The notes under the pieces: generated by a model
The model's database searches: none
Seen by the model: the letters and a program-made list of their open reading frames with translations, nothing else
What the model was told of the DNA's origin: nothing
Shown here: positions 1 to 64,000 of the stretch, piece after piece
Position numbering within the stretch: the stretch's first letter is position 1
Layout of the letters: every line of letters begins with the position of its first letter
DNA from: Owenia fusiformis
Taxonomy: Eukaryota > Annelida > Polychaeta > Sabellida > Oweniidae
Assembly: GCA_903813345.2 (NCBI GenBank)
Contig: CAIIXF020000002.1
Span: 15,508,467-15,572,466 of the forward strand
DNA: 64,000 bases
Reading direction: 5' to 3'
Position numbers and translations under genes: made by a program

Positions 1-397
1 CTTTACAGTATAAGTTGTGATAAACCATTTAATAGATAAACCCCTACAAGAACAATCCCTTCCAAAGGTATGGCATGACCAAATCCCTTAACCAAATCTC
101 TATTGAACATTAATGTTCATTCCTTTGGTTTATTGCATTAACATCTATAAGTGGTAACTTACAACACAAAAATGTTAAACGCGTAGCAGACCCGTAGCCA
201 AGGGGGTGCTGGGGGTGCATATCTGGCATGAATTTTCACCCAAAAATGTCAAAAAGCCCTCCCCCTGGCAAAAACTCCCCCTCTTGGTAAAAGCTAGTTA
301 CGGGCAAGACTTGCCTTTATTTTAGCAAATATTTTCTCATGTAAAATGGCACAGTGATTACTACTTGGGACATCTATCGTTGGATACGAATACTTAC
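1..397. other. Intron and repeat sequence at left edge
   Basis: No exon is recognisable here. The stretch should be intron of the minus-strand GH16 gene, whose next exon lies outside the window. From about 186 to 300 there is a fragment of the G-rich 'CGTAGCCAG' miniature element that recurs at 4.0, 7.5, 11.8, 17.0-17.4 and 47.4 kb. Confidence 0.5.
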
Positions 398-3300
398 TTG
401 TGGCCATGTGTCATCCTCATTCGATCTGAATGATAATCTGTACCCCAATGAAGAGTAGACCCAACTGTATGAACACCTATACCACCATAGTCTACATTGC
501 CTAAATCAAATGCAATTCATTTTACACAAAGTATACAAAGTAAAGTGTGTCTGTCAATTCAAGGTTATATAGTAAAAAGAAACAAGGCACAGACGTGAAC
601 AATATCGTACCTAAAACACAGCATTGTGGTCTTGTTGACCAAGAAAGCAAGATGGCCGCAGAAAAGTTAATCAGCTCTAGAACTTATCACTGTGTAACAT
701 ATGTAAAAATTTGAACGGTTTGACTGGAAACCTGTAGACAAGCCTCGATAGGACGGAAAATCTAAAATGGCAGCCTTAACATTTACCCAGAATGCCCAAA
801 ATCTAATCAGTTCTAGTTGACGTTGATATGTAGAAACATCCCTGAAAATTTCAGATGAATCCCTCAAATGGTTTGGCTGGAAACCTGTAGACAAGTCTTG
901 AAAGTGAAGATTTTAGGACGGAAAATCCAAAATGGCCACCTTAAAATTTACCCAGAATGCCCAAAAACCATTCAGTTCTTGGCGTTGATATGTAGAAACA
1001 TCCCTGAAAATTTCAGATGAATCCCTCAAATGGTTTGGCTGAAAATCTGTAGACAAGTCTTGAAAGTGAAGATTTTAGGACAGAAAATCCAAAATGGCCA
1101 CCTTAAAATTTAACCAGAATGCCCAAAAACTAATCAGTTCTTGACGTTGATATGTAGAAACATCGCTGAAAATTTCAGATGAATCCCTCAAATGGTTTGG
1201 CTGGAAACCTGTAGACAAGTCTTGAAAGTAAAGATTTTAGGACGGAAAACCAAAAATGGCCACCTTAAAATTTACCCAGAATAACCAAAAACTAATCAGT
1301 TCTTGACGTTGATATGTAGAAACATCCCTGAAAATTTCAGATGAATCCCTCAAATGGTTTGGCTGAAAACCTGTAGACAAGTCTTGAAAGTGAAGATTTT
1401 AGGACGGAAAATCCAAAATGGCCACCTTAACATTTACCCAGAATGCCCAAAAACTCATCAGTTCTTGACGTTGATATGTAGAAACATCCCTGAAAATTTC
1501 AGATGAATCCCTCAAATGGTTTGGCTGAAAATCTGTAGACAAGTCTTGAAAGTGAAGATTTTAGGACAGAAAATCCAAAATGGCCACCTTTAAATTTAAC
1601 CAGAATGCCCAAAATCTGATCAGTTCTTGACGTTGATATGTAGAAACATTCCTGAAAATTTCAGATGAATCCCTCAAATGGTTTGGCTGGAAACCTGTAG
1701 ACAAGCTGAAAAGTGAGACGCCGCCCGCCCGCCCGCCGCCCGTCAAGCTGACTACAATATCGTACCTCTTGTTATATACGATAAAAAGTGGATTTTAGGG
1801 AGAATATCTTTTACACAAGATCCAATGTACGTTTGTCACTTATGTCAATTATTGGCACTTTATGATTCTTGGTTAAGCAAAATCAACTGATGGTTTGCAT
1901 TGTTCCCTATCATATAGGATCTCAAAAAATATATTTCATGTTATCCTCTTTCCTCTTTTCCACGGCCGATTGAGTGTTTTGTTCAATATTGTATTCAATT
2001 TTGAACAAAATACTCAATCGCCCGGGCGCCGTATTAAAATTCGGAGCAAATGTTCAGATATAGAATAATTCATTTTAGATGATAAAATTTTGATTTGACT
2101 GGCCATGCTGTCATGTAAAGTTTTTTTAGATTTTTAAGCTATCCTTTGATGTAATCTAAATCAAATTTTTATTTCGTGTGTGAAAATTATTTCAGGTGTG
2201 CCTAGTCAATTTTGGCGATTTTATCATCCCCATTTTGCTAAAGGCCATTTGTTCTTAGACTGATATAGAATGTCTACCTCGACTCTCACAAATGTCGATT
2301 TCTCCAGAACGAGGCCAGTGGCCATATTCGTTTTTTTGAGGCATCATCCAGATGGCGGGCCAGATCCAATCGCCTCGTGGCATCTTCGAAACAACCTAAT
2401 AGGAGGATACTTTAAATACTATAAAGCATATCAGTGTTGATATGGATTTCTCCGAGGGGAAACAGCGTTCCATTCCCCTCCTAAAATAAGTAAAAAGTTC
2501 AAAAGTCAATTCTAAAAAATTAATTATACATGTGTGTCTCTATTCATAAAATTAAAAATTGAACATTTTCACTAGTACAAGATGCATGTCCCCATGCAAA
2601 AGTTGATTCAGGGTTGATAACTGGGTTACGCAAATGAGGCACAATAGAGAGGACCAGTGACAGTACCTCAATTCGTCCATATCTGAAGGACAGCTTTGTC
2701 CTTATCTTCCCTGACATAATAGGGCTGACAATGTTTCTCCCGTCTCCCTGTTTGAGACAACCGTTGGAATAGTTGGATGTACATCTTCCCCAAATGCCTG
2801 TAGAAGCAAAAGATCTCACATTCTTTAATGCTACCATTTGTTTGTTTATTAGTTTGTTTTTTATGACGGGCCTCTGGTTCATAAGCATCAGCGAATGATT
2901 AGAAATGGAACTTCTAATGTACATATTACTGATTTTAGAATAGATAGCGAATGAGAAAACACAAAGGGCAACGTTTGAACAACTATTAATGCAAACTATT
3001 TTAAAATTCATATCATATTCTATGGATGGTAACTTACTGGCTACATCCATTGTCCCGTATTTTACAAAGTCCTCATCAAATCTGTCAGATGTCAATGTCT
3101 AAAAATCACAATTTACATTATCAATGTCATTGATGCAAAATGCACCGTGGTTGAACTCGGTAACAAAAAGGCCCAGCCTCAGATGTACAATTTTTCTTCA
3201 TGATTTTACAAGTTGGAGGCATATTCTTCACGACAATTAGCTTAAGGCCAATCCTTGCATTTTCTTGCACTAAGCCTAATTAAGCCATATTTTGCTATTC

Positions 3301-4509
3301 AACCCCTCCCAGCTCAATATATATAGTAAATATATATATACTCACAGGCTTTATAAACAATGTTTTGTCCCTCACATAGACGTTCCCTTGCTCAGGGGTG
3401 TAAACTTGGAATTCCCGGTTCTGAAATTTAAAAAACGTGTCACCTGTTTATGTCCAAATTTTAATTCAATTTCAAATACTATGATCCCATAAATATATTT
3501 CAGCGTTGCCAAAATTATCACAAATCCATTACAAACTAAGAAATACCGTATGTTTGCCAGGCATAGGTATTCGTTAAAATATTAGAATTAACCTTAATTT
3601 ACGGATAGGTCGTGAAATATGTTTACATCTCTGCAGAAAAAACAGAGATGACTGGAGCGGGATTCGAACCTCTGACCCCATAAACATGTCAATTACACCT
3701 AACCTACCCCTCCTCCATTCGCTGTTACTTCATGTTGCCATGTGTTCAGATCGAAAGTAGAGAACTTTTCATCCAGCATAAGTCGAAGATTATCGTCACA
3801 CGGACTTTGGTTCTGTTGCACAGGACGACCTATTACACAAATATGGTATAAACATTGAAAATGTATGAACTTATTGAACCATGCATGTAGTGATGTGCAA
3901 TCTCCCATGTGGTTAGATTCATCCTTTGAAGCAAGTGTCCAGATATTCTGGATGGTTGAGCCCTGCGATCGGAGAATGGGTGAGATCTGGTTATAATATT
4001 TGTATCAGTGCAGGCCCGTAGCCAGCTTTTGTCAAGTGAGGGGGGATTTTTTAATCTAAGGGGAGGGGCACACTCTCATTAAAATGACTTACCATCACCA
4101 GGAATTATGTATCTCTGTTCGAGTAATCGATAGGCCAGGTCATCGACTAAAGCATTCAACCAGTAGTACACGATATCCCCGGGGTTTAGCAACACGTTGC
4201 GATTCTCATGCACCCAAACATCGCCTGCAAAATATGATAAAACTTAACAATCTTATTTTGAAGACATTAGTAAAATTGTCAATACTGAAATTGCCAGGAT
4301 GAATAACGAAAGCCTCCTATCGCTATTTGAGATTTAGTACGACTTACGTGACACTGAATATTTTATAGATACTGCAATAATGTGTTGATAAGCGCTTTTC
4401 ATACCAGTCTTTGCCCTGACATCATAATTCCATCTACCAGCGTCGACATCCAGAAGGGGCGTGTTAATGCTGTAGTGGAATTCTATTAAAGATGTTCCCG
4501 GTGCGGGAT
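398..4509 (-). CDS. Beta-1,3-glucanase / glucan-binding protein (CBM39 + GH16), partial
   Basis: Predicted to bind and cleave beta-1,3-glucan (laminarinase-type), in digestion or as an immune recognition protein. Exons in transcript order: 4509-4405, 4224-4093, 3829-3708, 3420-3346, 3098-3038, 2797-2667, 2395-2278 and 500-398; phases agree at every junction and no internal stop is seen. The first two exons read as a CBM39 glucan-binding domain (key stretches FHYSIN, WVHENRNV, GDIVYYW). Later exons give the GH16 fold: TFDLNTWQHEVTANGGG, SFRYGRIE, GDWIWPAIWMMP. The catalytic motif GEIDICE keeps both glutamates and the aspartate, so the enzyme is probably active, unlike insect GNBPs that have lost them. 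The last exon seen (VGSTLHWG) ends at a GTAAGT donor and the gene continues past the left edge. No signal peptide exon was identified. The intron between 500 and 2278 holds a 162-bp satellite element. Confidence 0.88.
581..1788. mobile_element. Interspersed element with 162-bp tandem core
   Basis: Begins AACAAGGCACAGACGTGAAC and ends near CAATATCGTACC...ACGATAAAAA. The core repeats at 889, 1051, 1213, 1375, 1537 and 1699, exactly 162 bp apart, with a diverged unit before them. A second copy of the same ends at 29,432-29,822 carries fewer core units. Shared ends with a variable number of core units resemble bivalve 'pearl'/Helentron-associated elements; that assignment is inference. Short open frames here are by-products of the repeat. 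Confidence 0.8.
1789..2277. other. Intron of GH16 gene
   Basis: AT-rich sequence between the satellite element and the exon with the catalytic motif. Nothing coding is seen. A short inverted repeat around 1974-2017 (ACTCAATCG-type arms) is the only local structure. Confidence 0.4.
3640..3707 (-). repeat. tRNA-like B box, possible SINE fragment
   Basis: The minus strand contains GGTTCGAATCC, a good RNA polymerase III B box, with a weak A-box-like stretch upstream that abuts the splice donor of the GH16 exon at 3708. A full cloverleaf cannot be drawn, so this is at most a tRNA-derived fragment. Confidence 0.3.
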
Positions 4510-7063
4510 CTGAAAGATGAATTTAACTCATAAAACACCTGAAGTCATGTGCGTTGAGCCAGATATATCAATAGAAAAAGAAAAGATAAAATATAAGACC
4601 AGTAGAAGATGCGGATAAAGGTAATGATTGGATTCATAACTACGACGATTAATATATGAACGACCGAATCCCATCTTGATCAAATCCCTTGTATTTAATG
4701 TCAATAAAAAGCAACAGACAACAGACGTTATGTTATCGTCATAGAGAAGCAGTAAAGGGAGAATCTAGAAAGAGCGAGCTTAACAAAAATTGTTTCAATT
4801 TTAGAATATTTTTGGCTCAAATCATTCCTTAGTCATGACTTTTTTCAAAAAATCCCAAAAGTGCATTATTTCAGGAAATCTAAAGATATTTACTTTTAGT
4901 CTTTTTCTATGAATATGGTTACCATTTTTATTAGTTGGGAGAATTAAATAATTTCCCCAATTTTTGCACTTTTATTTGTTATTAATAATTTCATGCTCAT
5001 CTCTGACATATCACAGATTTTATGGGAGATATTGTATTTGAACTCATAAGGAATACATTGGGAGGTCAATTGTACATGTGTTTCTGGCAATTTTGCCATC
5101 CCCTATAGATCTGCTGATCTGATTATAAACTTCATATACATTAATTATTAAGATACTGGTATTTATACAATATACAGCTGTATGTATAAAAATGGGGGAG
5201 TCAGATAATTCACATTTATGAACTGCTACCGGTGTCCAATTTTAGCATTCAATTCTCGGCAACAAACAATATTGATCAATTAATTTCTTATAGATATATT
5301 GTCAATAGATTTATTGGTTTTTCACCTGCTAGTTTTGTTTTTCAAAATACGCATTTGATCTGCATTTTCGTTCACGATCGGCTACCGTTGGTCGAACGCC
5401 ATAGAGACCGAGCGTACAAAGATAGACGTGGAACTTTTCTGGGTTGCCCAAGTGTTTAGACTCTTCTCCAACTATTTTGACACAGCTCAAGTATTTCAAG
5501 TTCACTTATTTTATCAGAAATTTACAAGGGATGGTATCCCAAAAAATATTTACTTGGAAAAAATAGTGACCCAAAAATATTTTCTCACTACATACCTAAA
5601 TTTGAAACAATTATCCTTTAACATACTTTATTTATTTCATAGAATAGTTTTAATATGCAACTGTCTTAATATTATAGACGCAAATAAATAATGCATATAG
5701 GGTAGTCCAGAACACTTGGAGCTTCATAGATGTTTCACTGGCGGATCTGCCCCCCCCCCCCTTGGGTGGGCCCAGAAAAAAAAATTGGACCGAAAAATTT
5801 TTTGGCCAAAAACGCTTTTAGGCTCCAAAAGTGGATCTTTTTGGTCATAACTGGGCCTTTCAAGGCCTTATTTTTTAATTTCAGGGCAAGTTTTGAAGAA
5901 AATGGGCCTCAAAATTTCAAAATTTGGGCCCACTTTGGGGTTTTAGGGTTTTAGTAAAAAACATGAAATGAATCTCAAGAATTATGCAACATGCCATTTA
6001 CACTATTCAGAGTGTCTCTGCACTATCAACGTTTTGGAAAACATTAGTGATGATAAATAACTTGGCCTTGTCTTACATATGTGATTGTCGCTTTAAATAC
6101 TAGAACTAGGTTTGATTGGCTATTGTTAATAAAGCAGTTTGTAATAAAAGATTCGAAAATCTCCCTTTTTCACAAACACCATGCTTATCATTTGCCACAG
6201 TACATATATTTACATGATTATTTGAAAAACGAAAACCCTTCGATCTGTCTCACGATAACAAAAATACTCAATCGGAATTTGAACTGAACTGGAATACTCT
6301 TATCCTATATACAGTATGTACATGTATATACATACTTGCGAAAGGATGAAAAATATTAAATCTCTTAGTAACCTTAATTCGTAGTTTGTACCTCTGTACT
6401 GTATGTGTACGATTGTTATATACCCGTAGGATTTAAGCATAGATGGAATAAATTGGTTGAAATACAAAAATAAACTTTAAAGTCATAAAGTATCGGTAAC
6501 TTGTAAAGTGTTCGAGTTAAGCTTGGGAAATACAGAAAGCCACGAGATGAATTGAAAAATCGTTCCCCTCGTATTTTGTTGTGATCGTAATTGTAATTCA
6601 GGACATGTATTCTGTACTAAACATCCACATTCGCACAGACCTACCTTCAACGAGAAAACGTACTCCTTTTGGTTCCAGTAATGTAATTAATGCAGGTAGG
6701 ACTTGAACTCGAGACTCGGTAATCCTCGCACATCCTACTACTAGTACATGTATTATAAGTATTTGAAGTATAAATACAATTGAAAACATTTGGCTGTTTT
6801 CGATGGGTAACGTTCCGTTGTGTTTTCTCCTTACTTTTAGGCAGATGTTTCATTCTGTTCATTGATAGCCAAATCAAACATGTCCTTATGAATACGAATG
6901 TACATTTTCATTTAATTCCCTGGTCCTGATTGCCAATATATTTAGTATTTGTAACCTCTTATTCCATGCAGGTACTGGCTTAGTGTCAATTAAATTGCCT
7001 GTGCCAAAAATCGAATTCAATAACACTAATAACCGTGATTAACCACCATGATATCACCACAGT
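4510..7063. other. Non-coding, scattered repeat fragments
   Basis: No exon recognised. There are fragments of G-rich miniature elements near 5,744-5,960 and a B-box-like string near 6,690 on the minus strand (GAGTTCAAGTCCT). The remainder is unstructured AT-rich sequence. Confidence 0.4.
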
Positions 7064-7287
7064 CAATGGTGATCCATTGGATTACGCTTTCGGTAACAAA
7101 ATGTCGGAACCTTGAAGGTACGATTTTTCTTTTTTCCTTATTTCACGCGTTGTGGGCAGAATTCTCACGACATTTTTACCATAAACGTGTGTCAGTATCA
7201 TATGTGGCCGATGTGGCTACAATACCTTCGACGTTCCGACATTTTGTTACCGAAACGGTTTCAGCGTAATCGAGTGGATCACCAGTG
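7064..7287. mobile_element. Fold-back miniature element, short copy
   Basis: Terminal inverted repeats of the GGTGATCCA...GATTACGC type surround a near-palindromic body. A longer relative with a clean 5-bp duplication lies at 22,773-23,309. No coding capacity. Confidence 0.7.
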
Positions 7288-7468
7288 TATTAGTGCAATG
7301 TGAAGAAATCTGCACGGGTATTTGTTCACTGAACAGTTTTTCACCTTTTGTGTATGGGTTTTGCATCTTAATAAATCAAAGAAGCAGGCCATCAATAAAG
7401 GGTCACTTTAAGGTGAATACATACGAAAAATATCCTAAAATAAACATTAAAATTGAAAAATCTACTTT

Positions 7469-7748
7469 CAGGGGCGTAGCCAGCTTTCAGTCAGGGGGGG
7501 TGCGATCGCCGAAATTTTTTCAGTTTTCGGTCAGGGGGGTTCGATTTTGCCATAAGCAACACAAAAAATTAAGATTTCTTTTGAATTTTACAAAAATTGA
7601 TGCAACTTCCTTCAAAATTGAGCTAGAAGCTTCAAATAAAAAGCATTTTAAAGCTCTTTTCTACCTCTATCCAATGGTCATATTTTCAAAGGTTATGGGG
7701 GGGGGGGGTGCGATCGCACCCATCGCACCCCCCCTGGCTACGCCCATG
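7469..7748. mobile_element. 'CGTAGCCAG' G-rich miniature element, complete
   Basis: Starts CAGGGGCGTAGCCAG and ends CTGGCTACGCCCATG, with G/C homopolymer runs and GCGATCGC inside each end. Flanked by ACTTT on both sides, a 5-bp direct repeat that is probably the TSD. Partial relatives recur through the window. No coding capacity. Confidence 0.75.
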
Positions 7749-8349
7749 ACTTTTGTTCGATATTTGGTCGAACACAATCGTCAATTCCATACAAACTGAT
7801 TCATAGACTTTTCAACCTTCGTGCTATAATGGGTTTGCATGAGAATAAATTAATTCACATAAATTGTAACCTAAGGAAAATATTCTATGGGGAACAAAAA
7901 TAAATATGACGAATTATTGATATAAGCGTTGCAAAAACATTTAGACTTTCATCATATATAGTTCCAATCTGTACGTAGGTAACATTATTACTGGATAAGA
8001 CCGGGCCAGAAGTTATATGATATTAATGACTATATCATGATAATTTCAAACACGGGTATATTTAATTATATTTCTAGGCATGTATTTTTTATATGGCCGT
8101 TACGTCTACATACGATACAGATTGCTATTTAAATCAGAGACATAAAACAAGGTGATAATCAATATACGCATTTAGTCCATTCTCCATAATTAGATATAAT
8201 AATTTTTCTTGGGTTTCTTGAAGTTCTCGAAAAAGTATACTGAAAATACACCATTTCCTTCGGACCTGTAGCGAGCGGGGGTTCGAGACGAAAAAGTGAT
8301 CCATGTTTTTTCTATGTGAGTTATTTTTTCTTGGTTCAATATAATAATG

Positions 8350-8775
8350 TTAAGGTCAGGGTGCATGATGGGAAATTTTCTGCATTCCTCAATTGAAACA
8401 CATGTTATTTTTCAAACAAGAGTCACTCCTTCCACATATTGACTATATCTTCCAGTTTTGCACAAAGAATGCACTTATGTGCCTAGAAAAGACTTGTGAG
8501 AAGATTTGTTTTGTAAAATGTATAAAAAACGAGAAAATTCAGTGAAAAAGATTTCTGAAAATTTTCTGAATATTTTCTCTGAATTTTCTTGTTTTTTATT
8601 CACTTCATCAAAACATTCTTCTCACAAGTCTTTTCTAGGGACATAAGTGCACTCTTTGTGCAAAACTGGAAGATATAGACAATGTGGGGAAGGAGTGATT
8701 CTTGTTTGAAAAATAACATGTGACTCAATTGAGGGATGCAGAAAATTTCCCATCATGCACCCTTACCTTAAAGCA
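8350..8775. mobile_element. Fold-back miniature element with TTAA ends
   Basis: Near-perfect palindrome with arms of about 210 bp, starting GGTCAGGGTGCATGATGGG and ending with its complement; TTAA stands at both edges. The loop is A/T-rich (AGAAAATTCAGTG). Further partial copies at about 9,515-9,590, 10,040-10,327 and 16,098-16,180. Confidence 0.75.
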
Positions 8776-8861
8776 AATCAAAGTTTGTGTCATATTTGAG
8801 CGAGAGTGTGAGTCACATGTTTCAATGATTCTTTTTTTTCTAAATTAAGGTGCCATGGAAG

Positions 8862-9870
8862 TTAACAGGAAATGACAAAACAAAAAGTGACAAAACCATG
8901 CTGGATTTTAAAATTTTTTTGAACCAAGATAACAGAGTTTTGTTTGGACCTCCAGTCAGTTTAACTAGTTCCACTTATCATTTACATGACCGGGAACACA
9001 ATGGAAATGGTCAGAATGACCATAAATTAAAATATGATGAAATAACCTTTTCAGCCCACTGAAAATGTGACTGAAAAATAACTAATAGTTTAGTTTAGTT
9101 TAGTTTAGTTTAGTTTTATTTACAGTGGTAAGTTTACATCATTCAATACTGTACAATACAAAAGAAAAGTAATAAAATAACAGCCCAGCCCACATGGGCT
9201 TATCAACCACTAAAGTAAAGATATTTGTTTATAAATATTACATCTTTTTTTGACACAAGTATAATTCATTTAATATTGTAAATTTCATTTCTTCTTTTGA
9301 AATAGCAAAATTTAACAAAATGAGCAGCTTGCCGAGGCATTTTTTCAAATAAATACTGAAACTTAAGTTCTACAGTTGATTCTCTTTTTTCAAAAATTTG
9401 ATGATTTTGTAAATATTTTTCCCTTATTTCTTAATAAAATGTGCAATGAAAAATAATAGTAGGTGCTCATGGAAAGGTCACTGAACAGAATCTTTTGACT
9501 TTTTCAGAAAATGTGCCCAATAAAAAATAACATGTGACTCAATTGAGGAATGCAGAAAATTTCCCAACATGGACCCTGGCCTTAACAGGAAATGACAAAA
9601 CAAAAAGTGACAAAACCATGATGGATTTTGAAAAATTTTTGAACCAAGATAACAGAGCTCTGTTTGGACCCCCATTCCAATTTATTAGTTCCACATATCA
9701 TTTACATGACCGGGAACACAATGGAAATGGTCAGAACGACCATAAACATGATGAAATAACATTTTCAACCCTCTGAAAATGTGACTGAAAAATAGCTAAA
9801 AGTAGGTGCTCAGTAAAGGTCAATGAACAGAATCTTTTGATTTTTTCAGAAAATGTGTCCAATATATTGC
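8862..9870. repeat. Direct duplication interrupted by a retroelement-like tail
   Basis: A segment of about 210 bp beginning AACAGGAAATGACAAAAC occurs at about 8,862 and again at about 9,588. The first copy is interrupted from about 9,090 by a TTTAG microsatellite and sequence resembling the 3' end of a retroelement in minus orientation. Open frames over both copies are not convincing genes. Confidence 0.5.
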
Positions 9871-10904
9871 TCTCATGTAAATGATACAATCTTTGAAAAT
9901 TTAAAAAATTGTCGGAAACAATAATGGCTGTAGTAAAAAGGAAAATAGATCGATTTTCAATTCATTTTGTTTTCATTTTTTTTCTTTTTCTAAGAATGAT
10001 ATCAATTTTTTTTAAATTGTATCATTTAGAGCAATATCAAACAAGAACTCCTTCCCCACAGTGTCTACATCTTCCAGGTAATTTGCACAAAGAGTGCACT
10101 TATGTGCCTAGAGAAGACTTGTGAGAAGATGTGTTTTGTAAAATCAAGGTCCATGGTAAAATGTATAAAAAACGAGAAAATTCAGTGAAAAAAACTTCTG
10201 AAAATTTTCTGAATTTTTTCACTGAATTTTCTTGTTTTTTATACACTTTATCAAAACATTCTTCTCACAAGTCTTTTCTAGGTGCACTCTTTGTGCAAAA
10301 CTGGAAGATATAGACAACGTGGGGAAGTAGGCCTGCAAATATCCCAAAATATGTGTTAAAAAGGGGTTGTTTAATGCACAAAATGGTACACGGCTCATAA
10401 TACACCATTTTAAAGCCGTTGACCTTGGGATTTCAGAAATGATATTTAAAAAAAAAATTATCCCCCCGTTTTTTCAAAATCAGCTTGTTTCCATGGCAAC
10501 CATTTTGATTTATTATAAATTTGTCTTAAAATACTTAATTGGCCATTGTTCAGCCATACCTTTACCGATTTTTATGATTTTTATACCATATGATCGGCAT
10601 TTTGATGCTTATTAAGAAAATCGGTATTTTATGCAAATTAGCCAATTTGCATATTTATTGTGATGTCATAACTCTTTGTTTTAATACGAAAAACTTGGGT
10701 ATAAGCGCCTTCTTAATATACAAATCATGTTATAATGGGTATTTTACCAATTATCAAATATGTATTGTATAACCGAACATTAAGAGATTAAAAAAGCTTC
10801 AAAACACTATATATTTCTGTTCTGTAGGGCCTATTGTACTAATGTACTATTGTACTGTTGTATATTATACTGGTATGATGAGGATTGAGGTATATAGATT
10901 TTAC

Positions 10905-13900
10905 GATAGTCTGGGAGCAAAAGTCCAAATAAGAGGTTCCGTGTCCTTTTTAGAGGCGAGCTAAGCGACATACATTTTTATGACCTATATGTGATACTTA
11001 CCAAGAAAAATTATGTTGGCAATTCTGGATCCGCAACGGCGTTGCTATGGTAACCAAGTAGATAAGCCACGCCCACTTTTAGGGGCTCTTTTCAGTGTTT
11101 GGCCCATATCTTCGTCATTATTGCTCAGATTTCGATGAAATACACACCAAATGGAAGGTAATAGATAATGCAATCAAAATATATTAAGTTGGCAATTCTG
11201 AATCCGCGGTAGCGTCACTATGGTAACAAAGTAAATATGCCACACCCACTTTTAGGGGCTCTTTTCAGTGTTAGGCCCATATCTTCATCATTATTGCTCA
11301 ACTTTAGATGAAATTTGCACCAAATGAAAGGTAATAGATAAAGCAATCATATATTTTACCAAATATGCAATTAGGGTGATTTGCATCTTAATCATGACGT
11401 CATAACTGTTTGTTCTTGCATATTTTATCTTAATCATGATGTGAAATTATTGTCTTTAAAATGGTCAGTAATGCTGTCAACTAGTTTATTTCATTTAGTT
11501 GAGTTTATTTCTTTCATACATTTATGGTCATAAAAATTTAACAAATGTAATGAAAGATTTCCAATTCAGATAAAAATGTTTAATTCATACTGTTGCTATG
11601 GTAACATCATGTAGCAAAACTGTCCGCTGTAAACAAGAATTCTTTAGGAAATGTTACATTTTGACCAGTTGACTGACATGTATTCTTTTTAAAATTTGAT
11701 GACAAAATAATCTAATAACTCTAGCAAATTATTTAATTTGGATTGTGTTATATTATTATGTCATGAGGGCAATTATTAATCAGGGGTCCAACCAGCTTTC
11801 AGATGGGGGGGGGGGGGGGGCGATCGTGGCATGAGCAACCCAAAAATGTTTTTAAGATGAGTTTTACAAAAATTGATGCAATTTCCTTCAAAATTGAGCT
11901 AGGAGCTTCAAGTCAAAAGCATTTTAACCCAATAATTACAACAGATTGAATGCACTAGTATTTCTTAAATAATTTTTATGTTTTTCTAACCTGGGTAGCA
12001 TAACTAAGATAAAATTAGTTTTTGTTCAAGAGGCATCCCAAATACGGGACCTAATAGACACAAGTGCCCATGATAACATTTTGGGTGTGTAATTTTACAC
12101 TGTCATTAACTTAAACTTAGTCTGTTTGTTATAATTCAATACTTAATAGGCAATGGTGGCATTCAAAAGCACGACAGTGCTCCAAAATGATGATCCAAAA
12201 AAGCATCCCAGTGCCCCATCCCAGTGCCCCAAAGCATTCTAGTGGCCCCTGTGGGCCCCCTAAGCAGCATTCTAATGGTCCCTGTGGCCCCCCTAAGCAG
12301 CATACTTGCGGCTCCTATGACTCACAAAATCATCCTAGTGGCCCTCAGATGCCCCAAAAAGCATCCCAATAGCCCCCAGATCCCCCCCCCCCAAAAGCAT
12401 CATAGTGGCCCCATGTGGCCTCTAAAAACATCCTAGTGCTTCTATGAGGCCCTCAAAAGTATCCTAGTACCCCTCTGTGACCCATGACATCAACCCAGTG
12501 CCCCCCATGTGGCCCCAAAACTTTGCCCAGAAAAGAATCTCAGTGGCCCCAAGTAGCCTCTTAAAGCACTCCAATGGCCCCAAGATCATTCTAAATGCCC
12601 CAAAAGCTTCCCAGTTCGACCCCAGTGACCCCCAAAAAGCATACTACTAGTGACACACAGTGGCCCAAAAAAGCATCCAAGTGGCCCCATTATGCCCCCT
12701 AAAAGCATCCTAGTGGCCCCCCAAAAGCATCCTATCGACCCCTGTGGCCCCCAAAAGCATCTCAATGGCCTCTAAAAGCCCCCTGTGGACTCCAAAATCA
12801 TTCTACTTGCCCCCAGTGGCCTCAAAAGCTTCCCATTGCCCCTGCCAGTGGCCCCCAAAAAGCATACTAGTGACACCCAGTGGCCCAAAAAAGCATCCAA
12901 GTGGCCCAACTATGCCCCTTAAAAGCATCCTAGTGGCCCCCGAAAGCATCTCCTTGGCCCTCCTGTGGCCCTCCAGTGGCCCCAGGTGGCCTCTAAAAGC
13001 ACTTAAATGGGCTCCAAAATCATTCTAGTGGCCCCCAGTGGCCAAAAGAACTTCCCACTTGCCGCCCCAGTGACCCCCCAAAAGCATACTAGTGACACCC
13101 AGTGGCCCAAAGAGCATCCAAGTGGCCCCATTATGCCCCCTATAAGCATCCTTGTGGCCCCTAAAAGCATCCTAGTGGCAATCGAAAGCATCCCATTGGC
13201 CCCCTGTGACCCCAAAAAGCATCTCAGTGGCCCCAGGTGGCCTCTAAAAGCACTCCAATGGCCCCTGTGGACCCCAAAATCATTTTAGTGGCCCCAAAAG
13301 CTTCTCATTTGTCCCTAAGTGCCCCCAAAAAAGCATACTAGTGACACCCAGTGGCCCAAAAAGCATCCAAGGGGCCCCATTATGGCCCCTAAAAGCATCT
13401 TAGTGTCCCCTGAAAGCATCCTATTGGCCCCCAAAACCATCCTAGTGCCCCCCCCCCCCCGAGGCTGCCAAAAGCATGCAAATGGCTCCTCATGGACATA
13501 AAAAGCACCCTAGTGGCCCCCTGTGAACCCATAAAGCATCCCAGTGGCCCCCCTCAAACGTATCCCAGTGGAGCCCCGTGGCCTCCAAATGCATCCTAGT
13601 AGACCCCTGTGGTCCCAAAAGACATTTAAGTGGCCCTGATGGCACCCAAAAACATGCAAGTGGCCCTCAATAGCATGGCAGTGACCCCCTATGGCATCAA
13701 AAGATATCTGCAAAAAACAAATGACCTTGAACTTGCAGAGGAATCTACTATTCTAGCATCTTCTTTTCTAAGAAATATAAAGAACTAATGATACAGTGCT
13801 GACATCTTCCAATATACTAAAAAAACGTGCCATATTTGGGACATAGACACTAATGGGTTAAAGCCCTTCTTCTATCTAATGGTTCTATCTTTTTGGTTAT

Positions 13901-14705
13901 AGTGGGGGGGGGGTGGGTATGTTAATCCAATATGATGTTGGTGAATATGCCAGGTGAATCAGAAAATGCATGGATAATGTAGATTAGTTGACTGGCATAC
14001 TCGTTATGGTATCATAGCTACTTTTGTGATTATTTTCTTGAAATAAGGTAGAATTGCTCAAAATGATTCCAAATTGGTACCTTGTCCTTTCACATTCACC
14101 ATAAAATGATTATGATTGATTCTCATTCCATTTCTTTACAAGTATGAATATCTAAGCGCAAATGCCAAAATAATAATTTCACAGATTTATACATCATGAT
14201 TAGATAAAATACACAAAAACAAACAGTTATGATGTCATAATTAAGGTGCAAATCACCTTATTTGCATATTTTATGATCTGTATGATTGCTTTATCTATTA
14301 CCTTTCATTTGATGCAAATTTCATCGAAATCTGAGCAATAATGACGAAGATATGGGCCAAACACTGAAAAGAGCCTAAAAAGTGGGTGTGGAATATTTAC
14401 TTTGTTACCATAGTAACGCTGCCGCGGATTCAGAATTGCCAACTTAATATATTTTGATTGCATTATCTATTACCTTCTGCTTGTTGTGAATTTCATCGAA
14501 ATCTGAGCAATAATGAAGGAGATAGGGGCCAAACACTGAAAAGAGCCCCTAAAAGTGGGCGTGGCTTATCTATTTGGTTAAGTCGCGGACTCAGAATTGC
14601 CAACATCATTTTTCTTGGTAAGTATCACATATAGTTCATCAAAATATATGTCGCTTAGCTCGCCTCTTAAAAGGACACGGAATTACCTTTGCTCCCATAC
14701 TAACA
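10905..14705. repeat. Inner inverted repeat pair, arms about 500 bp
   Basis: The left arm (to about 11,425) starts near TAGTCTGGGAGCAAA; the right arm, from about 14,215, is its reverse complement. Each arm itself holds a tandem duplication around GGCAATTCTG and CACTTTTAGGGGCTC. Probably the TIRs of a separate element nested in the 10,328-16,097 unit. Confidence 0.6.
12180..13720. repeat. Degenerate minisatellite (AAAAGCATCCTAGTGGCCCC)
   Basis: About 1.5 kb of imperfect tandem units built on AAAAGCATCCTAGTGGCCCC, with variable spacing and C-runs. Strongly C/A-biased on the plus strand. Short open frames on both strands follow the repeat and are not genes. Confidence 0.8.
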
Positions 14706-14906
14706 TGTTCGTGATATTGACAATATTAATGCCGATCGTCAGTGTTACAAAAGCGAGGGACTAAATATGTGAAATGCGTCTTCGTTAACATACCAAACCT
14801 AAAACCATCGACACATTCTCAAACTAGACTATCTCCCATAACTTCGAATTATAATCCACATCGTGACTTATAAGTAGATGTAAATCGAGAAATAAAAATA
14901 TCTTAC

Positions 14907-14937
14907 CAAATTCAAATCCCGGAAGTAGTTCAGCCAT
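14907..14937 (-). CDS. Possible first coding exon of the GH16 gene
   Basis: Ten codons from an ATG (MAELLPGFEF) followed by a GTAAGA donor in phase 1, which matches the phase-1 acceptor at 4,509. The joined reading would suit the start of a CBM39 domain. Against it: no signal peptide, a 10-kb intron, and a position inside the putative 10,328-16,097 element. Tentative. Confidence 0.3.
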
Positions 14938-16197
14938 GATACACTGACGATACGTCTGTGTAACTAGGTGGGTAGCAGTGTCTTGGAAACAAAACTCATT
15001 TGTATTCAGAATATCCAGTATTTTTAAAATGTGGGGCGGGTCAATATAAAAATCAACTATTCTCTAAATTTTGAGAGTACGCCATGGAGTTTTATGAGTA
15101 TATCACGCTACATTGAAATGTAAAGGAAACATTGGCAGAAAGCATGCACAGTATGAACAGTTTACTTCTTAAAACTTTGCTAAACGAAGCATTTCTTTGC
15201 AAACAAACATGCAATTGAGCTTATTTGCATAAATTACAAATAGTATAAAAAAGTATCTTAATACTATTTATTTGGTATATGAATTATGAAAATCGATTAA
15301 GAAACGGCTATGTGACAATCAAAATGGTATTTAAAGGCAAGCTGATTTATAATAAGTCAGACTGGTTACCATGGAAACAAGCTGTTTTTCAGGAAGAAGT
15401 TACTTTGCACGAATTTGTATTATCATTGAAATTAGTTCTTTCATTTGGTACTAAAATTGTAAAAATCCTTATACAGATCAAAAAGATACATGAAAAAGTA
15501 TTTTTAACGTCACCTTCCTGATATTGTTATATTAAAGAATATTGTTATTGATACTTAGGATTGTAAACATACATCAGGAGAATACCATTGATTGTATTAT
15601 TTTATGTTAAATTATCTAAAGTTGTATACCATTACAATGCTAAAATAAGAAATAACTGTAATAAAATGATATAATATGATTTTATACAAATGTTTCAATT
15701 ATAAAGAGTAGTTTGTGTAGTATATAATCCAAAACACTGGTCGAAATTAGTCTAAAACTGTGGTTATGACGTCACAATATATATGCAAATTAGCTAATTT
15801 GCATAATCATAACAGAATCACAATCCTTGTTCCCTAATGTTTCATTTGGTGGTAATATCATCAAAATCGGATAAAAAATGCCAAAGATATACTTGATAAC
15901 AGAAATAGACCATGTTAACAGAAATAAAATTTAGTTGCCATGGAAACAAGCTGATTTAAAAAAAAACGGGGGATGCATTTTTTTTAAAAAGTTCATTTCT
16001 GAGATCCCAAAGTCAACAGCTTTAAAATGGTGTATTATGAGCCGTGTACCATTTCGTGCATTAAGTTTCTAAAATTTTCTGGATCTTTGCAGGCCTAAAG
16101 GAGTGATTCTTGTTTGAAAAATAACATGTGACTCAATTGAGGGATGCAGAAAAGTCCCCATCATGCACCCTGACCTTAACTTCCATGGCACCTTCAG

Positions 16198-18077
16198 CAG
16201 TACTGTCAACCCCCAAAGATTTTCTCGCGGGACAGATTTTTTAGACCCAGTGCCCAAAATTCGCGGGATTTTGTGGGACATCTTCTAAATTCGCGGGATT
16301 TCGCGGGACATTTAAGGGATTTGCGTGATTGCGCTTATAGGCCAATTTTTTTTTATCAAATTCGCGGGATTTCGCGGGACCATTCGAGGGACAAACACCC
16401 TAATTGCGGGACAGTTAACAGGTTTACCAGCAAAAACTTCATAGAGGGACAGATTTTCTAGAAAAAGTGCCCTAAATTTGCGGGATTTCGCGGGACATCC
16501 ACCTAAATTTGCAGGATGTCCCGGGACATCCAAGGGATTTGCGTGATTTGGACTAATGTAAAAGCGTGTAAAAGTACTTAAATCAAACTTTCAGATACTG
16601 ATAATTAATCAAATATAATGCACCGTTACATTGTAACTTAAATAAACGTCAACATAACTTCACAAAATACGCATAGAAATATTATTTCATTTGAAAGCCC
16701 ATGGTATAGGGTTTCGATTAATCTACATCAAATTATAGGGAATGAGGTTACTTTTCTAGATAGGGTTTGTAGAAAAAACCGGGTACCGGGTAGTAAATCC
16801 TCAATGCTGGGTTCAAACTTGGTACCCGGTCGAAAAAATCCGGTACCCAAAAAACGAAATATACGAATATACAACATAATTAGATCATTAGAAAACGTGT
16901 AAGATTTGTTTTGAATTTACAAAAATGTATGTAACTTCCTTCAAAATTGAGATAGAAGCTTCAAATACAAAGCATTTTAAGCCTCTTTTCTTCCTCTATC
17001 ATCATGGTCATATTTCCATTGGTAATGAAGGGGGGGGGGTGCGATCGCACCATCACACCCTCTCCTGGCTACGCCAATGACATTGTAAGACGATTTGAAT
17101 AACAAGGCAAATCAATTTTACTCTATTTTCAATAGTTCGTATGTTGGTACGTGAATTGTTTTGATAATGATTTAAATCTGTAAATTGCTATCGTTGCTTT
17201 AGCAGAGAGGTGACGTGTGTTAATTTACATGATGCAATGTGTAAGATTTTGATTATTAATCATAATTTAAGTTATCCCAACTGTCGACAAAATGTCCACT
17301 GAATTGTCCACTAAATTGTTATGTCTTACAATGTCATAGGCGTAGCCAGGAGAGGGTGCGATGGTGCGATCGCACTCCCCCCCCCCATAACCAATGAAAA
17401 TATGGTCATGACGATAGAGGAAGAAAAGAGCCTTAAAATATGCTTTTTATTTGAAGCTTCTAGCTCAATTTTGAAGGATGTTACACACATTTTTGTAAAT
17501 TCAAAACAAATCTTACACGTTTTCTGATAATCTAATTATGTTATACTCGTATATTTTTTGTTTTTGGGTAAGCTTACCCGTTTTTTGACCGGGTAACGGG
17601 TACCAAGTTTGAACCCAGCATGGAGGATTTACTACCCGGTACCCAGTTTTTTCTACAAACCCTTTCTAGATATCAGCGTCCATTTATTGTAACTCACGTT
17701 TGCTAACATTTGCTCAGTTCTGAGGTGAAGGCCACACGGATAGTAAAAAGGCCAACGTTGGAACTATTTGTGACCTACATCCCTATTGTCGTAATTAAAA
17801 TGAAAGTTGAACCCTTCCTCTTTATTTTGATACCAAACAACAGCATGCTAGGTACTTAAAATTAGGTAAACTTTACTCCTCAAAAGTGCAAAAACTTAGC
17901 TTCTTATATAAGATTAGATAATCACCATATAGGGGATTGCAACAATTTCGGAAATTCGCGGAGGTCGAAAGCCACATTTGCGGGACTTCGCGGGACATTG
18001 CGGGACACGCGAATTAGCCTAATTTTGATCGAATTAGCGGGATAATCCCGCCATTCGCGGGACACTTGACAGCTCTG
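16198..18077. mobile_element. 1.9-kb element, CAGNNCTGTCAA ends, 7-bp TSD
   Basis: Ends are CAGTACTGTCAA and, inverted, CAGAGCTGTCAA, flanked by CCTTCAG at 16,191-16,197 and 18,078-18,084. The subterminal parts are degenerate GC-rich tandem units (TTCGCGGGATTTCGCGGGAC). The middle is occupied by the nested palindromic element at 16,762-17,663. Shares its terminus and minisatellite style with 18,793-19,670. Confidence 0.75.
16762..17663. mobile_element. Palindromic hAT-like miniature element
   Basis: Arms of about 330 bp begin AGGGTTTGTAGAAAAAACC and are inverted about a 250-bp centre. An 8-bp duplication, TTCTAGAT, lies at 16,754-16,761 and 17,664-17,671. It fits the nTnnnnAn preference of hAT elements. 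Each arm carries a G-rich 'CGTAGCCAG' segment. Non-autonomous. Confidence 0.75.
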
Positions 18078-18093
18078 CCTTCAGTGTTGTGGG

Positions 18094-18503
18094 AGTCGGG
18101 GCAATCTGCGCGAGATTCGGTTTTTACTTGGTTCGGTTTTTCATTAAAGGAAGTACTTTATTCCCATGATTCAAAGTGCCTTTCTGACATCGGTTCGGTT
18201 TAAGTTTGTACAACACACGTCTACAAATCCAGGCAGGTTGAGATAATGTCATTACATTTGTTTTGGGTGTACACTTTTTGTTTTGGCACTAAACAAAAAT
18301 ATTCCCGCACTATATGGTGCATTATGGGTAGGGACTGCTGTGAAATAATGAACGTAAGTGACATCTATCTCAAATTAAATGTTCTTATCAGTTAATAATT
18401 GCGCATGCGTTATAATAATTTGAACCAATCAAATTGCTGGATTTGATGCGCATGCGCTAAAAACCGAACCAGAAAATGGAATCTCGCGCAGATTGCCTCT
18501 AGT
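18094..18503. mobile_element. 410-bp TIR element with 10-bp TSD
   Basis: Ends share GGCAATCTGCGCGAGATTC in inverted orientation. GTGTTGTGGG occurs immediately before (18,084-18,093) and after (18,504-18,513). A 10-bp TSD suggests a Mutator-like element. No open frame of note. Confidence 0.65.
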
Positions 18504-18792
18504 GTGTTGTGGGCCTTTTTAAAATATGCTCCTCAAAATAAGTAAGGACCAGTGGTTTTCCTCATTGGTTTACATGTTAACCCCCATTGTGGGATCCACA
18601 GCCTTTACTATCCTTTTGGAATAGTTCTCTCAAAAACGTTAGGTAAAGAGGGACTCTGATAAATCAGAATGGTTAACCCCCATATTTGTTTGAATATGGA
18701 GAAAATTGTGGTGTGTATTTTACTGCATTCTAAATAATACGCAAGATTACACGCCGTGACGCGAACTCCCATGCAGTGTCTCGGTATAGATT

Positions 18793-18996
18793 CAGGCCTG
18801 TCAACTTGGGAACACCTAACACGAGTGACTTGGAAATGTTGAACACCTCCCCTCAAAATGTGGACACCTTGGTCCAAATCTGAACACCTTGATCCAAGTT
18901 TTGAACACCTTGGTTTAAATTTTATTACATCTTGCCAAAATTTGAACACCTCAAATATTTCGCGCTCGCTACGCTCGCGTTCCAAACATCCATCAA

Positions 18997-19028
<32 letters not shown>

Positions 19029-19670
19029 AGGTAGACTATATCCTATTTAGTCTGAATTATATTCAGACTATAAGGCACCTAAGTTAAAGTTTGGTAATTT
19101 TTAATATTTGTTTACATAGGAAGTGCTATTCAAAATGGCCGATTTGGTAAAATTAATTTGCACATTTTTACTTCATCTAGCCTTATTTCCACTTGACAAT
19201 ATGCTGTGTTACTTTTTATTGCATTTAATTGTACCTTACTATTTAATTGAAATTTTGTAATGCTTATTTTATTGAAGAAATGGTTCCTCTAATTGATAAT
19301 TTTGTGCAAAAAATTTCACTGTAATTTCCACAGGAAAGTAGTACATCATAACAGACTGACTTCTAGTCAGTCTGTTGGATACATACTAGGGGGGTAGGTA
19401 CGGAAAATTTCGAACGAAATGCGTGACATATCTGTAATTCGCGTGAAAAGTCCGAACGAAATGCGTACGTTTTTTCCCGTCGTTCGTATTTTTGCTGTGT
19501 AGACGATCTTTTTTAGAAAATTTTCTACAGAAATATTTCTGCTTGACAATTACCAGGTAAAATGCGTATTTGCGTGACATTTTCTGTCACGCAAAAATAA
19601 CTGGCGTGACTTCAAATTCTTCAGCAAATGCGTGACAAATACGCAAATTGCGGGACAGTTCACAGGCCTG
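18793..19670. mobile_element. 878-bp element, CAGGCCTGTCAA-type ends, 7-bp TSD
   Basis: The left end, CAGGCCTGTCAAC, is matched by an inverted right end CAGGCCTGTGAAC. ATAGATT is duplicated at 18,786-18,792 and 19,671-19,677. Contains tandem 'GAACACCTTGGTCC' units, a 30-G run and GCGTGACA-type units. Same family as 16,198-18,077 by termini and TSD length. Confidence 0.7.
18998..19027 (+). repeat. Run of 30 guanines
   Basis: Thirty consecutive G residues on the plus strand, inside the 18,793-19,670 element. Length in such runs is easily mis-assembled. Confidence 0.9.
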
Positions 19671-20072
19671 ATAGATTGCACGGCACGGGAGTTCGCCGTG
19701 ACGCTGTGAAACTTTACCGGAAGTTGAACGTAATCTGGTAGACTAAAATCAGGGGGAAATATTTGTCAGAATTTAGTGTTGATTGTCGATTTTCTATGAA
19801 ATTACCGATATATCGTCGTAAAATCATGCACAAGGTAATGTATAAAATTATTAAGATCACCTAAGGACATGATTTAATATTGTAGCGTAAATGTATAGGA
19901 AATAAACAGGCTCATACAGTGAGGCACATGTTCAAGAAAACATTTTCTTTTTTGAAAAAATTTGCCTAGTTTTGTTATTTATTTTGGTGTCTAATCAACT
20001 ACTAGTACAACTATTTAGGCGTCGGTCACTCACTTCCATAATCCTAAGGAGCCAGCAGCTCTGAATATCCTC

Positions 20073-20080
20073 ATTAATTC
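20073..20080. repeat. Left 8-bp target-site duplication of giant transposon
   Basis: ATTAATTC immediately outside the left terminus; the identical octamer follows the right terminus at 46,439-46,446. Eight base pairs is the TSD length of P-superfamily elements. Confidence 0.9.
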
Positions 20081-20365
20081 CATAGGAGACAGGTTACCTG
20101 AAAAGGAAGATAGATGACATCTATTATTAATACCAAGGACAGAAACAGAGATGCATTTCAAACCTGCCTACCCTGGCTAAAATCAGCTCTGAAATGACAA
20201 TTACTGCATGTCAAGTCGTCATTCATGGCTGATTTTGTAGAAAAAAGATCCGACCATACTTCTACATGAGAGTTTTTACCCTAAAGATTCATGATCGAGT
20301 ACAAATCCATCCGATTCTACCCCTAAGAATTTCCATTTCATCTGTACATCAATCGCGTGAGGAAA
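20081..20365 (+). repeat. Left terminal inverted repeat, 285 bp
   Basis: Ungapped inverted match to 46,154-46,438 with 7 differences. Starts CAT, as Drosophila P does, and contains the interrupted palindrome CAGGTTACCTG ten bases from the end, a candidate transposase-binding site (inference). Confidence 0.92.
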
Positions 20366-21031
20366 TAAAACAAATCCGTACTTCACCTACAAAAGGCTAC
20401 AATTCACTTATAAATTGGATTTTTACGCTGTCATTTTTGCACCAACAAGAACATTTGTTGATAAATTAATATATCGTAGTGCAAGTAAAATCAACTTACG
20501 ATTCAAGTAGTATTTCTTGTAAAATAACTGCTTTCGAAATATCATAGACTTTACCGGAAACATCTGCCAAAGGGTACTAAGGACTGAATGAATTCTGGTA
20601 ATCTGATTGGCTGAAACATTGTTGTGCTTTCCTATCGTGTCTCCCGGGAATTTCCTTCCCCGGGAACTATTTTTTCGTTTAGCGCTATCGTGTTTCCCGG
20701 GAATTTTCTTCCCTGTAAACCAGCTTTTCGTTTATTGCGATCGTTTATCAGTCTCCCGGGGTTTTTGCTCCCTGTGAAAAAATAAACTCTTCTAAAGTAA
20801 CGTAGAGGGTATGATATCCTGACAGTTGGATTACTTTCTTGAACAACTGAAATTCATTTAACGCATTGCTTAATCTAGTAATAAACATTTTGGATGAAAA
20901 TAGCTATATTCTATGGAAAAACTGAGTAAATTTTTAGGCAAATGTGTTCCTTGAAACCTTGCCCCCCTTTTATGGTAACAAAATGGATCATTCCAATGCA
21001 AACTAATATTGTCAAAAATTAGTAAAACATC
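20366..21031 (+). promoter_or_regulatory. Leader region with TCCCGGGA repeat array
   Basis: Between the TIR and the helicase start codon. Three imperfect units spaced about 55 bp, near 20,632, 20,688 and 20,743, each carry TCTCCCGGG or TTTCCCGGGA followed by TTCCC. Position suggests a promoter or subterminal binding array; no test of function is possible from sequence. Confidence 0.4.
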
Positions 21032-24000
21032 ATGGATCTCAATGAGAAACAGTTACTTGCCATTCGCATATGTCTTTCTGGACATTCCCTGGCTTTGTTC
21101 GGACAAAGTGGCACAGGAAAGTCCGAAGTAATTAAATCTTTGGTTAGAGCTTTGAGGGATAGGGGGAATAAAACCATTCAAGTGACTGGGTCCACTGGTA
21201 TTGCAACCCAAACTTTCCCACTTGACTTTAAAGCCAGAACAATCAATAGGTATATATAGAATTATATAATATATTTATTAAACATGTTCATTACACTGAT
21301 ATTTTCATTACAACTTATTGTTACATTGAGCCATAGACAAACATAAAAAACTTGTCTTAGTGAACACCTCTCTCAAGTGAACACCTGTTTCTAGTACAGC
21401 CCTCTTTTAGCACACATTCCACTAACTATGAAATTGACTTGAAATTGGTAATAAAGATCTACCTACAAAAAACACATTTTTGTGGCTCCATGGGTGCTCA
21501 CTGTACACCTGTCTTACTATACAGGGCGTCCCGAAAGTATGCCCTCCCCCCTAGGCAGACATACACCAATGTTCCCATAGCCGACTATTAATTTTGTGTA
21601 AAACTAATCTTAAATTTTGGTAATACACTGCATTTTGAAATGTGTGTAACTTTTTCCCGTTTGTGAGTTGAAGCATGATACTTGGCAAATCAATGTAGCC
21701 TAACTTTGGACAAGCTTTAAAATGATATATGACACATACTATGGGGACATTGGTGTATGTCTGCCTAGGGGAGGGGGGCATACTTTCGGGACACCCTGTA
21801 CAATAACCTGTCTATGTGACATGTCAAACCTATCAGTATTATTCATGAATTCTTATACAAATTAAAATAGCAACTCCACAGAGTAGCAAATCGCACCAAA
21901 CAAAACATATTTGCATTATTAGTGGCAATCTTGAAAATTGTTTCTTGAGTAGAGGCATCAACATATAAAATGTGAACCATATCAATCAATTGGTATAAGA
22001 GTTATCAACGTTTATCAACATTATCATCATTTTATGAAAAATGGCAACCATTTTGAAATTCGGGGGCCATTTTCAAAATTCTTTGTCAAACAGAGCTATT
22101 GTGACATCAGCATTTAAAATTTGAACCAAATTCGTTCACTGGTGTTTGAGTTATCTAAGATTACATTTTTTAAAAATTACATTTCCTTAAAATTCTTTTT
22201 CAAACAGAGTTATTATGTCCCTAGGCATCATCATATAAAATGTAAACCAAATCCGTACTCTGCTATTACAGTCATTACAATTTACGTCTTTTATGAAAAA
22301 TGTCTTACAAGTATATGAGTTACCAATGATGAAGTTTTTAACAAAAAATGATGGCCATTTTGAAAATCAGCCTCAATTTTGAAAAAACTTTCTTGAACAG
22401 AGCAACTTTGTCACAATGTGGCATGATCATCATATAAAATTTGAACCAAATCTGTTCACTGGTATTTCAGTTTTCAAATATTACTTTTTTAAAGGAAAAT
22501 GGCCACCATTTAGAAATGAAGCATTGAAAAGCATCTTGAAAAGTCTTTGTTGAACAGAGCTACTGTGTTTTTTCCCAAGGTATCATCATAAAACATTTGA
22601 AGCAAATCCGTACACTGGTATTTGAGTTATCACATATTATATTTTTTCCAAAAATGGCAGCCATTTTAAAATTCAGTCAGCATCTTGAAACCTCTTTGTC
22701 AAACAGGGCTACTGTGTCCCCAGGTATCATCATATAAAATTTGAAGTTAATCCATTCACTGGTACTTCAGTTCACTGGTGATCCACTCGATTACGCTGGT
22801 TACCAAAACGAACCGTTTTGGTAACAAAATGTCGGAACGTCGAAGGCACGATTTTTCTTTTTTCCTTATTTCACGCGCTGTAGGCAGAATCCCCACGACG
22901 TTTTTTTCTCACAACGTGCATCAGTATCATATGTTTTAGATAATGTACATGTTTGCGAAAAAATAGCTCAGAGGACAACAGAATCGTCGATTTACTTCCT
23001 CACTTAAGTTACATAAACGGTTTTTCGAAAAACAGTTAAGATCTGCACTTTTAACCCAAACCGTTTATGTAACTTAAGTGAGGATGTAAATCGACGATTT
23101 TGTTGTCTTCTGAATTATTTGTTCGCAAATATGTACAATTTCTTAAACATATGATACTGATACACATTTGTGTTAAAAAATGTCGTGGGAATTCTGCCTA
23201 CAACGTGTAGAATAAGGAAACGGGAAAAATGTACCTTCCGGATGTTCCGACATTTTGTTACCAAAACGGTTCGTTTTGGTAACCAGCGTAATCGAGTGGA
23301 TCACCAGTGCAGTTATCCATGATTACATTTTTTTTATGAAAAATTGGAGGTCACTTTGAAATTCAGAGGCCATCTTGAAAATCTCTCCTTGAACGAAGCT
23401 CATTTGTCCCTACACATTAGCATATAACATCTGAACCAAATCTGTTGACTAGTTTTTGTACGTTTTATCAAGGATTACATTTTGTACACAAAATGGTGGC
23501 CATTTTGAATTGAGCAGCCATTTTGAAAAAATCTTCTCGAGCAGAGGCCCTATACCCATTAGGCATAAGCCTCCTTCCCTCCTTAATGGTTTAACATCAT
23601 AATGTCTGCCATTACTATATTGTTTGTTATGTGAAAAATTCAATACTTCAGTTGGAGTGGCATCCAAGATGGACGCTTTGGGGCTGATGACATCTTAGCC
23701 AACATTAATGATGAGATATATGCCAATGCAGTCAAGGGCATTCGAGAAACAGATGTGCTTGTAATTGATGAGGTATCAATGATATCAAAAGTCACATTTG
23801 ACCTTATCGAAGGGGTATGCAGGGGTGTCAAGAATAAGGAAAAGATATTTGGAGGTATCCAAGTGCTATATGCAGGTATTAAATGCTTTACATACATTTC
23901 ACTGTTTCATGCGTTATAAATCCTTTGTAATGTATGAGGGCTTCACATAAGGAAATGAAAACAATATATTTAAATAAAATACACAACATATTTCCAGTCT

Positions 24001-27000
24001 ACCATCTTATTGAGCTATAGCATATTCCAAATGACTTAACATGATGCCAATTGTATGTTTCAGGTGATTTTCTACAACTATCTCCTGTGCCAAATGCATT
24101 ATATGGTGACAAGGGCGAGCATTGCTTCACAAGTGAGACCTTCAAGGAAATGTTTGCTCATACATTAGTGTTGACACAAGTTATGCGACAAAAAGATGCT
24201 GAGTTTGCAGAAGTAATTATTTTAACAAAATTGTACAGGATTAACAAGAAGAACGGCAACGCCAAAGCGTAGCGAATCCCATCGAACAGAAATGGCTGGA
24301 ATTTTTACAAACGAATAGCAAATATCATAAAACAACACACCAGAAAGGCCATCATTTTCAAAATGGTTGCTCACTAGCCAAGTTGTCATCAGAAGAAATT
24401 ATATGCTTTTAAGTAGCCACCTCTAAAATTTTTGAAAAATCGCATACGAACTTGTAAAATAACACACATAAAAATGGTGACCATTTTTCAAAATGGTCGA
24501 CTACTCCCCATAGACAATGTGCCATGCTTAAAGTATTCACATATCAAATATGAACAAAATTGCTCCACTACTTTTCGAGTTATAGTAAATACGTTAAAAT
24601 TGCAGCCATTTTTCAAAATGGCCACCTTCTACCAAAAGTGTCATTAGAAATAGACAGTGTGCCATGCTTATAGTATTCACATACCAAATACGAACAAAAT
24701 TGCTCTACTACTTTTCGAGTTATAGTATGTTAAAATGGCGGCCATTTTTCAAATTTTTTTCAAAATGGCCGCCTTCTACCAAAAGCGTCATAGGACAGTG
24801 TGCCATGCTTATAGTATTCACATACCAAATATGAACAAAATCGCTCCACTACTTTTCGAGTTATAGTAAAATACGTTAAAATAGCGGCCATTTTTCAAAT
24901 TTTTTTTCAAAATGGCCGCCTTCTACCAAAAATGTCATAGGACAGTGTGCCATGCTTATAGCATTCACATACCAAATATGAACAAAATCGCTCCACTACT
25001 TTTCCAGTTACAGTAAAATATGTTCAAATGGCGGCCATTTTTAAAAATGGCCTCCTTCTACCAAAAGTTTCTTTAGACAGTGTGCAATGCTTATAGTATT
25101 CACATACCAAATATGAAGAAAATCGCTCCACTATTTTTTAACTTACAGCAAAAATCGTAAAATGACGAGTAAAGGCCACCATTTTTCAAGATGGCTGCCA
25201 TGTGCTTCTTTAATATCTACATTTGTAGCATTATTAATGTCCTTTATAATGTTTTTACAATTAAAATATATTGCTATTACAGTTTTACATATTGCACCTA
25301 AATTACTGTAAAATCCGCACTAAAATGGCCGCCATTTTGAAATGAGCAGCCATTTTGAAAATCGGCTTTGGAGCAGAACTTCTACCCCCATAGGGTATAT
25401 GTGTACAAAATATGAACAAAATCGGGCCAGCGGTATTTGAGTTATTGCCCGGACGGATGTACGGACGGACGGACGGAGGCGTTCCCTATATCCCTCCGAA
25501 CTTCGTTCGATGGGATAATTAAAATCAATAAAAGATATGTCCATGTGCAGTCACATCTTTCACATAGGGTACTTTCTGGCCATCAATACAGTGGTTTTAA
25601 TGAAAACAATATGCTTTCTTTTAGGTCAAGTACCCATGATAGTAAAATATCAATCGAACAATCTGAAAAATTATGGATTAGGACCCCACCTTGGCATTTT
25701 TTGAAAATGTCAGGCTAATTTACTAAAAATCAGATCTTATTCTTCTCAATTTAAACATATCGAGTTTCTTCTACACTATATGAACATTTTCTGAAAAGGT
25801 GATGCATATTGAAATGCGTTGAAGTTAAAAAACACATATCCCATGTTATTTTCCCATAGAGAAAACTCGTGCTATCCATTGTTTTCAGCCTAACTTTGGT
25901 CATCGAAAATTGGAATCTTCAAAAATAACATTTCAATACCATTCTACATTTGAAGAAGTTTTAGACACATTGATGAATCTTCTTTTCATGCAATATAAAC
26001 CAGAAAAAGATTCAACAGTTTTATTCATAGTTTTAAGAATTGTTCGCTTGATATTTTTTTATCATAATGGGTACTTTACTTGAAAGAAAACATGTTGTTT
26101 TGATAATAACCACTGTATGTATGCCCGGAAATTATTATTAGTTAAAGATATGACTTTCTAAAATCATTTGCCATACTGCACATAGACCTTTATTGACTAC
26201 ATACACTAGTAGTCACATGAGGCATATACAATGGGCCAATGATATTTGAGTTATTGCCCCAACGCACATTACATATCATTACATATTAATAGTAAATATA
26301 TACACACTGCAGGTATCTATTACAATATTCCATAAGCATCATGTCATAAGCATTGATACATATGCAGTTCCATAAATTATGGATTTAAGTAACAACTATA
26401 AATTGACAACTCCACGGAGTAGCAAATCCCAAGGAACACCCTTTTCAAGAATGTCACAATGTTATATTTTCCATCTACTCTACCCTTGAATAAATTGGCA
26501 GATATTAAAAGACATACTATATATCTAAAATTCTTTCAATTTAAGTACAATGTAGCCAAACTTTGGAGGGATCAGAAAATTATTGCAAAATACTACTTTA
26601 GGCAGCCATTTTGAATTTTATGAGACATGAATCTGAAAATGATACAATACTTGCAATCAACTCTAAATGTAAATTGCCTTTCATTTCAGCAAAATAAAGC
26701 TTTTATTCTGAGAGATCAACTAGTATTATGTAATCTTCTGCATAGACAGACAGTCAGATGGATAGACAGACGGAGGCCTTCACTATATCCCTAATGAACT
26801 TAGTTCATTGGGATAACAATATTCTATTCTGTTTCACCTTATCTTTCTGAACTCCACTTAACAGTTGCTGATATTTTGTTACACTTATTCTATGCAGATT
26901 ATTAACCGAGTTGCTGCTGGTGAACAATCCCATGAAGTAATTTCCTATCTTAGAGGATTGTCCAGAGATATTGAAGATGAACATCAAGCAGTTCATATCT

Positions 27001-30000
27001 TTGGTACGAACCGAGAATGTGAGAATTACAACAACGATCGTCTTGCTGAGGTAGGCAATGTTACTTTGAAGTGACTGTGTTGGCCTCTCCCTGTGGTTGA
27101 TGCGCCTGAAATAATAACATACACATAGTCTTAAAAGTTAATAACCAGAACAATGGCAACGCCAAAGCGTAGCGAATCCCATCGAACAGAAATGGCTGGC
27201 ATTTTTACAAACGAATAGCAAATATCATAAAACAACACACCAGAAAGGCCACCATTTTCAAAATGGTTGCTCACTAGCCAAGTTGTCATCAGTAGAAATA
27301 ATATGCTTTTAAGTAGCCACCTCTAAAATTTTTGAAAAATCGCACACATACTTGTAAAATAACACACATAAAAATGGTGGCCATTTTTCAAAATGGCCGA
27401 CTACTCCCCAAAGTTTTATTAGACAATGTGCCATGCTTAAAGTATTCACGTATCAAATATGAACAAAATCGCTCCACTACTTTTCGAGTTATAGTCAAAT
27501 GCATTAAATGGCGGCCATTTTTCAAAATAGCCACCTTCTACCAAATGTGTCATTAGAAATAGACAGTATGCCATGGTTATAGTATTCACATACCAAATAT
27601 GAACAAAACACCAAAAGTGTCATAGGACAGTGTGCCATGCTTATAGTATTCACATACCAAATATGAACAAAATCGCTCCACTACTTTTCGAGTAATAGTA
27701 AAATACGTTAAAATGGGGCCAATTTTTTCAAATTTTTTTTCAAAATGGCCGCCTTCTACCAAAAATGTCATAGGACAGTGTGCCATGCTTATAGTATTCA
27801 CATACTAAATATGAACAAAATCGCTCCACTACTTTTCGAGTAATAGTAAAATACGTTAAAATGGGGCCAATTTTTTCACATTTTTTTTCAAAATGGCCGC
27901 CTTCTACCAAAAATGTCATAGGACAGTGTGCCATGCTTATAGTATTCACATACCAAATATGAACAATATCGCTCCACTACTTTTTGAGTAAAATACGTTT
28001 AAATGGCCGTCATTTTGAAATATTGCCGCCTTCTACCAAAAGTGTCTTTAGACAGTGTGCAATGCTTATAGTATTCACATACCAAATATGAACAAAATCG
28101 CTCCACTATTTTTTGAGTTACGGCAAAAATCGTAAAATGACGAGTAAAGGCCGCCATTTTTCAAGATGGCTGCCATGTGCTTCTTTAATATCTACATTTG
28201 TATCATTATGTCCTTCATAATTTTTTTACATGTAAAACATATTGCTATTACAGTTTTACATATTGCACCTAAATTACTGTAAAATCGGCACTAAAATGGC
28301 CGCCATTTTAAAATGAGCGGCCATTTTGAAAATCGGCTTTGGAGCAGAACTTCTACCCCCATAGGGTATATGTGTACAAAATATAAACAAAATTGGGCCA
28401 ACGGTATTTGAGTTATTGCCTGGACAGACGGACGGACAGATGGACGGACGGATGTACGGACAGACAGACGGATGGAGGCGTTCCCTATATCCCTCCGAAC
28501 TTCGTTTGATGGGATAATAATATCTGAACATTATGAAAGAACTAATTCTTCTTTGATCAACTTTGTTCTCATACGACCTTTGTTCCATACACATTTTCCT
28601 GTAAAATATCAATATCATTACTTCTCCCCTCTTTACTTTTCACTTTGATATTTTCAGTTACCTGGACAAGTTAAACGGTACAATGGTGTAGACAGCGGAG
28701 ATATCCACTATGCTAAAAAAATTCAAGCATTGAAGTCCCTTGACATAAAACAAAACACTCCAGTTATGCTGATAAGTAATATCAATGTGGCAAAGGGACT
28801 GGTGAATGGTCGAAGTGGGTACATTGTATCACCAGATGACAAGCCAGTTGTTCGCTTTAAAGGCAGCAACAAAGATGAGGTTCTTGAACCCATAATGTTT
28901 TCAGGTATTGCATAACATAAAACATTATGTACTGATGTAAATGGGGACACACTACGACTCCAAAACACATTACTCCAAAACCCATTACTCTGAAATCAAC
29001 ACTCTAAAACCCAATACTCTGTAATGTAATACTCCAAAACCCAATACTGGGAAGCCCATTAATCTGAAAGCCATTACTCTGACATGTAATACTCCCATTG
29101 CTGTGAAATGAATACTCCAAAGGCATTTCTCTGAAATGTATTAGTACCAAATCAATACTCTGATGAAACCCATGACTCTGAAATCATCACTCTGAAACCC
29201 ATTACTGTGAAATGTAATACTCCCAAATCCAATATATGCAAATCTTTTAAATGGGTTTCATAGAGGATATCCTATGATTTATGAGTGATATGATTTTTAT
29301 CCATGAATGGATATGATATGTGCACGAGCAAGCGTAGCTTATCATATCCAACTAGAAAAACAGCAACTCCACGGAGTAGCAAATCCCACCGAACGGCAGT
29401 TGAGTTACCAAAGATTACGAAAATGAAAATGAACAAGGCACAGACGTGAACAATATCGTACCTAAAACACAGCATTGTGGTCTTGTTGACCAAGAAAGCA
29501 AGATGGCCGCAGAAAAGTTAATGAGGTCTAGAACTTATCACTGTGTAACATATGTAAAAAAATGTGAACGGTTTGGCTGGAAACCTGTAGACAAGTCTTG
29601 AAAGTGAAGATTTTAGGACGGAAAATCCAAAATGGCCACCTTAAGATTTACCCAGAATGCCCAAAAACTAATCAGTTCTTGACGTTGATATGTAGAAACA
29701 TCCCTGAAAATTTCAGATGAATCCCTCAAATGGTTTGGCTGGAAACCTGTAGACAAGCTGAAAAGTGAGACGCCGCCCGTCAAGCTGACTACAATATCGT
29801 ACCTTTTGTTAGGTACGATAAAAATGGCAGCCATTCTGAAGATCAGCCCCCATCTTGAAAAAGTTTTCTCGAACAGATCTACTGTGTCCCTAGGAATCAT
29901 CATATAAAAAATGAGCCAAATCTGTTCACTGGTATTTGAGTTATCAAACATTACGTTTTTTACGAAAAATGGCGTACATTTTGAAATTCTGCCGCCATCT

Positions 30001-33000
30001 TAAAAATTCTTTCTCGAACAGATCTCCTTTGTCCCTAGGCATCATCATATAAAATTTGAGCCGAATCCATTCACTGGTATTTGAGTTATCAAAGATTACC
30101 TTTTTTACGAAAAATGGCCGCCATTTTTAATATCAAGCCGCCATCTTGAAAATTCTTTCTTGAATAGATCTATTGTGTCCCTAGGCATTATCATATAAAA
30201 TTTGAGGCAAATCCATTCACTGGTATTTCAGTTATCAAAGATTACGTTTTTTTATGAAAAATGGCTGCCATTTTGAAATTCAGTGGCCATTTCGAAAATC
30301 CCATCTTGAGCGAAGCTCCTTTGTCCCTAGGCATCATCATATAAAATTTGAACCAAATCCGTTCACTGGTATTTGAGTTACCAGAGATTACGTTTTTTTA
30401 CCAAAAATGGCCGCCATTTTGAAATTCAGTGGCCATCTTGAAAATTGTAACTCGAACAGATCTACTGTGTCCCTTGGCATCATCATATACAATTTGAACC
30501 AAATCCGTTGACTGGTATTTGAGTTATCAAAGATTAAGTTTTTTTACGAAAAATGGCCGCCATTTTGAAATCTAGCCGCCATCTAGAAAATTTTTACTTG
30601 AACATATCTACTGTGTCCCTAGGCATCAGCATATAAAATTTGGACCAAATCCGCAAACTAGTATTTGAGTTATTAAAGATTACATTTTTACGAAAAATGG
30701 CGGCTATTTTGAATTCAGTGGCCATATTGAAAATTCCTTCTCGAGCAGAGGTCCTACACCCATAAGGCATAAGCCTATAAAATTTGAATCAAATCCGTGA
30801 AACGGTATTTCAGTTATCGCCTGGACAAACAGACAGACGGACGGACAGACGGACGAACGGACGGATGGCTTTCCTATATCCCTCTCGAACTTCGTTCGGT
30901 GGGATAAAAATATCATATTTTACCACTGATTACAAAAATACCGTTTTTATTTTCACATGTTATCCTATGAATATCATGCTAACTATGGAATAAATAAGAA
31001 TATGCCTCACAAAAGTTTATGTTATACAATGTAAAACCCTTAACCCTTACAAACTTGAGCTGTTTTTCACCTAATTACTTTCAGTGTATGATCCAGCTCT
31101 AAACACAGATGTGTTTACGAGACAACAGGTTCCACTGAAAGTCAACTATGCTGTTACTTGTCACAAAACCCAAGCTTCAACCCTCCCTAAAGTGGTGGTT
31201 CACTGTGACAATGTTAACATGCCAGGACAACTAGGGGTTGCCATAGGTCGGGTAAGGAGGAAGGAAGATGTGAAATTGGTTAACTTTCGACCAAACTGCA
31301 TTGTCCGTCAGCCAATGCACGTTCTAAATTTCATAAGAACAGTGAAAGAACAGAATGTTGAAGACACATTGAAACGAGACTTAACATGCTGCACTGGAAA
31401 AAAATGGCAGACTGCAACAACATCACACAGTAGCTTTGCTCATCCCCCACCCAGTGACCCACCTACAACACCCCATAGTACCCTGCCTCCTCTCCCACAC
31501 AGTGCTACACTTGCAGCCACACACAGTGACATACATCCATCCTCACACAGTGTCCCACCCACAGCCACACAGAGTGACATCCATCCATCCTCATACAGTG
31601 TCTCACCCACAGCCACACAGAGTGACATCCATCCATCCTCATACAGTGTCCCACCCACAGCCACACAGAGTGACATCCATCCATCCTCACACAGTGTCCC
31701 ACCCACAGCCACACACAGTGACATCCATCCATCCTCACACAGTGTCCCACCCACAGCCACACAGAGTGACATCCATCCATCCTCACACAGTGTCCCACCC
31801 ACAGCCACACACAGTGACATCCATCCATCCTCATACAGTGTCTCACCCACAGCCACACAGAGTGACATCCATCCATCCTCATACAGTGTCCCGCCCACAG
31901 CCACACACAGTGACATCCATCCATCCTCATACAGTGTCCCACCCGCAGCCACACAGAGTGACATACATTCATCACAAGACAGTGCCTCACATTCACAACC
32001 TTCAACCTCAAGTGGTGCCCTTCCCTCAGAACTACATGATGAGGATACAGTACCATACCTAGATGAGTCAGTATTGGAGGCTATATACGAGGGTACGTAT
32101 ATACAGTGTATGTCATCATAAATTGTCACTAAAATTATCATTATCTAATCAAGTTTATCCTGTAAAAAGAAGGCAATATTTCTCTTTAAAGTGTATTTTT
32201 TGTAGTAATGTAAACGAATGGCACTTTAGTAGTCTTTGCCATTAGGAAAATGAATATTACATGTTATGCTTATCATGTGACACTGTAACCACATTCATTA
32301 ATAGCTGGACAAATCAATGTTAACTAAAATGGTTGAAAATAAAAAAAACGGATATAAGTTTTAGCAACAAAATTATTTCATACAAATACTCTTTACAATG
32401 ACATGGCTTTTTACAATGCAGGACACCTGAAATTATTTGTATATAGCCAGAAAATTGGGCCAAAAGTGAATTATGGAGACAAAATAGGCGAGCTTTTGAA
32501 CCAGGAGGCATAGGGGAGTTTTCTGTATTGATGTTGAACAATAATAACTTAAAATGGGAATCCTATCGACAGAGGTTTTAAAGCAAATGGGCCAAAAGTG
32601 AATCTTGCGAGACAAAAATGGTGGCCATTTTGAAATTATGCGAGCTTTTGAAACAGGAGTCAAAGAAGGGTTTTGCTGTTTTGATGTTGAACAAAAATAA
32701 CTTAAAACGGGAATCCTATTGACAGAGGTTTTAAAATGGGCCAATTGTTGAAAGACAGACAGATGGGCAGACGGACAGACAGACGGACAAGTGAGTGATT
32801 GCAATAGGTAACTAGATTGGTAAATTGAACAAACTTCAATTTAAGACTCCAGATTGATTTACTTGAGTAAAGAGCTGAGTAAGTAACTGAGTAGGAAGCT
32901 GAGTAAGTAGACGATTAAGTAATTGAGTAAGTAGCTGAGTAAGCAGCTGAGTAGGTAGCTGAGTACGTAGCTGAGCAAGTAGCTGAGTAGGTAGCTGAGA

Positions 33001-36000
33001 AGTAGGTAGCTAAGTAGGTAGCCGAGTAGGTATGTAGCCGAGTAGGTAAGTAGGAATTTTTGAAACTATATTTGATGGATCTGCATTATGGATACTGAAA
33101 AATGTGAATTTGAAAATGGCGTAGAATCTGAACCGGGAGTTGGATTGAAAGTTGATTTGCAGATTTGGATTCCTGAGAAAATTCTACCCTTAATTCATAA
33201 CTCATCATTTAAATTTGGAGAACTTTTTATTTTGACCTACTTTTCGGACACCATATCTCAAAAGTGGCTCAAAATACTTTCTGACGGCAAAAGGCTAACA
33301 CTATAAGCACACTCTTTGCTACCTGTATACAAAATTTTGAAACAAATCATTTAAGTGTAGTGTCAGAATCGTAAAAATTAGGAAAAATTAGGAAAAACTA
33401 TGAATTTGACCTAGATTTTGACCTTAAGATTTTGGTGTCCAAATTTTGAAGCTAAGTAGCTTTTGAGGTACCCTTCTTTTATTGGAATTCATTATGTTAA
33501 GCTGCACTCAGTCTATATGTCATATTTTACAATTCAAAAAAGTCTTTTTTCCCATTGACTTAACATGAGGCACCAAATTTAGCGATTTTTGAGCTTTCAA
33601 AACGCCATAACTTCCAGACGGGAAGTCGGATCGAAATTTTGTTTGCAGATTCAGATTCCTGACAAAAGTCTACCCCTAATTCATAATTCATACATTGAAT
33701 TTGGAGAACTTTTTGTTTTGACCTACTTTCCAGATGCCATATTTAAAAATCATTAAGAGTAATCAAAAAACGGATGGCACACTATAAAAGGGCTGTTTAT
33801 AAGCTACATGATGAAAAAAAGATGAAGATGTTTCGATAAATAACGACGAAGATAGTTGATAAAATATTGAAAATGTAAGATTTGACCCAGTTCTAGGATA
33901 GGATAGAATATAGAATAGGAGGGAAGGATATGATAGGAAGGAAAGGATAGAAAGGAAGGATAGATAGGAAGGATATGATCAGACAGGATAGGAAGGAAGG
34001 ATGGATGATTTTTTCTATATTTTCTTTGCTACTCTTGACTTTCTATCAGGATATCATCAGATCGATTTTTCTCGAAATTTTCAAAACGCCATAACTTTCG
34101 AACCCGAAGTCGGATCTGAATTTGGTTTGCAGATTCAGATTCCTGAGAAAACTGTACAGTTATTTCATAGCTCATATGTTAGATTTGGTTAACTTTTTAG
34201 TTTAACCTACTTTCCGGACGCCATATCTCAAAATCGGTAAGAGTAATAAAAAAATGGTTGGCAGATTCTCGATTTGTTTTTTTCTAAGCTACATGATGAA
34301 AAAAAGATGAAGGAGTACCGACAAACAACAACGAAGATAATTGACAGAATGTTGCTTTGACCTAAATTTGACCTAGTTATTGACCTTTGACCTAGATAAA
34401 AATTTGACCTAATTTCTCATCATCCCAGATACATTCCCTAGTTGATCATGTAAGCAGCTTAAAGTAAGCTCTTCTAGTTGGTGAGAAATCTTGTAAGGAG
34501 GAAGATTCTGAAAGAATAATAAGAAAACTGGCAAAATCAATAGACTCCAGATTTTCAATCTGGAGTCTAATAACCATGTGAGCTAATTTAAATAGAAAAT
34601 ATAATGAAGAGCCATTTTGTTAAATTAATGAATACGTACTTATGAAATATTTAGGATTGATATGATTTTTCAGATTGGATTGAAATAAGAACAATAGTCG
34701 AGAAAGCAAAGTACTCTGAAGACCACACATCCATGACAAAACAAGTCAACACCTTTTTAGATAAAATGAAAGATGAGGACAAATTTGAAGAATACATATC
34801 TAAAGAAATTCGCCATCAGTCTCACCTCATAAAATCCTTACAAAAAGACACAATAGTGAGCAAAGACAAGAAAAATGTATACAAACAATTAATGAAATAC
34901 CATACATCAGAAGACTACAAAAGAAACATAATATTGTTGTTGGGGAGAGAACCCATGGATGCTGAAATGAATGGCTTGCATCGGGTTAATGAAGAAATTC
35001 GAGAAAGCCTTATTCACAAGCTTGCAGGAGATGTTGTGCTTGAACAACCTAATTTTAAAGGTAATGTAATTAATAGAAACACTTGTTTCAAAGTGAATGA
35101 GGAACAATGATCAACCACAAGCGTAATATACCTCTTTTCTATGCTTCCAGGTGATCCTGGAGACCTTATACTAGTGTGCATGTGAACTCTTCCTACCAAG
35201 CTGTCATTGCCTTCTAGCTAATTGCACCATAATAAACACTAGACTGAATGATTACACTGCTATCTCCTCATTGCATCCTTTGCTTTCTGCATGCCTTATT
35301 CCTGTACTGCTAATATCCCTGTAGTGGTAGTCTAATACCTTTAGCACTTATTGTATAGTGACATTCTTAGATCTGACTAGAGGTACTTCATAAAATAAAT
35401 TGAAATATATGAATGTGCAACAGAGACACTCAGGGCAAAGTGCAACAGTATAGTTCAATAAATTAACATATACATGCATCAGAGACACACAGGATGAAGT
35501 GCAACAGTATAGTTCATATGAAAAATTGATATATATTAATATGCAACAGAGACACTCAGGGCAAAGTGCCATGGTATAGTACAATAACCTATAGGGCATA
35601 AGCCTATAAAATTTGAACCAAATCCATCCATAGGTGTTTGAGTTATCACCCAGGCACGGACATTTGTTTGGGTTACCTTTTTTTAAGATGACGCTATATT
35701 AATTTGTTTTACATCCTATGTTTCAGTTCAAAGAAGTACCACAGTTTCACAACAGTGTACCTCTTCCCGAGGTAAAGTGCGGTATGTTGGCAGCTACGTG
35801 CTTGCCAAAATAAAGTATCAGCATCAAAGAAATGCAGACAACCTACTCGGCAAGTATGGGAAAAGGGACATGAAAAGACGGCATGTTGAGAATGCATCAG
35901 TCCAGATTGTGAATGAACTGTGCAGGACAGAAACCCAAATAATTTCAGAGACTGAAGATGCAGATAGTATTGCACTAACAATAGGCAAGCAATATGCGCA

Positions 36001-36811
36001 AGGCAAACTTAACCACATTTCAGACAAAACTTCTAAATTTTTTACTCTATTAACCGAAGAAACACTTTCCAAGCAAAAAGAAATTCCTATACAAACAAAC
36101 ATTGGTAATACAATAGCCAACTCACTGATCCAAAATGACCAACTTAAAGTAACATATGAAGAAGGATTTGATTCACAATATCCTTCTGAGTTACCAAATG
36201 ACTGTGATAGAATCCAAATTCAAAATGACTTGTATGTAGAAATCATAAATCTTTTTGTTCGAGTGCTCACAAAACAATTAAGGAAAGACTTCATAAATTT
36301 TCATGAAACCAAAAAAACACAGGCACACAGAAAAAAAGTCTTGCAGAAAAAAGCTAAAAATTCTGAAATTTCATGGACTACAATATCTAATGATCAGAGT
36401 GTGTCAAAATGTAATTCACACAATGAATTAAAACGCCACATAAGTGAGTATGGAACCATTCCAAGTAAGTTCACAAAATTAGAAGCTACTCATCTTGCAA
36501 AAATGTATAACATCCCCCTCAAATCAAACCTGAAGAAGTCAATAATTGTGGACAAACTACTGAAAGAAATTCCTTCAAGACAAGGTATGTCAAATGCGAA
36601 CTATGCTGGACCAAGTAGGGACCAACTACCACGCCCAAAAGTTCGCTACCAATGCCCAGAGTGCCTGCTAAGTGTCACATCAGAGCAAGAAGGAATTCAG
36701 TGTGACCGCTGCAATAAGTGGGTTCATAAAGAATGCTCACAAATTGACAATGAACATGACTGGGATGAGATATCTAAACCAGGAATTGAATTTATATGCC
36801 ATTTTTGCTAA
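21032..36811 (+). CDS. PIF1-family helicase with SAP-like motif and PHD finger
   Basis: Predicted nuclear ATP-dependent 5'-3' DNA helicase carried by the giant transposon. Exons: 21032-21249, 23652-23875, 24064-24212, 26898-27050, 28658-28904, 31085-32092, 34674-35060, 35727-36811. All seven junctions keep frame, giving 1,156 aa without a stop. Helicase signatures: Walker A GQSGTGKS (residues 24-31), TGSTGIA, Walker B VLVIDEVSM (D112, E113), GDFLQLSPV (148-156), LTQVMRQ, YAVTCHKTQAST (about 352-363) and VAIGRVRR. A Ser/Thr/Pro linker follows with nine full 16-residue repeats (SDIHPSSHSVPPTATQ), then a charged helical region, a SAP-like motif (LKKSIIVDKLLKEI) and a canonical C4HC3 PHD finger whose ligands are C1105, C1108, C1121, C1124, H1129, C1132, C1153 and C1156. 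The PHD suggests histone-tail binding, perhaps for targeting. Introns hold many repeats. Rep/HUH motifs are absent. Confidence 0.88.
21520..21800. mobile_element. TA-flanked palindromic miniature element
   Basis: Ends TACAGGGCGTCCCGAAAG and its inverted partner (GGGACACCCTGTA), with arms that also share GGCAGACATACACCAATG. A TA at each edge fits a Tc1/mariner-type miniature element. Lies in helicase intron 1. Partial relatives end near 37,060 and 62,360. Confidence 0.75.
21871..23575 (+). mobile_element. Pearl/HINE-like interspersed repeat, copy A
   Basis: Starts CAACTCCACAGAGTAGCAAA and continues with units of about 150 bp built on 'GAACCAAATCCGTTCACTGG' and 'AAAATGGCGGCCATTTTGAA' motifs. 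The right end is degraded. Interrupted by the fold-back element at 22,773-23,309. In helicase intron 1. Confidence 0.65.
22773..23309. mobile_element. 537-bp fold-back element, TSD CAGTT
   Basis: Almost the whole element is a palindrome with ends CACTGGTGATCCACTCG. CAGTT is duplicated at 22,768-22,772 and 23,310-23,314. Inserted inside the pearl-like copy A. Short relative at 7,064-7,287. Confidence 0.8.
24257..25518 (+). mobile_element. Pearl/HINE-like interspersed repeat, copy B
   Basis: Starts CAACGCCAAAGCGTAGCGAA, carries core units of about 135-147 bp, then a GGAC/GGACGGAC microsatellite, and ends CTTCGTTCGATGGGATAA. The start's ATCCCATCGAAC is the inverse of the end's GTTCGATGGGAT, forming subterminal inverted repeats. 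In helicase intron 3. Confidence 0.7.
26407..26816 (+). mobile_element. Pearl/HINE-like interspersed repeat, copy C
   Basis: Short copy: CAACTCCACGGAGTAGCAAA start, GACAGACGGAGG microsatellite, TTCATTGGGATAA end. In helicase intron 3. Confidence 0.7.
27157..28517 (+). mobile_element. Pearl/HINE-like interspersed repeat, copy D
   Basis: Close relative of copy B with the same ends and core ('CATACCAAATATGAACAAAA' units), ending in a GGACGGAC tract and TTTGATGGGATAA. In helicase intron 4. B and D probably derive from one source element. Confidence 0.7.
29364..30906 (+). mobile_element. Pearl/HINE-like interspersed repeat, copy E
   Basis: CAACTCCACGGAGTAGCAAA start, about seven core units ('TTCACTGGTATTTGAGTTAT'), a GACGGACGGACAGACGGACG microsatellite and a CTTCGTTCGGTGGGATAA end. 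A copy of the 162-bp satellite element (29,432-29,822) is nested inside. In helicase intron 5. Confidence 0.72.
29432..29822 (+). mobile_element. Short copy of the 162-bp satellite element
   Basis: Same ends as 581-1,788 (AACAAGGCACAGACGTGAAC ... CAATATCGTACC) but with only about one full core unit, so copy number of the core varies between insertions. Confidence 0.75.
31521..31965 (+). repeat. 48-bp coding minisatellite in helicase exon 6
   Basis: Nine full 48-bp units plus a partial one, each encoding 16 residues of the linker. Because 48 is a multiple of three, alternative frames on both strands also stay open; these are shadows, not genes. Confidence 0.9.
32300..33050. repeat. ACGG-bearing repeat and GAGTAAGTAGCT minisatellite
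   Basis: Two diverged units ('GGGCCAAAAGTGAAT', 'GGAATCCTATCGACAGAGG') end in a GACGGACAGAC tract and AAGTGAGTGATTGCAA, followed to about 33,050 by tandem GTAGCTGAGTAG units. Relative at 40,050-41,125. In helicase intron 6. Confidence 0.6.
33100..34250 (+). repeat. Three dispersed copies of a ~150-bp segment
   Basis: The segment around 'GGTTTGCAGATTCAGATTCC' and 'TTGACCTACTTTCCGGACGC' occurs at about 33,110, 33,602 and 34,085, spaced roughly 490 bp. Short open frames over these copies are not genes. In helicase intron 6. Confidence 0.6.
35061..35726. other. Helicase intron 7 with short tandem units
   Basis: Between the last two helicase exons. Three units around 'GTGCAACAGTATAGTTCA' repeat at roughly 60-70 bp from 35,410 to 35,585, followed by a fragment of a pearl-like end. 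No coding signal. Confidence 0.5.
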
Positions 36812-37071
36812 TAGAAACATGAAGTACACTGTTACCATAGGAATGTGCAAAGACTACTTGCAATACAAATAATATAAGATGAGCATTAACTTCAAAAGTA
36901 ATGGAGACATTTACTTGAAACTTAATGAGTGATCACATGTAGACAGTAGTCTATTGGGGAGACAACTTTCATGTTTTAGCTACATGATCATGTGTTAGAA
37001 AATATTGATTGGTGAATCTGTGCTATTGATATACTTTTGGGTATATTTTTGGAGACACCCTGTATACTGTA

Positions 37072-40000
37072 TTATGAGTTTAATGAAAATATAGTACTTA
37101 CCACATTCTTTACTGGGGAATTAGTCAAGGTTTTCAGTGGTGGACGTGCATATGGAGTTGCTGCCTTAGACTTAACAACATGCTTTCCAGAGTTCCTCTT
37201 TTTGGATAAAGTGCTTTGGCCAAGTATAATAGCGTTTTGTGTAGATTTGTACTGTTGGTAATTTGGATTTGTGTTTGCCCCATTGTGGGTTGCACGAACT
37301 TGACAAAAGTGGTTTTCTATCGGATCACTGTTGATGTAAGTGGCCATGATAGATGACTGAGGTGATGTTGTAAACCTGGAATTGTAATTATTATTTTTAG
37401 AATATGTAAAACAATTGTTATGAATGAGTATTGTGAAGCTTCAAACTAAAATTTGGAGACATAGTATTGAATCATTGGGAATTCATAAGAATGCAAGCAT
37501 TATTCAACACAAACAAGTAAATAACATCATATGATGATTATAACAAGTGGGGATCCACAGGAAACAATGTCATTTTGTCCTCCAATCGAAATAGATGTTC
37601 ATATCTTTAATTAATTAACTATTTACCCATACTCATTAAGTACTTTATATGTCAACTCACTTTCAAACACTCAAGTGAAACCTATGAACTTATGTATGGC
37701 GAGTTACGCCATACTATTTTTTCACATTTTGGAATGTTTACAAAATAGGTTACAACATTTTAGGCTTTATGATCATTCTATCGTCAGCTTTACAATTGTT
37801 ATTGTTAGTACCTCAACTGAAATGCTCGAATCTGATTGGTTCATTAGCGGTCAACAATATGTACTGTTGACCGCTACTTTTGAAAAAAAAGTTTCATGAC
37901 GTCATAATGTTTACAGAAAAAACATGATAGACGGACATTTTGTAAACGTTGATGAAAGTGATATTTTCACTTTACTAGTTGACAAGTATAGCAAAAATAG
38001 AAATAGAAACGTAACATTAACATTAATTTATTAATGGGTACACAGTGATGTGCCGAAAACAGAGAAGTTAGCTACGACTGTCCTCAGATTTTCTAAAAAA
38101 ATATTGCTGGTATGGTTCGGAGGAAAGATTGTGAAATGAAGCCATTCTGATTGATGATTGTCGTCTATATATGTATTATTAGTTTCTTCGGACTAACAAA
38201 ACAATTGTAGACCTCTACATTCGGTCAACGGTCAAAATCCTATACCTCGACTGTAAACCTTGAAACTAATGTTGACCTAGACCTTCGGTCTCTGTCAACA
38301 GTAGTTTCTCGGTTTACAGTCTCGGTAAACAATTTTGCCGAGAGACCTCTGGAGAGGTCAACAATTGTATATAGTGAAAGTAGAAAGTAAAATCTATTCC
38401 CTAGAGAATGAGTGCCTTTTTATCATGCACACAACTAGCTTTGCTAGCTAACATTATTGCCATTTCTGTAGGGTAACTGGTAAGGTCACCATTTTGACTG
38501 AAATGATCAGTTATATTCAGTGGTAATGTAAACAAAGCCAGTACCAAGTCTGTGTCATACATGCAACTTTGCTTTTCAAAAGAGAGCTTCGTGTTCACTA
38601 TATCAGTTTTCAATAAATCTCTCAACTCATCATGCTAATCAGAGTTTGTTGTCAAAATAAGGACGACTTTCTATTATGGTCATTTTCTCTGACATAATCG
38701 CCTAATTATTGTGCACGTATTTAGCATGTATTCCTTCCAGCTTGCTGACTGGATGAGAATTGGTCAGAATTGGAAATGATTTATGACTCAAGCCAGCTAC
38801 TAAACTGTAATATGGCCTATACTAGTAGGCAGAGGGTAGTTTATAAATAGACTCGGCATGCAGGGTATGCTTATGATCATACAATAGGGGAGTATATACA
38901 CCCTTGGTATACGCAGCTAACGAAAATTGACCGGTACGGGTCAAAAGCTGGACCGGTACGGGTTAACGGATTTATTTGAATTTAAAATAGCCATAACTTG
39001 CTCAATATTGACTTTGTGTCTAATTTGAAATATATGATGCCTCCCGATGCTTTTAAGTACCCCAATTTTTTACAGATTTTTAAACGGACCAAAACTCTCT
39101 AAATGCGCATTTATGCTCTTTTCTCTCGAGAACGACTGTCTCATTTTCACGATAACTTTTATTTAGTACTTCTAACATATAAAATATATTTTTCCCCATC
39201 AAGGTATGATGTAAATGACATGCTATTTACATCTTGTGAGTTTTAATGAGGCGCGTTTGATTTTATAAAAAATGCCAAACTTTGTGACAAAGAATTTCAT
39301 CCTGCTTGCAGCGAGAAGACGGACCGGTTCGGGGCAATCTGCTTGCAGCGAGAAGATGGACCGGTTCGGGGCAATAGCTGATGAAATTCTTTGTCACAAA
39401 GTTTGGCATTTTTTATAAAATCAAACGCGCGTCAGCTTTTGACCCGTACCGGTCAATTTTCGTTAGCTGCGTATACCAAGGGTGATATAAAGCTAAGATG
39501 GTTGTTACTATAGCTGTCATATTCATTAATATGTATATAAAATGACTACAATTGTCATTAAAAAAATAAACTTACACAATAACAGAGTTTTTTGATTTGT
39601 ATATTTCTTGTAGGTTCGATTCCCACCAGGGTGAAGTGTCTTAGCATAGCCCTTGTGATAATATATCATATGAAATCCCATTTTCGATCAAATGGGTCAT
39701 GACGCCACAATATAGCGTCTTCGATATCGTCAATGACAACGGAATCTGATTTTGAGTAATTTAGAAAGACAACAGCACATTGTAATTACAGTGTCTGTAT
39801 CTCATTTTGATTGGTTAAATCTTATACTTTATTTCTATGGTAGAACATTATTAACTGTACAATGAGTAGTAAGACACTTTGATTGATTGTTGTTCCGATC
39901 CGAAGGAATTTAGTCTAGGTGCTCTATTAAACCTGCACATCGCTCCAAAACGCAATATGTTGACATATATTATTTTTACATTTTCAAGCTCTAATATAAA

Positions 40001-43000
40001 GTTTATGTAAATAAAAAAATTTTTTTGCGTAATATATACCGTGGGTACTGGGCTCACATGGTGTTGCTCAAAAGTGAAAATAATAAAAAAGATGGGTATA
40101 ATTTTTTGCAGATTTTTTGTGACAAAATTATTTCATACAACTACTCTTTAAAAACACATGGCTTTTTACAATGCAGGAGCAGGACACCTGAACTTATTTG
40201 TAAAGCTAGGAAATGGGCCAAAAGTGAATTTCCCAAGACAAAAATGGTGGCCATTTTGAAATTAGGCGAGATTTTGAAGCAGGAGTCACAGGTTTTTTTT
40301 CTTTATTGATGTTGAACAAAATTATTTTAAATCGGGAATCCTATCTACAGAGGATTTAAAAAGTGTTGACAGAGGTTTAAAACTTGCCACTTTTTTGGAC
40401 TGACTAAGAGACAGATGGACGAATCAATGTTAACTAAAATGGCTGAAAATAAAAAAACTGATATAATATTTTGCCGATTTTTTGTAACAAAATTATTTCA
40501 TACAACTACTCTTTACAGTGACATGGCTTTTTACAATGCAGGACAGCTGAAATTATTTGTAAAGCTAGGAAATGGGCCAAAAGTGAATTTCGCGAGACAA
40601 GAATGGTGACCATTTTGAAAATAGGCGAGCTTTTGAACCAAGAGTCATAGGAGAGTTTTTTGTATTGATGTTCAACAAAATTAACTTAAAACAGGAATCC
40701 TATCGACAGAGGGTTTAAGGCAAATGGTCCAAAAGTGGATTTTGCGAGACAGATGGACAAATCAATGTTAACTAAAATGGCTGAAAATAAAAAAATGGAT
40801 ATAATTTTTCGCTGATTTTTTGTAACAAAATTATTTCATACATCTACTCTTTACATTGACATGGATTTTTACAATGTAGGACACCTGAAATTATTTGTAA
40901 AGCTAGGAAATGGGCCAAAAGTGAGCTTTTGAACCAGGAGTCATAGGGGGGTCTTCTGTATTGATGTTGAACAGAAATAACTCAAAACAGGAATCCTATC
41001 GACAGAGGTTTTAAAACGTGCCACTATTGTTGACGAACAGACGGACGGACATCTTGTAATACAGACGGACGGACAGACAGACGGACAAGTGAGTGATTGC
41101 AAAAGCTCACCATGTGAGCTAAAAAGGGGCATGCGGGATTCGAACCCGGGCCTCCCGCGTGCTGAGCGAGCATTCTACCGCTAGACCACCGTGATATTAT
41201 GTATGGTAGAAGTAATTAAACGCTACTTATTTTGAATGCTATGATTCGGAAGTGACGTCACGTTCTTCATTTAGAAACCTTTCCAAAATCATATCGCCGG
41301 CTCCGATCAGAGCAATTCAATGAAAAATCTTTGAAATGACACATTTATAGTAAGTATTTCTACACAAGATTTGCCCCATTTGTTCATCATTCTATAATCC
41401 TTCATTAAGCTCAAAATGATAAAGTTCACCCCCGAAACAACCCAAGATGCGTTTCGGGGCAAAGTCCAGCTTTAAACATACAGTTCATGAAAATATAATT
41501 GAAGCGACGGTTATGCCCCCCATTTGTGACAATGTTATCTGACTTTACCGTTGTCAGGCTATTCCGGGGTGTATGTGCAAGTATTCAAGATATTTGGCTT
41601 ACAAATGGATGGAATACCTGACAGAGAGAGGGTTTCACTGTTTTGTTAAGATAATGATATATTTACCAATCTTACCTCTCTTTGCAAAGTTGTATAAAGC
41701 CAAGAACTGCTGACTGTAAATCAAATCTGGTCTCATCTGACAATAGTCGTTGCCTCCATAGACCACCAGCTGTCTTTTCTGACTCCTCCCACGAAAGAAA
41801 CCACTCAGAGACGGACTTTAATGCCACTATCCTGTCATCAGTTAGTGATTTGATGGGTCTCTTGTCCTCACAGAAAATTGTGACTAAAACACTTGTCTGC
41901 TGGAGTAGTTCTATTGGTCCATTTAAAGCCTCACTTCCATTTCCTAGAGTTGACTTGTACTGTAACATGACTTCTAAAAAATGGCGGTCTAATACTTCTT
42001 CTGCCAAATGATTTCTCATTTTAGATGCATTGTCCAAATGTATATGTTTGTCAGTAAGTTTTCGATTAATATCCAATGAATTACATTTGTCGAAATTATA
42101 GGTATCCACAAATTGGTCCCATACAATTGGGCAGTTTTTCCAAGATAAAGTCCTATTTCCACTTGATCTACTTGCCAAAATACCATTTCTTATTTTCTTC
42201 AGACAGTGCTTCATATCCATTATGAAAATCAAATATTGCCTAAATGGATTTTTTGGCGATGGTATTTTGAAGTTCTCAGTAAGGGGGTTCATTTCTGTAA
42301 AATTGATATCAATGAGTTGTCTATTTGTGATTGCACCATCGAGGCTGCAATAAATGATTGTAAATGTGTATACTTCCAAAAAAGTAATAAGTTTCCAAAG
42401 AAGAATATGTAATTCTTCTGCAGTTGCCTGTTTGCTTGGAAAATGGGCCAATGGCCATCTGAAGCCATTGAGGCCTAAATAGGTGAACTGGAGTACATAA
42501 GAAGCTAATGCCTCCTCTGAAGATTTGCTTGACATTATCTTCAGGTCCATAGCTTCTCTCCCCATATCCACAAATCCAACTAATTTCAAGTGTGAGCCTT
42601 GACGTACACAAATCAGATCCTCCTGGATAGACATCTCATCAATGAGGATCCCACCTGTATACGCACTTTGAGGCTGTTGCTGTTGTTTAGCCTGTTGCAG
42701 CATCCAATTAATAATATCCGGATTTAATCCAGTGTCATTAGACGCTTTAGCTTTGTAGTGTTGCAGAGTTCTGCCAGAAGGTAATTTTATAAATCCTGAA
42801 TTGTTCAAAGTCTCGTAGGACTTTGGATTTTGGCACCACAGTCCTAAAGCAACACTGATGGTAGCCTGGTCCCACTTGTGACCCCTGGGGTCATTAAGCA
42901 TTTGATGTTGTTGTTGTTCATGGAAAAATTTTTTTGTAGCATTGGATGCATTTGGCATAACCTGATCAATAATATCTTGTACATCTTTAGAGTCTGATGG

Positions 43001-43745
43001 ATCTACCTTTAAATAATTTTTATCCCTGGAATATTTTACAGTAATATTCCTGCAAACTGTACATGACTGTGTAGAATTACCCATATGGAATGTTAAAACT
43101 CTATTGCAGTTTGGACTCCTTAGAATATAATTAGGGCTATTGGAAGATATTTGACATTTTTCTACTTGGATTGAACGCACTACTGTATCGCCTAATTTTG
43201 GTTTGCCGCAACAGAGGGATATATTGTTGATAATGTTGAATAGAGTCTGCATACAGTTGGTATCACTGGGGAAAGTATTGTCAAGTAAAATAGATTGCAG
43301 GTCAACAGTTCTTGTGCCCACACATATCTTAAATGTACTGGTTACTGTAGAAATTATGATGTCTTTAAAAATGGGTAGTCCATTCAATGTCATATCAGAC
43401 TTCAGTTGGATGAGAATGTCTGTAGGCTCTTCAGATACCCTGGCATTTGGAATGATGGACATCACATTTTGTTTAACTACTTGGTAACTGGGAGCAACAG
43501 CAGTGCCCTGATAACAAGTGCAGCTGTTTTGTCTATACTTTAATCCGCTATATATGGTAGCCTGTCTATCACTGCTGCATGGAACATGAACCCTTTCACG
43601 TTTTGTGCCTATTGCATTCATTATCAACCTTCCAAAGTTTGCAGGATTGACTTTGCTTCCTATATCAGCTTCACAAAGCTTTACCAAACTGTCACAGACT
43701 TCTGGTGTGGCATTATCCTTTGATAGCATGGTATGATGGACTAAC
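37072..43745 (-). CDS. P-element-type transposase (P superfamily), two exons seen
   Basis: Predicted DDE/RNase-H-like transposase that cuts and joins the 26-kb element. Exon 43745-41676 encodes the main body; its donor GAGAG|GTAAG joins in phase 2 to an acceptor at 37375, and that exon runs to the stop at 37072. The product is about 785 aa from the first ATG (43,729); five codons upstream are open to an AG acceptor, so an earlier exon is possible. Numbering from that ATG: an RFX-like winged-helix stretch (VNPANFGRLI, GLKYR; about 10-66); a Cys-rich region (170-230); first catalytic Asp D364 in LIDEMSI; second D464 in CSLDGAI; a GTP-binding insertion-type motif MDMKHCLKKIRN (504-515); SDETRFDLQSAVLGF (664-678). 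The second exon supplies SDPIENHFCQVR, whose E705 is the likely third catalytic residue, plus GANTNP. The length is close to Drosophila P transposase (751 aa). The usual THAP domain is not seen. Confidence 0.85.
38899..39484. mobile_element. Palindromic element with CACCCTTGGTATACGCAG ends
   Basis: TIRs of about 50 bp extend into GCTAACGAAAATTGACCGG and GTACGGGTCAAAAGCTG, and the interior is partly palindromic. ATATA stands directly outside each end (38,894-38,898 and 39,485-39,489). The sequence is AT-rich here, so a TA duplication cannot be excluded. Confidence 0.7.
40050..41125 (+). mobile_element. ACGG-bearing interspersed repeat with ~330-bp units
   Basis: Three units with 'TTTTTACAATGCAGGACA' and 'GCTAGGAAATGGGCCAAAAG', then GACGGACGGACAGACAGACG, and a terminal hairpin AGCTCACCATGTGAGCT. 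The left edge carries CTCACATGGTG. Same type as 32,300-32,816. Confidence 0.6.
41126..41195 (-). tRNA. tRNA-like sequence, probable pseudogene
   Basis: The minus strand shows D-arm TCTAGCGGTAGA, an anticodon arm with CTCGC/GCGGG stems, T-arm with GGTTCGAATCC, and a TTTTT tract at its 3' side. The body resembles tRNA-Gly but the anticodon would be AGC (Ala), loop position 33 is C instead of U, and the acceptor strands do not pair. Likely a tRNA pseudogene or SINE head. Confidence 0.5.
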
Positions 43746-43811
43746 CTGAAAATTAAAATAAAAAATGTATGTCATAAAAATATTCAGTAAGCAGTAAAAA
43801 CTATAAATCTG

Positions 43812-44405
43812 CAACTCCACAGAGTAGCAAATCCCAACGAACACTATATAAATTGTGAATCTGTACAGTCACAATGTAATATTTACCATTTACTCTTTCC
43901 TTCAATAAACAATTGAGATCATTGTACAACATTTAAAAATGTCTCTAAGTAATGCCAAATTCCTGCTCTAGACAGCCATTTTGAATTTCAATCAGAAACA
44001 CAATACCATAATCGTGATCTACTCTAAAATTTCTTTTTCTCAATTTACATGTATAATATATAGACAATATCTAAGAGATCAGAAAAATTCTTGCAAAATC
44101 CCTCATTAGGCAGCTACATGTATTTTGAATTTTACAAAGCCTGATTCAGAAAAACGATATAATATTTGCAATCTACTCAAAATTGCCTTTCATTTGAGTA
44201 TAGTAAAGCTGTAAAAATAATTCAAACTTCTCTTGAAAATGAAAATAAAATTAAATTCATTACTTTGGTTTCAGATGAAAAACATCCAATATAAAGAAAA
44301 TCTGTCATATAGTTTTTGAGTTATCTTCAGGACGGACAGACAGACTGATGGCCAGACGGACAGATGGCTTCACTATATCCCTACCAAACTTCGTTCATTG
44401 GGATA
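43812..44405 (+). mobile_element. Pearl/HINE-like interspersed repeat, copy F
   Basis: Starts CAACTCCACAGAGTAGCAAA, carries a GACGGACAGACAG tract and ends CTTCGTTCATTGGGATAA. Lies just upstream of the transposase exon, still inside the giant transposon. Confidence 0.7.
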
Positions 44406-46153
44406 ATTACAACAATTCTCATCTATAATTTTGTTCAAATACATGAACATATAACGTGGGGAATAAGTCACCAAATTGTAATATTCTCCTAATATATGCT
44501 ACACAATGTAAAAGGGAGGGGTGACTAAAGGTCAACATACAACAAATAGCTGATTTCTTTAGACTAAACCTATGTCCAGTGAGCACCTAACCCCCCTCCC
44601 ATTGAATAAGCAAGACATAAACGAGGCCCTATCTCTTGCAAGACTTATGCCTGGCAAAACTTTCACCATGTTATTAAATGTTTTTAAGTTTCGCAAGGAT
44701 CCAGCCATGACCATGGTAGTGTTATAGTGAAAGCCTGGTGTAATCGTGATTTATCCGGATCGGATCGCAGATCGTACAAATTCACCGGCCCTGGAGTATA
44801 AAGGATATATGCTTCGTCCAGTAATAATGTCAAAGAGGTATGGTGACGGCTGTACCAGGCATAACTCTTGCATCCTTAGCATGTGAATTTTCGTTTGAAT
44901 TTTTAGACATTTTCGTCACCGGAAGTAGACAATTATCATTGTTTATCGCATTCCTACAACAACCTACAAGAAGAATTCATGAAATATGTAATTGTAAGAT
45001 GTTGTTTGTAAAACAGACAGACTTATCTATTTCGGATCTTACCATGAACATTGAGTTTTGGCCATTTTTAGCTAGAGGAAACTAATATTCTTCGCAGCTG
45101 GGCAATCTCCTAGCGTTCGTTCAGTGCAACAGTATTCACGTGACCTGTGCTATTTTCTTGTTCTTTTTCATTTAAGAGCTATCAAAAATCAATTTGTAAA
45201 ATATACATTCTAATAAGAATTTTATCAAGTAGAAAATCATATTATTTATTTAAACAATCCAACATTATATTTATTTGGAGATCATTCACCTCAAACACCA
45301 CGTGATCATCACGTGACAAAATGGCAAATGGTCCGTCAAACATATTTCAACTTTGAATATTTCCATGAAATACAGGTGAGATTTCAAGTAATCATTTTCT
45401 AAAAGATTATGTATAAATGCGTGAACATACACATTTGCCGTTTGTTGAATAAGAGACAATTTCTCCTTGCAGTTAGTGGACATTAGTTAAAAGGAGGCGA
45501 AGTACGGATTTGTTTTTTTACAAAGACCCCCCACATTAGAACTTTCCACAGAGTCCAAATGATGTCACGACAAGATCCAATAAGTTTCAATCAGGGTCCA
45601 GATGTCATTCACTAGGGATTTAATTGGACTTTTGAGATTAGTTGTATATTTTTGGGCTATAAGACGCCACAACAATATGTGCTTAAGTTACATGATTGTT
45701 TTATGTCACCGTGTAGAGATGGTGACATAATGAAGTTTGTTAGAGTTTATTCGTATATTTAAACCTTTTCTTGGTCATGCAATACTGCATCAAAACACAA
45801 AAAAACAGATATAGAAATTGTGTTCACAGTTTGAAAATCTGATTTAAAACCCCTTGCAAAATGTAACATAACGTAAAAGAGCACGAAGCGCTATCTATAT
45901 TGTTCTTGGTAAAAAAGTCATTTACAAAAATAACAATAGAGTTCCTTACTTGTAAGTAACCCTACCCCATCCAGAACAGTATACCAATAGCCTAATAGTA
46001 TAAGTGGCGCTACATGTTTCTGTGACAATATAACCATTTACTTAATAGATTCCACTAAAAGCAACATTTCACTATCACTCCATCTTTTCCGCCCCTTATA
46101 CCTAACTTCGGGTCTTTGTAGTTTTTCAGTGATTTTTTCACTGGATTATCTTG
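44406..46153. other. Right subterminal region of the giant transposon
   Basis: Between copy F and the right TIR. It should hold the transposase promoter and any 5' exon on the minus strand. A minus-strand open frame at 45,286-45,483 could end at a phase-2 donor but shows no recognisable domain, so no exon is called. Confidence 0.4.
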
Positions 46154-46438
46154 TTTCCTCACGCGATTGATGTACAGTTGAAATGGAAATTCTTAGGGGT
46201 AGAATCGGATGGATTTGTACTCGATCATGTATCTTTAGGGTAAAAACTCTCATGTAGAAGTATGGTCGGATCTTTTTTCTACAAAATCAGCCCTGAATGA
46301 CGGCTTGACATGCAGTAATTGTCATTTCAGAGCTGATTTTAGCCAGGGTAGGCAGGTTTCAAATGCACTTCTGTTTCTGTCCTTGGTATTAATAATAGAT
46401 GTCATCTATCTTCCTTTTCAGGTAACCTGTCTCCTATG
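46154..46438 (-). repeat. Right terminal inverted repeat, 285 bp
   Basis: Reverse complement of 20,081-20,365 with 7 mismatches and no gap; ends GTCTCCTATG against the duplicated octamer. Confidence 0.92.
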
Positions 46439-46446
46439 ATTAATTC
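46439..46446. repeat. Right 8-bp target-site duplication of giant transposon
   Basis: ATTAATTC, identical to 20,073-20,080. Confidence 0.9.
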
Positions 46447-46689
46447 ATTACCCACCCCTTATCCCGTGCCAGGACTATAGTCTTGGCTAGAAGTGATTCC
46501 ATCTGGAACACCGTGAACTATTGTAAAATCTTAAGCCGTCATTCAATAAATTTATGTAATATTCTAAAAATCGTTCTGTTAATATTTCATGAATTGAAAT
46601 GGTAACGGCTTGTCTTGTTGATGAGATATTGAACGTTTTCATTTAAATAGACGTCATCTCGTTCTCCATTTTGAAAGCATGCCTTTTTT

Positions 46690-46824
46690 CCGCTAAAGCG
46701 ATTTAGTCAAGATGGCCGCTTGTTGTAAAAATTTCCTTCAGTTTTGTTTTAATTCTTTTGTGAATAAATATCCTGCGAAGTAGACCAATTTATGAAATAG
46801 GACTGCGTGTAAAGATCAATGAAG
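46690..46824 (+). promoter_or_regulatory. Probable promoter-proximal 5'-UTR exon of the TTF1-like gene
   Basis: AAGATGGCCGC at 46,709-46,719 matches the YY1-type initiator common at animal housekeeping starts. The stretch ends in a good donor, GAAG|GTGAGT (46,824/46,825), which could splice to the acceptor TTTCAG at 48,497. An ATG inside the motif opens only a 24-codon upstream frame. The 5' limit is a guess. Confidence 0.45.
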
Positions 46825-48497
46825 GTGAGTTTATTATGTTTACATCAATAAAAATAAGACGGCTCGGCAATTTAAAGGCAAATTCAAAACAACAAAGAGT
46901 GTCTTATTTATATTGTATGGCCACACTCAGTGGCCATAGAATATGGTAAGTCATGAGAACGTCTCAATCTTTTGCCTTAGATTACAACATGGGAGAATTT
47001 TCTACGCCTCTTACACTTAAGATACCTACTTCAATAGATTCCTGGGTATTTTAACATTCTTTTCGTGTAGTTGAATCCACAATTATCTGGGTATACTATA
47101 TCGGCATAAGGGGAACATTTTTCTTTTTCATCGAGAGAGATTTCATCACTTTTTAAAAATGGTGGTTGGATTTAAGAGGGGATTCTTCATTTGACTGGCC
47201 TATGAGTGGCCCGAAAGTACCAATAAATGGAAGAATTTGACGGTTGAAGTAAGTTAAATATTACACGCAAATATTGCGATCAAAAATGAAAATTTCTTCG
47301 TTCTGCCGATAAACCCAGACAATTGTGGATTCAACTACACGAAAAGAATTGTTCACCGTGTGTCTTATTTTTCTTTGTGCAAGCGCATGTATTTTTGTCC
47401 CCCTTCCCCTCTGGATTTTCAAGATCACGGGATCAGGCTTCCCCCCCTTACAAAAAGCTGGCTATGGGCATGTCACCCCCACAACTACTTGTGTACTGAA
47501 ATGTTGGGGTTTTAAAACATTGTCAGTTGTTGACACAAAGCTGAATTTTATCTAAATAACCACAAATCCAACTAATTTTCAACCCCAAGATTTCAATATA
47601 CAAATAGTTGTGGGGGTGATTTGAAAGATCAACCTCACATTTATGGGGGTAAAAACAACATGGCATACTCTCAAAATTTAGAGAAAATCTGATTTTTTAT
47701 TTGTATTGAATTACGTACTGGATATTCTGAATATGTGTTGTAAGAATCATTTGTGAAAAGCAAAATAAATGTTGTTGGTTTTAAATTGTGTTGTAATACT
47801 GTAATAAACTCTAAATTTTCTATCAACAAATTCGTGCAATTTACTGATTCAACACCTGAATTTGTTACACCTGCAAGCTTCTTTATGTTCGAAAGGGTGC
47901 AAGTTCTGGGATGTTTGTAGTTTTTTGTAGATCATCATGGCAGCACAAATGATTGCTACCATTTGGTTTGTATTTACACAATTTTCACATGTTTTGTGGA
48001 AGAACAGAATTGAATTGATATAATTTTTAAAAATGCCCGATAATTTATGTTTTATCAGTCCATCCATATTAGTTGGTACCCCATATTTTAAAACGCCCCA
48101 GAATGCTTTAAAGGCAATCTCATTTTCAAATTTTCAAACATTATTGTTATAGTCACCAACTTTTTTGAGGATGGAGTTCGTTGTAATGTTATGTCATTTC
48201 ATGTGCATGTTAATGCCTTATCTATTACATATATTACTTCACAAAATTTGCTCGGATCTTGATTTGTCTCACACACTTTCCAAATACTTTGTGTACTGTA
48301 AAATTAATGAATACCTCTGAAATAAAACCTGGCCATAGTCTGATTGTAAACTTCAATTCACCAGTAAAGTAAAATATGTTGAGTTATGTGTGACATTCTC
48401 ACATTGCGATGCCTTTAAGTAGTAATCTTGATGTGGGGCATGACTAGAAATGATTTACACTAAATGTCATCTTAAACATTGTCTTTTCATGTTTCAG
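46825..48497 (+). other. Putative 5'-UTR intron of the TTF1-like gene
   Basis: Contains a miniature element at about 47,056-47,349 whose ends share CGTGTAGTTGAATCCACAAT in inverted orientation, and a fragment of the 'CGTAGCCAG'-type G-rich element near 47,430-47,470. No coding exon seen. Confidence 0.45.
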
Positions 48498-48551
48498 GTT
48501 TAATTAGAAACCTCCAGACATTACCTTTCTACAATAGCTACAATTTCTGAG

Positions 48552-51500
48552 ATGGCTGAGTATACAAGTATATTCGGTGGAGGGGAGCTTAGTCAGCCAA
48601 TTGGGGCACCAATCTTTTCCCCCAAAAGATCCTCAAAGAAGAAAAGACGTAAACTCTTTGTTGAAACTGGTATGTTTGGTGATGGGGAGCTCAGCCAACC
48701 AATGGAAACAGTTGTCTTCTCATCTAATAGCCAGGCAAAGATGCAACATAAATCATCTGAAGATATAGTTTCAGCATCACACAATAGTTGTCAAAAGGAT
48801 TCAGAAAATCTACATCCGAGCTCTGGTCATCAAGAACATGAAGAAAAGACAATGTTCAAATTGGGCAAAAGAAAGCATACACATTCCGAATCATCAGGAA
48901 CAGGAAAATCTGAAACTTCGCAGTTGAAAAAGATTGAAGAAATACACCATGAAGGAACAGTTGATAATCAAAGTACATCAACTAAAAAACATAAAAAGAA
49001 GAAAAGGAGCCACAAACGTAAAGATAAAGGTGAAGAGGAAAACATGTCTGTTGAAAATATCAAAACAGGAGATAATATGTTTAAAGACATATCAATATCA
49101 AACAAGGATGATGAACCATCTACAACAGGTAAAGTTAAAAAGAAGAAACATAAGAAGAAGAAACAAATGAGTGTGGAAAGGCAACTGGAGATCAAAAATG
49201 ACACTCCTGAGTCTGACTTATCCATTGAAGCGTCAGGAACAGGAAAATCTGAAACTTCGCAGTTGAAAAAGATTGAAGAAATACACCATGAAGGAACAGT
49301 TGATAATCAAAGTACATCAACTAAAAAACATAAAAAGAAGAAAAGGAGCCACAAACGTAAAGATAAAGGTGAAGAGGAAAACATGTCTGTTGAAAATATC
49401 AAAACAGGAGATAATATGTTTAAAGACATATCAATATCAAACAAGGATGATGAACCATCTACAACAGGTAAAGTTAAAAAGAAGAAACATAAGAAGAAGA
49501 AACAAATGAGTGTGGAAAGGCAACTGGAGATCAAAAATGACACTCCTGAGTCTGACTTATCCATTGAAGCGTCAGGAACAGGAAAATCTGAAACTTCGCA
49601 GTTGAAAAAGATTGAAGAAATACACCATGAAGGAACAGTTGATAATCAAAGTACATCAACTAAAAAACATAAAAAGAAGAAAAGGAGCCACAAACGTAAA
49701 GATAAAGGTGAAGAGGAAAACATGTCTGTTGAAAATATCAAAACAGGAGATAATATGTTTAAAGACATATCAATATCAAACAAGGATGATGAACCATCTA
49801 CAACAGGTAAAGTTAAAAAGAAGAAACAAGAAATAAATATTAGGAAGCATACAGAAAAAGTCAACAATGAGACAAAACGAGAAACAGAAATTCGTATCTT
49901 TACTCCTGATGATGTTGAGAAGGCCATAGTTAGTGCTGGAGATAAATGTGATATTTTAGATGTATTAAACAACAGTGTTTTAAGCCATCGTACACCAAAA
50001 GCTCTTAAAGTACTGATGAAAACCAAGCCAGATTTATTTAAAGGACATCCAAGTAAGTTTAAAAATAATGGCCCCAATTGGTGGTGTGTGAAGGTTTATT
50101 ACATTTTGTTGAGTTAAAAAAGTAGCAACTTTGAGGGAAATTCATCACAATGGATGTTCATTTTAGTTAGGCTGAATCACTTGAAGAACCCTCCCAATAA
50201 TTCTTTTTATGATAGAAGCACCAAAATCGGTACAAGTGTAGCTGATTGTAACTGAAAAAAATGGCTCGAGGCAGCAAGTGATCCGGAGCCTCGTTTTGGA
50301 AAAAATTCAAAATGGCCGCCAGTCTGTTTGTGATTTAGCCGATTTCTATTAAAATCTCAAAATCCTCTAACATATTAATGAAAACTGCATAGAAACCTCA
50401 AGAAGTGGCTTTGAAATGAATCTTTTTTGATGAACTGACATTTAACTTGAGTTTCAAATGTAAAACGGCGTAAAACAAGGTTCAGTATTATGACCTGTAC
50501 TATTAAGTTCATAAATGACATGTTATTCATCAAAAATTGTTAAAGTCCCCGTCTAAAGTTTGAAAATATTTTTTTATCATTCATTTACTATTTGTCAGGA
50601 CTTAAAAAGTGATTTTAGAGATTTTTGAACAAAAAAAAAATTTTCAAAAAAAGTTGTGAGCATTTCATTTCTTTAATATTCAAATTTCCCACCATTTTTC
50701 AAAAAAAGTTGAAATTTCTTAATCATCAAATATTTCTTAATGCATTTCAAAAAAGATTATCTTTTTAACACCAATGCAAAGGTTGAACAAAGGACACACT
50801 ATTTCAATAATAAAATGCCATATTTAATGGGCCACTTCAATGTTTTAGCATATCAAAAATATTTTGAAACATTAGTGATGTCACTAAGGTACCAAAAACT
50901 TTTTGAAAAAAATTGAATTTTTTTTTCGATGTCAATCTTTTCTAAATATGTTAGACTTTCATAAAAACCAATGTTGATTGTCTAACCAGGTTAAAAGGAA
51001 AAATAAATTATGTTTTAGATATCATTGTACAATTGGTTTCTATGAGAACTAAAATTTTGAAATGCATTTTTCTCAGAACCATTTTCATGCACTGATAAGT
51101 TCATTTCTCACTTATTTATGAACCGATTTTCTTAATTTTTTCGGCAAAAACATGGGAGGATGAATGCTATGCATTGGTATGAATTGTGGCTAATTAGAAG
51201 ATATGAGTGACCTCTAAAAGTTGGTTTTAAATAAATTCACAAATTTTGGAACAAAAAGTCTATCAAAAACCACTTTTTGAAAATTAAAAAAAAAGTTTCA
51301 CATATCACACTTTGATAACATTGGGTAAGACTACAATATAAGCCAAAGTGGTTTAAACTTTATATGGGGCCTTTAACCAAAGACTGAGTACTTACATAAT
51401 ATTGGATAATAAGATCTCTTACTTCTACTGAACAACTTGTATTAGAGAATATATTCAGCCACATATCCAAAATAAGGGGGTTATTGTTACAGTACCAGTT

Positions 51501-54500
51501 AGATGGTGCTACAATGCGAAAATGTCAATGCTGGGGCAATTTATGTTTGATAAATTGTCACAATTTGTGTTTGATAAGTTGTCTATGTTTTACATTTTTG
51601 ATCACCATCTTTCTCAAATCTCAAATATTTTGTCCTTTATTGTTACTCTCACTAATCAGTGCAAAGCCCACTGCACTTACAAAGGTCTGTGCATTTTGCC
51701 CAGCCAGCTTTGTTACATGAACAATACTAAGGATGACACCCCTTGCTGCATTGACACTTTATGAGTTCTCTGCATGCTATTGATGTTTGCTGAAGAGTAG
51801 ACCAAAAAGTGGAATCACGTGATCACCATCATCCTCCTCCGAGCCAAACTTCAAATAATCCTGGACACCACTTGGGCGAGGATCCAGTATTTGGTCTCAA
51901 ACAATCCCTCCTAACAATCTCTCCTAATATGCTGCTCCAAAGCTGCCTTGGTCAGAGGTATCTTGTCAATCTGTCTTCCCTTCTTGGTGAAAAGATATTT
52001 TCTGGTTGAGTTAATATCAGTTGTTGAACTTGTCCTGTCATAGAGAACAATGACAAATATCTAAGCACAAGTGCCAAAGAGAAAGGACCAAAAGTTGTAA
52101 TGGAACTCGGCAAGAAAAAGCAAACTCTAAGTGCATACCAGTCAAGAAAAACAAACCACATATATCCCAAAACCATGATCTAACGTGAAAAGAAACAATG
52201 TATAATACCCCCTTTCCCCCCACCATTCAAGAACCGATATCACAATCCAAGACCAGAACACCAAGGGACATTTCATTCATACTGAAGTCATTACAATACA
52301 TGTTAAAGAAAAAATTAGAAATTGATAGCCAATACTCATAACATCAAAAATAGTTGTAGATACAAGTACTCATACAAGATAGAGCATTCAGTCTCAAATG
52401 ATGTGGGATAGATAAAATCCAGTCTCCAAGTCCATAGGCATTTCAAAGGGTCAACATCCATTCAAAAAAGCCATCGCCATAATCCATAAAACACAATAAT
52501 TCACAATGGTTGTGAAACGTTCCAATAGAAATAGAGCTTCTTCTGCTATGTGATGTGGGTTTTGTTTTAAAGCGAGGAATGCTTCTGTTACTTCTGGATA
52601 TTTATTCCATACTGTCCAACATTATTTTTTTCCATGGCCAAAGAATGACGATGTCCTATCACACCCAGTAAATGCATGGAAAACAGGGAGACATCCAGAT
52701 TTGGTAGGTCCAAGAGCTCTTGCCATCTCATGAGCAGCCAAATACCTATAGTTTTTTCCAGTTCCAAATGCAACCTATATGCTAATACCTAGTTGGGCAG
52801 AGGCAGCTACAGCAAGGACAACTATATCAGTATCATTGCTTCTGATAAGTATTCTGGCAAACCCTCTTCTAGCCATAAGGGCAATGTGGACAAACATTTT
52901 GGTATCTGCTTCTTCATGAGAACATGGCTCCAAGTCATTTGTATCACTAATTGCAGGATTGCAAATCATCTTCTCACCAATGGTGGTCACAATCTAATGG
53001 AAGACTTGATAGTTTGTAGGCTAAAATACCAAACAACTGTTGCTTGTTTGAGTCATCTCTCAAGTAAGATTGCCAGTTTCTGGGCACAGTGTTACCAAGA
53101 TATGTGTAGGTCATCCTTCTGTCACCTTTCCCACGCTTCTGTCTCGTCATTGTCTTCAGACTCCTTGTCAGGTACTCATCCCAAATTATATCGAGGCGAT
53201 CAACATGTTGCAGCTAACCTTGGATGTAGGGAAGGAAAACATCAGTGGCATAATCCTCAACGGTCTTTGCTGTAGTTGCATGAGAAAGTCATCAAGATCA
53301 ATGTTTCTTGTCTGGCATGTGATGTATAATTTGGTGAATAAATCACAGTCATTTCTCATTTTCTTGATTTGAGATTTCTGATTTATTCTTTTGGGTATTT
53401 TGCTGCTAAACATTGCGATCTTGTGGCGTTTTATGGGTGTATCCAATGGTTCAGTTCTCTCCACAAGATGTTCAGTTGTACACTTAGTGAAGCTTTGGTT
53501 GCCAATGTCTTCTATACTTCTGATGGTGTCACTTACTGATACATACATCTTCACCTGACACAAGGAATGGATTGCCTAGTTTATCAATAGTAGTCACAAC
53601 AGTAAATACATCATCTCTAAATTTCTGTTGGATGCTTGCTATTTGCTCGTGGTGGCTAAAGTCTTCGTTGGCTTTCATGTCTCCTATACTTGAGACTTCT
53701 TCAAACTCTTTGATGATCTGGGATATTGCAGGACCAGCTATCATCCATCGTTTCAGTGCGCTAGGATTCTCTGTTATTCCTATATCCCCACCATAACCCT
53801 TAATCAGAGTATTATTTGCTCATGGGCCTGGTCTATAGGGATGGTTGAGAATGACCTAGGTGTCTTCTGAACTGTAAAGAGACCTTCATTGAAACGCTGA
53901 TACAGGTCAGGGTGAGTTGTCTCCAATTGGACCATGTCCCTTAGGTGTATTGGGAGCCATCTGGAATAGTGTGTATGATCTAATGCAAAAAACCAGGGCA
54001 TCATCTTGGTCAAAACAGATATGTAGAGTTTAAAGTCTGCCTCTCTCAGGGATCTAACAAAGATCATAAGCATCATTTCAAGGCCCTGTGTTATAGCCCA
54101 GTATTTGAAATGGGGGGAATTGGCTTCCCCTTCCCTTTTCCATTCTTCAAAGGATAGGGGGGCTACATCTCTGAGTTGGGCAGCAGCTAGGTATATGTTG
54201 AAAGCTTTCTTCATTAGGATGTGGAGTGCTGCCAACATAATTTGACGTGCTCTTCGAGTCTTGGTTATATGGCTTTCCTTTAGGAAGGACTCTGCAGTAC
54301 CAACTGATGCTGTATTTGACTGAGCAATTACATTTACTCAAACGCTGTCTGTCAGCCAATCACCAACCACCTTCTGGAATGCCATTTCTATATGGAGACC
54401 TCCAAACATGATCAAGTATTTATCTTCCCCATGTGTATCAGGGTATATCTATTGAATGGTTTTCAGGGAATCAAACAATGGTTGGTCAGCCGCAAGCACT

Positions 54501-57500
54501 GGTATTTGACCAGGATTTACTCTATGTATGACAGGTTTGACTATGTACATACCATGTTTTAACATGGCTAGAGATTTTTTCCAAAAGAAAATATATTTAA
54601 TATCCCTTCAGTGCAGAGTCTATCCAGCATTTATTCTCAATCATATGTGTGACTCTCATATTGATATGTATAATTATGAGTAATTCAATAAAAGCTTATA
54701 AAATAGTACAAGGCTTAATACTGAGCCTTGCTGAACTCCCGTTTTAATAGTTAAATATAATGTAAAGTAGTTCCTATATCACAAGCAACTGTCTGGAATT
54801 CCCTCAAACAAATACAATTGGTTTAGAGCTAAAATACAACATTAATTCAAAGATAATTCAAATTTCTTAAAAAGCTATATGTATTGGCGGCCATCTTGGA
54901 TTTTTTTCAGAATGAGGCTCCGGATCACTTGCTGCCTCGAGCCAATTTTTTTCAATTGCCATCAGTTACACTTGTACCAATTTTGGTGCTTCTATCATAA
55001 AAAGAATTATCGTAAGGTGATTAGGCTTAGCTATTTACATTTATTTGATTGAGGTCACTCTGAAATTGAATTTATTGTGTTTTGAGATAATGTGGAGTAT
55101 TGACTTGGTTGCTTTTTCATTGAACATTTATGATTGTCACTTATGAAGTTCTATATGTTCAAACATGATATTAATTCTCTGATTGAATCTTTTCAGAAAT
55201 AATGAAGGGATATTGGCAGCACGCAGAAGTTGAACAGCTTGAGAAAAACTTCAATGCTTTTGTAAAGGTACTTTTTTCATATTTTTTCTGTATTGACTGC
55301 TGATTTCACATATTGTCACATATTTTTAATTCTTCAAATTTTCATCCAAATTGACACATTTAGAGCTTAGTTTAAGATTCAGACTAATAAATGAGAACTT
55401 TCCTAATTTGGTATGGCAAAAAAGTAGTATCAAATAAAGTGATTAGGCCAAACAGCCTTAACTATAAAAGCAGGCACAGACGACGTCATTGGTGTGACAA
55501 CATTTTCTATTTCTTTTTTGTAGGAACACAATGTGACAAATCCATATGATTTACTCAAACATAAGGCTCTTAAGAAAGGGCCAAGAAAATCATATCTTAT
55601 GAACCTCATAAGAAGGGAGAACTTCTACATTAAGCTTGGTGAGTTCATTGTACATGTAGAGTGCATTTGACTATCAATTAGAAATCATAATTCTCTGATA
55701 AACAGATAAAGCCTTCGTGCAGTCTAGCTACAAACTTCCCTCTGCCTAGTATTGGCTATATTACAATTTAGCAGCCCGGCCCAAAGATTGGTTATAAATC
55801 ATTTCGAATCTACCACGTTGATCCTTTCTCAACCAATCAGCGAAGTGGAAGGAACACATGCTAAATACGTGCTCATTAACTATGCGGTGATAACTATGAG
55901 GAAATTACCATATAGGAAGTTGTCCATATTTCGACGACGAACTCTGACTGGCTCAGTGAGATCAGAGATTTATTGTAAACTGAAAGAGTGATGAAGAAGC
56001 TCTCTTTTAAGAAGTGAAGTCCAACGAATGCAAAGGGTAGTAGGGCCTATAGGCTATATTACAGTCTAGCAGCCCCAGTATGCTATGACATCAGAGGAAA
56101 TGACCATAATAGGAAGTCATCTGATTGGCTCAGTGAGCTCAAAGATTTATTGTAAACTGAGAGAATGAAGACAAAGCTATCGTTTAAGTCAAACGGATAC
56201 AAAGGGTAATACAGATATTTCTTGACAAGCTTAAGTTCAAAGTAAGCATCTCATAAGCTTCTGTTCTTGACACTATAAAAATGTCATAGCACCATGTTTT
56301 ATTAATAATCTTGTCAAATAGTACCTGAAAATTTTGTTTGAATCACCAATTATCATTATTGTTGTATTTAGTACCCAAGCTCTAATTAGAGCCTTTCCAT
56401 GATAAAATATCTTTAAATTTAGAGTAGAAACAGTTGAATGGAAATAAAAACACAAGAGTACAACACTTTAACTCATTTAAGTGGTACACCATTGGGACCA
56501 CAAAAGAGTCTATTGTAAAATTTATTGATGATACCTAAAATCTCTTGATATTGGATCTTGAAAAAAACATTAAATTGATATTGTATAATGGTAATGTATT
56601 TTAAACTAAAACAACAGTACTGTACTTCCATATTACCAAAACAACAGGTTTGAAGAAAACCTACCTGGTAGTGAAACTTCATCTACATGTACGCATTTGA
56701 AAAAAACTCAAAATCAAATTATCATTTGGGGATATCGTAGATCCAATCATCTTACATTTTTCTTTTTTCATTGTATTTAGCATTTGGAATTAGGAGAACT
56801 TTGTATTGCTGCTATGTCAAGGCCAGGACAATGTACCATCCACTTCATCACAAGGGAAGGTAAGGAATCAGCTTCTCTAATGACAGGCTAGGGACATTGG
56901 TCAATGTTTTCAGTGTCCTCTCAAAACATCTTAAATTACATTCCAGAATCATCTCACCTTCCCTTTCCCTGAAAAAGTAATTACACACTCATGTTTTCAA
57001 AATTAAGGATTTGTTCTTTTTAGATATTGATGGTATGATTTAACCATTAAACCATTTATGATTTTTGCCCACCCATTCAAAGGTAATTACGTTTGTGGAT
57101 GTACAAGTATATTGAGCTTTTTTATTCTGTTATATTCTGTTATATAAGAGGTTTTCTTTTGAACATGTTTACCTCTTTTTGTTACCCATAATTATTAAAA
57201 CATATTTATTGCCCTTCCTGTCTAAAGTCTTTAAGAGTATTTTAACTTTAATAACAAGTTAAACTTCAGAAAACTTGTATGACATACTACTGTACTTCTA
57301 CTTAATTTGGCGGCCGTTTTAATTTGGCATATCCGCCAATTGTAAAAGTCTGTCAAATTAAGTAGCTGCCAAATTCCCCAGTCATTCTAGTATGTATGTT
57401 AGTACCATTAGTAAGTTTAAGTTTATTCCAATTTTTTTAACATGTTACATATAGTATTCATATACAATCTGACGCAAAGCGTATATTGTAGTTCAAGGAT

Positions 57501-60500
57501 CAAAAGTCAATATTTGTAAATACAATTATTTTAATGAAGTGCAGGAATGCCGGAAAAGTGAGATGGTAGAGTCTGCTAGAGTTACATATAAATAAATAAG
57601 TTGATATAATATGATGTGTAAGTGCTGCCTTGAATTTAACTGTACTGACACTGTGCTTAATTTCATTAGGTAGTTTATTATAATATGATGGTCCAATATA
57701 TTTAAGTGAGTCCCACCCAAACTTAATGCGGTATTTAGGTTGGACTAAAAGGTGTTCAGGGCCGTCAGATGGGGGGGTGCGATGGGTGCGACCGCACCCC
57801 CCTTTTTCACCCCCCAAAAAAAATTCGAAAAAAAAAATTTTGAAAAAAAAATTTTTTTGGAAAAATACTCATACACTTTGGCAGTACCCAGAAAGCACCA
57901 AATAGCATCTTAAAATTGTAAAATTTTCTAGGGGTATTGGCCACCCCTCACACCCCCCACAAAACAATGGAAAAGTTCTAAATTTATTTTAGTGTTTTGT
58001 CTAAGACACTTTTAAAGTGCCCAGATATCATCAAATAGCTCCTTGATATAGTTAGTGTTTCTGGGGGACTAACACTTGCTCCCCCTCTTGCATCTTGCAC
58101 TTGCATCCCCACCCCACCTCCCCCTCTGGTACCCCCCCCCTCAAAAAAAAAATTGGATAAAAATTGTGATTTTCTCAAATTCTTTAATTGAATCATGCAC
58201 TTTGAAAGTGTCCAGAAAGCACCAAATAGCGTCGTAAAATTGCAAAATTTTCCAGGGGGAGTGGGCCACCCCTCACACCCCAAACAAAACAATGGAAAAG
58301 TTCTGAATTTGTTTTATGTATTGTCTCAAACACTTTTAAATTGCCCAGACATTATCAAATGGCTCCTTGATACAGTTAGTGTTTCTGGGGGACTAACACT
58401 TGCTCCGCCTCTTGCATCTTGCACTTGCATCCCCACCCCACCTCCCCCTCTGGTACCCCCCCCCTCAAAAAAAAAATTGGATAAAAATTGTGATTTTCTC
58501 AAATTCTTTAATTGAATCATGCACTTTGAAAGTGTCCAGAAAGCACCAAATAGCGTCGTAAAATTGCAAAATTTTCCAGGGGGAGTGGGCCACCCCTCAC
58601 ACCCCAAACAAAACAATGGAAAAGTTCTGAATTTGTTTTATGTATTGTCTCAGACACTTTTAAATTGCCAAGACATCATCAAATAGCTCCTTGATATAGT
58701 GAATGATTCTGGGAGACTAACACTTACTCGCCCTCTAGCATCCCCACTCCACCTCCCCCTCTGGCAGCCCCCCCCAAAAAAAAAATTGAAAAAGATAAGA
58801 TAAGATAAAAAAATTGTGATTGTTTTTCAATGTTTTTATAAACTAATACACTTTAAATGTGCCCAGAAGCACCAAATATCATCTTTAAATTGTAAATTTT
58901 CTAGGAGAGTTAGCCACCCCTCACATCCCCCACAAAACAAAAGAAAATATTCTGAATTTCATGTATTGTCTCAGACATCATCAAATAGTACCTTGATATG
59001 GTCAATGTTTCTGGGGGACAGCCCCTTGCTCCCCCTCTGGCACCCCACCCCACTTCACCCTCTCATCCTCTTTGACACCCCCAAAAAAATTTGAAAAAAA
59101 ATTCACATCAATCTTATTGACTCATACACTTTGAAAGTGCTTAGAAAGCACCAAATAGCATCTCAAAACTGAAAAATTTTCTACGGGGAGTGGACCACTC
59201 CTCACACCCCCCCACAAAACAATTGGAACATTTGGAAGTTGCATTTGTTAATTCCAAACCAATATAGGGAGTAACCGACCCCCCCCCCCTCTGACTTACG
59301 CGATTTGATTTTTTATATTTTATATTCTCTTTAGTAAAAACCGCACCCCCCTTGGAGAAAAGTGTCTTACGGGCCTGGTGTTTAGATCTTGTGTCATGGC
59401 CATGTTGGGAAATTTTAAAATAGTCTTTAAAAATGTATATAGGAAAGCCAGATGGTATGTTTAAGCATCTATATACAAATGTAGCAACATTTAAATGATA
59501 AATATCAAAAATTGTCAAAATGTTTTCTCTTTTGAATAAAGGGGCAGTGTGCTCTCTAAAATGTGAATTTGTAATTAATCTAATACATTTCTTTTGAATA
59601 AGATGTATTGGTGTAAGTATGTTCTTTTTTACATGACCCCAAATAATATTGCAATAGTTAATTTGAGAAAGGATTAATGAATGATATACTTTAAGCTTAG
59701 AGTCATGATCAAAGATGTCTCTTACTTTATAGAGAATGCCTGTTATTCTTGATATCTTATTAGTAATATGCTGAATATGCTTTTCCAATTTAACTTTTCG
59801 TCAATAAATACTCCAAGAAAATTAACACTACTTTCTCTTTTTATTGGCACATTGTCAATATGTATATTTATGTCATGGATAAAATTTCTACCAGGAGTAA
59901 AAATTATGAAATTAGTTTTATCTAAGTTAAGAGATAGTTTGTTAGCTTTAAACCATTGATTAATTGTTTGCAGTTCTTTGTTTAATAGTAAATAGTACAT
60001 TGTAATACTGCATGTTCGCCAAATTAAGCAGCCGCCAAATGTCCAGAATAGCAAATACGCCAAAATAAGTAGCGCCAAATGAAGTAGAAGTACAGTATTA
60101 AAAACCCATCTATTTAAAAGATTACATGTATATTATCAAAAATAGTAACATTCCAAGTGCATTCAAAAGGATGTCTAGCTGATTTGTATTTTGAACTATA
60201 ATATGTAAATTAAAAGTATTGCTGAATAAAAAAATATCTCTATATTTTTAGAATGAGTGATGAAAATATTAAAAAGCTAAAGGTCCTACAAAATGAATAT
60301 GGTAACAAATGGACCATGATTGGTGAGAAATTGGACCATAGTGGATGGGCTTGTGTTAGTTCTTATCGTTCACATTGTTCAAAAAAGAGTAAGTAAAATG
60401 TTATTTAAAGGGTTTTAAATACATGTAGCTGTTATGTATTCTCCCTGACATTAAATTATTTGTAGCTCTTAATGATATTCAACTTACACAATCAATAGAC

Positions 60501-61539
60501 TTGGAAATAAACTTTAATATAAGTAATAAATGTTGTGAGTGATAAACCTTGTGAATAGTAAACCTTGTGAATAATAAACCTTGTGCGTGATAAACCTTGT
60601 GCGTGATGAACCTTGTGAGTAATAAACCTTGTGCGTGATAAACCTTGTGAATAATAAACCTTGTGATTGATAAACCTTGTGAATGATAAACCTTATGCGT
60701 GATAAACCAGTGAGTAATAAACCTTGTGAGTGATAAACCTTGTGAGTGATAAACCTTGTGAATAATAAACCTTGTGAGTGATAAACCTTGTGAATAATAA
60801 ACCTTGTGTGTGATAAACCTTGTGAGTAATAAACCTTGTGAGTGATAAACCTTGTCAGTAATAAACCTTGTGAGTGATAAACCTTGTGAGTGATAAACTT
60901 TGTGAATAATAAACCTTGTGATTGATAAACCTTGTGAATGATAAACCTTATGCATGATAAACCAGTGAGTAATAAACCTTGTGAGTGATAAACCTTGTGA
61001 GTGATAAACCTTGTGAGTAATAAACCTTGTGAGTGATAAACCTTGTGAGTGATAAACCTTGTGAGTAATAAACCTTGTGAGTGATAAACTTTGCGAATAA
61101 TAAACCTTTTGAGTGATAAACCTTGTGAATAATAAACCTTGTGAGTGATAAACCTTGTGAATAATAAACCTTGTGAGTAATAAACCTTGTGAGTGATAAA
61201 CCTTGTGAATAATAAACCTTGTGAGTGATAAACCTTGTGAGTGATAAACCTTGTTAGTAATAAACCTTGTGAATAATAAACCTTGTGAGTGATAAACCTT
61301 GTGAATAATAAACCTTGTGAGTGATAAACCTTGCTAATTTGTAAATGTATGTTACAGACCAAGGAATTTGGAGTAAAGAAGAGGAAATTCAGTTGGTCCA
61401 GGCCATCAAAGATGAACTTGAGACTGAAGATATAGAAGATCTGTTCTATGGCTTGCCATGGGAGAGGATAGCAGCTAGGCATCCTACTAGGGATCCCAAA
61501 CAATGTGCAAATAAATGGTATGATAACAATAGTAATTAA
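48552..61539 (+). CDS. TTF1/Reb1-like Myb-domain protein
   Basis: Related to transcription termination factor 1, the nucleolar Myb-type protein that binds rDNA terminators and stops RNA polymerase I. Exons: 48552-50052, 55197-55267, 55524-55638, 56781-56859, 60252-60388, 61358-61539; phases agree and give 694 aa. Exon 1 encodes a lysine-rich, probably disordered and nuclear region with two complete and one partial copy of a 113-residue unit (KKHKKKKRSHKRK motifs). The DNA-binding half follows: GYWQHAEVEQLEKNFNAF, a stretch ending YVKARTMYHPLHHKGR, a Myb repeat (LQNEYGNKWTMIGEKL) and a second repeat (GIWSKEEEIQLVQAI, LPWERIAARHPTRDPKQC, NKWYDN). A possible donor inside AAATG|GTATGA near the end means a further C-terminal exon could exist. 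The match rests on domain order and spacing recalled from the family, not a search. Confidence 0.8.
48894..49829 (+). repeat. 339-bp coding tandem repeats in TTF1-like exon 1
   Basis: Units start at 48,894, 49,233 and 49,572; the third breaks off at about 49,829. The units appear identical at DNA level, so the duplication is very recent or kept uniform by gene conversion. Confidence 0.9.
50540..51376 (+). mobile_element. TTAA-flanked element, copy 1
   Basis: About 830 bp with ends AGTCCCCGTCTAAAGTTT and, inverted, AGGCCCCATATAAAGTTT, bordered by TTAA on both sides. The TTAA duplication fits piggyBac or Kolobok types; no transposase is present. Inverted relative of 63,026-63,866. Confidence 0.75.
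52530..54360 (-). pseudogene. Relic of a transposon-encoded protein
   Basis: Read on the minus strand, fragments in several frames line up in order: LDHTHYSRWLPIHLRDM, IDQAHEQ, GYGGDIGITENPSALKRWM, then SHEEADTKMF, RSNDTDIVVLAVA and FTGCD-TSSFFG-GKK, the last followed by an in-frame stop. These motifs belong to a protein common in invertebrate genomes whose second half looks like a PIN/XPG-type nuclease. Academ transposons are my best guess, at low confidence. At least two frameshifts and one stop break the frame, so it is non-functional. Confidence 0.6.
57412..60005 (-). mobile_element. 5'-truncated non-LTR retrotransposon (LINE)
   Basis: The minus strand encodes the C-terminal part of a reverse transcriptase: WFKANKLSLNLDKTNFIIF, VNFLGVFIDEKLNW, a one-base frameshift near 59,785, then YHSLILSQINYCNIIWG, IQKKCIRLITNS and HDTRSK. 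After an inserted element it resumes with FGWDSLKYIGPSYYNKLPNE. The 3' tail is a short TTTAAG-type repeat at about 57,415. The catalytic palm is missing, so it is dead. Jockey/CR1-like by style. Confidence 0.75.
57758..59376. mobile_element. Element with ~340-bp tandem core inserted in the LINE
   Basis: Ends CAGGGCCGTCAG and, inverted, CAGGCCCGTAAG; GTGTT is repeated on both sides. It splits the LINE reading frame between DTRSKH and HLLVQPKYR. Inside, four to five units of about 330-343 bp ('GACTAACACTTGCTCCCCCT') repeat. Open frames here are repeat by-products. Confidence 0.75.
60526..61335 (+). repeat. 16-bp minisatellite in last TTF1-like intron
   Basis: About 50 copies of ATAAACCTTGTGAGTG and one-base variants (AATA, GCGT). 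Ends some 20 bp before the splice acceptor at 61,357. Because 16 is not a multiple of three, three units make a 48-bp super-period and long minus-strand frames stay open; they are not genes. Confidence 0.92.
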
Positions 61540-63025
61540 AGATAGTTAGATTGTGCTTAATATGATTAGATAATGTATATAAATTGTAATTTATGAAATT
61601 AGAAGTGATGTGATAATTATCAAAATAATATGATTAAAGGATCAGTCAGGAAATGGATATCGAGAAAATAACAAGATTATTAATGTCTAAAAACATCTCA
61701 ATCTATCAAGATTATCACATACATATATGTATACATGTAAATGTATTACTAAACTAACTTATTACTCTTCTGAGAATCCAAAAACATTAATTTTTTCACA
61801 TTCAATGAAGAATATTGTGCCCAAGGACAATGTATATCAATATGCTTGAATTGAATGATGTATACAAAAAGGTTGTGACACATCCTCCAAAATACATTTT
61901 CTTGGAATAGACATTGAATGGTATTTCTTGATGACTGGATTTGTATTTATCTGATTAATCAAGGGATTATAGTCACTCAAAGTTGCTGACTGTTAACACC
62001 TCAAATTGCATTGTCGAAGCTGAGCACAACTTTACAGTTACAATTTTACAACCTCTTTATATGATCTAGATGATAAACATTTACAATTGGAGCAATGTTT
62101 CATGGCTTTACGTCCCTGTCCTCCATAACTGCAGTATAAACTTTTCACTGTCCATTCACTATCCTGGTAATTTAACTTCTTTTGACGTAATCAATGGTCA
62201 ACTACAACCTTACAAGAAACATTGTAGCAATTTAGGAAGAGTTCATTTTTGATATTCTAAGGGTGATCAGCATTTTACATAAGCTTTAAAATGATATATG
62301 GGGATGTATGATAACTTTCAAAAAGTTATGGTGAGAACAGACTTATTTGACACCCTGTATGTATACACAATAGGAATTTTGAAGTCATAACATATGCCTA
62401 GCAAACACATAGCAACGGTTCCTAGTCAACTCGGTCCCTAGCTAGTCAACTTGTACCGATGTATATTTTTTTCGATATGTTGAGCGTTAAAGTGGAAATT
62501 AATATATAAAAGCAAAAGTGATCATATATAATTCCAAGAGCCAATCATAAATCATACATTCTAAATGTGAAATCAAATAGGATTAAATATGCCTAAAACG
62601 TAGTCACCAATAGTATTTTACATGAAACTTTTAAAATATGCCCAAAATCTATTACAAACAATAAATGTTATTTTCAAGCTGTATCTTAAAACAAAAATGT
62701 ACTGATATGTTTCTTCATACTGCATATTGGAATTAATGTAATACCTCTATATTTTGTTAACTTCAACACCCTGATTAAATGCTTATCAAATAGAATAGAA
62801 ATCATAGTAAGCATTAGAGGATCATTTAGAAGCATTTAAAATCAAATCCACAGCAAAATCTGAATAATTGATTTGATCAATCATGTGTACGATATGTGCT
62901 TAATTATGGTATGTATACTTGCGTGGATTGTTAAATTGCAAAATAGGTAGGGTAAAGAATATGTCAAAGTCGTGTGATCTCGTTCCAGAAGCAATGTTTT
63001 GTCACGTGTATCTCCCAGAATACCT
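61540..63025. other. Downstream region, no gene seen
   Basis: AT-rich. Around 62,270-62,360 is the right end of a TACAGGGTGTC-type miniature element (GACACCCTGTA). Around 62,400-62,460 a repeat with CTAGTCAAC motifs has an inverted relative after 63,870, suggesting a poorly preserved TIR pair around the TTAA element. Confidence 0.4.
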
Positions 63026-63866
63026 TTAAAGGCCCCATGTAAAGTTTAAACCACTTTGGCTTATATTGTAGTCTTACCCAATGTTATCAAAGTGTGATAT
63101 GTGAAACTTTTTTTTTAAATTTCAAAATGTGGTTTTTGATAGACTTTTTGTTCCAAAATTTGTGAATTTATTTAAAACCAACTTTTAGAGGTCACTCATA
63201 TCTTCTAATTAGCCACAATTCATACCAATGCATAGCATTCATCCTCCCATGTTTTTTGCCGTAAAAATTAAGAAAATCGGTTCATAAATAAACGAGAAAT
63301 GAACTTATCAGTGCATGAAAATGGTTCTGAGAAAAATGCATTTCAAAATTTTAGTTCTCCTAGAAACCAATGGTACAATGATATCTAAAACATAATTTAT
63401 TCTTACTTTTAATCTGGTTAGACAATCAACATTGGTTTTTTATGAAAGTCTAACATATTTAGAAAAGATTGACATCGAAAAAAAAATTTCAATTTTTTTC
63501 AAAAAGTTTTTGGTACCTTAGTGACATCACTAATGTTTCAAAATATTTTTGATATGCTAAAACATTGAAGTGGCCCATTAAATATGGCATTTTATTATTG
63601 AAATAGTGTGTCCTTTGTTCAATCTTTGCATTGGTGTTAAAAAGATAATCTTTTTTGAAATGCATTAAGAAATATTTGATGATCAAGAAATTTCAACTTT
63701 TTTTGAAAAATGGCGGGAAATTTGAATATTTGAGAAACGAAATGCTCACAACTTTTTCATCAAAATTTTTTTTTTGTTCAAAAATCTCTAAAATTACTTT
63801 TGAAGTCCTGACAAATAGTAAATGAATGATAAAAAAATATTTTCAAACTTTAGACGGGGACTTTAA
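63026..63866 (-). mobile_element. TTAA-flanked element, copy 2 (inverted)
   Basis: Reverse-complement relative of 50,540-51,376 with the same AGGCCCCATG / GGGGACT edges and TTAA on both sides. A minus-strand open frame in it repeats one seen in copy 1 and shows no known domain. Confidence 0.75.
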
Positions 63867-64000
63867 CTAGGGTCTGAGTTAACTAGGTCCAAGTTGACCA
63901 GATAACCTAGCAACAGAAAAACATTCACAAAAATGATGTATTTTTGTCAGTATAATGCCATTCTCTCACAAGGCATAGCTAGGGGGACCCATGACGTTAA

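Follow-up and report, generated by a model that had tools for sequence, protein, structure and literature searches.

A 26-kb P-superfamily transposon with a predicted second gene for a Pif1-type helicase

P elements serve as a model for cut-and-paste transposition. In this process, the break that the element leaves at the donor site is repaired by the host (PMC7776569, cited here, as are the other papers, from excerpts). The locus described here raises the question of whether 26 kb of DNA with P-like ends, containing genes for both a transposase and a helicase, constitute a single transposon, and what such an element would do with a helicase of its own. The window, i.e., the whole stretch of 64,000 nucleotides that was analyzed, corresponds to C2:15508467-15572466 of a 498-Mb assembly of 525 contigs, and its gene content and introns point to an animal genome. 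The identity of the element and its association with the two genes are very probable. The fuller reading, which we favor on balance, is that of an autonomous and recently mobile P-superfamily transposon with a second gene that encodes a Pif1-type 5'-3' helicase with a PHD finger and that has been kept in related loci.

Boundaries and predicted genes of the element

Terminal inverted repeats (TIRs) of 284 bp with 7 mismatches bound the element at window positions 20081-46438, which gives an element length of 26,358 bp (Table 1); the ungapped repeat extends to 293 bp with 10 mismatches. The first-pass annotation, which was made from the letters of the window, had described inverted ends of 285 bp with 7 mismatches and a perfect 8-bp target site duplication (TSD). 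The measured repeat is one base shorter, and the TSD was exact, with ATTAATTC located immediately outside each TIR. Read inward, both TIRs start with CATAGGAGACAGGTTACCTG, and the termini are CA...TG, with CATAGGAGACAGG... at both ends. The ends of Drosophila P elements also start with CAT. The same is true for the zebrafish element Pdre2 (CATACCTGTCAAC; PMC10983969), in agreement with the earlier description of the terminal CAT as P-superfamily-like. Outside the element, window 48552-50117 on the plus strand contained a lysine-rich open frame of 521 aa on 339-bp tandem repeats.

Table 1. Coordinates of the features of the element in the window.
Feature	Position	Strand	Basis
Left 8-bp TSD, ATTAATTC	20073..20080	.	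exact; single copy at the empty site on C402
Left TIR, 284 bp, begins CATAGGAGACAGGTTACCTG	20081..20364	+	repeat comparison; 20-mer counted genome-wide
Helicase exon 1, Walker A GQSGTGKSE	21032..21249	+	splice model, Pfam core
Helicase exon 2, Walker B DEVSM	23652..23875	+	splice model
Helicase exon 3, GDFLQLSP	24064..24212	+	splice model
Helicase exon 4	26898..27050	+	splice model
Helicase exon 5, Pif1 2B region	28658..28904	+	splice model, Pfam
Helicase exon 6, CHKTQASTL and VAIGRVRR motifs, then linker of 48-bp tandem repeats	31085..32092	+	splice model
Helicase exon 7	34674..35060	+	splice model
Helicase exon 8, conserved RYVGSYVLAK region, putative SAP-like stretch, PHD finger, stop	35727..36811	+	Pfam, alignment
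Transposase exon 2 (PF21789 below cut-off; E705)	37072..37375	-	Pfam, splice model
Transposase exon 1 (PF21787; D364, D464; D505xxH); further 5' exons possible	41676..43729	-	Pfam, splice model
Right TIR, 284 bp	46155..46438	-	repeat comparison
Right 8-bp TSD, ATTAATTC	46439..46446	.	exact

The helicase gene on the plus strand was predicted to comprise eight exons (21032-36811) that are separated by seven GT-AG introns and encode a protein of 1,156 aa with no internal stop. The spliced core matched PF05970 (PIF1; E=1.6e-23) and PF21530 (Pif1 2B; E=1.5e-6), and PIF1 in the PDB matched it over residues 1-418 of 430 (E=6.7e-50). The model contained six motif strings, which we take to be those of the Pif1 (SF1B) core. 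The C-terminal region beyond the tandem-repeat linker was conserved with helicases on C4 and C8, and the AlphaFold2 model of the C-terminal part had a mean pLDDT of 62.9. A PHD finger was detected by Pfam in the C-terminus (E=6.6e-6), as well as in the C4 protein. An intact PIF1-SAP-PHD protein had been proposed; the PIF1 and PHD parts were recovered, whereas SAP had no Pfam match up to E=1. The helicase introns harbored two copies of a tandem-repeat-bearing insert (24242-25477 and 27142-28448), which were 93-95% alike in parts, and the copy at 27142-28448 was absent from a helicase relict at C4:28.06 Mb.

The transposase gene is located on the minus strand and converges on the helicase gene, with the ends of the two genes 260 bp apart. 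Its predicted model is an open frame of 785 aa in two exons (43729-41676 and 37375-37072), joined across an intron with the donor AGAG/GTAAGA and the acceptor TTCCAG. Both genes, which had been called intact, were thus open as predicted splice models with GT-AG introns. The P-like character of the transposase was borne out by a match to PF21787, the P-type RNase H domain (E=2.5e-14; 54.2 bits, cut-off 24.6). The C-terminal part of the RNase H, PF21789, scored 20.1 bits (E=6.6e-4), which is below its cut-off of 24. By model position, the catalytic residues would be D364, D464, and E705, together with a DxxH motif at 505-508, and E705 in INSDPIENHF aligned with INSDIIENIF of a transposase on C4. 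The GTP-binding insertion (PF21788) had no match in the transposase frame P0001 up to E=1; a distant homologue on C7 matched this model at 1e-21, and P0001 aligned with the C7 protein over residues 242-580. The transposase may be active.

An N-terminal THAP domain is present in characterized P transposases and was not used here as a defining feature. Pfam detected no THAP in frame P0001, and the C2CH spacing of THAP was absent from three frames of 43651-46150, a scan that would miss a THAP split by an intron. A winged helix, resembling RFX-like domains, was considered as a possibility for the N-terminus of the transposase. Just inside the right TIR, window 46060-46150 on the minus strand offered a short reading, RKRWSDSEMLLLVESIK, which we take to be SANT/Myb-like and which the transposase gene may use as a 5' exon; Pfam matched neither the N-terminus nor this SANT-like exon near 46.1 kb. 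A PDB search with the transposase returned chance-level matches only, and an AlphaFold2 structure that was built from eight sequences was not used (mean pLDDT 36.6). A stretch of 586 bp in the transposase intron (38899-39484) had inverted ends of 52 bp that matched perfectly. Among viral contigs, no relatives of the transposase or the helicase were found.

The empty site and the family of related ends

A query that joined 300 bp of the left flank (TSD included) to 300 bp of the right flank matched from end to end at C402:68008-68606 of the same assembly, with a reported identity of 100% and a left flank that differed by one single-base indel. This empty site contained one ATTAATTC. To the right, C402 matched the flank over 7,179 bp up to the end of the contig, with 3 mismatches. 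To the left, only about 323 bp matched, with one single-base indel, before a satellite array began. The array (C402:58001-67983, L043) is tandem, adjoins the empty site, and has close copies on C6, C8, and C10; it had no match in the 19.7 kb of the window to the left of the point where the flank match ends. The right flank is partly a dispersed repeat that is 90-96% identical elsewhere, and C402 was the only listed place that matched across both flanks (40 of 340 candidates scored). The C402 site is read as an empty allele, with a short allelic match on the left where a misassembly is possible. Such an allele with one TSD copy had been suggested as a check on the element by the first-pass annotation. 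Because the element is absent from C402 in one piece, the 26,358-bp unit and one copy of the TSD appear to have been inserted together, and recently. The TIRs, the TSD, and this one-piece absence agree with the single bounded mobile unit that had been proposed, and the presence/absence difference sits within one assembly.

The exact first 20 bases of the end occurred at 80 sites in the 498-Mb genome (41 forward and 39 reverse), and the same 20-base pattern read backwards, which was used as a control, occurred at none; the end pattern is therefore present beyond chance. The 80 sites were arranged as 31 facing pairs, namely the 26,358-bp element and 30 others of 99-7,004 bp, with 18 ends left single. 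Ten of these 30 were fetched, and perfect 8-bp TSDs, all different, were observed in all ten end pairs read. The end thus belongs to a mobile family. Of 94 candidate TIR matches, 40 were scored, and those other than the two ends of the element itself were 79-86% identical. The short elements thus resemble a sister subfamily that shares the terminal 20 bp. Three facing pairs with the exact 20-bp end measured as little as 99-120 bp and were located at C2:828058-828156, C7:31973626-31973745, and C11:21575421-21575530. One of the ten fetched elements (L021) contained a long reverse-transcriptase-like frame, which may represent a nested insertion.

No transposase or helicase match listed genome-wide overlapped with any of the other 30 facing pairs, and direct searches with both proteins in the ten fetched short elements (L012-L021) returned no match. 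Only one known copy has the TIR ends and both genes. Taken at face value, this is the observation that the first-pass annotation had named as evidence against its claim, namely other copies of the end that never include both genes. It is not read here as a refutation, because the 30 short pairs resemble non-autonomous members and two other loci also contain the gene pair.

Recurrence of the gene pair and possible roles of the helicase

A convergent transposase-helicase pair was also identified at C4:23.41-23.44 Mb and C11:21.61-21.63 Mb, both diverged, with a protein identity of roughly 31-38%. The C4 transposase was 31% identical in its main exon and had further exons, including one with the catalytic E. 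The convergent exons of the C4 helicase were 33% identical and included the PHD tail. The ATP-binding Walker A exon was not found at C4, and some exon matches contained stops, thus indicating that the C4 helicase may be dead. At C11, the transposase was split, with 321 of 742 query positions aligned, and the convergent helicase was an intronless open frame of 1,145 aa (C11:21622728-21626162, L008-L010) that carried H in place of D in motif III (GHFEQLPP). Its tail had a weak homeodomain match (E=0.024, below cut-off) in place of the PHD finger, as if a DNA- or chromatin-binding module had been swapped relative to the PHD of the C2 and C4 proteins. Self-alignment and an exhaustive TSD-plus-TIR scan recovered no TIR and TSD ends at either locus. 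The candidate ends at C4 were dispersed repeats only, and an old gapped inverted repeat at C11 (about 21611325-21611580 with 21629617-21629857) had no TSD; both were rejected as proof of boundaries. When 20 transposase and 15 helicase loci were placed at random, 5 of 20,000 runs gave at least two pairings within 20 kb, and with 9 and 9 loci 1 of 20,000 runs did so, in a test with rough locus counts that ignored the clustering of repeats.

Outside these loci, the two genes were often found apart. PF21787 matched at 13 places in the genome, 11 of which had no helicase match listed within 100 kb, and a C4-type transposase relict on C3 had no helicase nearby in 10086001-10102000. Helicase relatives were present without a P transposase nearby on C8, C12, C346, C9, and C10, in the stretches read or listed. 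On C8, an open helicase frame of 671 aa (C8:37957175-37961217; L011, L025) fell on the same branch as the element-type helicases, and no P transposase was detected in the surrounding 18 kb (C8:37953001-37971000). Two long open frames of 755 and 1,273 aa were located downstream of this C8 helicase. C346:121-131 kb and C4:28.06 Mb contained DNA fragments that were mostly about 90% identical to the helicase region of the window, with neither the ends nor the transposase present in the stretches read. FastTree analysis of joined tblastn rows (16 helicases and 8 transposases; many gaps, unrooted) grouped 8 element-type helicases on a branch of their own (support 0.985). The other 8 Pif1-like rows fell outside this branch, and some of them, those with long frames, were taken to be of the Helitron type. 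In the transposase tree, the helicase-linked proteins and the C3 relict were split from four helicase-free transposases (0.998), and the C11 protein was placed beside the helicase-free group (0.913). These results support an association of the transposase with the helicase that is not universal, with full-length boundaries shown once.

With regard to function, the P-type DDE transposase would cut and paste the element by acting on the 284-bp TIRs, thereby generating the 8-bp TSDs. After excision, the helicase would help to fill the donor gap by extended repair synthesis on the sister chromatid or homologue as template, and the very long element would thereby be copied back whole, instead of disappearing or suffering internal deletions. 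The PHD finger would anchor the helicase to chromatin. Copying back 26 kb would involve long synthesis, and an element-borne Pif1 would shift the balance toward full copies in a family dominated by short ones. P transposition proceeds through a 17-nt staggered cut with 8-bp TSDs, and the break left at the donor site is mended by HR or NHEJ, with BLM, a helicase of the host, taking part (PMC7776569). In yeast, break-induced replication is promoted by Pif1, which is present from strand invasion onward and stimulates strand displacement by Pol delta (PMC7073672). It is possible, although short of probable, that the helicase serves the maintenance of the element itself via such donor-gap synthesis. 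A replication-linked or repair-assisted mode of transposition, which the first-pass annotation had proposed on account of the 5'-3' helicase, is likewise no more than a hypothesis. Similarly tentative is the broader proposal of a giant P-superfamily lineage in which a chromatin-tethered Pif1 would be a conserved and needed second gene that drives donor-gap synthesis, so that a 26-kb element is copied back whole. If true, the element would encode its own counterpart of the repair for which P elements rely on the host.

Several other explanations were weighed against donor-gap repair. The helicase may be a passenger that was captured by a P-type element and kept by chance or otherwise, for example against silencing, without a part in transposition. 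Its presence in only one TIR-bounded copy, the 11 PF21787 places that lack a listed helicase within 100 kb, and the short members, for which the ends alone suffice, are all consistent with this reading. However, the same convergent order recurs at C4 and C11 despite a protein identity of roughly 31-38%, and the C11 helicase is open over 1,145 aa; this recurrence and the open frame suggest that the helicase has been kept over a long divergence. A passenger role is possible but less likely than not. It was also considered that two elements are present in one, i.e., that a helicase element lies inside a P element or has become joined to it, in which case the TIRs would belong to the P part only. 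The helicase relatives that lack a P transposase nearby, together with the fragments of about 90% DNA identity at C346 and C4:28.06 Mb, would fit such a composite. In contrast, no inverted repeat beyond chance surrounds the helicase alone (best E about 1, in the stretches compared), the entire 26 kb is missing from the empty allele, and the same convergent pair is found at C4 and C11, which render a composite unlikely.

A replicative or peel-and-paste-like transposition, in which the Pif1 helicase unwinds the element during transfer, agrees with the finding that the helicase core matched, among other PDB entries, a Helraiser (Helitron) chain (E=6.8e-16). It is very unlikely, as the 8-bp TSD, the long TIRs, and the DDE transposase are marks of cut-and-paste transposition, no Helitron model matched among the element frames scanned, and the helicase falls on a different branch from the Pif1-like helicases with long frames, which are putatively of the Helitron type.

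Comparison with known systems

Helitrons and Helentrons resemble the element in that they are transposons with a Pif1-type helicase. Helitrons encode a rolling-circle Rep/HUH protein and are not known to have a TIR or TSD. The element described here differs from them in its DDE transposase, TIRs, and TSD, and does not qualify as a Helitron.

Both Drosophila P and zebrafish Pdre2 share with the element a P-type RNase H transposase, an 8-bp TSD, and short, internally deleted members. Drosophila P is 2.9 kb long with a 31-bp TIR (PMC7776569), in contrast to 26.4 kb and 284 bp here, and the TIR of Pdre2 is 13 bp (PMC10983969). Furthermore, the element differs from both in its extra helicase gene, in a THAP domain that was not found, and in a GTP-domain model without a match. 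The earlier statement that described P elements encode a transposase only is consistent with the excerpts of these two papers (PMC7776569; PMC10983969), and searches of open-access papers turned up no P-superfamily element that carries a helicase. Galileo of Drosophila also belongs to the P superfamily and has long TIRs of up to 1.2 kb, but its TSD is 7 bp, and the helicase mentioned in the excerpts of its description is a host gene outside Galileo (PMC2775673).

The closest parallels in gene content are other DDE transposons with a helicase, including KolobokH and Kolobok-1_CCri, the latter with its helicase on the complementary strand (PMC9587614), and AcademH, in which a helicase has been added (PMC10799480). 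KolobokH and AcademH belong to other transposase superfamilies, and Kolobok elements have TTAA TSDs and RecQ helicases (PMC9587614), in contrast to the 8-bp TSD and Pif1 helicase here; with its P-type transposase, the element falls into neither group. With a repair-type helicase of its own, two open genes, and a presence/absence difference, it makes the dependence of P elements on host repair testable. It would also bring the P superfamily, and the Pif1 family of helicases, into the small set of helicase-bearing DDE transposons (Kolobok and Academ), hinting at repeated, independent recruitment of helicases by DDE transposons.
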